Source: Diadema setosum
Lineage: Eukaryota; Echinodermata; Echinoidea; Diadematoida; Diadematidae
Direction: 5' to 3'
DNA length: 64,000 bases
Assembly: GCF_964275005.1 (NCBI RefSeq)
Contig: NC_092688.1
Coordinates: forward strand, 19,996,403-20,060,402
In this document: in pieces, positions 1-64,000 of the stretch
How positions within the stretch are numbered: the stretch's first letter is position 1
How the letters are laid out: every line of letters begins with the position of its first letter
Program-made: the position numbers and the translations under genes
Notes under the pieces: generated by a model
What the model saw: the letters and a program-made list of their open reading frames with translations, nothing else
What the model was told of the DNA's origin: nothing
Databases searched by the model: none

Positions 1-89
1 AAGACTTGATAAACATAAAATGATTAAAAACAAGGCAGTTGTAACCTAGAATATGACATATGAAACTAAATGACTCTCTCCCTTCACAG

Positions 90-322
90 GTTCTTGATGC
101 TATAACACCAGATCTCCATAGGTTCGGCCAGCGTGTTGCGGATGAAATCACTGATCTAGCTCGCCAGTGTGAGGAGAACCCACCACATGTCAAACACTTT
201 GATGCCTGGGGCAATCGAGTGGATGACCTGGTCACCAGCGATGCTTGGAAAAAGCAAAAAGTTTTGTCTGCGGAAGAAGGAATGGTGGCCATCCCTTATG
301 AGAATAAATTTCATGAATGGAG
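90..322 (+). CDS. Acyl-CoA dehydrogenase, first visible exon
   Basis: The exon follows the acceptor cccttcacag and ends before gtacaa. It encodes visible residues 1-77 (from [16 protein letters not shown]) plus two bases of a split serine codon. The sequence [18 protein letters not shown] is typical of the AidB N-terminal region. An in-frame ATG at 60 lies in the intron just before the acceptor and is not taken as the start. Confidence 0.88.
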
Positions 323-3300
323 GTACAATATGCAATGATTTACTTGGTTGAAAGTGCTGAGTAAAATTGTTTCTGTTCTTTTTTTTTTTCCAGTGGCTCA
401 TTCTTCAGTCGCTGCATTCCAATGTAAGACTTAAATAATGAGGCTGATTTGATAGACCACCATATTTAAACCATGTGAATAGTGAGAAAAGAAATAATCA
501 TAGCAAAATAGAGCATGGAAAGTATTGTTTTGAGCATGGTACATCAGTTCAGATAGCTTCTCCTCTGTCATAAGTAAATTATGCTGTGCAGTGGATTGTG
601 AGCTTTGAAAACCACAGGATTTCCTATCTCAAGTTGTTATACATGTTCTTTTCATTTGCATTGTTTTATCCATAATGAATGATTGAACTCTCATGAAACA
701 GAAAGTCAATACTTGGCAGTCTAATGTAATGAATTCTCAGACACCCAAAACAGTTAAAGGTACTAGCCCACATTTGCAAACCCACGAAAATCAAAACTGC
801 ATAAAACAGGTCCAATATGACTTCAAGTACAAGTTATAACAGTAACATACCTCACCTGTCGCTCTTTGTCTATACCATTCGATAAAAGAGAGAAAATCAT
901 CATTTTAAAATCAATTTTCAAACCGGGTCAACCCGACCCAAAATTGAATTACGAGCGCGGGCTATAGCTACGTACATTGTACATGTAACATGTACGTGGA
1001 CCGGAGCTAGCGAGCGTTATACGCATGCATACGGATTACGGTGCATTTTCATTTATTTTTATGAAAGTAATGGACTAATTGGAACGAAATTTTGCACAGG
1101 TGTTACCAATACTGCAATCATACCCAATCTCCATGCTAACTATGAGACCAATTGCTGCAGGTTTACAAATGTGGGCTAATACCTTTAAGAAAATTCCTGT
1201 TGGTGCAATGATATGCACCTTGGCAAATTATTCATGTTTTTTATTACAACACCTGGAGTGATGATGTCCTCCAGTGATAAGCTACAGAGGTTGGTCAAGA
1301 ATAAATGCAACCCTTGGAACATGGGTAATGATAAAAGGTCAATGTGATTATGCAATACCAAAACATGAGCAGATAACGAATATTCATGGTATTCATACGA
1401 AAGTTGGATAACGAGACTCATACCATGAGAAATTGATTTTGTCACCTAAAGTTGAAATAAGAGGAGCTGCTTTGACAAAAATTCTCTCTATCTCTTTGAT
1501 GTACCTTGTCCATTGAATTTGTAGCTTTAGTTTCAACCACTTATTCAGAAATGGTACTGAATTTTTACTTTAATCCAGTCGACTGTACCAGGCGGCCAAG
1601 CTGTTGATGTACTACCCATCCTCAGGCCTCTACTACTGTCCACTAGCCATGACTGATGGAGCTGCTAAACTTCTTATGGTCAGTGTGACGTTATGTATGC
1701 TACGAAGCAACCTCTGCAGATCGGCACACGAAAAAACAAGTCCTCAGTCCATAGTTTGAAACGGTGGTTAATGTGCTGTGGTGTGCACGTGTTATTCTCT
1801 GTCCTTGCTTGTACAGTTACATCTCAGAATGTACACCTTGCAAATCTTCACTGTGTCGGTACCCTTTAGCTACTCCTTGGTTACATTGTACTCGACCAGT
1901 TGCACCTTACAGTTGCACTTTGCACTTGCACCTTACACGTTCAATCTGCAAAATCAAATTAGATATAACAAAAAAAAAATAATAAGCATTTGCACTCCGT
2001 CACATATATCATGGATTTGCATGAATGTATGAACAAGTGCTACAGCTGTATAGCACTGTACACCTACCCTGACACTTTGGGTTCATAATCACATCTTACT
2101 CCTTACTCTTTGCTTTATAATGATCTCAAATCATTATCAAATTCACCTGACTTTACAACTCTTTCCCTATTTCAGACCTAAATCAACTTCACACTGCCCT
2201 GAATTAAAACAATATAAACTATTATCTGACCTATCCTATGCTGTATCAGCATCACAACCAATTAATGCCCTAGGCTTACATCGTGCCTTTCAACTGCACT
2301 CAATAGTGTTCTTACACCATATAATCCTGTTAACTTTACAGCCTCACGGTAACGATTCTATACACCAAACTTGTTTAATCAATCAATTTCACTTATTATA
2401 ATTCCGATACACCCTGTTGTATCTTACATACACTACAATACTAACATTATTCTTCCCTTTACTTTCATTTGCCATATAACAAAACCTTCATTTTCATACT
2501 TTGTACGCAATGAACGCAACCTATTGTACACTGTATATTCACACGCTACGTATTGACTGGCACGTAACTAACATACATGCTATAACGTACATATACATGT
2601 AAATCGTTCACACTTTTCTACCCAAATTTTCACATTATGCAATTATACTTTTTATCATCTTTACATTCATACATCATTTCAACATTCCTCAACGGAAATC
2701 TTGACTTTGTAATACTCACAACATTGGACTTAAGCCGATTAGCGTGAATTTACTTGCAGAAATCACTGTCCACAAACACCCTGGTCTGTGATTTTTGAGG
2801 CTGGCAACCAACGCCCCCTATCGACCGAATAAGTCAATCCAGGCAAATCACCGCTTCTGACGTCACTAAAACCAACACATACTTAGAACTTACAGTCAGA
2901 TTGCATGTTTGTTTTAAATGGTTAACAAGTCACTTATAATACATTCAAGATATTTTTTCTTTTAATTCAGAGCTACACAACCAGCAGCTTCAGTGTACTG
3001 ATAAAATAACAAGTTGGGTCACAGGTATTATCCCCTTATAATCCTTCCCCTCCTCCTCTTCCTCTTCCTCCTCCTCCTCTTCAATTTATCCATCTCCTCC
3101 ATCCTTACCCATTCTCCTCTTCCAGAACGAAGCATGGTGTCTTTCAGACTGTTCCAAAGTGTAGATAATTCCTGGAAACCATCTTGACAATGTCCATTAT
3201 TATTGTAGGATACTAGTACTTGTAAAACATTCATTGTAAAATGTGTTTCGTGAACATATCGTCGCTGGGGTGACAAGACCTCGTATCTCAAAAATGTCAA

Positions 3301-4189
3301 AAAATCTTTTTTTAGCTTAATGGTCAAATAATGGGTCAAGTGATGTCTTGGCCAAATCCTAACTGTCTTACTCCAAAAATGAAGCCACCATGACATGTCA
3401 AAGAGAAGGCTTTCCCATTCACTATAGGGCTTTGGCCGCCATGTTTTTTCGCTCTCCTGAACATTTGATGATTTTGAGATAGGGGGTTTTGTCACCCCAG
3501 CGACGATATGTCTTTTTGCTAGTGTCACAATATGACATTATTTGAGCCAGACATTTCAGTTTTAACTGAACTTTTCAGAATTGATTCTTACCCTTCACAG
3601 GAAAGGACCGACTCTGAACTCCTCTCTCATGCCTACAGTAATCTGACATCTCGTGATCCTGCCAAGTTTTGGACCTCTGGCCAGTGGATGACAGAGATGA
3701 AAGGTGGCTCAGATGTAGGTAAGTGTGTATGCACATCTGATAGATTTGAGACCGCTTGATAAAGGGCTTGATCGATAGATGTATTAGAGAAAGGGGTGGA
3801 AGAATAAAAAGAAAATCCATTAAAAAAGAAATATATGTGGGATGACAGAAGATGTCTTTTAACATACAGTTGAACCTCTCGTATCCGGACAAATCGGGAC
3901 CGGGGCTCATCCGGATAAGGGATTTGGCCGGATACGGGAGACTCAATGCTTTACATATACATACACATGTACTGATGTAGCCCATTATAGTACCACATGT
4001 AGTAATGTGTATACTGCAACCTTTTCATTTTTACATTTGGGGATGTTTGGAGATGTTAAAATGTCTGAGGGTAAGCAATATGGAAGGAAATTTGATGTAA
4101 TGTATGTTGATCATGTTGGAAGTAATATGTAATTCATGTGTGTTTGTGTAGGAGTTTTCAAGGAGTTGGGAATCCCCCTTTCCTCCCGT

Positions 4190-4234
<45 letters not shown>

Positions 4235-7200
4235 CGGCGAGATTGCGTCCGTATAATAGAGAGATCCGGATAAAGGGAGGCCGGATGATAGAGGTTCAAC
4301 TGTATTTGGGTTGTAGGTCAGCTAGGTATATACCCTATATCATAAGATATGATGTTTATGTTCATGCATGCGAGTATGTACAAAAGGGATATGTTTTCAG
4401 AGGAATATACTTTATGAACATGTAGACGATTTTTTGTTGGTTGGTTTGTTTGTTTAGCCTGCAGATATGAAAAGTACTTGGAGTCATCTTTTATTGTGGG
4501 CTTGCTGTGGGAAGGTAGTCATTACATAGACGGATCTCCCAACCATTCTGAATTTTAAGAAAAGAATCTGAATTTTGACCATTCTCAGCTCTTGTTTCAG
4601 TAAGAGTTTCATAGTTTTCTTGATAATTTTACTACACACACCTATGGAAACTACTCTTTCTTTCTTCCTTTTGAGCCAAATCGACCCTACATATCAGTCA
4701 GAAAGGTGGGAAGGTCTGCAAAGACTACACTGTCAGAGACATTCTTGGTCTGAACTCCTCTGCCTGAGCAACTAGATGTATATTGTGAAGGTTGATCACA
4801 TGTTTTGTATACCCCTAATGACATGCCAGCTGGAGGCACTGAGACGCTGGCATATCCACAGCTTGATGGCTCATATCGTCTCCATGGTTACAAGTGGTTC
4901 TCCTCAGCTACTGACAGTGACATGGCGATCGCCCTGGCAAGAGTGGTAGATGAGCAAGGCTCCATTACTGAGGTAATTTGCCATGATTGGAAAAGGATTC
5001 TTGAACTTTCATAACATGCCATCATTTCTTGTGTAGCTCTACTTTACATTTAATAAGGCACACACAAGCACACACACACAAAAAAAAAACAACAACAAAA
5101 AACCTATTTCCTTTGTACATGCATTGATGTGACAGAAAGATGTGTAGGAATCTATGATATGTCATCTTATTTCTTTTCATGCTGTTCCTTTCCAACCTAT
5201 CTTTCTGACAGGGAACAAAAGGAGTATCGTTATTCTATCTGGAGACCAAGAATGCCAATGGTAAGCTAAATGGAATTGAGATTCAGCAGCTGAAGAACAA
5301 ACTGGGCACCAGACAACTCCCCACAGCAGAATTACTTCTGGATGGGACCAAAGCATATCGTGTAAATATTTCCCACCATAGTTGTGATATATAATGTGCA
5401 GTATGGGTATAACCTTGTACTGCAGGAGTATGACTATAATACAAGTTTCTGTCATATGATCCGAGGTATGTGTATAAAGTCACAAAGGTATACGAAATTG
5501 TAGTAGTCTCCTGCCTGTGAAATCACTGCCCCCCCCCCCCTTCTGATTCCAACTTGCAACAACTGACTGTTTTCCTATTACCTGGTACCCCATTATGTTT
5601 TCACCCTTTTCTGGTATTTCAGATGAGATCTTGCCAAATTGCCTTTTAATGTGTGTTTGTCCTGTAAGACTCATATCTTGCAGCATTGAACTCTACATTT
5701 ATCTAACAAATCAATCACCAAACCTCCATGTTGCTTTTATGTGTTACAGACATGATACTGCATGAAAGAAACATTTAAATTGCTGGTTTCAAATAAAAAT
5801 TTTTAAAAATGTCGTTTCTTTCCTTTGTAAGTAATTTTCAAAAGAGGAACATCATAAGCTCATTGTAAAGTGTAGATAATAACAGGTGGATTTCTCTCAT
5901 TGTTTGTTGTTGGTGGTGTTGTCTCAGCTCTCAGAGGAAGGACAAGGTATCAAATCCATCGTACCCATGCTGACACTCTCACGCTACCACACAGGGGCCT
6001 TTGCTGCCAGCTTGATGAGGAGGTATTTATAGCTGGCCTGTGATTTCATCATGGTGCAGTGTTCATACCCATCCTTGTCAAAAACGTCAATGTCTTTTAG
6101 CAGCAAGATAGCTTACAATGGTGATGTATTTGTTTCTAGAAAACCTGTAAAGGGTACCCAGGGCTGCACATTATCCCATTTTTTCTTCTGGTCCAACTCA
6201 TCTGTCGGACCAGTAGGCACCCAGTATTTCCATTTTGTACTGGTCCATTTCTAAAAATGTTACTGGTCTGACAGTGATTTTTACTGGTCAGGGATTGTCG
6301 GACCAGTGCCAGTGTGCAGCGCTGCACACAAATAGCAGAAACTGATGTTGGTGAGAATAGATGAAAGAGGCTGCTACACTTATGCATGCCCTTGAAGAAT
6401 AGATATGCTTGCCTGATGCCTCCAGAAAAATGAAGATGCTGAAAACAGTCTCAAGAAACAAAAGAAATGGCAAGAGATAGCTCTTTGTCACATTCACAGC
6501 TTGGGAGAGAATTCTCTGCCACAAATGTGAATGAAACAGAATCTCTTTATAGGGCCAAGAGGGGTTGCAAAATAGATCCTTTAGCCGTTACATAACCACT
6601 GCACTTTATAGTGCACTTTTTATGTGACAGAGAGAAATAGTTTGGATATGGTAGCTTATTAGTGCTATTTGGGTTCATGTGATTCTCATTTAGGATAGTG
6701 CACTATGCCAGGGACTATTCCCAGAGAAGAAGGGCCTTTGGAAGGCTGATAGTGGACTGGCCACTTCACATGCAGACTTTGAGCCGGATGGAGGTAGGCG
6801 TGGTCTTTGATGAGTGCTCTCAAGTCTCTCCTCTTTTCAATCCTCCTCCTCCTCTCTCTCTCACTTTTGCTCTTTTCCGTGCTTATTTGACGAAAAGTTT
6901 TCTGTCAAGCAATTTTGGAAGTCTTATATATTACAGTGTTGTTCTACCTTCTTAAAAAAAAGCAACATTTGCAGTAGCTTAGTTATTTTTGTCTTTTTTT
7001 TAATCTTTATTGTGTTTTCAAGTCAAGTAGATCATGTTCTGTAATTGAGCCCTACAAGCCAAGCAATAGCCTATAAAGTTTTTTTTATGCCTCCGCCACG
7101 AAGTGGTGCCGGAGGCTTTATGTTTTCGGGTTGTCAGTCCGTCCGTACGTCCGTACGTCCGTATGTACGTCCGTCCGCTTTCGTTTACGCGATAACTTGA

Positions 7201-10200
7201 GTAATATTTACTGGAATTTTACCAAACTTGGTCCAAGTATGAAGTATGATGGGGCAATTATTTGATTAGATTTTGGGTGAAATCGGCTGAAGGTCAAAGG
7301 TCAAAGGTCAAGGTCAAATCATGAAATTGTATCCGTTTACGCGATAACTCAAGACTGGATGGAGCAAATTTCACCAAACTTTGTTGGAGGATGATGTATG
7401 ATGGGACAATTAGTTGAGTAGATTTTAGTGACATTGGCAAGAGGTCAAAGGTCAAAAGGTCAAGGTCAAATGCTACAAATGTTGCAATTTCCCCCATATC
7501 TATGCAATGCCCGAAGGTATTTTCTTGTGGACATGTACTACTGCGTAAAGATTCTCCAGAGAGAGTTTCATGTCATAAGGTCAAAGGTCAAAATGTCAAA
7601 GGTTAGGTGAAAATGTTGCAATATTACTTTTCTCTCAAATGCTTCAATGTATCTTCGTGGAACTTGGTACATATGCATGTACTGTCTGGCAGGGATTATC
7701 TAGGGAATTTAGGGGTCATGGGTCAATAGTCAGGGGTCAAAGGTCAAGGTCAACTCCTCAAAATTTTACTATTTCCCTCATATACTAGTATATGCAATGC
7801 TTGCATTATTAGTTTCAAAACTTAATACATGCATTACCTAATGGAGATTCTCCGGGAAATGTCCAGCCAGAAGGTCAAAGGTTAAGGGGGTCAAAGGCCA
7901 GGTTTCAATGCCCCACCCCCCCCCCCCAAAAATAAAAAAAAATCTATTTTGTACCGTCATCACACTCTTTCTTCGTACCTTGGAAATTACTCATTGCATA
8001 AACTTTCCCAAAATTCCCCAAATATGTGTACCTGCACTCTTAGAAAATTATAGCAAACCCAGTTCAAGACATTTCTGACAAACCTGTCATTTCAATATTT
8101 TGCCAGTTATGTGAAACTGGTATGGATCACACATTGTGAAGACATTGTACTATACGCCTATTGGGAGAATCATGCATTATGGCGGAGGCATCAGTCGCCA
8201 TAGCGACATTTCTAGTTTTGTTTTTTTTCATCTTGCTATGGTTATTATGTGGGACATTCAGCACTCGTTACATAGCGACAAAGCAAAACCAAAGACATAT
8301 CCCATTTTTTTATTGTTTGTGATTAGATTGCAAATTTTAAGTTTGTCCAAAATTAGACTGCAATTAGAAAGAGTCTAACTTGATCTCCTTCAAAGGTTGA
8401 GTCAAGAGGAGCCCTGGCACTTCTCATGGAGTCTGCTCGCCTCTTGGGAAGGCAGGAGAATGGCCTTGCAACGGAAGAGGATACCAACCTGCTCAGGCTT
8501 GCCACACCCATCTTCAAACTGTACACAGGGAAACAGGTGAGGGGGTATGATGCTTTCCTATCTGTTGCCATTGGTGAATTCTGGATGGATGTTGATCTTA
8601 CAGTGGAAGGCAGAGGTTGCTGTCTGCTAGTCTCTGCCAAGATGCTTACAAAGATCCATTTATTGCCTAGCAACATAAATACTACCTCCAAAGTTTTTGT
8701 ATGTTTGTGAATAAACAAATTAACATTACCTACCTCCACAAAGATCAATCTTATTTTAAAAGATGTCCCAGATAAAAAAAAAAAAAAAAACAGGTTTGAA
8801 CATCTTTTATGTTAGATATGGACTAACCTAAGCCTTAATAGATATATGCAAAATTCCACACTTCTCTGGGTATTTGTAGTTCAGACAAGTGAGCTGGGTG
8901 TGAAATCACAGAATTTGCAGAAAATCATTGGTACTACGAATTTGTAGACAAATATGTTGATGGGTCTGTTGTCTTAGCTTTGGTCATCATGTGTAAAAAT
9001 CTTGGAAGTCATTTTTTTTTTTCTACCAGTATTTTTCTTTACTTTAAATAGGTAAATGTAATGTCTCAACTTTATGCTCTACCTAGTTGTCTTCAATAGA
9101 TTTTCAGAAACTCTATTTTGGCTGATAGATGGGTCCAGTCAACCATTGGGTATATTTTAACTGTATCATAAACTTTGGAATGCTGTTCTCCTTCCATGTC
9201 CAATCCGCACTCAAGGCTGTTAGTGTGTGTTCTGAAGGACTAGAGAGCTTTGGGGGCCAGGGCTACATCGAGGATACAGGCTTGCCTGTCTTCCTCCGAG
9301 ATGCTCAGGTAAGTTGGATACCATTTTATAGTTATCTTCAAACTTCTCCCTATGGTTTTAGATGTATGATATCTGCTCTCATACAGCTGTACTTTGAATC
9401 AAATGGGAATATCAAATTGCATTATAAATATGGATCTTGATAAAGTAATCAGATACAGATCAACAGATCAGTGATGGTTAGTAGCAAAGAAAATATGAGA
9501 ACTATGAAACTTAACAGTTTAACATGTTTTCTGCCTCACATGCATGTCATAATTAAATTTGAAAACAAAGCAGGGTTTTTCTTTAAACTTTCAAGAAACA
9601 ATGAGAAGTTCCCAAGTAATCATGTTGAACCTTTCTACTGCTTTGAAGCTGAAATACTGGAAATGCCAGAGAGATAGTTTTTATGAATAACTATAATTTG
9701 CTGGTGTGAGTTGCTGTTTGTGGCTGCAAGTACCATGAAGTTTCTTCTCTCTGTACATACTGTCATTTAGGTGCTACCAATCTGGGAAGGAACCACAAAT
9801 ATCCTATCCCTGGATGTCTTGAGGTCAATTCTCAAGAGCAAAGGTCAAACCATGGAGACATTTGTCAGTCAGGTCCAGACACGCATCGCCCCATATATGG
9901 ATGCTGCCAATCAGGACCTCCGTGCAACGGTTGATGCCATTGGACAAGCCTGTCATGCCCTCCAGGGATTTTTGTCAGAATCGGCCACTCAGGATGAAGC
10001 TTACATGAATGTTGCTGCCAGAGACTTTGCCTTCAGTATCAGCAGAATTTACATTGGTCTGTTACTGCTGGAGCAAGCTGGATGGGAACATGCCACAGAA
10101 GAGGATGTTGCTGTCGCAAGGAGGTAAATTTGGCTTATCAGCAGCAATGCATCATGGCACACCAATGGCAGCCAATATGGCCATTTCTGTCTCTATCAAA

Positions 10201-11272
10201 GTATCCTGTAACAATGTATATCAATGCACAGTTATTGTAATTGTTAACCTCATTTTTGCATTACCTTGTTGCACCCAGTCATAAATCAAAGTAGAAGCTT
10301 GGTAAGAGTACTCTGCTATTCGTTACTTTTTTATCTTTGGTTTTTGTTATTGCATGGGTATAAGCAATGATGGTAGTGTTGATAATTTCAGTGTTACAGT
10401 CAGTGGAGGTATGAATGAATATACCTGGTATTTTTTTAAAGCAAAAGTCCGATGGTTGGGCACCTAGTGTTACCTAGAGACTGATCGCTGTAGTGTTTTA
10501 CTGAATTCACTGAATGAAAGGTTTCAGCGTTCTTCACACTGAACTCCAAGGCCTATCGGAGAGGTCTGTATGGTTGAAATTAAGGACTGTCAAATAGCTT
10601 TTTTAATGTTTGCTCTTTCATGGAGTGGAAATGGTTCCTAACCTTTCGAGATCGTGTTGTCCGTAAGGTCTCATTTTCCACCCCAGCACCCTCACCCCTC
10701 CAGAAAACACTCCTTGCCATTTCCCATGTTTTGTACCCCTAGTACTTTTTTTTTTTCCAGAGATTCTAAACTAATGTAAGCAGCATTGTGGTATTCTGAG
10801 GACAGAAAAGGCATACACTTGGTGAAAGAGCCCCCAGTATTTTCATCTTTCCTACAATAGATATGTGTTGTAATATCATCTAGGAAAAAGCAGTATTGGA
10901 GTATTTTCAACGAAACCTGCACAGTGCAGTCCTTTTTTAAGAAAACAAACAAACAAACAAAATATTACCAGAGATTTTACTGCTAAGAAGTAACAGTTGG
11001 CATATCTGTCTTTTGCAATACTAATTTTCTTGTTCATTACCAATGAGATGATTTATTCTGAGTAACCCACAACACCCTCAACAAACCCAGGAAGAAGTTG
11101 CCCAGAACCTTCTTTGATGGAACTGATGTGATTGTTATTCTCTTTTTGTATCCACAGGTGGTGTCTCCAGGACCTGTGTCCAGTGTCCACTCATCATGAG
11201 AGAGGAATCTACTCCAGGGACTCCTGTCTCCTGGACTACAGGACTGTCATGGCGGGATTCCCTGAACAGTGA
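90..11272 (+). CDS. AidB-type acyl-CoA dehydrogenase, 5'-partial, 11 exons
   Basis: This is a flavin-dependent acyl-CoA dehydrogenase of the AidB branch (E. coli AidB, C. elegans ACDH-11), acting on fatty acyl thioesters or binding long acyl chains. Exons are 90-322, 1579-1678, 3601-3718, 4830-4972, 5212-5361, 5928-6022, 6694-6793, 8396-8536, 9216-9308, 9771-10123 and 11158-11272. All junctions are GT-AG and all phases agree, giving 546 visible residues and a TGA stop at 11270-11272. Family signatures are seen in order: WTSGQWMTE and GGSDVAGGTET (flavin/substrate region), [38 protein letters not shown] and PIWEGTTNI. The glutamate of WEGT (visible residue 397) aligns with the catalytic base of medium-chain acyl-CoA dehydrogenases. 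The first visible exon is entered through an acceptor in phase 0, so the start codon and probably some tens of residues lie upstream. The exact substrate cannot be told. ACAD11 is a less likely name because no kinase-like domain is seen. Confidence 0.93.
754..1188. mobile_element. TTAA-flanked MITE in acyl-CoA dehydrogenase intron 1
   Basis: The ends are inverted repeats of about 30 bases, starting TTAAAGGTACTAGCCCACAT and ending in its near-complement. TTAA at both ends suggests a piggyBac- or Kolobok-type target. No coding capacity is seen. The rest of the 323-1578 intron shows nothing I recognise. Confidence 0.7.
1579..1678 (+). CDS. Acyl-CoA dehydrogenase exon
   Basis: The acceptor is ttaatccag and the donor is gtcagt. 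The exon completes the split serine and encodes [20 protein letters not shown] and onward to [10 protein letters not shown], a conserved AidB-family helical segment. It ends in phase 0. Confidence 0.9.
3036..3121. repeat. Pyrimidine-rich CCT/CTT tract
   Basis: A run of CCTCCTCCTCTT-type triplets within intron 2. It produces a long open frame on the minus strand that is low-complexity (R/K-rich) and not a gene. Confidence 0.7.
3254..3511. mobile_element. MITE with 21-bp perfect (about 48-bp imperfect) TIRs
   Basis: The left end ACATATCGTCGCTGGGGTGA is repeated in reverse complement at 3491-3511, and similarity continues inward through TATCTCAAAA. The 258-bp unit is non-coding and lies 90 bp upstream of an acyl-CoA dehydrogenase exon. 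A target duplication was not clear. Confidence 0.75.
3601..3718 (+). CDS. Acyl-CoA dehydrogenase exon
   Basis: The exon lies between the acceptor acccttcacag and a gtaagt donor. It encodes [16 protein letters not shown] followed by KGGSDV, part of the flavin/substrate-binding region. It ends in phase 1; the split codon gives alanine of SDVAGG. Confidence 0.93.
3867..4302. mobile_element. Tigger/pogo-like MITE
   Basis: TIRs begin CAGTTGAACCTCTCGTATCC and end in its complement, with TA on each side (3865-3866, 4303-4304). This matches the CAGT-x-x-AACCTC-TTATCCGG style of Tigger/pogo elements of the Tc1/mariner superfamily. A 38-base A run fills 4194-4231. Confidence 0.8.
4194..4231 (+). repeat. 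A-homopolymer, 38 bases
   Basis: An uninterrupted A run inside the Tigger-like MITE. Its length is likely to vary between individuals and between assemblies. Confidence 0.9.
4830..4972 (+). CDS. Acyl-CoA dehydrogenase exon
   Basis: The acceptor acatgccag is chosen because it restores the family motif GGSDVAGGTET across the junction. The exon continues with [20 protein letters not shown], the conserved strand region, and ends in phase 0 before gtaatt. Confidence 0.92.
5212..5361 (+). CDS. Acyl-CoA dehydrogenase exon
   Basis: Fifty whole codons from [12 protein letters not shown] to [10 protein letters not shown], including [12 protein letters not shown], a strong family signature. The acceptor is ctttctgacag and the donor is gtaaat, a weaker match than its neighbours. 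Confidence 0.91.
5928..6022 (+). CDS. Acyl-CoA dehydrogenase exon
   Basis: Encodes [20 protein letters not shown] and [11 protein letters not shown]. This corresponds to the conserved segment where N-terminal and C-terminal acyl-CoA dehydrogenase domains meet. It ends in phase 2 before gtattt. Confidence 0.9.
6168..6312. repeat. Word island built on ACTGGTC / GTCGGACCAGT
   Basis: The words CTGGTCC, GTCGGACCAGT, TACTGGTCC and TTACTGGTC recur about seven times in 145 bases in acyl-CoA dehydrogenase intron 6, between GGGCTGCACA and GCGCTGCACA. No coding sense is seen. Similar islands built on other words occur elsewhere in the window. Confidence 0.5.
6694..6793 (+). CDS. Acyl-CoA dehydrogenase exon
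   Basis: Acceptor tctcatttag, donor gtaggc. It encodes [19 protein letters not shown] and [13 protein letters not shown]. The R-x-x-F-G box is a hallmark of the C-terminal helical domain that contacts FAD of the neighbouring subunit. Confidence 0.93.
7087..8215. mobile_element. Non-autonomous element rich in AGGTCA direct repeats, copy 1
   Basis: The left end carries a hairpin (GCCTCCGCCAC, GAA, GTGGTGCCGGAGGC) followed by GTCCGTCCGTACG-type tetranucleotide repeats. The right end reads ATGGCGGAGGCAT, complementary to the left end, then CGCCATAGCGACATTTCTAG. The interior is a diverged repeat with many AGGTCAAAGGTCA words. It lies in acyl-CoA dehydrogenase intron 7. No intact ORF is seen and I do not know the superfamily. 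Related pieces occur at 16600-17350 and 18570-19075. Confidence 0.7.
7291..7885 (+). promoter_or_regulatory. Cluster of DR1-type AGGTCA repeats (possible nuclear receptor sites)
   Basis: AGGTCAAAGGTCA or close variants occur at about 7291, 7442, 7578, 7733 and 7873. Two AGGTCA half-sites spaced by one base match the DR1 motif bound by HNF4, COUP-TF and RXR partners. The sites lie inside a transposon copy, so function is only a possibility. Confidence 0.35.
8396..8536 (+). CDS. Acyl-CoA dehydrogenase exon
   Basis: Forty-seven whole codons from [20 protein letters not shown] to IFKLYTGKQ, in the C-terminal helical bundle. Acceptor tccttcaaag, donor gtgagg. Confidence 0.9.
9216..9308 (+). CDS. 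Acyl-CoA dehydrogenase exon
   Basis: Thirty-one whole codons encoding [20 protein letters not shown] and [17 protein letters not shown] is a FAD-contact motif of the family. The acceptor cactcaag was chosen because it joins KQ directly to AVSV, as in homologues. Confidence 0.92.
9771..10123 (+). CDS. Acyl-CoA dehydrogenase exon carrying the catalytic glutamate
   Basis: The longest exon of this gene, from [19 protein letters not shown] to EEDVAVAR plus two bases. The glutamate of WEGT sits where medium-chain enzymes have their catalytic base. The remainder is the AidB-specific helical C-terminal extension. Confidence 0.94.
11158..11272 (+). CDS. Acyl-CoA dehydrogenase terminal exon
   Basis: Follows the acceptor tgtatccacag. 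It encodes [20 protein letters not shown] and [17 protein letters not shown], then TGA. The tail is less conserved than the core but the frame and junction phase fit. Confidence 0.85.
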
Positions 11273-11306
11273 AATTTCCTGGACAGTGAAGAGTATGATA
11301 CTCTAC

Positions 11307-11400
11307 GCAGAGATGCCAACCTCTCAGACCTCAAATCAGTAATGCTAAAGCTAAAAAGCAGTAATTTGAAGTCAAAATCAGTAATGCTGTGCACAATGCC
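11307..11400 (+). repeat. Word island starting GCAGAGATGCCAAC
   Basis: After GCAGAGATGCCAAC the words AATCAGTAATGCT and GCAGTAATTTGAAG repeat several times. The island begins 35 bases after the acyl-CoA dehydrogenase stop codon, so it would be part of the 3' untranslated region. The same opening phrase starts islands at 28350 and (variant) 43003. Confidence 0.45.
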
Positions 11401-11884
11401 ATTTACAAAAATGACAAGCATCTCTCACACACATGCGCAGTAGCAAAGTTAACAATTGCATTACCTTTGTTCATTACTGTGCCATGAAAAAGTTTTCTTC
11501 ATGTTAATTGTAATGGAAGTATTTTTGCATACATTCCATCAGATTTATGAGCATATTCAAATATATTTACATAGAAATGTTATTCCAATGCTAAAGGGAA
11601 CATTCTCAGTACACTTTAACGCTTCTGCTGTAGCAGGCCCAAATATGGTCCACCGGGTAGTAACACGCTGAGACGACAAGCACATATATGGCCCACAAAA
11701 CAAACATATATCGTAAAGCCGTGAAAAAAAGGTAGTGTTTTCATCTTCAAATTATGTGCCTCGATTTTTCACAAATCTCTTCCATATTACATCAAATGAC
11801 AGATGAAATATTACTGTGTATGTATTGTGTTAAAACATTTTCATGATTTTCACAATGAAAAAAAAAAATGAAATCATTACCAAC
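11401..11884. other. Spacer, probable acyl-CoA dehydrogenase 3' UTR, no gene seen
   Basis: AT-rich sequence without a convincing ORF. I saw no clear AATAAA close to the stop codon, so the transcript end is unresolved. Confidence 0.4.
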
Positions 11885-12090
11885 ACTGGATCACTTCAAA
11901 CAAAACTTGAAGACCTACTTATTTTGATGTCCCTATATGAGCACTGGACTTGCACTGTCGCTGCCTTGTAATTTGTATATTTTATCTCCTATGGTGACCA
12001 GGGATGACACCTCATAGCGCTTTGTATCCAGTGAAAAAGGCTCTAAAAATGTCTATTATTATTATTATTAGTAGTAGTAGTAGTAGTATT
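11885..12090 (+). mobile_element. 3' end of a non-LTR retrotransposon with (ATT)n tail
   Basis: The sequence encodes an HFKQNLKTYLF-like C-terminus, which closes the ORF2 of many L2/CR1-like LINEs. A short 3' segment with GCGCTTTGTATCCAG follows, then ATT/AGT triplet repeats. It is a 5'-truncated fragment. Confidence 0.6.
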
Positions 12091-12128
12091 AAGAGAGATA
12101 CAAAACCTTTAAAGGTAAGTGAGAGTAG

Positions 12129-12710
12129 TTAGAGTGAAAATTCCTGTGTCATTAAAATGAGTTGTATGTACCTTGATTTGTTCATCAATTGTATTGAACG
12201 AGATTGCAGTCTGAATTTGCACCATAGCATGTTATTTAGCGTAGTTATATAGCAAAAATAAAAACAAAGAAATACATAGGAGGAAACTGTCATTACTAAT
12301 GACACTTTCCTCAAAATCGCCAATAAACTCCAATACCTTGAATTTTCAAGCCAACTCACTCTTACTAGGTCACTCAGGTGATCAGATGCAGCCATTGGAA
12401 TATTGTGTTCGATAAGAAAATTAGCCATTAGAGTCTCGGCTCTAATTACAGAGTAATCAGTTCTGTGTTGAAAATACTGCCCAATGTCACGGCTACTCCC
12501 AGTACGTTCGGCCATTTCAACGTTTTTCTTTCTATGGGCTTGGATATCGTATGCTCCCCTGTGGGAAATGCTGAAGTCGCATGAACACACTTGACACCTC
12601 GCGGTAAAATCATCCTTTCGTGATCGAATGATGCATTGCCATTTCGCAGAGTATTCTGAACGGAAATGTTGCCTTATTTTGGCAGATTTTCCACTCGAAG
12701 TCGATGCCAT
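12129..12710 (-). CDS. hAT-like / BED-finger transposase N-terminal fragment
   Basis: An open frame of 193 codons begins MASTSSGKSAKIRQHFRSEY and contains CQVCSCDFSISHRGAYDIQ, a CxxC...H BED-like finger, followed by QAHRKKNVEMAERTGSS and an AETLMANFLIEHNIP segment. This layout is seen in N-termini of hAT-related proteins that are common in aquatic animals. The second histidine position of the finger appears to be asparagine (KKN instead of the usual KKH), so the finger may not fold. Similarity fades after about residue 130, and no DDE or hAT dimerisation region is found next to it. It is most likely a decayed transposon piece rather than a working gene. Confidence 0.5.
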   Translation of the reverse strand: MASTSSGKSAKIRQHFRSEYSAKWQCIIRSRKDDFTARCQVCSCDFSISHRGAYDIQAHRKKNVEMAERTGSSRDIGQYFQHRTDYSVIRAETLMANFLIEHNIPMAASDHLSDLVRVSWLENSRYWSLLAILRKVSLVMTVSSYVFLCFYFCYITTLNNMLWCKFRLQSRSIQLMNKSRYIQLILMTQEFSL

Positions 12711-13569
12711 TTACTTTTCAACGATGTCCTTTCCAACATTGAAGTCTTTGTATCCGTGGTACTGCAGATCGAAATGGTCCTGAAATGATGGATGTGCTGT
12801 TATGTTGCACACATGTACACTACCTAGGAGCTGCCGCATAAAAACACAACGTCACATACACATTACACATTGGTCGGGTATCACAGTGGCAGCATGGAGC
12901 TGCAAGAGCACTGTGCTATGAAGGACAGTATGCACATCGTGCGAGCCTACTGTACTGGGCCATGCTGTTGTTCGTGCCCGCACATTTGGTCACATGACTG
13001 TGTGGGTCGCATTGCTGGGTACAAAATGATATCCACTGTTTTATTTCGGATCCTAAGTCGAGAGGTGGCTTAACAACAATCGATGATTGTTATGCACGAT
13101 AGTACATAATGCACACCAAACACACACAACATGTTGTAAGCTACACACACTATGGAAAAAAAAAACAAACCCCATAATAATTACGGAAAAATTGTAATGG
13201 TTGGCATCTCTGTCTACGTAAATCCAATCTCACAGTTGCTCATCTTTGTACTGGTCTTAATTGCAACCAAGGAGCTGTGTTTGAATCTCCTTGTTGCAAC
13301 AAGTGCTCGTGTGTAATCACTGATGACTGTACGCTCTGGGAACAATGAAATCAGGTATTCCGTATACAATGTATGACGTCAGGAGATCTGCAGCAGAGTA
13401 CTCCAGTAGCTGATTAACAATGTTGAGAAGATTTAACAAAATTCTTGTTTTTCTGTCTTTTGCGGAAGAGAAGAATAACTCATCTGGCTGCACTGTGTTT
13501 GTCGATACAATTAGATGAAAAAATGAAATGTTGAAATTTAATGAACGTTTCATAAGTGAGGGAGGTTAG
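12711..13569. other. Spacer without recognisable gene
   Basis: Contains a CA-rich patch near 13120 and, on the minus strand from 13212 leftward, the phrase CAGAGATGCCAACCATTACA that also opens word islands elsewhere. Nothing else could be identified. Confidence 0.4.
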
Positions 13570-13974
13570 AGAAATGCTTAAGCAAAAAAAAAAAAAAAAA
13601 AGTTTCATTCTAATTGACTTTGATATTACTTTAGTTATCCATGGATTCCTTGCCCCTTTCTGCTTTACAAAACATTTGAAAATAGGAGCATGCTCATTAC
13701 TAGTGGTTCCAAAACTTTGTAGAAAGGTATCATGAACATTATTTACATTGGTTCCGTTTTCAATATTGTGCCAGTCTTGAGCAGAAAGCTCCTCACAAAA
13801 GGTGACTTTATTACAATATCTATAATTTCTTTTAAATATCTTCTGTTTGTAACTTTGCTTTTTCCATTCATCCTCAAATATAGCATAGATTGGAAAGTGA
13901 TCTGAAATATCAGTATCTATTTTACCAGAATGAACACATTTTGAACAAAAGTTTGTGTATACATGAGCAATCAA
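13570..13974 (-). pseudogene. LINE fragment: end of endonuclease domain and linker
   Basis: The minus strand reads IDTDISDHFPIYAIF, the conserved SDH-PI end of the apurinic-type endonuclease of LINEs. It then shows NNVHDTFLQSFGTTSNEHAP and ARNPWITKVISKSIR, matching the linker before reverse transcriptase. Flanking LINE domains are absent, so this is a truncated copy of an L2/CR1- or RTE-like element. Confidence 0.65.
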
Positions 13975-14467
13975 AGAACTTGATAAGTCACTAGCCCTTG
14001 TCGGAGCCTCAATAAGTTGTTAAAATTGCATACACTGTAAAGCTGTAATAAAATCATCTTTACTGCAGCAGGGACCCCTGCGTAAGTGCAACAAAACTTG
14101 ATAAAACAATTTTTCCCTGTGTTGTTTCCACCGCTTGATCGGAACCATAAGCCACTTTATCGGGACAAATTCTGGCTGAAACAACAGGAGGTTGCTGATT
14201 CAGTGATCTGTCGGGGCTCGATTCTAAGAGGTCTTGGCTTTTCCCACTTGCTAACTAGGGTTTGTAATCACTGAGTACAGTGAAGCTTTGCGCACCTTGA
14301 ACATACATGTCAATGTGTTCACATGCTCATACGACGTCAGGGTTTCTCTTTCTGTTTGGCTTTACCAAGTCTCCAAACTCCTAAGAGTCTGGCTTGCATA
14401 AGCCACAGCCCTGGTATTCTGGGCAAGAATGGCACCCAGACTGACTGGGCTAGTATCAGTCAAGATT

Positions 14468-14980
14468 TCAGTTGCATACTTCATCGATGGATCTTCCAAG
14501 CACCATTCGAGGCTTTCCTGTCTTCTTTAATACCAGTTTCTTGCACGGTACAGAGTGGGCCACTTGCTCATAGAAATTCTTAACCAAGTCAACAGTTTCT
14601 TGTGACACATGCTTTCTTCCTGTCTTTTTCTTTGAGCCTTTGGTTATGGCTTTCCTATATATACCCAATTGCTTGCTTGCATAACGTTGCAGGCGTGTCT
14701 TCTTCAAGTCTTCTAAAGCTGCTGTCATGAATTTCTTTCTTCCTTTTATTTTAGCTTCTTTGGTGACAATGTTTGTGATTTCCATTTCCATATACTGCTG
14801 CTTCCCGTCATTGATCACACCGGCATTCTTTAGAGCAACTTGTTTCCGTGGGGATGTCTTAGAAATCATGTCCACAACAACTTCTGCGTACTTTGTACTA
14901 TCTGATGGCAAAAGCTGCTTCACTCGAGATAGACGTTTCCTTCTTGCTGAAGAATGCAATTTGGTCAACTCCAAATTCAC
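14468..14980 (-). CDS. Unrecognised basic ORF, likely repeat-derived
   Basis: An open frame of 170 codons rich in lysine and arginine, beginning MNLELTKLHSSARRKRLSRV. Notable segments are DMISKTSPRKQVALKNAG, GSKKKTGRKHVSQETVDLV and KNFYEQVAHSVPCKKLVLKK. TSPRK followed by a K-rich helix, then a segment linking phosphorylatable S/T to VxxFYxxxxxS, resembles hypothetical proteins repeated in cnidarian and echinoderm genomes. I cannot name the family. Its neighbourhood is dense in broken elements, so transposon origin is more likely than a host gene. Confidence 0.4.
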   Translation of the reverse strand: MNLELTKLHSSARRKRLSRVKQLLPSDSTKYAEVVVDMISKTSPRKQVALKNAGVINDGKQQYMEMEITNIVTKEAKIKGRKKFMTAALEDLKKTRLQRYASKQLGIYRKAITKGSKKKTGRKHVSQETVDLVKNFYEQVAHSVPCKKLVLKKTGKPRMVLGRSIDEVCN

Positions 14981-15600
14981 ACTTTCTCCCGTTAACTGTG
15001 AGTCTTGGAGTCAAGTTACTACACTTATTGCACATTCTCCTGGTGGTAAAACACATAACAGACTGACGGGCCTTTCCTCCAGGACCCCTTTCTCTTACGA
15101 TAGCACGAGAAGATGGATTTGGGGGGGGGGGGGGATTTCGACCCCCACCTCTTTGGTTAGTGTGCACATCTTCGTTGATCATCACATCTTCGGCCTCCTC
15201 TCCCTCTCCACCCACGGGAAGGCTGGTAATCTGCAGGTTCTCCCTCCGCATGTGTTGGTTGAGGCCATCCTGCTTGTACTGATTTTTAAGGAGAGTTGGA
15301 GTTAACTCTCCTCACATCGCCTGAATGAAGGCATCCTTGATGGCTGCCACTATGGATGATATGGCAGCTTTCACAGTAGCCTCCACGGCCCCAGCGATGG
15401 CCTGTGATATATCACTGCTGTTCTCTCCCTCATGCACACCAAAATTCTAAAGGTTGATGAAAAATTCCACTTAGGAGGGTTTGGATATGACTCGCCCATC
15501 CATGCTGTTCTTTTATTACCTTGTCAACCTCTGCATTTCTCGCTCGCTGTTGCTTCGAGTTTGCCAAGAATTTACCAGGTGATGATGCCTTCCTCTTTTT
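14898..15600 (-). pseudogene. LINE ORF1-like fragment
   Basis: Reading leftward from 15606, the minus strand gives MLKKRKASSPGKFLANSKQQ, then an alanine/isoleucine heptad segment (VEATVKAAISSIVAAIKDAF) and NQHMRRENLQITSLPV. A coiled coil leading into an RREN-L-I motif is typical of ORF1 proteins of L1/Tx1- and CR1-like LINEs. The frame is interrupted and the RNA-binding core does not follow, so the copy is broken. A G/C homopolymer at about 15121-15134 lies inside it. Confidence 0.45.
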
Positions 15601-15939
15601 AAGCATTGTGCAAGTGTGTAGAAAAGCACTGACAAGAAATAATTTCTGAAATCCAGAACTGGATTAAGTTTGGACAATCATAAGTTATGAAAATTAGCTC
15701 ACCGGTCAGCACCTCATGGATTGAAGTAAATGGGACAACACATTCACCATTTCCCCTGACTCCTGAAGGTAAGGTTTTTCTGTGCGAAAATATAAAAAAT
15801 GTTTTCTCCTGGAATCCAAAATGAAGCTGGGTCAGTGATAAAGTGAGGCATCTCAACAATTACAAAAATCCAAAATAGTGACACAAAGCTCACTGATCGA
15901 AGTAGATTTTTGTAGATGTTGCCCTGCTGTGGACGCATT

Positions 15940-16490
15940 AATTGTCATTTTCTCCAGTGACCATCACATCGTCCATGATCGCATAAACACCGTCCAATCC
16001 AGCCAGCACTTGCCTGATGAAATGCTGCCATATTGCATGACTGGATGAAATCCAAATGGAAGTCTGGTGTAGGTGAAAAAAAACCCAACACAATGTGTAT
16101 TGATGGTGACCCGACATCATGACTTGTCATTCAGCAAGATCTGCTGATAGGCACACTTCAGGTCTATCTTGGAAAATTTCTTCCCTCCTACCAGCTTGCT
16201 GAACATTTCCGTTGGCATTGGAATTGGATACTGATCACAATGAATGTTTTTGTTCACAGTCATTTTGTAATCTCCACACAGTCTTGACTCGTCCATCAGC
16301 CTCATGACTGCACACAGGTGGGGTTGCCCATTTACTGAAATCAACTGGAACAATCCCTCCTAAACATTGCATGCGATCCAATTTCTTCTCCTCAGCAGGG
16401 CGTAGTGTGTAAGGCACATTGTGGGCCTTGTGGAACACTGGCACCCCCCCCCCCCCTTGACATATGTACTCCAAGGGTTTGCAAAGGGCA
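15940..16490 (-). mobile_element. Gypsy (Ty3) retrotransposon fossil, reverse transcriptase fragment
   Basis: Minus-strand frames carry recognisable pieces of a Ty3/Gypsy reverse transcriptase: NVPYTLRPAEEKKLDRMQ, the CGDYKMTVNKNIHCDQYPIP region, GKKFSKIDLKCAYQQILLN, and the MDDVMVTGEND active-site region. Only this part of pol is present. Neither LTRs, gag, RNase H nor integrase were found next to it. It is clearly broken, with roughly three interruptions, and is an old dead fragment. Confidence 0.75.
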
Positions 16491-16599
16491 CAAGGGAAAC
16501 CTGATTCTATGTCCCATTAGTCAATCTGCTCCTCGATAGCTTGCTTATTTTGTCTGTAGCAGCATGCCATGGAATTCTCCTTTTTACCACTTGTGTTAT

Positions 16600-17350
16600 T
16601 GGGGTCGCCAGAGGCATTATGTTTTTGGGTTACCCATCCGTCTGTCCTTCCGTCCGTAATCAATTTTGTGGAGAGCGTAACTAAAAAAAAACTGATTGAG
16701 GTATCCCAATGAAACTTGGCATGTATGAGTGGGTGAAGTATCAGGGGACTGCTCAAGGTCAAAAGGTCAAGGTCAAATGCTGAAAATTTCACTATTTCCC
16801 CCATATCTATGCAATGCCTTGAGGTATTTTCTTGAAACTTAGTGTATACATATGTACTACCAAATAAACATTCTCCAGAGAGAGTTTCGGGTCATGAAGT
16901 CAAAGGTTGAAGGTCAAGTGAAAATGTTAACATTTCATTTTTTTTTCTCAATATCGCGAAAATGGTTCAGGGTATCTTTATGGAACTTAGTATGTATGCA
17001 TGTACAGACTGGCAATGATTATCTAGGGAATTTGGGGTCAAAGGTCAAGCTTAACTCCTCAAAATTTTACTTTTTGCGTGATACTTATGCAATGCCTGCT
17101 GGATTTTTCTTGAAATTTAGTGTATACCTATATTACACAATAGAGATTCTCTGGGAAGTCTTTTGTCAAAAAGGTCAAAGATCAAGTGGTCAAAGGTCAA
17201 GCTAAATGCTAAATCTCATTTCTTAGACATTCATCCAATTCAACCTGCATTGTAGTTCAAGGAAAGTGAACAGTCACTACATTTGTGACAAACATATGTC
17301 ATCATAATATTTCTTCCAATTATGTGAAACTGTTGTCACACATTGTCCCC
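16600..17350. mobile_element. AGGTCA-rich element, copy 2 (partial)
   Basis: Matches the copy at 7087-8215: GCCAGAGGCATTATGTTTTT and GTCCGTCCGT-type words at the left, several GGTCAAAGGTCAAG words, and the AATTATGTGAAACTGTTGTC block near the right. The terminal GGCGGAGGC block is missing here but appears at 19034, which suggests the element was split by later insertion or duplicated in part. Confidence 0.6.
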
Positions 17351-18560
17351 CATTCTCCATTTGTGGTGCCACATAATTATATCCTCAGACCAAACTCTTG
17401 CTTCCATCCATAGCAGTGCCTGATAACAGTGACTGTATGGGCAACACAGAAAAGTTGTTCCTGCCAGGACTTGGGGATAACTGCTGAGATATCTTTGTCA
17501 CCTCTCCTAATGGCGGGCTTATTTCTTTCTTTTTTTCTTTGCCACTGTCAGAACACTACTTCTGAAGATTGGTATTTGCCAAATTAACGGGAGATGATCT
17601 CTTTTTTGCGTTGACTTTGTACAGGAAGTCTGCCAACTTGTCCTGCTGTTCAGCAACCGCCACTGTATGCTAAACACAAACAAACAAGCAAACAAACAAA
17701 CGATCGTGTAGTATGAATGATGTACATTGCTTCTCACAAGCAAAACAATCATTCTACCATGACACCTTACAGTGATCCTTACCATCAAAGCAAATGTACT
17801 GACTACTTCAGGATGGAAAGTCAACAACATTGTGACTACATTGAATGATCCTCCCAGCTTTGGTCCATACATCTTGCAATTTGTACTGAGAAAAACCGTG
17901 ATTCCACTCTCTCTAGGGGCAATTGACAGTGACTTTGCAGTACGTATCTTCTGTTGCACACGGATAGACGCTCTGTAGAACTTCCTTTTTCTCCTCTGGT
18001 TTTGTGAGCCCATTCCGATGGTGTTCTCTGAAGATGATCATTGACAGGTCTCCTCTCACCTAAGCCTTATATTATCGACATTTCTCGTTCTGTGTTCTTA
18101 GACTTCAGACTTCCCAAGTCCTTTAAGGCTGTCAACGAGGTCATTCCACTACTTCTTTCCTCCAATCCACTCAGATATTCTTGAATTCAAGCTATCCGAG
18201 TCATTGGTAGTGAATTGGCGCAGAGGATCATTTAACACTGTCTGTTGCCATACTTGCTTCACAATAAGCATGCACTCTTTCACCTCTTTTGACTTGTACT
18301 GCTTGAATCAACTGGCAAGTTGAGGTTGTTTGCCTGTTCTTTATCTCTCTAGGCAGCTCCACTTTGTAGAACAATTCAGCTTTCTCATCCTATTCATTGC
18401 TCTCACAATCCACAAGTCCCTCATAGCTTGTTCATTGACTTGCTCCCCATAGATTGATTTTGGTAGTTTTGTAGTGTCTTTGCACACTCCTAGCTTCATT
18501 AGCTTGCTCCCAACTAACTGTGACCAGCCCGAACGCGAGTCTACACAAGGAGCGCTCCGG
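17351..18560 (-). other. Unidentified segment between two element halves
   Basis: A minus-strand open frame spans 17519-18013 (starts MGSQNQRRKRKFYRASIRVQ), and further minus-strand coding-like stretches follow up to 18560 (for example STKWSCLERE, DTTKLPKSIYGEQVNEQAM). None matches a family I can name. The position between two pieces of the AGGTCA-rich element suggests an inserted, decayed mobile element. Confidence 0.35.
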
Positions 18561-18569
18561 GGTTAGCTC

Positions 18570-19075
18570 CCAATATACATATGAGGAAAAAAGAAGTGCT
18601 AAATTTCACTTCTTCCTCCATATCTCAAAAGTGACTCGAGGTATTATCATCATGAAACTTAAGTACATATCTATGCATGTTCTAACTGACAGTGATTCTC
18701 TTTGGAATCTTAGGGTCAAAGGCCAGGTTAAAATGCTAAAATTTTACAGTTTAATACTAAAATTACACTTTTTCTCTTTACCATGAAGAATACTCGATGC
18801 ATAAACTTATTAAATGGTCAAAAGTCAGGTAACAATCCTCAAATCCCCAAATATCTGCACTCTGAGACAATAGATGTATAGCCATTCATCTGATTAAACA
18901 TAGTCCAGGGAAAGTAAACATTCGACACATTTCTGACAAACCTGTCATTTTAGTATTTTCCCAGTTATGTGAAACTGTTATCACACATTGTCAAGACAGT
19001 GTACTATAGACCTATTAGGAGAACCATGCATTATGGCGGAGCCATACCAGTCGCAATAGCGACATTTCTAGTTGT
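18570..19075. mobile_element. AGGTCA-rich element, right-hand part
   Basis: Contains CCAGTTATGTGAAACTGTTA, CATGCATTATGGCGGAGCCA and CAATAGCGACATTTCTAG, matching the right end of the copy at 8090-8215. Confidence 0.65.
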
Positions 19076-19118
19076 TGTTGTTGTTTTTTTTCTCATTTAA
19101 TCGCACAAGAATAGCAGG

Positions 19119-19872
19119 TTATGTACTCATCTGTTTTGTAAGTTTCAGCTTGGCAGTCTCTTCCAGAATGTTTTCTTCTAATTGATGAGTCAGCATGTAC
19201 GTGACCGATTGTGCGACATTGTCATCAACAGCCTCACGAACCTCACTTGGGTGTGCAAATTTTGCTGCAAGAGAGGGCACACTTGCATCAGGATCCATCT
19301 CATGTTCCCCTGTGGGGATAGACATAGTACTACCCTCTTCATCTTACTGATCATCATAGTCACTGTCATGCTCTCTTTCAGTCATAAGCACCTCCTTGAT
19401 AGGCAGAGCAGTGGGCATCATGGCCCACAGAGGCTGACTGACGTGGGCTTGAAGCCAATCTGCTGCTAGGCGAGGGAGTAGACGGGTGATGGTCAATCAC
19501 TTTTGCTAGCAAACCTTCCAAGTTCTGAAGTCTTTTCTCCATACTAGGAATGTCCGAAGAAGCTGCTGTAGCTGTAGAGACGCTCTTCCCTTTGCCAAAT
19601 TTCTCTTTCCCCTTACTTCCACCAGCTTTTGCTGTGGGCACTAACGAGTGCGTCGCACTCGATTTGCTCTTTGTGCTGTCCACGCCCACACCTGGCTTTG
19701 CCGGCGTCTGGGCCAAAGTTCCGGGCGTAGAGCATGGCTGTGCCGGCCTCACCTCTGCTGCTGCATTCCCTTCCATGCAAGCTGAAAAGTCCGAACAAAC
19801 TGTCGAAAATTTTCCTCTATACGGCAGGAAAATATTCAAAATCAGCCTTGCACATAAACTACTAGCATCCAA
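19119..19872 (-). mobile_element. DIRS-like (tyrosine-recombinase) retroelement fossil, gag-like fragment
   Basis: The minus strand shows a low-complexity N-terminal part (KPGVGVDSTKSKSSATHSLV), a MEKRLQNLEGLLAKVIDHH coiled segment, and downstream VDDNVAQSVTYMLTHQLEEN followed by ILEETAKLKL. The latter resembles gag-like proteins of DIRS-type elements in cnidarians and echinoderms. No reverse transcriptase or recombinase part was found adjacent. The copy is broken, with at least one interruption, and looks old. Confidence 0.5.
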
Positions 19873-20039
19873 ACAAAACCGCAGAAGCTTTAAAAAGCGT
19901 CGATGTCAAGGGAATACAGCGATTGATCATGATTTTGAAAACTAGTTGGCGAGAGACATATCAATACTGCGCCATATTGTGAGCGAATTGTTGGCGCATG
20001 TGCGAGCGGGATCTCATTATATGCCGTATGGAGAATTAT

Positions 20040-21010
20040 GAATTAAAATAGCAGGTTATGTACTCATCTGTTTTGTAAGTTTCAGTTGTGGTTTCATGTA
20101 CAGTGTATAAATCAAATACATCTAAGATTCATAATATTTCATGTGATTCAATGTCTTGACTCGGGGATAAGATGTGGAATACCACAATATTGACAAAGCA
20201 TGAAAACATGTAATAAATTCTGATTATTTAAAGATATGAGAAATACTGTGATAAAGTGATAATTTGATTTGAGTGCATGCAGAGAGTGTAAATGGGCAAG
20301 GTCAGAGTAGAGAGAGAGAAAAATAGAAAATTTCTTTTCATCACAGCTTTGCATATTTCAGTCAAAAGTGAACAATTGATGCTGTTAGTGTATACCATGT
20401 GAAAACAATCACTTAATGAACTTCGAGTTACAAAAGTTGAAAGAGGTAGAGTTCGAGTGAGAGGGAAGAAGAGAGGGAGAGAGAGAGAAAAAAAAAATGG
20501 TGTGTGTTGTTCTATTAGTTTTGATAATTCAAGGCATGCATTCCAAGCTCTATGAAACATCAATCCAATATAAAACAGTAGATAATTATGATTGTTTTGA
20601 AACTTTTGAATAGAATTGATATGTACGAGCTAGAACCTAAATTTTGAGCAACTCTGTTCAACATGTGTACACTGTACCTCTATGTGCTTAATTTACTCAC
20701 ACTTCAAAACATGTACTCACTTATCTCTACAATCATGTGTTACTGGCATTTCTATAAAATGGATAATGATTATGTAAGCCTTAGTGTTCTCTTTGATATG
20801 GAAAAAAAAAAAAAATGAAATGAAATTTGATTTCAAAGAGGACATCAAGGTTTACATCCTGATATAACCATTCCACAGAAATCCCAGTTTGTTTTGTTTC
20901 TGTTTTTGTTGTTTTATTTCCTGAATGAATAAGAATGTAGTAACAATGTCTAGTAGTCAGCACTCATAGCTGCGTATGTACTGTGCAAGTCATACTCATG
21001 AGAAATGATT
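20040..21010. other. AT-rich spacer, nothing recognised
   Basis: Contains a GAGAGAGAA purine tract at about 20300-20500. The start repeats a phrase found at 19117 (CAGGTTATGTACTCATCTGT), so an element boundary probably lies nearby. No gene is seen. Confidence 0.4.
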
Positions 21011-21950
21011 ACAGGGATGGTACAGTTTTAGTTGAGATGGGGTTCAGGTTTCCAACGTTATTTGGTGGTGATTTTTTTTTTGGTAATCAATGAGAAACCT
21101 CTTATGAAATATGAAAGAACATATAATTCTAAGAGGAATTAAAAGTTTATGTGATGAGAGTTGGATTTGAAATAACTGAGATATCCAAAATGAAGCAATC
21201 CTGATAAAAGGTGGCATCCACCTTTTAATAGGATTGCTTTGTTTTACTTTGTTTTTGGATATCTCAGCAAGTTCAAACCGATTTTCATCAAATAAACTTT
21301 AAAATCCTCTCAGAACTGCATGCTCTTTAACATTTCATAAAGTGATTTCCAAGTACAGTGAACTCTCGTTTTAAAGAAATGCTCGGTACCGGCGGTACTC
21401 TTTCGTTATAACGAAATTTCGTTATAACCGAACAAATACAATATATAACGAAAACAAGGAAACCACGTATATATATCATATTCTGTTTGCTGAATACTCA
21501 TCATACACTGGAAAGCTTTGTGAAATGTGATGGGATAACTGTATTACAATAATAAACGCAAGTTCCCCTCAGAAACAGTGCGTGACACAAGGAGCGAACA
21601 CACAGTGTTGTGAAGCGTTCACCTATGCAGAGACGCTATAAAATGCTTGTTCCGCTACGTATTTTCGAAAGCAATTCGCGTTTCGTTATAACGGAGCACA
21701 TTTCTTTTGTTTTTCTTTGTCTGTGGCGCTCGGAAAAGACTTCGTTATAACGGAAATTTCGCTATAACCGTGTTCGTTATAAGCGAATTTTGCACCATAG
21801 ACTTTAATGGTGATAATTTTGGGACCACAAGATTTACTTCGTTATAACGAAATTTCGTTATAACCTTGTTCGTTGTAACGGGAGTGCACTGTATCTTGCA
21901 AAAGTTAAAGAATGAATCCTCACCTCAAACAATACTATACCATCCCTTTG
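21011..21950. mobile_element. AAAGGGATGG foldback MITE interrupted by a pogo-like element
   Basis: The left part starts GGGATGGTACAGTTTTAGTT and the right part ends ACTATACCATCCCTTT, the two ends of the family also found at 39173, 56863 and 62381. The interior contains a hairpin around AAAAGGTGGCATCCACCTTTT. The stretch 21356-21891 is a second element inserted into it. Confidence 0.75.
21356..21891. mobile_element. Tigger/pogo-like MITE nested in another MITE
   Basis: Ends CAGTGAACTCTCG and CGGGAGTGCACTG are inverted, with TA on both sides (21354-21355, 21892-21893). The subterminal word CGTTATAACGAAATTTCG recurs near both ends. It is non-coding and younger than the element it splits. Confidence 0.78.
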
Positions 21951-23338
21951 AATAATTATTCAACATACACATATGCACAAAATACTCAGCAACTTCAAGT
22001 GTCATAATTCTTCTAGCATAACACCTCTTTTATTTACAGAATACACACATTGACATTTTAATGGCACATGTCTACACACCTTGGCATGATAGCATTGTCA
22101 CATAATCTGCAAAATAATGCATCAAGTTGAGCAGGGTTCAGCACCAAAATCTACCGGCTTTCTTTCAAGCCCCGAACACTAAGGCCTCCTCTCAGCAGAG
22201 ATATGCCCAATGCATAGTTGCATCCAAACACTAAACTCTCAGTCCCTCTCAGTCTATGAGAAATCCATGGCAAGTGGAATGCAAGTCTTAAGATGCCTCT
22301 ACTCCTTCAAAAGAAAAACAAAATAAATTAATTAAATAAAAAAAAACCCAACAAAGCAGAAAAAATTAAGGAAATGAAATGAGATATATTTATTTTCTTT
22401 TTAAGATCAACACTTGATAATGATATCACCTTCTGTATTACATTAATGCACATCTATCCCTCTTTTGAATAATACTAAGGAGTTTTGAATGGTTGATCCT
22501 GTGAGCACTACACTTGTCTATCCAACTTTCTTCCAGCACTTCTGCTAACTTCAAGATTACCATTCCCCAATCCCTTGGACAAAAGTTGAGCCACGCTTTC
22601 AAGAGATGTCACTATCTTGGGGGCTGCTACCATGACATCACTGCATAGATTTACAGACTGCACTTAAGTAGGATATTTGGCCAATTTTATGCCATAAGGG
22701 ACAGTTTTAAATGTTGACATTTTATACAGCATAGAGTCACTTATGGCATAATATTGGTGACGTATGGACAAAAAAAAGAAATAAAGTCCGAGGCATAGAC
22801 TGCACAGCAGCTACAGGAGATGACAAAATATGAATATAGTATACCAACACAAAAACTATCATATTACATTATCAAAAGAATTGTGAAGTCTGCCCTGCGT
22901 TTGGTCAGAGGTAGGTAATATTTAACTCTCTATGCACCACATTAACTTCTTGTCCATAGGTATGTGTGTGAAATTTGTGCAAAGTTAACTCACTAGCACT
23001 GAAAGGGCTAAACATCAGCATAGCTATACATGTTACTCATCCTCCATGCATATTAGAGCAAATCTTATGACCATTAGAGGGATGTGGAGAGAGATATATT
23101 TCTTTATTCCTAGCTCAGCCTCACATGTAGTATTGATAGCATTGATTCATTAGGAAGTGAAATGCAACCTGTCTGTCAACTGGAAAAAAAAATAAAAAAA
23201 AAACCCTTCTTTTTCCTCCTATAACTCTTGGGACTGGAAGCATAACTTGATGACATGAAGACTGAGATGACATCAAAAGAGAAATTTGCCTAGGACCCGA
23301 CCTTGGTTCTTTATATGAATATCGCACAAGATTTGTCT
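21951..23338. other. Spacer, possible far BRAP 3' UTR, no gene seen
   Basis: AT-rich. A small inverted repeat (TTATGCCATAAGGGAC with GTCACTTATGGCATAA) lies at 22688-22754. On the minus strand AATAAA-type signals occur near 22028, but nothing shows which, if any, is used. Confidence 0.3.
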
Positions 23339-23339
23339 T

Positions 23340-23845
23340 TAACTCTTTATGTGCCATGGTGGAAACGCCCTGTGTGCCACGTTATTCTGAGACAGCAGAG
23401 TAGTCATGTGTTGGGAAAACATTCTGTTTTCAAATCTATGTTCTTTAATAGATTTTTGATACAATGGATAGGTAATGAACAATGTTGTTAAGAAAATGCG
23501 AAGCTTTGTTTTGATGTAATTTTGTATGACAAATCTCTGATTGTTTTTTCTTTCAAATGACCAGCAACTACATTATTGTAGAGGCATAACTTTTGCACAT
23601 AAAACAGTGACAGAAACTTACAAATTGCTGGAAAATCCAGAAGGGAACACCGTTTAAAAGTCAATCACCACATAAAATGCAAGCTACAAGTGGCAAGAAT
23701 TGACTCGCAAAAAACGCTTTCATTGTACTGTGGCATTTGGCGATTTATCGACCGGTTTGGCCAGGTTTGTGTGTTTGAGCAGAATATGCGAACTTGGCAT
23801 GCTGTCGACTGACTCGGGTGTGCTAACGTGGCACATAAAGAGTTG
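23340..23845. mobile_element. MITE with AACTCTTTATGTGCCA termini
   Basis: AACTCTTTATGTGCCA at 23341 is the reverse complement of the right end TGGCACATAAAGAGTT at about 23830-23845. The roughly 0.5-kb unit has no coding potential. Confidence 0.6.
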
Positions 23846-25195
23846 AGGGGACAACAAGAAAGGTGCAAGGTCACAAGCCTGATGCAGACATGGTTCATAT
23901 TACATAACAGACTGAGGTAAATTAATCACGGCAGCAACTACCATAGCATTACAGTTCACAAGATTTCTGCTTCAACGATATGTTGACATTGTCGGTTTAT
24001 ATCATAACAAGTTTATCATACTGCAGTACTCATGGAATTTCCCTGTTTAGAATGCCAATTATAACCTTGTGAGGAACATACAGCCAGTTCATATCTAACA
24101 CAACTGTTTAATATACTCTATAAAGATTTGCTGCTTGTTCATGCAGAAGAATATGGCTATGCTGATATCTTTGACTTTTGACAATTAAAAAGCATCAATG
24201 ATGTAGGTAGTTTTGATCTCAAATTTCACTTTATGATTACAAAATTTACCCCAGATGACACTTCATTCTTCCGGACCTAATATTCCAAAAATCTTAACAT
24301 GCCATCCAGGCACAATTCAATCATTACACCGCAGACAAATTTTATTTTTTTATTTTTTTATTTTTTTTTGCTGCAACGTGTTGTTGTTATAAGCAGTTGA
24401 TGGTAAGCCAGATAATGCCTGGGGGTTCCAATTGCTATTGTTTACAGAGCTTGGAATCCAATTCGAAAAGCTTGTATTGTGTGATACAAAGGTACACAGA
24501 TATTTTGTAAAATTCAATGTTACTTCATGATTGTAACTATTGCAGTACTGCCTGGAGAGATTAATGTCTCCTGCACACAGGAAGTATACCATGTGTAGCA
24601 CAGAATGGATTACATAAATTGTGATACACAGTTGTACAACATCATGGGGCAAAGTATTCTGAACATAACTGTAAAGTTTAAACGAGTCTTGGTCTTACAT
24701 TATCAAATATTTCCCACAGTACGCCTACATTAAAGATATGTATAGCGTAGGGATTCTTGGGTGGCCCTGATTCATTCATAGCCCACCAGGGTACATTTGA
24801 AAACCACAAGTAACACCGGTTGGTGAATATGTGCATCGAAGCATACACTCATCGGTAACAGTCGACTCCAGTTGAGATTCTTTGACTGGGTGCATATGCT
24901 GTACTTGCACACATACTGGCCTATCATTGATAAAGCTGAACACAATTTGTTGCGGGGGTTCCCTAATATTTCCAAGCCAGGCCAGCCTTCCCACTACATG
25001 GTATCCCCACTCTACCAGGGCTCCGTTTCAAGAAAGTCTAATGCAAGACTTTTCGCTCATAAGACACACGTAAGAGAGACTTAGTGAAATAGATTTGAAA
25101 GTCTCATATACCTACACAATTTTATTATGAGCGACTTTGGCCACTCTGAGATTTATGTAAAGACTTTTACGTCCTGACTTCATGAGTGGACTCCT

Positions 25196-25436
25196 GGGGC
25201 CTGTTTTATAAAGAGTTGCAATTGATCTTGCACTCAAAGCATAACTTGGTGAATCAAACGTAAGTTCAAAATTGAGCATAAGTCCTGTCTCATAAAGACA
25301 CTTACTCTTGATTCCAAGAAAAATCAAGCATAACTTTCAATAGATTGAGCTTAACTTGTGCTCAATCGCAGAGTTGTTTATGAAAAGTAATTTGCGATTG
25401 ATCGCAACTCACGCTCAATCTTTATGAAACAGGCCC
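25196..25436. mobile_element. Foldback MITE, GGGGCCTGTTT termini
   Basis: Begins GGGGCCTGTTTTATAAAGAG and ends with CTTTATGAAACAGGCCCC. The inner halves also pair (TTGCAATTGATC with GATTGATCGCAA). It lies about 45 bases beyond the BRAP stop codon, so it would be carried in the BRAP 3' untranslated region. Confidence 0.7.
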
Positions 25437-25480
25437 CTGGTCTTTAAGGGTCTGTCGGCTCCGGGACTTGAAGAGAGTGG

Positions 25481-25660
25481 TCATTTGCCCTTCTTCCTGC
25501 CCCTCCTGGATGGCCGGCCCTCTGGGGACGGGGAGGCTCCAATGGTGATCTGCCCCTCCTGAATCTCTTGTCTCGTCCTCTCGGGAGTCTTGTTCAGTGT
25601 CTCCTGGGCCTCTATGAAGAACATGACGTCACGCAGCTGGTCTTTCAGATCACTGATCTC
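25481..25660 (-). CDS. BRAP: BRAP terminal exon
   Basis: Encodes [20 protein letters not shown], then [14 protein letters not shown] and the basic tail [12 protein letters not shown], then a stop. The acceptor is ccctgcag. The open frame runs on upstream through a CAGA repeat, but that part is intronic. Confidence 0.95.
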   Translation of the reverse strand, partial: EISDLKDQLRDVMFFIEAQETLNKTPERTRQEIQEGQITIGASPSPEGRPSRRGRKKGK

Positions 25661-28600
25661 CTGCAGGGCACACCACACACACAGACAGGTTGACAGACAG
25701 ACAGACCGACAGACATAGGTAGGAAGGCAGATACAGTGTATATAGGCAGCCAGACAGACAGGCAGACACAGAGGCAGACAGGCAGACAGACATAGGCAGG
25801 AAAGTAGATATACATGCAGACAGACAGACATGCAGACAGGCACACACATAGACATATGACAGAGACAGAAAAAAGACAAGCCAAACAAACAGACAGAAAC
25901 AGAGTTATGCGTAATGACTGCAAAAGCTATACACACAAACATGTGACAGACCTAATGTTGCTGGAGACTGCTATTGAGGGCAAACTGCTTGGGTGCCTCA
26001 ATAGCACTTGCTCCTGTACTGCATCCAAAATATTAAATTTTGTATAACTTACAATAAAGTACACGATACCTTACAATAAGCTCTCTCCTGGCAATACTGA
26101 GCACATTTACACAGTACAAAATGTGTGTAAACTCTGATGATGATGCCCCCCCTTTTTTTTACATTCATGGATCTGTTTGATATTCTTATCCTTGATACAT
26201 AATGATCGCCATTCCCATCCCTGACAGACACATAATGTTTACAGCATTTACACTACTACAGAACATATTCCACAAAAAAGACTCGAGTAGCAATGAAGTC
26301 CATTGAATCAATGGTACAAAGTGTTATGCTATACTAGTAGTATAAAGAACACACAATATTTGTTGATATGCTTTACTTGGGTTCAAGCCAAAGATGGCTG
26401 ATGCAGAAAAAAACACACACACTCTTAACCCTAACTAGGCCGGGCTATTTAGGTAGATCATAGAGGGGGGGGGGCCTCCCAGGCCCCCCTCCAGATCTCG
26501 GCCATCGACCGCACGATTGCGACGAAAATTGGCACACACATTGCCTATGACGTAATCTAAAGTACCACGAAGTTAAATTTAAAAAAAATGATCATTTATG
26601 CAAAATTATGCTAATTTATGCATAATGATGCATGGAATCAGACAATTTGGTATAAATCACTAAATAAAGCTCAAAATGGGCACATTTTTTGTGTTAACAT
26701 TCTTTTTAGTGTCCTGAGCAAATATAAGAGAAAAAAATTGTGCCATCACAAAAAATTTCTCAAGTATTTTATTGTTTTTTGAATTTTTTATGTATTTCAT
26801 TGTTTTTTTTCTTTATGTTTTTCATTGTTTTTTCGATGAAACTTGTCCGCGACATTGTTCCGAACAAGAAAATATGTTATCAATTGATTTTAATCAATAA
26901 AACCCCAAAATAATTATGCTTTTATGAAATTTGCCTGTGAGCACAGTTTGCATTGAAATTGTACACGAATTCACGTTTTTGAGCAATTTTGGTCTGACAG
27001 GCATGTACATATTTATGCGCAACTTCAGAACCGCGCGCCCGGGCATCGCAAATCGCAAAAGAAAAAAGTCATATAACGTCGCGGCGATAGCTTTTCGCGT
27101 TAGCGATACATCGTGCGGAACGTCGAGGGGGGGGGCCTCGGAGGCCCCCCCCCCCCGGCCTAGTTAGGGTTAAATGCATAATATCTTATTTTCGTACACG
27201 ATAGTGCCATCCCGCTATTTACTATCGGGCAATGCCATAATAAACACCAAAGTTTCCAGCAGTATATTTTCTAAGTTTGTCCCAGCCATTGAGAAAAAAA
27301 GGTCTTTGTGATACTTACCGCTGACTTCTGCTTGCTCTCTTCCTCCAGCTTTGTTTCTAGGCTCATCACTTTCTCCTGCCAAACCGACTGGTTGGCTCGC
27401 AGACACTTGTTCATCTATTCAAACACACAGTGGGATAGACAATAAAAATCATTACAATAGTGTTTTCTAACATTCAAATGGCAGCAAGAAAGTAGAGCTT
27501 CAAACTTGGTTTGTACAGAAGACTGGCAGTGTATTTTTGCACATATGGATGGGGGTTCTGGACACAACTAGCATCATTTGAGTTGAAAATGAAGGTCTGT
27601 TATGTTAACATGCACATATGGCGAATTGATGGTGATTACATAACATCTTCATTACTGGTAACTTCTTTCCACTTGAGGTGGTAAATACTGATTCAATACA
27701 GACAAAATCCTGGTGTAAAAGGCCTATGATTGCATCACATAACCAGTGCCACATAAGAGAGTCTGGCCAACTCGGTGCAATTGGTCCATAGCTGGTCTCG
27801 TGACCTATGTGGAGCCATGTCGTTGGCGAAGAGAGCACATACTCATCAGTGCCCATTCTGAACGAAGCTCTACTTTATTAGCTCACTTTGATTATGACGT
27901 CTGAGCATACACACTAACCCTCTAATGCGTAATACCCCAAGCAACAACATGGCATCCAATTCAGCAGTTGGCTAGAGTCTCTTTACATGATATGACAAAG
28001 CACATAACATCAACACACTGGCCTGGCCGCAACTTACCTCCAGCTCTTCAGACAGCTGCCCCAGCACCTTGCCAAGCTTTTCCGACAGGAAGGCCGCCTT
28101 CTTCTCGGCCACTTGCTTCTCCTTGTTTGTCTTCTGGAGCTCTCTCTCCATCCGGTCTCTCTCTTCCATCATCTTCCTAGACCGCACCTCCACGTCGGAT
28201 ACCTATGGGCAGAGAGTGCCACAAGTCATTGGGTTGCATCATGGATGTTCATGATAAGATCCCAGAGTGATAGTCATACACCTATCTATCAGTACTTCTG
28301 CATTGCAAAACAGATTTACACATTATGGTGCCAATCAAACAGGCACTGGGCAGAGATGCCAACATTGTAAAAAGCAGTGTATTTTTAGTGGAAAAACAGT
28401 ATTTTCACCTTTCATGCAAAAGATGTGTATAGTACATGTACTATTTTGGAAAATGTCACCAGGGTATTTCCAATGAACACTACAGTATTTTAGGCAAAAA
28501 AAATAAAAAATAAAAAATACTGGAAAAAAATTGCAGGTTGAGAATGACAGTGTGGGGCCACCAGAGGGACAAGGGCATTATAAATTATAAAAACTGTTGT

Positions 28601-31600
28601 AAACTTGACAGACAGCATGGAAGAGAGGGCATGATCACTGTATAGTATGCTGGCATCTGGTCTTGGGGTCAAGGTAATGAAGAATTACAAAGTAAGTTGT
28701 GAGGGGAGGCTATCAATTACCAGAGGAGTCCTCTGAGGGTATGTGAAGTACCACATGATGTCATAAAGTTTCAATGTTCCTTCAAAACTCTGCAGCTTAA
28801 CAAGGCCAGATATGCAAGAGCACAAACAAACTGCGGTCTCAAGAGTGTGGTTACAGTCCTATTCAGTTGCACTGTGCAATATACTCGTCTATTACAAACT
28901 TACAAATTTTTTAGCACTGCATGATGTGAATATAGCAAGCACTATGCCTTGGGTAAGATTTTACCTGAGCAAGTGCATCGGTCTCTATCCTGGTCATCTT
29001 CTCCTCATAATACAATCTCTGCGACTCCAGCTGACTGTTCAGGAGGTATGTGTACTGGACAGAAAGAAGGAACAACAGTGAAGGAAATGGTTGTTCATGA
29101 TATCCACTTGTACAGATATCTCTTCGCAGGGTTTCAATTCGGCTTTGACAGAAGTATGTGAATGAAGTTCTTTCTTTATAGTGAAATCTATATGTATCAA
29201 ATATCATACAACAAATGTTTTTAGATGTGATTTTATCAAGTGTGCATCTCAGCCATGTGTATGGAACAAAATAGTTATTTTTTATATATCAAAATCATCA
29301 GCATTTTCTTATTACATAAATCGAAGCTATTACGACAATTTAAGTGGCTCAGAAATATTCACCAATAATGCTAGAAATTAGGATGAATTAGTATTTTAAT
29401 CACCTGGACAAGGCTATTCTACGCCAAGAGATAGGCCTGTTCATATAGACATGGCGGGATCTCATGTTACGATGTTATTCTAATGGACCAAATCAGAGTG
29501 GGAAAAGAATGACTGAACATTCTTCTGGATAATATTCAATTAGTGGATAAATCATATCACACTCAGATTTGAAGTTAGTTCCCATGTTATTTTTGCGACC
29601 ATGGATTCCTCCATTCTAGTAAAAGCTGATTACCAGGTGGTACCTCTCCCATTTTCAAATCAAATGAGCACATTGCTAAAGGATGATTTTGATGCCTCAA
29701 AAAACAATCCCCCCCCCAAAAAAAAAAAAAAAAAAAAATGACAATGCCTTTGATTCTAGTAAAAGCTGATTACCAGGTGGTACCTCTCCCATTTTCAAAT
29801 CAAATGAGCACATTGCTAAAGGATGATTTTGATGCCTCAAAAAACAATCCCCCCCCCCTCAAAAAAAAAGAAAAGAAAAAGACAATGCCTTTGATATTGT
29901 ATTGAGTGAGAAGATTCCAATTTTGAATTTGTAATCTTATTGAACTGCTTTCTAGTTTTGCAAGTTCAATGGGAGTGTTGAAATGTCGCCCTGTGGAGGA
30001 AAAGGTGCTAAGAACATGAACAAGAATCCAGGGTCACTAACATTTTGACCCCCCCCCCCCTTTTTTTTTATAAATTCATATACACTTTTTTTTTTTGATG
30101 TCCTCGTTCCTTTTGTTGGAATATTTGTTTTATGATGAATAGTGCTTTATCATGCATATATAATGGTTCAAATGATAGCTATTGATATATGCTTTACACA
30201 CTGAAGACTACTGCTAAGTGAAGCATGTATCTGTGGGGGTAAATGGAATTTTCATACTTAATCAAAGTTTGTAATTGTATTTTGTACTGCTGATAATTTC
30301 AGATTATTTTTGCAGTCATTATCTTGTTAGTTGAAGTCTTTGGGCAAAAATCATTCAAAAATACACAATGTATTTGCTTTTCCATTCTTTGCATTCTTTT
30401 TTAGTTGCGTTTTTTTTTTTTTGTCCATTTTGCAACAGGTTCTATTACACCATGTACTTATGTATTGATTCCTAATACATTTCATAAAACAAGACATTTA
30501 ACATTCATTCCAAATGGATGAACAAATTAACAGAATGTTCATAACTTCACACTGTACCATTATGTGCATTTCCTTTAAAACAGTACAACTAAATTTCTGC
30601 TAACTGTTCAATTCTGGGACAAGCAGGCAGTGCAAAAAGTTTAGAAGTGCATTTCATATTAAAAAACAAAACTTTCTTATTCCTAGATATGGTATCGCTA
30701 TGACTTAAAATATGAGAGGATTGTTTGCTTGATTGTTTGTTTGTTTGTTTGATTTAGGTTACTTTCACATTAGATAATGTTGTGTCTTGGAGTTTGCATT
30801 TTAATTAGTATTTTGGGCTTTTATGATCTATCATTAAAATCTGTATATCTGTGCTTCATTCTATTTTTCATTTTTCTGAATTTTGCAGAATGACTCAAGT
30901 TGCAATATTTTGTTTGCTTTTGTTTCTAGTGGAAATAACGGAAATGATGGTAAAATTCAAACTCTGTCCCATAATTAAACAATCTACCATGTCTCCACAA
31001 CATTTTGGCATAGGACCTTACCTCCAGGGTAAGAGCATCAAACTTTTCTTCACACACTTCGTCTCCGTTGGCTCGCTCCCACTCCACTGGTTTGCCATCA
31101 CTTTTGCTCTGCACCAACCTGTGCACGTAGTTGTCTGCAATCCAACAACATTACGACAGCATTAAAGCTCTTTATAGTCAATTCATACCAGGTCATATCA
31201 ATTGAACCTGACAAAATGATTGAAGATCGACAGCTGAGAAAGAGAAGATTGTTAACTCCAATAGCTTCTTAACTGGTAGTGCCTAATAGGTGACTTGTGC
31301 ATTACCTTTTGATGTCACGTTTGCACAGAAAGAAAAAGAAAACAAGTTTTTGTGGATAGACATCAAAGTCATTTACAGCACTAGCCGAGGTTTAGATTCA
31401 CAAACTGGTTAAGATTCTACAGACGAATTTGATTCAAAATATTTACACGAACACCACTATCACAATATTCACTGTGAAGAATAGCAAGTTTACAGGAAAA
31501 TGAAGGAAATCAGGTGCAAGTTTCTTCACTTTGTCTCCCTCTACAAATTAAATTTGTGAAGATCGCAACTGCTGATCTGTAAATTAACAAACATGTCGGA

Positions 31601-34600
31601 AAAAAGGAACCAGTGGGAATATCTTTCTTTCAAATGAAGGAAATCTTGCCATGATGAAGAACCGTATCAGGGCAATTACCCCCGCGGACAATTACCTCAT
31701 GGCTAAATACTGGTTAGTGATGCCCCATGAAGAAACTCACCTCCAGCATAATCCCACACTCTCTGTTTGCCCAGCTGCATGGCGTAAGTATGCTGGGTAT
31801 CTTCAAAGTGGCGATAGGCATGTGCCTCTACGTACCGACCACACCCTATGTGACCACACACTAGACATATCCATAGACTCTAAAAAGTGAATACAAAACA
31901 GGGGCCAAAATTTTAATGACACAAACTGGAAAATGATTATTCATTCATTCATTCATTCATTTTATTGTCCATAAAATGGAAAATCTTCATGAATTACGTG
32001 GCAAACATAATTACACATAAAAACAGCACACATGCCAAACTGAGACACAAAAGATAACAAAACAACACATATAACATTAATTCATTGTATAAATAACACA
32101 GACATCTTTACAGGGCAAGTCCAAGATAATGTCCCCTCAGATGCTCAAAATTCATCTTGATTTTATCAAAAAGTTATTGATATCATCTTGTAGCCAAAGA
32201 GTTAAATCATATGTTTCCAGCAAAGAAAATATTGAATTATGCAAATTTATGCAAGAAATATGGCCTTGATTTGCATAAATCAAAAACAAACCTTACGTAT
32301 GGGACAAATTATAAATATTCATCTAAAATCAGTTGAATTTGTCCTTGACCTAGTTCCTTTATGGACATGACCCCTGTATGAGTTAGTATAATCTGCAATT
32401 GGTAAGACAAGGTCAGCACATTAATTATGCAAATTATGCACTTTCCCAGAACATAGTGTCCCATACGTAAGGATTTGAGTATGTTTTTTTAAGTTTTTTC
32501 TGAAGATTTGTAACATTGACCAATCATACTTTAGGAAGTTCTAATTTATTCATTTCAACTCCAGATTAGCAAAACTAAATGAGGAAATTTAATTAGTCCT
32601 TCATCTTATAACTAATTAAAGTTTGCTTACGTATGGGACAAATGCCTTACGTATGGGACATTACATGCAAAGTGAATGGGAAAACCGCCTTTTGACATGG
32701 ATGCTATATGTCCTTACATTTGTTTGGTTAATGGTTATCTTTGCACCTACTCTGAAGAATATGTCTATATATCTGCCTCTCCTACTCAGATGACCTCAGG
32801 GAGAGTGTAAGAACAGCATTATTGAGTCATTCTATGATTAAGAAAGGAAAATAAAGAATATTCATTTATACTTGTAATTTCTTATTTTCATTACAGGCTG
32901 TGCAGCTGGTCTTGAATTAACATTCCCCGTTAACATTTTGATATTGGACATTTTCTTAATTCAGTTATCATTTTCAACTTTACCTCTCTACAAAATGACT
33001 TTGTCCAAGAATGGGATTCTCTGAGTGTCATTTTAGGTGCAGTACACTGTTCAGCATGTACCACAGGTTGTACAGCCTCAAAAGCGAAATCAAAACAATT
33101 GTGCTTATGGCGCGCATCAATGACAACATTATAGGTCTTACTGAAAAGAAAAATCACTTAAGGTGTGAGCAGGTAACTTTGTCATTACTTGAGTTGATAG
33201 CAAAGGAAAAACCCTATGAGAGTACACTTGTACTTTTTATTTTGATATGATTGTTAATATTTCAACTGTTCACCCTCAGAATATGTCATGACTTATCAAG
33301 GTCATGAACATGATTTCTGAAAATCCTGTAAAATGAAGACTATAGTTTACATTTGCTATAAACCACAATATCAATACTGGTTCTGTGGTTGGAGTGCTAA
33401 AAACACAAATTACACAAACAAATAGGAAATTCAATTTTCTTTTCTATTTTGTGTTTGAAGAGACAGATGTGCTCTGAGACACCTTCATCAACTCATACTT
33501 ACTTTGTACCCCACATCTACACAATTATCAACATACACTGCAATCTGGTAGTGTATGATCAAATGAGGTTATTAGAATTTATTCAAAATTGTAATTTGCA
33601 GATCAGTGAGTTACTTAAGTGTTTCAAATCTAGATTTGAATGTGCAAATGATAATCTTTCCTGTATCACTACACAAGCATGTATGTATGTACAAAGTAGC
33701 ACAAATTTTGTCGTCTTTGGTTTCATAGACACGAAGCCAAGCAATTTGAAAAAAAAAAACAGAAACAGCATTGGTACATACATTCTTCTATCTCCTTAAA
33801 ATCTAAAACTTTCATTAAAATTTGATTGATATTGCAGTTCAGCTAAAATTCACATGGCAAAACATGATGATTACAGAGCAAAATGAAGTACTCTTGTTGT
33901 TGTGTTTTGTGCTGCATTTCAAACAATTATAAAGCTTTATAAAAACTTAGACAACTTGCAAGGTAAGCCTAGAGCTACTGAAAGTACCCACTTCAAACTG
34001 TATCTGCAAATACATTGTACATGACATTTGATTCTAAAGTTGAAATTATCAAGACTACAAATTAGTTATTGTACATGTACATGTATGCTATATCAAGGTC
34101 ACAAGCTAGAATTTGCTCATTTTTTTTTTCATTTGATGAAAAAATATTGACTAGAGTAATTACAAATGGGCTAGAAATAGAGTGTCAGTATACTATATCT
34201 GCATGTGTAGACATCATGAGGACAGTGTTAATGCATGACGGAATCCAAACTAAGACATTTAATTGTAAATTGATAATTACTTTTATTTGTTTTATTTTAG
34301 CTTTTGCTGGGTACCTGAACCGGGAAAGTACCCACTTAGAAGTCTATTTCATTTGTTACATGTTGTAGCATGATTTGTGGAACTAAATATGACACTATGG
34401 GGAAATTTAAAGTCATTCCCATGAATGCATTTGTGCACTAAAGACAAATGTCCCATACGTAAGTTGAGCCATGTCCCATACGTAAGGTGTACTTTCGTTA
34501 ATTAAACCAACTTCATGAAAATATGCTTTATTCTTTTGCAGTGAAACTTTGCTGAAAGATACTTCAGTATTGTACCTTTCTTCACTTCCAAACAGAACTT

Positions 34601-37600
34601 GATCAGTAAGGTACTTTCAGAGAATTTTCAGTTCAAACTTTATTTTGAAAAATCCAGTTTTTCTCTGGTCCCATACGTAAGTTGGCATATTTTTCTTAAT
34701 AAAATAATCAACCCAAGGTCAAATGACACCAAACTTAAACACAATATTCTTCTCAAGGATACCAGTCCTCCTGATGATAAACAATAAAATCCAAGTGCTC
34801 CTTCATTACTTTTCAGAGGTTTGAAATCTCTGAATGTCCCATACGTAAGGTGCGCGATATCTTGGACTTGCCCTACACCAGAATAATATCTCTTCACAGT
34901 CATAATTTGCAACAAAAAATGCCAAGAATTTGCTACAACACAAAAGGTAAATAACAAATACACACACAAAACATAAAAAATGAAACAATGAATTATAAGA
35001 TATCAATAACATCAATATGTAGATGGTAAAAAATACCAAACTTGGGACACAGTCAGAATATGTGTAAAATAGGATTGTCTCTGATTTTTTTCTTTTCTTT
35101 TTGGGGTGGGGTGGGCTATTGACAGGATATGTGTGAAATAGGATTGTCTCTGATTCTTTTTTTTTTTTGGGGGGGGGGGGATGGGGTGAGCTAATGACAG
35201 GATATGTGTGACATAAGAATAAGCTAATGACAGGAAGGGTTGGTGTAGGACAAGACTAGGTTGTATGCTTGCTTTATCTCACTAACCTCTTGGGCACCAC
35301 ACTGAAAACACTTGTTGTCAACTGAAGGCTCTGGGGTTTGGTTATATCTACAGACTGGGCAGCTGCAACAAAGAAAGTCCAGGAATTGAGATGCAAATAG
35401 GAAGAGAAATAAAAACAAATTGACTAATAGACATTCATATGAATTTGGACAATGAAGCAGTCACAGGAGTGTGACATCGAAGTAATGACAACTACAAAAT
35501 GTAAATTTGCATATATAACGACATGCAAAAAGATACATCGACACATGTACCAAACTGCCTGCTTAAAGTACCATCACATTATAGAATAAAAACATACAAA
35601 CTTTAACTTTGTTTTTTCTCATGGGCATGTTCTAGCCTCTTTTCTATTTCTTTGTTTCAGAAATGTTGTTGGGCCACACATACACTTTCACACATCTTGC
35701 TCAGGAATTGTGACTTTTTTTTTGTTTTTGTATTATTTGTCTATTTTCTGTTTTGTTGTGGTTGTTGCTGTTATTGTTATTGTTGTTGGATTTTGTTTTT
35801 GCTTTGTTTTGTTCAATCCTGACCCAGCCCTCCAATGTTAGCCCACTATCATGTTGTGTAGTCTTCCCATGACACCCATCCCTCACCTTGTGTCTCCCCA
35901 TTTGGTCAGGCAGCTGCCATGGAAAGTATGATTGCACAGAATGGTCAGGATGCCCTCCACAGAGTCCTCCATGCGCTCCAGACAGATATTACACGTTGGC
36001 AGCTCGGTGAGGCCTGGTGTGGCAAGACTAGCACCCTGTAGTGTGGGGAGCAAAACGCCACACACAATCGATCCTTCTGGTTAGTACCAGTGATGCACAA
36101 ATTAATAAAAATGACACTAATATCTTACTTTCACATTGTTGCCTTATCGATGTAACTAAATTTTTCTTTTTTCAATTTTCATCTTTTTACATTTTCAAAG
36201 TGACTAGTTCTATACAATAGTCAATAGGACATGTAAATCTCATATACACTGCCTGAATTACAATATTTACATAAAGACTGTTCAAAAAGATATACAGTTT
36301 GCTATGATTTTGGCAGTTAATCACCATCAAAACTACACACAAATAGTTCAACCATTTTCCCTTCAGTTTGAATGCCCTATTTTTTCAAGGGTAGCTAGGA
36401 ATTTACATTTTGCATGTGCATAGAAACAGGCAAGCATTCTCGTTTGTGCACAATGGCCTGAATTCTCAAAGGTGGAATAACTTTATTACACTGCTTATTC
36501 CGCCGATTTAACCCTATTAAGCCCAAGCTATTTTGACCCCTCGCAGGCCCAAGGGGGGGCACATTGTGCCCCCCCCCCATATAACTTTTTTATTATTTGA
36601 TGTATCATCGTCATATTTGGCACGTGGATAGAGTAACTCATACTCTACATGATCGTACATTTGAATTTTCACAAGGTCACCCATGGAGGGTGCTATTTAC
36701 AAAAACAAGTAGGAAATATGCTAAAAACATGATTTTTCGGTATAATTTCTTTATCCCCATTATATATGTCTTATCATAGACCAATTATTTTCATATTTGT
36801 CACAAATGATAAGCACGTGGAATTTTGTTATTTGTTATGTTTGAAATTTCCCAAGGTCACCACATGGGGGCGCTATTCATATCAACATAGTGATACATTA
36901 TGAGACCTGAGATGAAATGTTTGGGATGGGTACATGTATAGTTATGACATTTCATATTTGCATAATAGTGGAATTTTGAGATTGCAAATTGAAATATGAT
37001 AAACTAATGATATTAGAGGCATAACTTGGGTGAAGGAATCAAAATAAATCCAAATATAAGGGCAATCTGTAGAAAATAGTATTGTTTTCAATTATCTCTA
37101 GATTATATATATTGTTTTATGCATTTATCACATAAAAACAAAGGAAATAATAAGAAAAACTTTCCAGGACCATGATTACTTCAAATTTTGCTTCTTCAAC
37201 AAATTTCAGCCAAGAAACACCCATTTCATACACTGTAATGCTGTTAAATGAAATGGGAACAGAAAAAATATGCAAAATCTGACTGACATGGTTGTCAGTT
37301 TATGGTTGCCATGGCAACCAGCAACATCAAATACACCTAAATTATATATCAAAATGTTCGCAATAAGATTTTAGGAAAAGTCACCAAATTTGGTTGAAAT
37401 CGGATTAAGGACAAAGGAGTGGCAAATGAAAATCTGGTAGGGGGGCACAATGTGCCCCCCTTGGGCTTTATAGGGTTAATACGCCTCTTATGCAAATCAG
37501 GCCCTAGTGACGTAAAATGACGCGATTCATTCCCCGGAATCTATTCTCAAAGGTGGAATAACTTATTCCGCGGAATAGTTATTCCAGCTTTGAGAATTCG

Positions 37601-40600
37601 GGCCAATGAGTGCACTGGGATTCATACAAATGACAGAGTTCAGAGAAAGGGGTAGAAGCAGTACTCACTTCACATGACTTCATGCATTCTACTCTAGAGA
37701 CATACACCAAGTAGCAGATGAAGTCATCAAATGAGTTGTAAGGTTTGCCATTGTATTCCTTGTAGAATTCATCTGCATGGCTCTGGAAATGAAAAGAAAA
37801 TATATTGATCATGCATTACACATACAATGTAAATTAATTTTGTATTTCAGTTTGTGTTTATTTTTCCCCGGTTAGTGCTTATAAGTACTTAAAAGACAAA
37901 ATCATTTTAAGGACATCAAATACTCTACATCTTTTCAGTTCTTTTTCAATTCATTTTCATTTCTCTTAAAGGACAAGTTCACCTTCATAAACATAAGGAT
38001 TGAGAGAATGTAGCAATATTAGCAGAACACATCATTGAAAGTTTGAGGAAAATCGGACAATCCGTTCAAAAGTTATGAATTTTTGAAGTTTTAATGCAGT
38101 AACCACTGGATGAGAAGACTACTGCATTGTATGAATAACTTAGATGTCACATGCGTACAACAATATAAGGAAAATACAAAGAGAATTTCACAAAATTTCA
38201 TCTTTTGAAAAAAAGTACACATTCCCTTGACTCGTTACCGACATATGTTAGGGGTAATATCATTCCCCCTGCCTTTAGAAAGAGGCAAGTCAAGTGCTCT
38301 TTTATTATGCGAAAAAAGTGAAAATATGTTGGATTTTCTTTACATTTTCTTTATACTGTTGTACGCATATGACTCACAAGCTGTAGTAGTCTCCTCATCC
38401 AGCGGTTCCAACACAAAAATTTTAAAAATTCATAACTTTTGCATCGATTGTCCAATTTTCCTCAAACTTTCACTGATGTGTTCTACTAATATTGCTGCAT
38501 TCTCTCAATCCTTATGTTTATGAAGGTGAACTTGTCCTTTAAAGTAAACAATACTGTAAAAGAGGATATTTTTGTATGACTAATTTTTCGTGATCAGCTG
38601 GGTAAGAAGGGTTTCGCATGTTTTCAATTCCGCGGAATAAAGACATCATCTACTGGAACATCATGGCAAGCAAAAGTATTCGCCTGCTTTTATTTTCGCG
38701 CTAGTTTCTGGTTGCGCAGAATACGCGAAAATTTCAACATCGCGAAAATGTCCACTTTTACAGTATAATAATCGTATGGCAACACAATCTACATAAGGGT
38801 ATTTAATAGTGAGTGGTACGGTACAATCACTGCTTACAAAAGAAAGTCTCATAATTTGCTTTATGATTTGCCTCGAGAATCCCCTAAACGGAACAGAAAC
38901 TCACTTGATTTCTGAACTTGATGAGGGTCATGTACTGGTTTGGGTTGGAGTCCCGAATGATGCGGACATGCTCAATGCCCTCGGCCAGGGGAGCAAAGAA
39001 CTGAAGAAGGTCATGGCAGATGAGGGACGCGGGGACAGCCAGAGCACAGATCATGTCACTCCGATGGATGCCCTCATCCAGAGAGGTCATTTGACTGCAA
39101 ATAAAGACTTTTAGTGATAATCATCCACATACACCTACATAGTTTACCGCGCATAATGCAAGCAGTTTGTGCTTAAAGGGATGATATAGTATTGGTTCAG
39201 ATGAGGATTGAGCTTTTGACTTTTTGCAAGATACTTATATGAAATGTTACGGAGCATACAATTCTAAGAGGAATTCATAATTTTTGAGGAAAATCAGTTT
39301 TGAAATTGCCGAGATATATATATAAAAAAAAGTAAAACAAAGCAATCCTAATAAAAGATGGGTCCCACTGTTTATTAGGATCCCTGATAGTTGTTTTGGA
39401 TATCTCAGCCATTTCAAAACCGATTTTCATCAAATAAACTTTGAATTACTCTTAGAATTACATGCTTCTTCATATTTCAAAAGAGGTTTCTCATTTTCTC
39501 TCTCAAAAAAGTTGGATACCTGAAGCCCCATCTCAACCACAACTATACTATCCCTTTAACAAGAGTATATAGTAGCAGAGTAAAAAAAAAATAAATAAAT
39601 AAAAAATCTTCTGTGAAGTGAACACAGAAGTACAAAAATCATATCACATCAAGTGCAAAAATTGCATTGTACTCAATGAATCAATTCATTGGCACAATGA
39701 AATATCAGATGCTTGTGGCCCCTGCCCTGCAATGAGCTCATTTTACCTGCTTATTTTCGTACAATGCACATTGCATATTACAAAGATATTATCATATTAG
39801 GCAAGTCTCATAAAAACAGCAGACAATTTTGGTAATTTCCTTGATAATACTTTTCAGGAACAAAAAGCATGGAAGTACAATGTGTTATTTCTGGTAAATA
39901 CTGAACTGATAAAAAACAACACTTCACGTCAAAATCCTGGAAGTTTCCATTTGAAATGAGTTGCGTGTCTAACATCCACATGTAAACATTTCCATAAACA
40001 TCACTTTGCTGCAAAGTATTCATATACACTTTTGATTAAAGGACAAGTTCATCTTCATAAACATAAGGATTGAGAGAATGCAGCAATATTAGTAGAACAC
40101 ATCAGTGAAAGTTTGAGGAAAATTGGACAATCGATGCAAAAGTTATGAATTTTAAAAATTTTTATGTTGGAACTGCTGGATGAGGAGACTACTACAGCTT
40201 GTGATATCATATGCATACAACAGTACAAAGAGAATGTAAAGAAAATTCAACTATTTTCACTTTTTTCGAATAATAAAAGAGCACTTGACTTGCCTTTCTA
40301 AAGGCATGAGCAGGGGAATAATATTACCCATAACATATGTCGGTAACGAGTCAAGGGAATGTGTATTTTTTTCAAAAGATGAAATTTTGTGAAATTCTCT
40401 TTATACACTGTATTTTCCTATATTGTTGTATGCATGTCACATCATGCACTGCAGTACATAGTCTTCTCATCCAGCGGTCACAGCACAAAAACTTCAAAAA
40501 TTCATAACTTTTGAACGGATTGTCCGATTTTCCTCAAACTTTCAATGATGTGTTCTACTAATATTGCTACATTCTCTCAATCCTTATGTTTATGAAGGTG

Positions 40601-42615
40601 AACCTGTCCTTTAATTGGAAGTGACTCCTGTAATTGATGATGAAATCTTGCCTATATCTGTTTTTGTGCAACAAAAATTTAACCAAGACGTATGTTTGGT
40701 ACATTATCAAGCTACATAGTTAACTATGACATACACAAGCATGTATAGGTTTTATCCCACTATTTGTTTAAAAAACTAACAATAACTAAAAGCACTTTCA
40801 AAGTACACTATCTTCACTTGTGGGTGTACAGATCATGAAGTGTTACATTAAACAAATTATCATTTAGCATTACAGTGAACAAATATCATTCACCATTACA
40901 GTGAATGAATAATCGTGTTAACAAAAAAAAAAAAAAAAAATCACGCTGAGTGAACAGATCATATTTTCTGGTGGGAAAATGTCTGAAATGGCACAAACGT
41001 TGCAAAAGAGTCAACATGAAACAAACTATTTTCCTCCAAAAGTACTCACTTTTCCTTGAAGAGATGTACGATGCCTTTTGTGATATCCACCACAGGATTT
41101 CCAGAAAAGAATGGGATTCTTCTCCTAAATGAAGCAAGCGGACTCTTACTTGACCTGCCTCCCTCGCTTGTATCCGATGACACTGTAGGAGGACTAGCAC
41201 CAGAGGAGCCCCGCCTCTCTCTGCCCACACTCGAAGACGCCAAACTCCTCTGCTCCTTCAGGGAAGAGCTGCGCCTCACTTCAGCTTTCTTCCCCTTGTG
41301 GAATTTGCCCTCCGCCTGCTCGCCCCTGCTCTTGTCCGAGGTCAACGAATCTTCGTCCGTCAAGTCCGGGGAGGTGATTTCGCTGATGGAGTCACTATTT
41401 GTGTCCTTACTGACGTCCCCTGCAGGGGGCGTAACGCTCACCCCAGCAGACTGGTGGCTGGACTTCTCAGATCCCGTGGGTCTGTCCTTCGGCTTGGTGT
41501 TCGAGACAACACTGGCATAGTTGGCTTTCGCCTCTGTGCTCTGACTTGTAACCTCATCCTCATACCGCTCTGGGGGGAAAAAAAGGCCACAGGAAGATAA
41601 CTTTTCTGCAGAAAGTGTGAAAGGTGAGTTTGTCCAACACTGCGTAGTAATGATTAATTGAGACAAATCTTCTTTTCCAGGAAGTTATATGTTATTGATT
41701 TTTGTAACCTTGATTTGAACATAATTTGTTCCTTTCTCAAAGTTTGACTGGGTTTCACATAAATTAACCATACCTGTAAGGTTTTGTATCACTTTACCCG
41801 GAGAATTTTTCCCAGGTGCATAACTTTTCTCTTTAACAGCCTTGACTGTAAAATACAGAAAAGATAATGGTTGCAATGTCATCACAATCAATGGCCCTAT
41901 TTTCTAGCAATCCATCCAGATTAACAATTGGACAGCTTAATGAATTATTTAAGCTATTTTCTAACTTTGAATCATTACAACTTGAAAAGAGCTAGCGGCA
42001 TCTTTAGAAAAAATACAATGTGGTACCCTACTAAGTTAAAGAAAACAATAAACAAAACTGACACAAGATATTTACTATATCTTCATTTGAAGATATTAAT
42101 TGGGAGATTTGAATACAAGTGAATTATCTTTCATAGGTATTTACCTTCCACAGAATATGTCTCTATCCTGATGCCCTTTTCTTCCCTATTTCCAACACAC
42201 TTCTCCACTACCGTCTCCAAGCTATCCTCTCTGGCTCCAACTGGGTGGCTGCGCCCGTCCTCCACCCGTTCCCAGGCAACCTGCGGCATGTGCTTGAGGG
42301 CATCCTGGCGTGGCTTGGCCATCAGGGCCGGAGGGGGACTGGATGTTAGGAGTGGGGGGCTCTCTGCCATGTTGGGTGATCTGGCTGCAGTGGGGCACAA
42401 ATTATAAGCAAATTTTCATGGATGTTGTATAATGCACAAAGACTATCACTTCTGACATTATCAATACAATTGCATTTAGTCACAGCTAAACTTTGTGTAG
42501 TACAATGTAAAATGACATACGACATGTAGAAGACATTTATATCACAAGTATGACACAACATCAACATTTTCAAAGCAAAAAACAAAAAACAAGAACTCTC
42601 ACCATGGTTCGACAT
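25481..42615 (-). CDS. BRAP: BRAP / IMP, RING-type E3 ubiquitin ligase, 14 coding exons
   Basis: BRAP is a cytoplasmic RING E3 ligase that restrains KSR-dependent Raf/MEK/ERK signalling until Ras binds it, and holds nuclear-localisation signals in the cytoplasm. Exons, 5' to 3' on the minus strand, are 42615-42603, 42384-42145, 41845-41774, 41569-41050, 39094-38905, 37782-37669, 36035-35887, 35362-35287, 31879-31741, 31134-31022, 29054-28965, 28202-28038, 27414-27319 and 25660-25481. All phases agree and give 718 residues. The BRAP2 domain runs about 258-380 ([36 protein letters not shown]). RING-H2 uses C398, C401, C417, H419, H422, C425, C434 and C437. ZnF-UBP spans about 451-510 ([25 protein letters not shown]). 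The coiled coil runs about 530-690, with a basic tail [12 protein letters not shown]. The 250-residue N-terminal part is Ser/Pro-rich and lacks the VSLVVIRLEL start of vertebrate BRAP, so the first exons are the weakest part. Confidence 0.93.
25670..25910. repeat. (CAGA)n-type degenerate microsatellite
   Basis: CAGACAGACAGG-like tetramers fill the last BRAP intron next to the terminal-exon acceptor. On the minus strand they read as a Cys/Leu/Ser/Val-rich frame that is not a protein. Confidence 0.85.
26425..27173. mobile_element. TTAACCC element A with GGCCTC-core end hairpins
   Basis: The termini are a 20-bp perfect inverted repeat, TTAACCCTAACTAGGCCGGG. Just inside each end is a G-run/palindrome/C-run: GGGGCCTCCCAGGCCCC at about 26469 on the left and GGGGCCTCGGAGGCCCC at about 27132 on the right. 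The interior is AT-rich and non-coding. It is homologous to element C (GGCACAC, TTGGTCTGACAGGCATGTA). It lies in the last BRAP intron. Confidence 0.8.
27319..27414 (-). CDS. BRAP: BRAP exon, coiled coil 3
   Basis: Thirty-two whole codons: [20 protein letters not shown] through [15 protein letters not shown] is identical in human BRAP. Confidence 0.94.
28038..28202 (-). CDS. BRAP: BRAP exon, coiled coil 2
   Basis: Fifty-five whole codons of charged heptads ([39 protein letters not shown]). The clean acceptor gcccatag and donor gtaagt support it. Confidence 0.9.
28350..28500 (+). repeat. Word island starting GCAGAGATGCCAAC
   Basis: After the opening phrase come AGCAGTGTATTTTTAG, AACAGTATTTTCACC and TACAGTATTTTAGGC, that is, repeats around CAGTATTTT. 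It lies in a BRAP intron. Confidence 0.4.
28965..29054 (-). CDS. BRAP: BRAP exon, coiled coil 1
   Basis: Thirty whole codons: [20 protein letters not shown] and [10 protein letters not shown]. LLxSQLESQR is nearly invariant in BRAP. Confidence 0.94.
29613..29895. repeat. Tandem duplication, two 140-bp units
   Basis: The block starting ATTCTAGTAAAAGCTGATTA at 29613 is repeated at 29753 almost unchanged, including a C-run and A-run. The near-identity points to a recent duplication in a BRAP intron. Confidence 0.88.
31022..31134 (-). CDS. BRAP: BRAP exon after ZnF-UBP
   Basis: Encodes [20 protein letters not shown] through [14 protein letters not shown], matching the human NYVHRLVASKTDGK segment and leading into the coiled coil. 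Confidence 0.95.
31741..31879 (-). CDS. BRAP: BRAP exon, ZnF-UBP core
   Basis: Encodes [20 protein letters not shown], then [17 protein letters not shown] and VWDYAG. The acceptor cactttttag directly joins QE to SLWIC, matching human QENLWICLICGHIG. This finger can bind ubiquitin C-termini in the family. Confidence 0.96.
31930..32111 (-). mobile_element. Probable LINE 3' end with (GAAT)n tail
   Basis: On the minus strand, TTTTCCATTTTATGGACAAT leads into AAAATGAATGAATGAATGAATGAAT, the usual look of a non-LTR element tail with a short tandem repeat. The element at 32112-34874 begins immediately beside it. Confidence 0.4.
32112..34874. mobile_element. 2.76-kb non-coding DNA transposon with repeated CTTACGTATGGGAC words
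   Basis: The ends are a 17-bp inverted repeat: AGGGCAAGTCCAAGATA at 32112 and its complement ending at 34874. The word CTTACGTATGGGAC or its complement starts at about 32292, 32459 (inverted), 32626, 32646, 34450, 34473, 34669 and 34836. Those in the left part mostly point one way and those in the right part the other. No ORF of note is present, so the element is non-autonomous. The superfamily is unknown; clustered subterminal words are known transposase-binding sites in several superfamilies. It lies in a BRAP intron. Confidence 0.75.
35287..35362 (-). CDS. BRAP: BRAP exon, RING end and start of ZnF-UBP
   Basis: Encodes [20 protein letters not shown] then CGAQE. It completes the RING finger and provides the first cysteine pair of the UBP zinc finger. 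Confidence 0.95.
35887..36035 (-). CDS. BRAP: BRAP exon, RING-H2 finger
   Basis: Encodes [20 protein letters not shown] and [14 protein letters not shown], holding six of the eight zinc ligands. The last pair (CPVC) is in the next exon. Confidence 0.96.
36455..37604. mobile_element. GGCCTGAATTCTCAAAG MITE split by element B
   Basis: The left piece (36455-36507) reads GGCCTGAATTCTCAAAGGTG and the right piece ends CTTTGAGAATTCGGGCC at 37604. AAT on both outer sides may be a 3-bp target duplication. The interior pairs through TTATTCCGCGGAATA. Element B occupies 36508-37479. Confidence 0.7.
36508..37479. mobile_element. TTAACCC element B with CACATTGTG-core end hairpins
   Basis: Ends TTAACCCTATTAAGCCCAAG and its near-complement CTTTATAGGGTTAA. 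The left hairpin GGGGGGCACATTGTGCCCCC lies at about 36554. The right one, at about 37440, reads GGGGGGCACAATGTGCCCCC, the exact reverse complement of the left. The interior is AT-rich and contains CATATTTGGCACGTGG, recalling elements A and C. It is inserted into another MITE in a BRAP intron. Confidence 0.8.
37669..37782 (-). CDS. BRAP: BRAP exon, end of BRAP2 domain
   Basis: Thirty-eight whole codons: [20 protein letters not shown] to [11 protein letters not shown]. It matches the ADSFY...CNGRQFNS...LVYV segment of the human protein. Confidence 0.94.
37966..38542. mobile_element. TTAA foldback MITE, TTAAAGGACAAGTTCACC family, copy 1
   Basis: The two ends are nearly perfect inverted repeats for about 48 bases, and the halves pair over most of their length. 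A second copy lies at 40036. Both are in BRAP introns. Confidence 0.85.
38905..39094 (-). CDS. BRAP: BRAP exon, BRAP2 domain core
   Basis: Encodes [20 protein letters not shown] and continues to [18 protein letters not shown]. The BRAP2 domain has an RRM-like fold, and this part is near-identical in spacing to human BRAP. Confidence 0.95.
39173..39559. mobile_element. TTAA foldback MITE, TTAAAGGGATG family
   Basis: Begins TTAAAGGGATGATATAGTAT and ends ATACTATCCCTTTAA. The central hairpin is around AAAGATGGGTCCCACTGTTT. It is the same family as 21011, 56863 and 62381. Confidence 0.85.
40036..40614. mobile_element. TTAA foldback MITE, TTAAAGGACAAGTTCA family, copy 2
   Basis: Close relative of 37966-38542 with the same termini and interior, 1.5 kb away in the next BRAP intron. 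Confidence 0.85.
41050..41569 (-). CDS. BRAP: BRAP exon, Ser-rich region and start of BRAP2 domain
   Basis: Encodes a Ser/Lys/Glu-rich, probably disordered stretch, then [20 protein letters not shown] and HLFKE. The latter corresponds to ISFFSGNPSVEIVHGIMHLY of human BRAP. The antisense strand is open over the same region but is a shadow. Confidence 0.9.
41774..41845 (-). CDS. BRAP: BRAP short exon
   Basis: Encodes [20 protein letters not shown] and QNLT. The acceptor gtattttacag and donor gtatgg give phases matching both neighbours, which supports it despite the short length. Confidence 0.6.
42145..42384 (-). CDS. BRAP: BRAP exon, N-terminal linker
   Basis: Encodes residues 6-84, including [20 protein letters not shown] and [19 protein letters not shown]. 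The acceptor cccactgcag and donor gtaaat fit the phases of both neighbours. No domain is recognised. Confidence 0.65.
42603..42615 (-). CDS. BRAP: BRAP putative first coding exon
   Basis: CACAAGATGTCGAACCATG is followed by a gtgaga donor. The ATG has A at -3, and MSNH plus one base joins the next exon in phase. An in-frame upstream ATG at 42646-42648 would add eleven residues. A splice acceptor (ttctaacag) lies further upstream. The start is tentative. Confidence 0.4.
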
Positions 42616-42949
42616 CTTGTGCCAAAATTCAATTCCGCGGAAAAGCATAGATTTCTAACTGTTAGAAGTCTAGGTTTCTACATGTACAGTAGCTGGCAGT
42701 CAGATTTTGGGCAGGGTTATAATCAAATTATGGGCTTGCTTTAATTACTTTTAATACAGCATCTCTGGATATCATTACTGAATGCATGCTCTCCACTCTC
42801 TGCCAGTCCTTCGTTTATAATGGGACTGCACTGTATTTACTTGTAACTTTGTACTTTGCTTACAATGAATCACAAAGATGTTGTTTTTGTGCCCCGGCGA
42901 TAGACCATACACTGTACATCAACTAGCTGTAGCTGTATTCAGTATCCAC

Positions 42950-43340
42950 AGCACCCCCCCCCCCCCCCCCCCCATGGCCATGAAATGCATTTGCACCCCA
43001 ATCAGAGACTCCAACTCTCCCGCTTTCGACAGGAGATCTCCCGCCGAAAGTCCATTTTTGCAAAATCTCCCATTCTCCCGCTTGAGATTTAATTTCTCCC
43101 GCCCTGGCTCTGTGTCTCCCGCTTGACATGATATCTTACTAATTAGTAATTGCCATCATATGTTGAAAAATAAGCCTTAGATAGCACGAGAGAGCATCTA
43201 GAACCCTGGAGCTTCCAGGGCCCGCCTGCGCCTAAGGGCCCTGGACCCCGGCCGCTGCAAGGAACTTTGCACTCGTGATGTGCGCTTCGCGCAAAAAGTC
43301 TCCCGTTTGCTTGGGGTTTCAGGCGGGAGAATCTCCAGAT
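42950..43340. repeat. C-run and TCTCCCGC word island
   Basis: A C homopolymer at 42952-42973 precedes CAGAGACTCCAACTCTCCCG. The word TCTCCCGC(TT) then recurs about eight times up to 43336. This is a variant of the GCAGAGATGCCAAC islands. Confidence 0.5.
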
Positions 43341-43449
43341 CAGAAGGTGCTTGCTGGGGTTGGATTCTCTGCCCAATCCAGCCTCCCCGCATGCTGCAAA
43401 TACACACAGTCATCTGATAATAACGATGTCTCTCAGTCTCATTCATACT

Positions 43450-43605
43450 TTGACCGAAAGTCTGTCTAATTCCGCGAAAAACTTCTCATTTATAATGATG
43501 ACATTTGCTGGGTCAGTTTTTAAGCGAAAAACTGACCCAGCAAATGTCATCATTAATAATTTAAATGAGAAGTTTTTCGCGGAATTAGACAGACTTGTCG
43601 GTCAT
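43450..43605. mobile_element. Foldback MITE with 9-bp target duplication (MULE-like)
   Basis: The 156-bp unit is almost entirely a hairpin: TCTGTCTAATTCCGCGAAAA through GGGTCAGTTTTT pairs with its complement around a short AAGCG loop. The direct repeat ATTCATACT flanks it (43441-43449, 43606-43614). A 9-bp duplication is typical of Mutator-like elements. It lies between BRAP and QPRT. Confidence 0.82.
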
Positions 43606-43836
43606 ATTCATACTGAATAATATCACAGTGCAGAATTCTCTGCAACGATCTTCACTCGACTATCGGATTGAAGAAAACAGATTCGATTTATAGAATGCGG
43701 ATTGCAAATGAAAAATGAAAATGAACAAGTGGAGGGAAAGAAAAGGACGACGAAAATTTCTTGGTAAACATGGATGGTAAAAGAATTACAATGAATATTC
43801 AACAAGAATTTCGAGATGGGATCGAAGCTCACTCAC

Positions 43837-43900
43837 ATCTTGAATACAACAACGATGTCGGCAATTCAGATTCGTTGTTGATAGACAGACGAATCACACA
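43837..43900 (-). other. Possible BRAP 5' untranslated exon (donor only)
   Basis: On the minus strand GTATTCAAGAT is followed by gtgagtgag, a strong donor without an open frame. It could end a non-coding BRAP first exon spliced to the acceptor near 42660. This is inference only. Confidence 0.25.
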
Positions 43901-44938
43901 CAAAGAAACAGACATTAGGACGCTAAGCTGACGGCAATTGCCAATGCTACGTCTTAAGTTCCAACGAAGTCGTTTCTGAAAGTAATGGGGATTGCTGATA
44001 GCGGGGCGAAAGATCTTGAAGTTTAAAGATGTAATACTTCGACGTCCAACATCATCGCATTGTCACCTTCCTCCACAGGATCCCTCAGCTTGCGCTTGTT
44101 GTTTTGATTGTGAGAGCTCGCTGCTGCTACACCCGTCACGTACGTACAGACGCTTCATTGATCCCTGCATAATAAAAGCACAGTCGTGAATTGCGTAGTA
44201 ATACTTCCGGGTTATGGCGCAAGAGCGTACGCGTACGCGTATGGGTCGTCGACACCAGCCATGCGGACTCCATACGAGAAAACAGAACAAGTATAAAAAC
44301 CTTATTTACACCATTTTGCGGCATTCTCTTTCATGTATATTCCGTATTAGGTAAATTCAAGTATAATCCTCTTCATCAACGTAATTACTCCCGGAAAGCA
44401 AGTCAAACTGTTTGCCATATGACTGGAGGAAGGTGATACTCCTGAATGGTAGCAGACGACGTGAGACAGTATGAGGAATGTATAAACCACATGGATCCAA
44501 GCCAGGGTCGGGCGCAGGATAGTTTGCAGGCACAAACCCTTGTTGGTCGTTAGGAGTCTGCATGCGCCAAGACTAATACACGCACCACTACACTGCAGCC
44601 TCTCCCAACAAGTTGGGAGAAGCTTCAACACAGGGCCTATGGGACAGTGCCAAAGTGGTGCATGTAGTAGTCTTGGCGCAGACTCCTTTACGACCAACAA
44701 GGGTTTGTGCCTGCAAACTAGGCTGTGATGTGCAGTCGTGCATGCGGCGTGTGATGCAACCAGTGGATGCAACCCATGTACACAATCTCAGTTTGGTTGT
44801 GTACGGGTCATCGGAAGCCGCATGAACCGCATCGGCACCTGGCTTCCCACGCCACGGGCACGGCATCTGACTGGGAGCTTGAACGAGATCTTCGCGGTTT
44901 CAACGACATTCTGACTAATATTGTTGTCTAGAACCACG
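43900..44938. promoter_or_regulatory. Possible divergent BRAP/QPRT promoter region
   Basis: The two genes are transcribed away from each other, and this spacer is richer in CG than its surroundings (for example GTACGCGTACGCG at 44227). No TATA box or defined start site could be placed. Confidence 0.35.
44520..44720. repeat. Inverted repeat with 70-bp arms upstream of QPRT
   Basis: The left arm TAGTTTGCAGGCACAAACCC through CCAAGACTA is repeated in reverse at 44655-44720 with few mismatches. The centre holds a second perfect palindrome, CTCCCAACAAGTTGGGAG. It resembles a foldback MITE; no target duplication was recognised. It ends 218 bases before the QPRT start codon. Confidence 0.75.
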
Positions 44939-45490
44939 ATGGCAGCAGGGCAAACTCTGGAGTGTCTGCTATCGCCAGCAGCGATCTCGGATCTTGTTCA
45001 ATCATGGCTTCGAGAGGACATTCCGAGTTTTGATTACGGGGGATATGTGGTCGGCGAGAAGGAAGAGACAGCGGTTCTCCTCTGCAAGTCTCCCGGGGTT
45101 CTGGCGGGCGTGCCGTTCTTCAACGCCGTATTTCGCGAATTGGGCTGCGAGGTTGAATGGTGCAAAGCAGAAGGCACCTTCTTAAATCCAGTATGTGAAG
45201 TGGCTACAGTTAAAGGTAGAGCCCGAACTATTCTCATGGGCGAAAGATCTGCCCTGAACTGCCTGGCACGGGCAAGCGGAGTGGCAACTGCAGCTTCGAG
45301 GCTCACAGGTATAGCCAAGGAATCGGCATGGACTGGACAAGTCGCGGGAACGAGGAAGACAACACCGGGCTTTAGGATTGTGGAGAAGTACTCCCTGTTG
45401 GTGGGCGGGGCTGCCACCCATAGATACGACCTGTCATCCATGATAATGCTGAAAGATAATCACATTTGGTCTGCAGGAAGCATTACACAG
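44939..45490 (+). CDS. QPRT: QPRT exon 1
   Basis: Encodes residues 1-184 from [16 protein letters not shown] to [13 protein letters not shown], including most of the quinolinate and PRPP site. It ends in phase 0 before gtgaga. Confidence 0.95.
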
Positions 45491-48400
45491 GTGAGATGCT
45501 GTGGGAGCTGATTTATACACTCCAAGTTCAAGGAGATGAGTTTTTGATGGGATCATCATAAAAAAGGTGTATTTTAGTGATGTGTTTATCATTTAGATAT
45601 AATCCCTTATCAAATTCAGTTCTTCCTCCTCTGTCATTCTCTGCTCTAACACGTTAATAGTACCACTGATGTTTGTGTTTATGATTTCTTTATTAATTTT
45701 CATCTCTTTCTTTCTCCTCAGCAGTCAGGTTCCATACCCCAAGACACTGCCAAGGAGAAATACTATGCTTATTTATTGCACTTAAGTCTTAACAATCTAT
45801 TTTAGATTTAATTGTGTCTAATTTACCCTGAAAAAAGACAAATTAATGTAAAGCCATATTTCATGAAAATTCATAGAGAATTTAACTATACACCAAAATG
45901 TTTTCCTTATTAAATGTCTTGTTCTAATGTTTCAATACTTATTAGAATTTTGTTCGCTCACCCTACCCATCCAATTCCCAGGCTTTCAAGTGTTCCTACT
46001 TTTCCTACTTTTTCCTACTTTTTTACTGCTGTTCCTACTTTTCCTACTTTTTTGCTCAAAATCCTACTTTTTCCTACTTTTTCCTACTTTTTGGGTGAAA
46101 AGCCCCGCAAAAAAAAAAAAAAAAAAAAAAAAACGTGCAAGGCTACTTGAATAGTTTACATTCAGAAATGATGAGTAGACTCTAGTTGCAGATGCTTACT
46201 GGTGGCAAGAGCCTCAGTCTGTCTTCAACATGAAAGAGGGATAACACAAACCAATCAACCACAAGACTGCTGCCAGCCTCAGCTTTTGCTCCTGTGTAGA
46301 TGTGATTGATCCCACTGATATTGCAACCTAGGACTTGGAGCAGTGCTCAACCAGCTCTCATCATCGTTCAAAATTACCAGGTAAGCTTCCCATATACTTA
46401 AAAGTAGAATTTGACATGTGACTTCCAAAGAATACAACTGAGAGAAAATGCCACCTACAGCCAGTTTTAATGGATGTAGAGTTCAAGCATATCATGTCTC
46501 ATGCATGTGCTGGCATGCAAATCCTCAGAAACCAGAAATTTTCTTTGCTAAAATATGATTTACCACATCAGTCGTAAAGGTCATGTTAAAACAAGAAAAT
46601 ACACCTCCAGATCCCCTTTGCGTGAAATCCTTCAATAATATACTTGTATGTTTTGATAATAATTAACAATGATTGCAATATGACAAACTTAATAGGAAAG
46701 TAAGTTTTTCACCACAGAAACTAGATCTGGTTGATGTGAGGATGAGTAATGCCCAAGAAAGCATAGATCGGTAGGGACCCATTTGAATGAAACTTGCATA
46801 TTACTGAAGCTAAATCAAAAGCACTCCGGTTACATCAGTTTGATCTTTTGGTAAGAGTTCAAGAAAAGAAAATATAAGTTGCCAAATCTGTCAAAAGAAA
46901 AAACTTTGAAGACTTATGAGGTTTAACATGAGACATATGACTTGTGATATCCATTTGAATCATGGGCATGTGGTAGATACGACTACTAGAAATCTTCCTT
47001 AATTCATCTGAAGTTAAACAGCTGAGGAAGGTTAGTCGCTGAGAAATCAGATGAACAAGAAGAAATGTTTAATTAACAGATCCCACATATTGTTAACAAG
47101 GAGTGAGAACAACAGTGATTACTTAGCGATCTTGAAAGATAAAGACTAATAGGAGAGCAGAAACCTCTTTATGAACAATCTTAAAAGTTGATGGCTTGTT
47201 ACATCTTACAAGGATTGTTTAAGATGTTGAATTGTATCGTAGGTGAGACATACATTACCTCGAAGAACTTAAAGAAGAAAGTAGGAAATGGAGGAACTTC
47301 ATGGAAAACAAACACAAAAACAATATTTCAGTATTGTTTAAAGATTGATTGAAGTTGAAACCATGGGACGTTGAGGTCCACTTCCTGGAGACACTTAGAC
47401 AGAACTATCAGAAATATATATAGAGAAAAGCCATCTAAAGCATACAGGTGTACCTGAAAGAACCCAAACAATCAGGAAAGATAATGAATGTATATTCCAC
47501 AAATAAGATCAAGTGTGTGAATGTTTTAAATTGAACTGCCAAGATCAGTTTGTTAAGTTTGGAGGAACCAACTTGCAGAAAAATTAGAAGCCATGATGTC
47601 TTTTTATTCCACAGATCTTGCAAATTTTAGTTAAGGCTGAACATCTTTTTACTACCCAGCTAGTTTGAACAAGATGCGAAAAAATGGTAGAACAGAAATC
47701 CCCTATAAGTGGTTAAAATGTGATGGATCATTTGAAGTGACATACCCAAAATATTGAACCATTTGAAAGAGTCTTGGTAAAATGTTAGACAGGAAAACTT
47801 CTTAAAGAAGACAAAAATGGATGGATGTGTATGCCAATTTTTTTGTGTCAACTTACAAAACTGTAAGTTGAAGGTGAAAAGCAAAAGAATAGTGGAGAGT
47901 ATCAAAATTGAAAGGGCACAAATACACTGTATTTAAGGGGGGGGGGAGGTGAGAAATGCATGTAAATTTACAGATCATCTAACAGTGTATTTGCTATCAA
48001 ATGGCCAAAAAAGTTTGTTAATTGGAATTTGCTGAGAAATCAGAGAAGCTAGCAAGGACTTACATGATAATGACAGTCACTGTTTATTCCCCAGATTTTG
48101 CAAAGAGTAGTTTATAAAATTGACAAGCTGAAATACTGAGCCACCAAAATATCTGGAGAATGAAAAGCAGAATCTAAACCTTGTAAAATTTCAAAGGATA
48201 TAATATTCTCAAAATTTTATGAAGAAGTTTGATTTCAAGAATATTGAATGAGCTTAAAAGTGTCTGGAATGATATTGCAAAATGGAGAAACTTCCTGAAA
48301 AGATCAAATAGCTGTATGTGTATTCCACAAAAAGGGTCATGATGAGCTGAAAAGAAGTTGAATGTAAAGAATTATTAACTATCTGCAGTGAATTTGGCAA

Positions 48401-51400
48401 AGATTGCAAACAGTAGACAGTCATTGCAAAGTACAGAATGATAAGTTTCTACCATTCTTTCTAAATTAACAAATGTAAGTTCATTCAAGAATAAATAAAA
48501 TGTAGCATCTACAGAACACCAAAGAAATGAAATCTGATTTATTTGTTATCCACAGAAAAAAAAAATAGAGTCATTTTTGCTACCTATAAATTCGGTAAGA
48601 CTACAGACAATAAGAAACAAAAAGCAGATGTACATACATGCTCCTCACATATTGTAAAGTGGAGTCATTTGGTTATATTAGTCTTCTGTTACTCTACATG
48701 TGACAATACTACAAGTTTGTACATTGCCCTGATTGATACTGAAATGTAAAGTATTTGCTTTTCTCTCTCTCTCTCTCTTTGGATGTTTTGTGTTCTATTT
48801 GTTAAAGTGTTTCAAATTGAGCTTGCCTTATGTTTCCATCTATATCATATGATTATACCAAGATAATCTATATTATTGGAAATTCAGTGGTGGACAATGT
48901 GCCATAAAGTCACAGTATTTGAGTGTGTAGATTTGTAGTGGGCCAGGATTTGCAAAATAAAGATGTTAATATAATGCATTGTTAGATATAACTTCACTTC
49001 GTAAGGCCTCACTGTCATGGGGAAAACCCATTCCTCATGCATGTCTTGCCAGAAATGTAATATGATAACACATGCTCTCAGAGACTAATACTGACAGCTA
49101 CTTATAAGAAGTTAAAATTATCCTGTTATTTTAAAATGTTTGAACACATGTTATTTGCTTACATGTATTTGAAATTGAAGGTCTCTTGAAAAGTTAGTAT
49201 TTTGCTTATCTCATGGTCATTTAGCTGGAACTTGAAAGCATACTAATCTTGTCTTAAGCATCATTTGAATAGCTTTGTCAAACATCCTTATTTCCAGTCT
49301 TCTTCACACTTTGAAGTGAGACATATCTTCACAACTTCAAATGAGTGTAGATAAAAGTATCATCTTTTTTAATTGCTTTTGTCAAATATCCTTATTTCCA
49401 ATCTTTTTTCACATTTTGAAGTGAAACACATATCTTCACAACTTCAAAACATTCAAATGAATGTAGATAAAAGATGTCATCTTTTAAGTATGGAAGTGTA
49501 TAACATACCTTTGGCATTAATGTATAACTTACACATCATGGAATGTTAAATGACATATTTTGTGGGATGATATGTGACCGTGCTTCACAAAATCAACAAT
49601 AAGTCGCACACACTGATTTTGTGTTAGGACTAAAAATAGGTGATATGGGCCAACCCAACCAATCTTGAGTTTTTCATAGTTTCTGGAAGAGCAAGTCTTC
49701 TATATTATACTGAAGTTTGGGATCATAAAAAGAAAGGGAAATTGTGTTTTTAGCAATTTTTTTCTGGAACACTTTTGGGTAGAATAGTGTGATTAGGTGT
49801 TTCTCATAGAGTCCTCTTTTCATTTCTTAAAAACTCTGTCCATACTCTTAACTTTCAACTCCAACAACTTTAGAAAGGATGATGATACTGCTTTGAAAAT
49901 TGGCATTGATCATCTACAGAATATATTAATAAAGCATGCACAGCTTAATCAGATAATCTCTTCATTGTTGTTGCTCCAGTGGTTAACATCCTGTTATTTG
50001 TTCCATTCATTGCAGAGCTAGCACGGCTTGATAAAGATTAAGCACTTGAAAAAACGCCATACTTCAGAGCCCCTTTTCTCAGTTCACATTTTCCAGAGTG
50101 TGTGCTTTCATTCCGATATTAGGAGAGGTTAGGAGAATCCATTTGAATCGAGTTATACATCATTTTAAAGCTTAAAGTTTGCTCCTTCAGAATCTGCTCT
50201 TAACTAAAAATCCATGTCTGGCGACTTTTTGTCGGTGTTGTGATGCAGGGTCACATACTATTGTATATGGAAGGTGTTCATGTCAATCACAGAATGATGT
50301 CTTTCCTATGCAAGTATTGCAGTAAGTTATCAAGATTTATATCGCCTGTTCTGTTGAACATGCATTTGTGTTTGTTTCCTGACATTGTTCTAATGAATGT
50401 CTGCCTTTGTTGTATTTTTCAGGCTCTCCCAGGAGCAAAAGTGAGGCTGAGGCAGCAGGGTTGTGAGTACAAATTAAGATGTATTTGTAACATCAAGAGT
50501 TCTGGTGAGTATCGACAAAAACTACTCCAAAAAGCCTGCACATATCCTGATTTATTCCTACTTTTTTTTCTAATGTCCTACTTTTCCCCTCTCATGTCCT
50601 ACTTTTTCCTACTTTTTCAGAGATTCTGTTCCTACTTTATTCCTACTTTTTTACATTATCCCGCTTGAAAGCCTGTCATACCCTTCTTTGAATATGAAAT
50701 TCAAGTAAAATACCTCTGATCAGGATCGAGATCAAATCTTCAAGTTCATTTATTTTGTTAATGGCCACAAAGGCATTTATTTGCATCATAGAAAGAATCA
50801 TTCCTTTGGAAATTTTTAACACTTTATCATTTTGCAGTACCATGGGTAATAAATTTGCAAGTCAAATTATAACTTATCATGAGAAACTTAGCATGATGGG
50901 CCAATTGAGGTCAGATTTTGTCATGACAGTGTATAATGCAGGCATACTCATAATTCTTAACCCGTTGGGGATGGGCTAATTTTGCTACAACACGCATTTC
51001 CCATAGACCCCTGCCCAAGTATACTCGGGACTCATCCTCAATGGGTTAAAGGTCCTGTTTACCTTTGGGAGCAGTGAATAAAATTTTGTTCAAGATATCG
51101 CATTTGATGTATGTGTAGGTCTGTTGTATCACACAACATCCTACCATATAAAATTTTCGCAATAAAGCCTAAAATATAGGAGACATCAGTATTTTTCTCA
51201 ATAAACCATAACTGTAGATGGTTTAGTCTGGAAATATTTTTTATCTTTAAACTATTGTTCACATGTTATGTATTTAACAACACTTGACATCGATTACACT
51301 GTATATGGATTCAAATCTTAATTTACAGTGGTTGTTTCTATCCCTAACACAATTTTAGAACTGTTTAATAAGGGGTTTTTTGTTTCATCTGCAAATGGTA

Positions 51401-53305
51401 AAGTATGCCTTTAATAAACCAATATTGCTTTCTGTAAAGTCACATTAACTGGAGGAATTTTTTATTGAAAGAAACCTGTCGATAAGTTTGAGATGTTATT
51501 TGTTATCTAGTTTCGTGCCATGTGGCCTACCAAAAATTAAGCACTCTGATCTCACAGCAAAAGATTTAACCCTAACCAGGCCGGGCTTTTTTGGGTGTTC
51601 TGTGGCCGGGGAGGGGTTGATTCAACCCCCCCCCCGAGATCTCGGCTGTCGATCGTGCAATCGCCATGAAATTTGGCACGTGCATTACCTGTGCCGTAAT
51701 CTACCAAGCTATACAAAAAGAAATGGAAATTTTCGTCATAATGATTAATTATGCTAATATATGCATAAAATCATACATTTTGCTCTAAATCAGAAATTAA
51801 AGCTCCTAGAATCCTAATTTTTGATGAAAAAATTCTTTGTAGCATTCCTAACAATGTACATAAAAAAAAATTTGGTATCAAAATCAATTTCTTATGTATT
51901 TTATTGTTTTATGAATTTCTTATGTATTTCACTGTTTTTTCGACCTTTTGTTTTATCATTTTTTTTTCGCAAAATTTATGACAGAACCTATATCAAGCAT
52001 AATTATGCTAAAATTAAATAGTTTCAGCCTATAAAAGTGAAAATAATCATATCTTTATGAATAAGAAGAGAAAACTCCATTTGCATAGACTTTATACACA
52101 AAATCACGTTTTTGAGCCATTTTCGGTCTGACAGGCATGTATAAAACGTTATGCAGCGTCGTAACGGTATGCACGATTTTCGCGAAAATGGTGTCAAAAG
52201 ATGTGCGAGACTTGAAAGTAAAAAGTCAGCGAACGGCGCGGAGTAGTGGTGAAAAATGTCGAGGGGGGGGTTGATTCAACCCCCCCCCCCCCCCGGCCTT
52301 TTTAGGGTTAATGTATACCAAGGATGAAAGTTTGTGCATGGATGGTGGGAGAAGCTATAATATTGCATTATTTGTGTGACCAACTCTCTGCCTACCAGGC
52401 AGTGAAGAATGCCAGACAGACCGGAGGATTCTCAATCAAGATTGAGGTGGAATGCCGGAGTCTGGAGGAGGCCCGCAAGGCGGCATCGGCCGGAGCAGAG
52501 ATCATCATGTTGGACAATTTTACACCAGAGGTAAGATTTCCTCCAATCAGTGATGACTGGTAACATAATGTGCAACTTGAGCAGGATTTGACACAAGTCT
52601 ATTTAGATAGCAGTCAACCCGCAGAATATGTGAGGGAAAATGTAGTTGCAGGCATGAGTTTTGAGAAAATATTGAACCACAGAATGTCACCACCCCCCCC
52701 CCCCCCCATCAACACTACCACCAAAATGATGATAATAATAATGATAATGATACAAGCAAAATGCATCACAAATCAAGCTGAGATTTCCTAACAATACATA
52801 AAAAAAATGTACAATTACACCAGAGAATTTAGAGCATCATGTATCATGGTACAATATGAAATTGATGGACGATTAGTCATGGAATTAGGAAGACGTTATT
52901 GTTCATGATCATTATGGCCAATTATGGTAAGTGCATGAGTTCTGTCGTCTGTTTTTTGTTTTGTTTTTTGTTTTTGTTTTCATGAACAGGGCTAACAAAC
53001 TTGTGAGGTAAGTAAGAATGTGAAACTCAATTACAAATTTGGTGATGTCCCCATTGTTTCTCTCCTTAATGTGATATCTGGCCCAGGCTGCCACTTCTGC
53101 TGCTGCCCAGCTAAAGGGCGAATTTCCTCACATCACTGTGGAAGCCAGTGGAGGGATAACGGAAGAGACGATACGTGACTTCATGAAACCAAACATTGAT
53201 GTCATCTCCACGAGCCGACTGACTCAGGGCTATTCTGTAGTTGATTTCTCTCTCAAGATTAAAAAGGAGGGTCATGACCCCAGCAATCCTGTTGTTCGAA
53301 GTTGA
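44939..53305 (+). CDS. QPRT: Quinolinate phosphoribosyltransferase (decarboxylating), 3 exons
   Basis: QPRT turns quinolinate and PRPP into nicotinate mononucleotide, CO2 and pyrophosphate, the step that links tryptophan breakdown to NAD synthesis. Exons 44939-45490, 52399-52530 and 53087-53305 join in phase 0 and encode 300 residues, against 297 in human. Family residues are in place: [27 protein letters not shown] (137-146), HRYDL (161-165), KDNH (172-175), KIEVE (198-202), LDNF (222-225) and EASGGIT (247-253). The human ISMGMLTQ segment reads ISTSRLTQG here, closer to the fungal form. ATG 44939 was chosen because upstream in-frame codons contain no ATG and homologues start a few residues before LLSP. 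Intron 1 is long (6.9 kb) and holds element C. Confidence 0.95.
45985..46090 (+). repeat. TTCCTACTTTT word island 1
   Basis: TTCCTACTTTT recurs about eight times after GGCTTTCAAGTG in QPRT intron 1, ending in a long A run. Confidence 0.7.
46900..48560 (+). repeat. Possible highly diverged tandem repeat, period about 115 bases
   Basis: TATTCCACA-like words at about 47491, 47605, 48088, 48319 and 48548 are spaced by multiples of roughly 115-121 bases. They are preceded by AAACTTCCTGAAAAGATCAA-like and followed by TTGCAAA-like words. Similarity between units is low, so the call is tentative. The rest of QPRT intron 1 from 46091 to 50540 shows no gene. Confidence 0.35.
50545..50660 (+). repeat. 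TTCCTACTTTT word island 2
   Basis: TCCTACTTTT recurs about eight times, ending CCCGCTTGAAAGCCTGTC. The closing phrase is the inverse of GGCTTTCAAG that opens island 1. Confidence 0.7.
50957..51049. mobile_element. 93-bp TTAA miniature element
   Basis: Begins TTAACCCGTTGGGGATGGG and ends ACTCATCCTCAATGGGTTAA, inverted repeats of about 19 bases at TTAA sites. The centre holds GGGACTC and CCCCTGCCC words. Confidence 0.7.
51566..52311. mobile_element. TTAACCC element C with TTGATTCAA-core end hairpins
   Basis: Begins TTAACCCTAACCAGGCCGGG and ends CCCCGGCCTTTTTAGGGTTAA. GGGGTTGATTCAACCCC occurs just inside both ends (about 51613 and 52267). The interior matches element A (GATCTCGGC, GGCACGTGCATT, TCGGTCTGACAGGCATGTA). 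It ends 87 bases before QPRT exon 2. Confidence 0.8.
52399..52530 (+). CDS. QPRT: QPRT exon 2
   Basis: Encodes residues 185-228: [20 protein letters not shown] and [15 protein letters not shown]. The acceptor is ctgcctaccag, 87 bases after the end of element C; the donor is gtaaga. Confidence 0.95.
52690..52708 (+). repeat. C-run
   Basis: A C homopolymer near 52690-52708 in QPRT intron 2, followed by ATGATAATA repeats. Confidence 0.6.
53087..53305 (+). CDS. QPRT: QPRT exon 3
   Basis: Encodes residues 229-300: [20 protein letters not shown], then [12 protein letters not shown] and [12 protein letters not shown], ending VVRS and TGA. The acceptor is tggcccag. Confidence 0.95.
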   Translation, partial: AATSAAAQLKGEFPHITVEASGGITEETIRDFMKPNIDVISTSRLTQGYSVVDFSLKIKKEGHDPSNPVVRS

Positions 53306-53314
53306 TGAGAATTC

Positions 53315-53715
53315 TTAAAGGGGAAATCCAGGACAAACAAAAGTTAGTCCATAAAGACAGAGTCAGATCTTACAAGCACAACAGTGAAAGTTTGATCAAA
53401 ATGGGATGAAAATTATAAAGGAAGTTGTGAAATTGTGAAGTTTTGCTAATTTTCACAAAACAGTCCTTGAACAGTCAGTATGGATATGCAAATAGTGAAT
53501 TTGTGATGTCATCCCCTCACAATTTGTCATAAATTATGTGCACTTAAAACCTTGGAATTTCACATTTTTATCAAATTAGCAAATCTTGGAAATTTCATGA
53601 CTTCCTAAATTGTGATCTGATTTTGATAAAATTTCTACTGTTGATGTGCTTATGAGATTTTACTCTTTCTTATCAGACTATTAAACTAAAAAACTGGCCT
53701 GGACTTCTCCTTTAA
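53315..53715. mobile_element. TTAA foldback MITE in the QPRT 3' UTR
   Basis: Begins TTAAAGGGGAAATCCAGGAC and ends GGCCTGGACTTCTCCTTTAA. It starts nine bases after the QPRT stop codon. A partial relative lies at 61035. Confidence 0.8.
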
Positions 53716-55932
53716 CAGTGATGATCAATGTCAACATCATTATAGCTTTGTATATGAAATCAGGTATGGTTGAAGGTATTGTGTTGGATATGGGTGAAAC
53801 CATTGTAGGCAACCACTGTTCGTTTCAAGTAATGCTTGAAGTAACTGCTTATCAATATGCTTAGTCTATCAAAGCACAATTATAGTTTTATGGTCATTTT
53901 TCTATGAAGTATGTCATAATGTTGAATCATGCACTATAAAGTTCGTATTTACCCTGTAAACCTATAGTCTCACAAATGTTTGAACAAAATGGTTGTCAGT
54001 TGATTGTCTCGTGCAGTACTTGCCATATTACTATAATGACTATTTTCAGAACCACATTTCATTCCTAACCACATTTCATTCCTTAGCACAATATATTGGT
54101 ACCTTTGTACTCCATGATGATATATATGTGATGGAATAACATACTGTATAAGCTGTTATTTTTGTGTATAGATATTTTCACGAATTAGATGGTGACAGAC
54201 ATTTTCGCGAGATGTTGATTTCGCGAATTGACACCAACGCTATCTTGCATGTATTGCTACTCTAGTGTATGGCGACATTTTCGCATGTTGTTAAATTCGC
54301 GATCCAACTGTGATTCACGAAATTAAACCCTCGCAAAAATAACCACTTATACAGTAGTTGGAAACTTGCCTTTATTGTACATGCTGGTCGTGTTTTATAG
54401 AGGTATAATCAACCACAGTTTTCTTCATGTTTTCAGAAGTCTAACCCTTGAACATATTTGATGGGCAAAGAACCTCATCCGTATGTGTTTGCAATGGCTG
54501 ATTAAAGATGAATTCATATTCATGCAGTCCAATTTGTTCATATATGTATAATGTGGATTTATCAACTAGTTTCATGTCACTTGAACTGGAAAAAAAAAAA
54601 GAAAAAAAAGCTTATGGTGTATAATTGAAGGGATTGGTTTCATAGCACAATTTCCCAACAAGAACTGATATGTTCTTCCAGAAGTGATTCTGATTCTAGG
54701 GATTCAAGTCAAATTTCCATTGTTGCTTGTGTGATGCTTTGTCAGTTCTTGTTTGATGTGCAGTGACAGTCATTTGATCTACATCACAGGCTTTGCTGCA
54801 CCAAAAGTGTAAATTCTATATGAAAATATGTCACATGATTTTAAAATGTTTAATGTGGTCATTCGATGATCAGAGTTCCCGCAGGTTGTATAATATTCAC
54901 ACACTTGATAAATTTCTGTGATGTGATGTCCATTAAGTTGGTGAATGTGATCATGAATAACTAACTTTTCATGAAGATACATGAAGGTATCCCTTTCCAG
55001 AACAAGGTTTTGACCAAGCCTTGTCAGGTTTTTTTCAAAGTGCAGTCTTCAGCACCAATGTCAACATTAATTCAGCAATAATACTTCAGGATTTTGATAT
55101 TAACAAATGGCATTCAATTTTGATATGATCTACATACTACACTGAATTATGACAAGGCTCTTTATATTCTTTTTTTAGAGCCACTAAAATATATAAATGG
55201 TATAGAAATAGAGAGATTGATAGAGAGATTGATTTAAAAAAAAGAATACAAAACTAAGTGAAAGTACAGAAGAAGAAGAAGCTCTTTCTATTATGAATAT
55301 TATCTTGCTAAAGTAAGCAGTTTAAGCTTAAATTTATTTGGATCCCCATAGAGAATTGATATATATTTGCAAATGTATAGAATTGGACAGTCAGTTCTTA
55401 TAGGATTAGATGCAATGTACATGTTTGGTTGTAACCAGACCAAAGAAGTTATTGACCAGACATGAAATTACTTTGTTAATCACAGTTCAGTTCTTTGTAA
55501 TGCAAATGATGAACGAACATTCAGTGGGCATGATATAAACAACCATTTTTATCAAAGGCATCAAAAAGCACAGTGGACAATTTTATATTTACTCTACAAT
55601 TTCATTTTGAATTCAGAAGTTACTGAGAAACATACATGAAAGAAAGGAAAATAAACATAATTGATTTGCTTCCTTTACTCATATGATCATTAGTTTATTC
55701 ATCTCACTTTTTTTTAGTCTATTGGGCTGGTCTAAATCTGGGATGATTTAAGTTATTTTCTTTGTTGATGGCACTGAGTGAGTGACACTCAAAAAATACT
55801 TTGTTTCCTTTAATTATTGTTGTTGTTGTTTTTTTGTCAAATTAGTGAGGTAGAATGAGATAACAAAGGATGAATTTAGGTGTTAATTTGAGTATTGTTT
55901 ATATTGCATTTTATTCTATTAATGACACAACC
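53716..55932. other. Spacer, probable QPRT 3' UTR in its first part, no gene seen
   Basis: AT-rich with no convincing ORF. AATAAA at 55650-55655 is one possible polyadenylation signal; its use is unproven. A patch at 54170-54350 repeats ATTTTCGCG and AATTCGCG words. Confidence 0.35.
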
Positions 55933-56089
55933 CAGAGGCAGATCCAGGAATTCCATAAAGGGGAGGCCCTTTACAAAATTAAAGGGGGCGCACACGCCCC
56001 CCCCCCCCATTTTTTTCTTTCTATTTCTTTTGTTTTAACAAAAGAAGAGGTGCCCGCTCCCAATGTGCCCCCCTCTGGATACGCCACTG
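55933..56089. mobile_element. hAT-like miniature element
   Basis: Ends CAGAGGCAGATCCAGGAATT and GGATACGCCACTG are imperfect inverted repeats of the CAGTGGCG-TCCAG type common for hAT elements. CAACC flanks both sides. The interior holds G- and C-runs. Confidence 0.6.
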
Positions 56090-56862
56090 CAACCTGATAC
56101 CACCATTTTCCTGAGGTGACCATGCACATTTCCCTTCAGTCCGGTGTGGAGGGTTTCTTGAGGTTGTGCACAGGGTTTATCATGTGTAATGCTGGTGGTG
56201 ACTTTAACACACAGTATGCTAGTCATGCCTGTTTTCTTGTTTCATTTAATGATAATCTAATGCCTCTATTTTTCATTGTCAATTATTGTGTTTTTAGTTA
56301 TGGCAGCTCAAAGTAATGATATTTTCAAAGCAGTACTGATGCTATGTTATAATTGACACATTATAATTCAGTTTTACTTGCAATGCTCTAGACTTTTTTT
56401 TTGGAATGAATATCCAGTTTTTCATGGCAGTCATTATTTTACTGTTCTGAAAACCATGTAGATTAATTGGATGTTGCATAATGTAACAGTTTAAGTATTG
56501 ATATGGATGTACATGTATATTAAAGCTTTGCTATGTAGTACAGTAAAATTCGATTCACTCTGAATGAATGAAATGTCTGTGCTACATTTACAGAAAGTAG
56601 GAATAATCAGTGAAAAAAAAAAGTACCCTGCATGCTAGTAAAAATGCTAGAGTGCATCATGAAGTGAGTTTGATAGGGGTGCCAGCTAATGTATGTGTGT
56701 TTTAAAGTACTTTTGCATATTTTAGATACTTGTTAAAGCAACTCAAGAGGTTCCTTTTGATATAGTAGTTAAGGATTTATGTTGTCAAAGTTGTTTAACT
56801 TCAGTACTTCACTTCCATGTTGATCTGGACTTAACCAGGTGAAAATTATTTTTGACTAGGTT

Positions 56863-57249
56863 TTAAAGGGATGGTTTAGTATTGGTGGAGATGAGGATTG
56901 TGCTTTTAACTTTTTGCGAGACACCAAGAAACCACTTATGAAATAGTACAGAGCATACCACTCTAAGAGGAATTCAGTTTATTTGATGAGAATCAGTTTT
57001 GGAATGGCCAAGACATCCAAATACAAAGGAAAACAATGCTATCGTAATAAAAGGTGGGTCCCACCTTTAATCAGGATTGCTCTGTTTTGGATATCTCAGC
57101 CATTTCAAAACAAGTTTTCATCAAATAAACGTTGAATTCCTCTTGAAGTTACATGCACATTCACATTTCATAAGAGGTTTCTCATTATCTCAACAAAAAT
57201 GTTAGAAACCTGAAGTTAGATCTCAACCAAAACCATATATTCCCTGTAA
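56863..57249. mobile_element. TTAA foldback MITE, TTAAAGGGATGG family
   Basis: Begins TTAAAGGGATGGTTTAGTAT; the right end CATATATTCCCTGTAA has decayed. The central hairpin is AAAGGTGGGTCCCACCTTTA. Confidence 0.78.
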
Positions 57250-57553
57250 GAAGACAAAATGCTATGATAAGACACAACAATCAGCATATCAAGATTGTGA
57301 TGCAAATCTAAATGCCTTATGTATCCAGCATTATATATACTAGCACGCATAATGCACACAACATAATGTCATGTAAGGGTAAACTGGCTAAGCTAGCAAT
57401 GATGGTGGAGAAGATTGCGCATCTTCATTAGTTATGCCACCATCCCTGTGATTGAGAGACACCCTATCCTCCTAGATTGCTTCATCCATCATCTTCCAAT
57501 ATTCTCTTCCCTTCTCTTTTATCACCTCACTCTTTCTCTCCCTCTCTCTCTCA

Positions 57554-57554
<1 letters not shown>

Positions 57555-57626
<72 letters not shown>
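57555..57626. repeat. (CA)n microsatellite
   Basis: About 35 CA units, flanked by CTCTCT tracts. Confidence 0.97.
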
Positions 57627-57628
<2 letters not shown>

Positions 57629-57895
57629 TCTCTCTCTCCCCCTCACTCCTAACACAAAAACACAAACCCACACAAATACTGTGTGTGACTCTTCTTTCAT
57701 CATTTAGAAATTGACACCAAAGGAAATGCCTGAAGGATTTCTGACTGATCGAGTGATGTAATGTGGTGGTGTCTGTGTCGATGGCATAATCTTATCACAC
57801 AAAGAGTCCCGTGTGATTATCCTTGTGAAATTTTATCTCATTCTTTTCTTCCTCACTGCTCTACCTGTTTGTCTCCATTACGTACACTACTTACA

Positions 57896-57896
57896 C

Positions 57897-57956
<60 letters not shown>

Positions 57957-57981
57957 GACATACACACACAAACACACACAG
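57896..57981. repeat. (CA)n microsatellite
   Basis: A CA run with a few interruptions (CGCACACGG) and further CA-rich sequence to about 58060. Confidence 0.95.
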
Positions 57982-58081
57982 ACCACAGACATATTTACAG
58001 TACATACATACAATACACCCACACATGGATGCATTGTTCATTCATACAACCACATACATACAATCATATATGTGTATACAT

Positions 58082-58150
58082 AATCCTATACATTTTGTCA
58101 TTTGTATAATGCCTTTTCCAAAGGGCACAAAGTGCTTTATAAATTAATAA
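58082..58150 (-). mobile_element. Possible SINE/LINE 3' tail
   Basis: On the minus strand, AAAGCACTTTGTGCCCTTTG then GGCATTATACAAATGACAAA resembles the AGCGCTATACAAATG tails of tRNA-type SINEs and L2-like LINEs. No 5' part was found. Confidence 0.35.
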
Positions 58151-58227
58151 ACAACATATTAAACAAAATAAACTTACATGTACATTATACAAATAAACAT
58201 CACAACAGTATGATATATTATACAGCA

Positions 58228-58793
58228 TTAAAGGGAAGGTAAACCCAAAGAGCAATGTGGATTGAGTGAAAGCAGCAACATTAGTAGAACACATCAGTGA
58301 AAAATTGAGAAAAATTGGACAATCGATGCAAAAGTTATGAATTTTTAAAGTTTTGGTGTTGGAACCGCTGGATGAGGAGACTACTAGAGGATATGACATA
58401 TGAGTGGACAACAATACAAAGAAAATATAAAGGATATTTAACAAAAATTCACTTTTCTAGAATTATGAAAGAGCAGTGGACCAACCGCTTTCAGAAAGCA
58501 GGGGGAATAATTGCTACCCTTAACATATGTCAATATCAAGTTGATGGAATTTGTAATTTTCATGAAAAATGGATTTTTGTAGTATTTTCTTTATATTTTC
58601 TTGATATTGCAGTCCACTCATACGTCATAACCTCTAGTAGTCTCCTCATCCAGAGGTTCCAACACCAAAACTTTAAAAATTCATAACTTTTGCATCGATT
58701 GTCCGATTTTCTTCAAACTTTCACTGATGTGTTCTACTAATGTTGCTGCTTTCACTCAATCCACATTGTTCTTGGGGTTTATCTTCCCTTTAA
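58228..58793. mobile_element. TTAA foldback MITE, TTAAAGGGAAGGTAAACC family
   Basis: Begins TTAAAGGGAAGGTAAACCCA and ends GGGGTTTATCTTCCCTTTAA. The interior (CCGCTGGATGAGGAGACTAC) is shared with the copies at 37966 and 40036, so the three are related although the terminal sequences differ. Confidence 0.85.
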
Positions 58794-58849
58794 CACTGCA
58801 CACACACACACACAAAAGACATGCACACACATGCAAACACACACACATA

Positions 58850-61034
58850 CACTAAGTGCATTTTACTGAATTGTAAATAAACCATAGAGGCAAGATGTAT
58901 TGCCTGAAGAGCATATTTCATATTTAATATCTTTTATATCTCCACATAAGTCTCATTTGGTTTCATGAATGAGGCCACAGAAAATAATTTCAAATATAAT
59001 TAAATCAGTTCATTTGCACCACAAAAATAAACGAAAACAGTCCACAACTTCCATACACATGAATTGAAATTTTCACAAATTACACAGAAATACAACGAAA
59101 TACTACTAAAGTTCCCTCTGAAATCCTGCCATACTCCTGGAAAATAAAGAGGAAAATTGTGCCTTTATAAATGAGAAAATAGACAGCAATGACCATGTCA
59201 AGAACAAGATGTTATTACAGTTTATAACGTGTCACATCTCCCACTGCTAATTTGAGTGTAAAACCAGCGGCACATTAAAAGTTTGACTCTTTCCAACATT
59301 CCTCATCATATTGTTCCCCACTACCATGGTTAACTGCTGGTGCCTTGCTAGGTGTAGAACAACATACTGTCCAAGCCATGTAGCACATGAACGATTCTGT
59401 GACCTATATCCTGCTTTAACTACAGCAAACTGCAAACATGGAGTATTTTGCACTGCGAATATTTTTGCTAACTTTGCACTCCACCATAACTAGCACAAAT
59501 ACAATCATATTATGTCATCATTCTTTAAGTTACTAGAATATGAGCAGAAATATTCTTGTCTGTATAAAAATTATAATAATATATGAGGCAAAACTTTAAT
59601 TACGCCACAGCTTGTGCTTTCACAGTATGCATATCTAAATCTTTTGTGAGGATGAAGTATGACCCTTTCACCCCTTACTGTCAGACTACCAGAGCACTAT
59701 TGGAGACTTAATATTGGGTTGCAGTCATGGCAACCAGGGACAGTACTCTGATGCCATGCTACATTCAGCAAGCTGTGTTCTTCTTGCTCCTACTCGAGTT
59801 ATAATACCAAGGAGCTCTCATACCTCCTTGGTAATACCATGTTCTAACCTAAAGGCAGTGTTACCTGAAGGCAAACTTTCCTCCCAGACAGAGCTGTTAC
59901 CTTTGAAATTTCTGAAATCAACACAAAATATGAAAGGGAAACTTACTTGTACTTGGACCAGGTATTATTAACAAAGAAAATTAATTCACAGTATGTGCTC
60001 TATCATGTAATATTTCAGGGACCTCAAAATTAGTCATGGATGGCCTGATGAATGTGACATTACTCATTTGATGCGTATACTCCATAAATCAAGTTGTTTC
60101 TTATGAACTCTTTCTTTTTTGAGGGAAGTGCAAGTTAAATATTACCCTTGATGAGTCTGAGCAAAATTATGATTAAAATGTGTATTTTTTTTTATATACA
60201 GCATACATAACATTCAAAACCAAAAACATAATTTCAAAGACATAAAGCAAAATTGTTGACTTTCCTCCACTGTGGTGTCTACTGAAAGTCACCTTGTTTG
60301 GCTGTTTGACCTTTGACCTGTCACTTCTCTTACAATATGAGTCAGATATTTGTAGTCATAGATCTTTTCCACTGGCTTTGATTCAGTCTTGGAATGCAAC
60401 TTTCTTCTCAGGGAACAATTATGTCCTTCGGTGACCTCCGTCAAATATCATATCGCACCATGTACAGATGTCAAAGCTGATGGTGTATTCTCGTTTCTTG
60501 CTTTGTAGGTAATTCAACATGAATCACGTCATACATTACAAAGTAAGCATCATTTAACATACAAACAAGTTCTGTATTTTAATGAGTTGACAATGTACGC
60601 ATTTTGAATGCAAGGATACAAGTGATACAAATTATGTAATGTGCACGCTGATATCATCTCGAGAAAACCCTATCCACGCACAGAAAGATGTCACTCTTCT
60701 AAAAACACAAAACAAACAACAACATTTTATTATGCAAGCAAGACTTTGGGCAAGACTTTACCATTCTGATCCTCCTTGAATTTAGAGTTCGGCACAAATT
60801 TTGGTATCAGGTTGGCTGGTAGATATCAGCCCAGTTTTGTTTTTGTTTTTTGTTTTTTATCAAAAGGCCCAAAATCACAAAGAGATGTTTTTATGTCGAC
60901 AGTTGTACATGACACATCAACTGGGTTTAACCATCTTGTGCATTACTAGGACACAAACATAATAGTGGAAACTCCTGTAAAATATCTCCACTAAAACTGA
61001 TTTAAATACTACTAATAACAGTTATAACAATGAC
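58850..61034. other. AT-rich spacer, nothing recognised
   Basis: No gene, RNA or clear element could be supported. It may be non-coding transcript or spacer belonging to a gene beyond the window. Confidence 0.3.
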
Positions 61035-61330
61035 ATTAAAGGGCACCAATTCTGGACCGGATAAAAGTTAGTCTGGACAGAAGGAGTACAATCTTCTCAG
61101 CACAACAGTGACAATTTGATCAAAATCGGATAAGAATTAGGAAAATTATGACATTGTGAAAGTTTGCTAATTTTTGCCATACAGTTTTTGAAATGGTTGA
61201 CATGAGTACCACTTATGTAAATGAGTGTACTGATGATGCCCATTTTTTGTCCATTTTTCCATTGACTGTGTAAAAAAAAAAAAAAAAAAAAAAACTGGCA
61301 AAAATCAAAATTTTCTCTTATAAAAGTGTA
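61035..61330. mobile_element. Partial TTAA MITE related to 53315
   Basis: Starts TTAAAGGGCACCAATTCTGG and shares CACAACAGTGA and TTTGATCAAAAT with the copy behind QPRT. The right end is not found, and an A run lies at 61273-61294. Confidence 0.5.
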
Positions 61331-61906
61331 AAACATTACATTATTTCTGGCTGAAAAACCTCAAAATAATGATCACTCACTCTATGGTTCAGCTTCCTTC
61401 AGAGTACGCCAGTTCGTTACATTGTCAAACGATGTTGTTTCCTGCAGGTCTACTCAGTCTACACAGATTGCATGAATATCACGTACACTTCTGAAAACAC
61501 TGTGCAGCTTCACCGGTTTAACAGGTTCTATACAAATGAACACAAAATATTCCTACACTAATAGAAGACGAAAAATTAGGAATGATAAAAGTGGCCTCAG
61601 CTGTTATATTACAAAAAGGGAACTTGCACATCGAGACAATGAGAATATGAACAATCTTTTATCAAATGGTTTGTTTACTTTTTTTTTTTCAATCAACCCA
61701 TTACTTGCAAATGAGATGGCGGAAATGTCCCCAGGTTTGAGAAAACAACTACTCCAAGCTTGTGAGCTTGATTTCTGATTTCTCACAAGAATATGTACTT
61801 GTACCTGGCTTGAGGTGTAATAATTGTCAAGATATGCTTACAGTAACGATAATCTATGATAAATCTTTCCTCCAAATATCAGGTACCATTGACAAATTTA
61901 TATGTA

Positions 61907-61910
61907 CTTG

Positions 61911-61995
<85 letters not shown>
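61907..61995. repeat. (TA)n microsatellite
   Basis: About 35 TA units with TATG variants at both ends. Confidence 0.97.
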
Positions 61996-61996
<1 letters not shown>

Positions 61997-62380
61997 TACA
62001 CATACATACATAATCCCACAAATGTGATACGATGTGCTCACTATGCATTTAAAAATTTTTTCACAAAACTCTGTTGATTCAGCACTGAAAATATACAAAT
62101 GCAAACTTGTACTCAAAAGCTAAAACAATAACTCCATATTCTGCATAAATACAACGCTGCTACATGTACCAGCAAAGAATATTGCACATTTTTTTTTCCT
62201 TCATAATATCAAAGATCTCCACATACATGGATGAATAAAACTATTTTTATAAATACATGCATGTTACTGCCATCACTATGACATGAAATCAGTACCTTGT
62301 GGTAGACTTTCAAAATTTTGTGATCATTTCTGGAACAAAGAGTCAAGAGAGTTGAGACTAAATGTAACTTTTTGCGCCAA

Positions 62381-62794
62381 TAAAGGGATGGTATATAGTT
62401 TTGACTGAGGTTGATGGGATTCAGATTTTAACTTTCTGTTAAAGTGTATCTGTATATTGAGAAGATTAGAAACCACTTATGAAATATTAAAGAGTGTACA
62501 ATTCTGAGAGATATTCAAAGTCTATTTGGTGAAAATTGGTTTTGAAAGAGCTGAGATATCCAAAACAAAGTAAAACAAAGTGGTCCTGTAATCAATGGTG
62601 GGTCCCACCTTTTATCAGGATCTCTCTGCTTTGGATATCTCAGCCATTTCAAAACCAATTTTAATCAAATAAACTCTGAATAAACTCTTAGAATTGTATG
62701 CTCTTCTATATTTCCCCAAGAGGTTTCTCATTACTTCACAAAAAAGTTGGAAACCTGAAGCCCCATCTCAACCAAACCTATACCATCCCTTTAA
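62381..62794. mobile_element. TTAA foldback MITE, TTAAAGGGATGG family
   Basis: Begins TAAAGGGATGGTATATAGTT and ends CTATACCATCCCTTTAA. The centre holds GGTGGGTCCCACCTTTTATC. Confidence 0.85.
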
Positions 62795-62865
62795 ACTTGC
62801 TGGCCTGGTCAAAGCCAGAAGTGACCTACCCAGTATAGATAAGAATAAAAAGAATAGCACATTTG

Positions 62866-63013
62866 GGGGCCCGTTTCATAAAACTTGTCATCATTGACAA
62901 GTTGTCATAGATGTGACAAGCTACTGAAATCCTTGCAGCTGATTGGATGAGAGCAAATTTGTCATAGAAATGTGGCAGTTGTCACTGATAACAAGTCTTA
63001 TGAAACGGGTCCC
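62866..63013. mobile_element. Small MITE with GGGCCCGTTTCATAA termini
   Basis: Begins GGGGCCCGTTTCATAAAACT and ends CTTATGAAACGGGTCCC. The inner words ACTTGTCA and TGACAAGT also pair. It is similar in style to 25196-25436. Confidence 0.7.
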
Positions 63014-64000
63014 AGGACACCATTAACTTGTCTTATGACCAATCAGGAACAAGATAATATCTCCCCCCCCCCCCCACTAGTGCAGTATAATAATTGTGAA
63101 TTTGTGATTGTGATCGATAGGGTCAGCTACTGCTCATACAAAGCTGCGCACAAAATGATAATTTTGCTCTGTCTCCTTCCCATGATATGTAATAGAGCCT
63201 CGGAGAGTGACAGGGAATAGGAAGCTTATAGGGAGCTTTAGATCTGCAAAGCAGACATTAAGAGTGAAAAAAAAAACCCCAAACTGCTCTGCGCATGCGC
63301 AAGACCGCTTATCAAAATCAATCTGGCATCGTCTAAATTTTCACAACAGTTCCAGGCCATTTCAGCATCCACTCAAATTCACAACACAGAGAGCTACTTG
63401 ATGCCATCATGACAAATGACATATGGGGGTGCTATTTTACTTTGTATTGGCTGCATCTTTGCAAAAACTAAAGCTACTTTGCAACACAACACAGAGTGAG
63501 AGAGGAGAACAGTCAACATAACCCGAGCCAGCATCTTTTACCCCTTTCAGTAGCACTCTGGTGAGAGCCAGGCCCGGGCTAAGTCGTTAAATTATGAGTT
63601 GCATGCATTGGATAATTACTGCATGGCTTGAATTGTCTAATTATCGATATCAAACTACAATCTTGTCGGTATAGCTAATACTTCACATTTTTGCCCTTAC
63701 CCAAGTGAAATCATGTTGTCACAGCATTATTTCATACATTTTTTATGCATACTGTATATGTCCATTTTAGAGTGAAAATCAACTGTTTTTGCCTTCAACA
63801 TGAACAGAGAGCTGATCACAAGAGGTATTCAAAATCAATTCCATTATTCCACAGCATACATTATTCACAGGCCTTACAAAGTCTTGATCAATTCTATGCC
63901 ACTTCCTACGTCCCCTTTATGCCTTAAAATACTGTATACGCCATATATTTAGCGAGTCTAATATTTCACAAAATTGGGATTTCTCAACAATTTCATGAGT
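63014..64000. other. Right edge, no gene seen
   Basis: Contains a C-run at about 63064-63076 and GCGCATGCGC at 63291-63300, a palindrome matching the NRF-1 core. Nothing else is supported. Confidence 0.3.

Follow-up and report, generated by a model that had tools for sequence, protein, structure and literature searches.

Matched end palindromes, fixed within families, in non-coding TTAA-flanked elements of Diadema setosum, probably of piggyBac type

Elements A, B and C, which lie in a 64,000-nucleotide stretch of Diadema setosum DNA (hereafter the window), are non-coding, are flanked by TTAA and carry a palindrome just inside each end. They are most probably non-autonomous (MITE-like) members of piggyBac, in which one transposase reads both of the matched end palindromes. 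The layout of the ends is already known, being that of T. ni piggyBac, and it is the paired, fast-changing palindrome core that is the interesting part.

Anatomy of elements A, B and C

The coordinates and cores given for A, B and C in the original prediction, with a palindrome inside both ends, hold at all six sites (Table 1). These six are also the only G4–palindrome–C4 sites in the window, where 200 dinucleotide shuffles of it produced three in total. As had been proposed, the left and right 9-nt cores agree within each element (8/9, 9/9 and 8/9 positions in A, B and C) and differ between elements, with only 0–3 of 9 positions alike. DNA hairpins predicted for the 21-nt sites have energies of -6.7 to -10.9 kcal/mol.

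The outermost TTAA at each end is the target-site duplication, outside the transposon proper, and it is found at both ends of A, B, C and the short element D. The terminal motif of A, B and C is CCCT; the excerpted text of PMC2872659 names a TTAA duplication and tips of the form CC[C/T]T as hallmarks of piggyBac. The two ends of each element are unequal. At the left, 26 (A), 28 (B) or 27 nt (C) separate the shared tip (bp 1–16) from the 17-nt palindromic site; this includes an insertion of 19 nt in B and 18 nt in C, after which the tip motif comes a second time. Element A itself has lost this repeat of the motif, but 24 of the 27 correctly oriented rows of its family have it, as AGCCGGG. At the short end the palindrome lies near the bp 17–33 expected of a T. 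ni-type end, its axis offset of 30/26/33 bp in A/B/C roughly tracking the length of the G-run (12/6/15), and at the long end the axes (51/53/52) lie near bp 53. Such palindromes occur by chance at bp 23–34 from 457 of 20000 random window positions, and at bp 49–55 from 273 of 20000.

The interiors of A and C, correctly described as homologous, are 66.7% identical (388/582) and align end to end; the local alignment score is 240, where 100 shuffles reached 34 at most. Local alignment detected no relationship of the B interior to either. Thirty loci of family A were read in the genome, A itself included, with a mean pairwise identity of 0.954; in family C, 27 of 30 loci could be oriented, C itself included, and the corresponding value is 0.953. 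An intact TTAACC..GGTTAA pair is present at 58 of the 60 loci (A 30/30, C 28/30). A second genomic copy of B (L088) was found via the genome-wide core pattern. No transposase was recovered from the window by Pfam among the 17 of 53 stop-to-stop frames (at least 100 aa) that were scanned, and Rfam at its gathering thresholds gave no match in the window. Viral contigs contained neither the exact tip pattern nor the T. ni piggyBac repeat, and a single viral match to a shared interior 17-mer was judged to be chance. The exact tip pattern had one bacterial match in GTDB genomes, the last 200 bases of which hold no further element, and this too was put down to chance.

Table 1. Positions of the elements, their palindromes and tip motifs in the window
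Feature	Position	Strand	Description
Element A	26425..27173	+	749 bp, non-autonomous, probably piggyBac-type; TTAA outermost at each end; left end is the long, asymmetric one
A long-end palindrome	26471..26487	.	GGGGCCTCCCAGGCCCC; core CCTCCCAGG; axis bp 51; 7/8 pairs
A short-end palindrome	27132..27148	.	GGGGCCTCCGAGGCCCC from right tip; core CCTCCGAGG; axis bp 30; 8/8 pairs
Element B	36508..37479	+	972 bp, non-autonomous; layout as in A
B tip motif, copy 1	36521..36527	+	GCCCAAG; bp 10-16
B tip motif, copy 2	36547..36553	+	GCCCAAG; bp 36-42, past left-only insertion
B long-end palindrome	36556..36572	.	GGGGCACATTGTGCCCC; core CACATTGTG; axis bp 53
B short-end palindrome	37442..37458	.	core CACATTGTG; axis bp 26
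Element D	50957..51049	.	93-bp piggyBac-type MITE; tips CCCGTTGGGGATGGG / CCCATTGAGGATGAG
D single palindrome	51014..51029	.	CCCAAGTATACTCGGG; bp 17-32 from right tip; axis 24.5; 7/8 pairs
Element C	51566..52311	+	746 bp, non-autonomous; interior homologous to A
C tip motif, copy 1	51579..51585	+	GGCCGGG; bp 10-16
C tip motif, copy 2	51604..51610	+	GGCCGGG; bp 35-41
C long-end palindrome	51613..51629	.	GGGGTTGATTCAACCCC; core TTGATTCAA; axis bp 52
C short-end palindrome	52267..52283	.	core TTGAATCAA from right tip; axis bp 33

Known piggyBac ends and transposase genes

It had been supposed that no described family has this layout, but T. ni piggyBac (IFP2) does. According to the accessible part of PMC7351741, its left end has a palindrome with the axis at bp 25, its right end has a 17-bp insertion and a sequence duplication, and right-end bp 34–63 are almost identical to left-end bp 7–35, which places the right axis near bp 53. 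The same excerpts describe this palindrome as the binding site of a dimer of the transposase cysteine-rich domain (CRD), which in solved piggyBac complexes binds and bends it via the major grooves. The elements thus share with T. ni piggyBac, as far as the excerpts of PMC7351741 and PMC10140906 go, the TTAA, a short and a long end, an insertion and duplication at the long end, and a palindromic internal repeat with axes near bp 25 and bp 53. Unlike A, B and C, T. ni piggyBac is autonomous, and the non-coding elements offer no gene by which to orient their ends. The T. ni tip is CCCTA, and its palindrome has no G-run or C-run arms and a core unrelated to those of A, B and C.

Other relatives are alike in description. 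Human MER75, MER85 and Looper carry subterminal (inner) inverted repeats at each end, which a figure legend in the excerpted PMC12324416 describes as palindromic, although MER75B, unlike A, B and C, has them at one end only. The CMITE families of Acropora corals combine TTAA, CC[C/T]T tips and differing terminal repeats on a conserved interior, but they measure ~100 bp against the 746–972 bp of A, B and C; the excerpted text of PMC2872659 mentions no paired palindromes, and the likeness is again one of description rather than of interior sequence. In piggyBat of Myotis lucifugus, a member of the same superfamily, a CRD dimer binds an imperfect palindrome adjoining the tip motif; its CRD and the T. 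ni one have unrelated folds, and in the available part of PMC11707139 these palindromes, unlike those of A, B and C, are at one end only. The way the ends are organised is also reported not to map simply onto the fold of the CRD (PMC8086355). Both points count against reading the palindromes of A, B and C as CRD sites.

The genome contains piggyBac transposase genes, with 38 matches to PF13843. Among nine such loci fetched, L070 has a palindrome with its axis at bp 25 (CATCCCAC-A-tract-GTGGGATG), and L075, grouped with piggyBat in our comparison within the superfamily, has palindromes with axes at 24.5 and 67.5; at both loci the palindrome with its axis at bp 24.5–25 is an unrelated one. No bp-25 palindrome was seen at the other seven. 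Element tips on both sides were found only in L075, so that the other eight loci may be cut or decayed. No autonomous element with the tips of A, B and C was found among the nine loci, and the 11 stretches fetched from these nine loci contained neither TTAACCCTA nor a G-run/C-run end, though many ends may fall outside the stretches.

The palindromes of A, B and C are putative CRD sites. Paired recognition by a transposase explains them best because their position, asymmetry and palindromy match those of the piggyBac internal repeat that a CRD dimer binds, and the left and right cores probably match because one transposase reads both. At the short end tip, motif and palindrome would follow in a row, with the axis near bp 25. 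At the long end the palindrome would be preceded by additional spacer sequence and by the motif once more, moving its axis to near bp 53 and perhaps giving room for a second transposase dimer. As one transposase would have to recognise both ends, the two palindromes of an element would be obliged to match.

Cores within and between families

Cores follow families. The core of family A is exact at both ends in 27 of 30 copies, with a fixed one-base difference between left (CCTCCCAGG) and right (CCTCCGAGG), and that of family C in 24 of 27. Between most families the core changes strongly: among five homologous families (62–69% identity) it differs in 9 of 10 pairs. Families F5 and F7, 65–66% alike, have the common core CGGA, so divergence does not always change it. 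In the copies read of A, B, C, F4, F5 and F7 an insertion lies between tip and palindrome at the left end only. Individual copies depart from the scheme: in F7 the left core of L086 mismatches the right and the left palindrome of L085 is partly lost, and in F6 the palindromes are imperfect at the short ends of L033 and L034 and missing from the long end of L034. The ends of L089 were read by eye.

When A, C, F4 and F5 are aligned, the seven lowest of 713 nine-column windows sit at the two cores, a statistic that depends on how the G-runs are aligned; once F7 joins the alignment, the right core alone keeps the lowest place. Half-cores are alike between families at 7 of 24 positions (binomial P 2.5e-4 at 0.66, F7 not included); inner flanks and interior stay alike while the cores differ at a near-random level. 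A genome-wide pattern for cores beginning with C but not CC found 162 short ends and one for T but not TT found 275, with none in either reversed-pattern control. For cores starting with A the pattern gave two matches against two in the control, and a second such pattern one match, not a clean palindrome, against none.

Different CRDs may read these different cores. Transposases of differing CRD specificity would then give families with different cores, the tip and interior staying recognisably related; the half-cores, CCTC, TTGA, TCAA, CGGA and CACA at least, would lie as an address between the tip motif and a conserved interior, and a change of address could let related elements stop competing for one transposase or move to another. 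We suggest only tentatively that piggyBac transposases have switched their CRD specificity in nature and that the families are a record of it, the palindrome at both ends being a separable and rapidly diversifying address. Such switching would be the natural counterpart of the engineered exchange of CRDs between piggyBat and piggyBac reported in the excerpted text of PMC13405395.

As piggyBac-type MITEs the elements are ordinary, but as families they are a natural test case for change in transposase recognition. Their hundreds of copies, of which two patterns alone gave 437 short ends, fall into at least five core classes and amount to a catalogue of end palindromes ready for use. Set against the CRDs that autonomous elements encode, this catalogue could reveal the CRD residues that read each base, and the way in which a transposon family alters its recognition address with both ends in step. 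Genome engineering makes wide use of piggyBac, so orthogonal pairs of ends and CRDs would be useful.

Alternative explanations, and element D

Transposons with terminal inverted repeats have matching ends as a rule, and plain family descent, in which each family inherited an ancestral end pair whose core has no special meaning, is the strongest alternative, though an unlikely one; it overlaps with the preferred explanation. The original prediction held that cores simply following subfamily descent would speak against a code. Within families they do follow it, and the core common to F5 and F7 fits as well; between families, with the qualification given for F7, the core has changed further than the sequences flanking it, so that descent by itself falls short as an explanation. 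Descent also leaves unexplained why a palindrome stands at conserved piggyBac positions and why cores near-random in their differences lie beside conserved flanks and interior.

The other proposal, that the core is a paired code or is kept alike by ongoing gene conversion, is supported in its first half, as transposase recognition. That gene conversion, or fold-back template switching from one inverted palindrome to the other, keeps the ends alike is improbable. The cores are indeed palindromic and inverted, with stable predicted hairpins, and their central base, the sole asymmetric one, occurs in either orientation (on the plus strand inverted in B and direct in C, and opposite in the F4 copies L004 and L042). 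The fixed core difference of family A and the left-only insertion kept in six families nevertheless disfavour it. Most of the C copies listed also keep unlike tips, CCCTAACC at the left and CCCTAAAA at the right, and left-right similarity of the sequence immediately interior to the palindromes is not significant (24, 42 and 92 of 300 shuffles reached the score in A, B and C). Selection for recognition rather than conversion would then keep the ends alike.

Less probable still is that the palindromes act as cruciform or hairpin DNA, serving replication or recognition by structure whatever the sequence of the core. Long G-run/C-run arms do give stable predicted hairpins, and hairpin formation by inner repeats is raised in the excerpted PMC12324416, but if structure alone mattered, the left and right cores would have no need to match in sequence, and in the solved piggyBac complexes the CRD dimer binds via the major grooves (PMC7351741, in excerpt). 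Kolobok, the other superfamily with TTAA duplications and one with Kolobok-like elements (AGG tips) in the same window, is ruled out on termini, as A, B and C begin with CCC and not with the 5'-RR and YY-3' of Kolobok (PMC9587614).

Element D, suggested to be a remote relative of A, B and C, is of piggyBac type but is a separate MITE with one palindrome only. Its terminal motif, CCCG/CCCA, deviates from CC[C/T]T. Relatives of D are present at other loci, and axis 24.5 was the best in all seven ends picked by a tip pattern, D included, one of which pairs at only 5/8 positions.

The ends of elements A, B and C

Elements A, B and C, three non-autonomous elements of piggyBac type (Table), carry at every end a 17-nt palindrome in which GGGG and CCCC enclose a core. 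The window holds six such sites, all at the ends of A, B and C, and 200 dinucleotide shuffles of it gave three in total. The original observation that the cores of one element agree yet differ between elements is borne out, as the 9-nt cores, left versus right, are alike at 8/9 positions in A, 9/9 in B and 8/9 in C, against only 0–3 of nine across different elements. With the base that follows TTAA counted as bp 1, the palindromes are centred at bp 51 (A), 53 (B) and 52 (C) of the left, long end and at bp 30, 26 and 33, respectively, of the right, short end. In the left end, the shared tip (bp 1–16) and the 17-nt site are separated by 26 (A), 28 (B) and 27 (C) nt. The left end of B has a 19-nt insertion followed by the tip motif GCCCAAG again, and that of C an 18-nt insertion followed by GGCCGGG again; the second copy is missing in the window's A, and AGCCGGG stands there in 24/27 correctly oriented rows of family A. 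A second palindrome, CCGAGATCTCGG, lies immediately inside the long-end site of C (bp 65–76), and its AGATCTCG part is common to A, C and two further families, F4 and F5.

Features of the window, and further element families of the same genome
Feature	Window position	Character
Element A	26425-27173	TTAA at both bounds; CCCTA at start and end
Element B	36508-37479	TTAA at both bounds; CCCTA at start and end
Element C	51566-52311	TTAA at both bounds; CCCTA at start and end
Second palindrome of C	51634-51645	CCGAGATCTCGG
Element D	50957-51049	93 bp
AGG-tipped pair	754-1188	TTAA-flanked inverted repeats
AGG-tipped pair	37966-40614	TTAA-flanked inverted repeats
Element within this pair	37966-38542	577 bp
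Element within this pair	40036-40614	579 bp
AGG-tipped pair	39173-39559	TTAA-flanked inverted repeats
AGG-tipped pair	53315-53715	TTAA-flanked inverted repeats
AGG-tipped pair	58228-58793	TTAA-flanked inverted repeats
Exon(s)	9771-10127	ACDH-11-like acyl-CoA dehydrogenase
Exon(s)	44915-45511	quinolinate phosphoribosyltransferase
F4 (fetched loci/genome patterns)		half-core TCAA
F5 (fetched loci/genome patterns)		half-core CGGA
F6 (fetched loci/genome patterns)		short-end palindromes imperfect
F7 (fetched loci/genome patterns)		tip AAAAGGGCCGGG; short-end core CGGA
Relative of B (fetched loci/genome patterns)		half-core CACA
CAGA variants (fetched loci/genome patterns)		

The layout of these ends is that of piggyBac, whose hallmarks are TTAA and CC[C/T]T (PMC2872659). 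The cryo-EM account of the T. ni element describes a 19-bp palindromic internal repeat with its left-end axis at about bp 25, bound by a dimer of the cysteine-rich domain (CRD) of the transposase, while the right end is longer by a 17-bp insertion and has a duplicated sequence (PMC7351741); the same asymmetry of short and long ends is reported in PMC10140906. A, B and C resemble T. ni piggyBac both in a palindrome near bp 25 of one end and in asymmetric ends. Kolobok, another TTAA superfamily, was considered and rejected, its termini being given as RR..YY (PMC9587614) versus CCCTA here. The kind of element is already known, and the statement that no family with this layout was known is not supported, T. 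ni piggyBac having it; also comparable, as their sources describe them, are the inner inverted repeats at both ends of human MER75, MER85 and Looper (PMC12324416) and the coral CMITEs, with differing terminal repeats on a conserved interior (PMC2872659). Full-text term searches of one open-access library found no report of families differing in a paired palindrome but having like interiors.

Cores within and between families

The size of the assembly, 912.7 Mb, and the exons of two enzymes in the window (Table) point to an animal genome. A and C are repeated families in it, with copy numbers that are lower bounds because 40 of 3044 (A) and 40 of 3473 (C) candidates were scored; the copies examined are those closest to A or C. 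All 30 fetched loci of family A could be oriented. The exact pair of long-end CCTCCCAGG and short-end CCTCCGAGG is present in 27, and the other three deviate by a single base at one end. For family C, 27/30 loci could be oriented (L055 and L067 have no intact pair and L064 is ambiguous), with the exact core at both ends in 24/27, a single-base deviation at one end in two and the short-end site lost in one (L065). Among the 24, L066 has TCAACC in place of CCCC after the short-end core. Mean pairwise identity is 0.954 in family A and 0.953 in family C. At one locus (L037, 189-1758) two copies of A stand head to tail with one common TTAA. G-run length is highly variable among copies at the short ends of A and C, which suggests slippage, and this moves the palindrome off bp 25 (short-end axis bp 25–40 in A); the long end of an F5 copy (L089) has a G-run of ~30.

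Further families (Table) came from fetched loci totalling 235,247 bases and from whole-genome patterns, which constrain G-run length and miss tips unlike known ones. The patterns matched 162 short ends with C-not-CC cores and 275 with T-not-TT cores (reversed-pattern controls 0 in both); A-starting cores gave two matches versus two in the control, and one versus none with a second pattern. Core classes were taken from ~100 listed places per pattern, so the list of cores is incomplete. All half-cores found (CCTC, TTGA, TCAA, CGGA, CACA, CAGA) start with a pyrimidine, G-starting ones being invisible as they merge into the G-run. Where both ends were read, left and right cores match in both copies of F4 (L004, L042), of F5 (L057, L089) and of B (window, L088); of the two copies of F7, L085 has cores that match in part, one half having decayed, and L086 has cores that do not match. 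Neither of the two CAGA places fetched (L087, L090) yielded an intact element pair.

A and C are, as had been noted, homologous despite their different cores. Full-length alignment of A, C, F4, F5 and F7 gives 62–69% identity between families. When the alignment of A, C, F4 and F5 is scanned in 713 nine-column windows, the seven of lowest identity (0.22–0.29, against a median of 0.67) all fall on the two cores; the seventh is tied, after rounding, with one other. Half-cores are alike at 7/24 positions between these four (binomial P 2.5e-4 at 0.66, a guide value as positions are non-independent). Conserved blocks flank the cores on both sides: towards the tip these are CCCTA and a GGG, and on the inner side AGATCTCG in the long end and TCGAC[A/G]TT in the short end. 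The tip motif is also variable (A and C, GGCCGGG; F4, AACTGGG; F5, GGCTGGG). F5 and F7 have an identical core at 65–66% identity, so that cores differ in nine of the ten family pairs rather than in all. With F7 included, G-run length throws the left core out of alignment, and the right core alone is still lowest.

Reading of the paired palindromes

The simplest account is one transposase reading both ends. A single protein would have to read both, its core domain recognizing the tip motif and a CRD dimer the palindrome; this would explain why left and right match, why the sites are palindromic, why their distances are fixed and why the left-only insertion lasts. We infer that core changes follow CRD changes. 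The CRDs of two piggyBac transposases are described as having different folds and reading unrelated palindromes (PMC11707139), and activity is reported to be recovered with exchanged CRDs (PMC13405395), so on these accounts the modularity that this calls for exists. Gene conversion, proposed as another means of keeping the ends alike, should erase both the fixed base difference between the cores of family A and the left-only insertion; both persist, which argues against it. Left/right similarity just inside the palindromes is not significant (score reached by 24 (A), 42 (B) and 92 (C) of 300 shuffles).

A genome search with the profile of the piggyBac DDE transposase family (PF13843), in which all 44 candidates were scored, gave 38 matches, and several of these have long open frames. 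Nine of the loci were fetched with their surroundings, in eleven stretches. No tip of the A, B or C type occurs in these, and the autonomous copy with the same ends that had been envisaged was not found there, though many element ends may lie outside the stretches. Two of the nine, which are different piggyBac transposase loci, have palindromes in the standard position, their cores being unrelated. L070 (G000:C5:27340200-27343600) has a 578-codon frame; its tip is CCCATCCACGTCT, and its palindrome, CATCCCAC-AAAAAAC-GTGGGATG, has its axis at bp 25.0; no second element end was found in the fetched stretch. L075 (G000:C1:34371000-34374600) contains an element (272-3178) with tips alike over 12 bp and two palindromes (axes 24.5 and 67.5) confined to one end, as in piggyBat. 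A third locus, L071, has one tip and no palindrome was found there; this 3' tip, at 2886, is a piggyBac-type end with the motif ACCCTGCATTATT repeated ~30 bp apart, after TTAACCCTTTGA. In the other six no bp-25 palindrome was seen, mostly because no tip is recognizable.

Element D and the AGG-tipped pairs

Element D, supposed to be a possible remote relative of A, B and C, is a piggyBac-type MITE with a single palindrome (axis bp 24.5); it is no close relative of theirs. Among ends chosen by a tip pattern, the best axis is 24.5 in 7/7, D included, one of which pairs at only 5/8 positions. The window also holds AGG-tipped pairs (AGGACAAGTTCACC and others), which are Kolobok/T2-MITE-like; the one at 37966-40614 is apparently composite, with a separate element at each of its ends.
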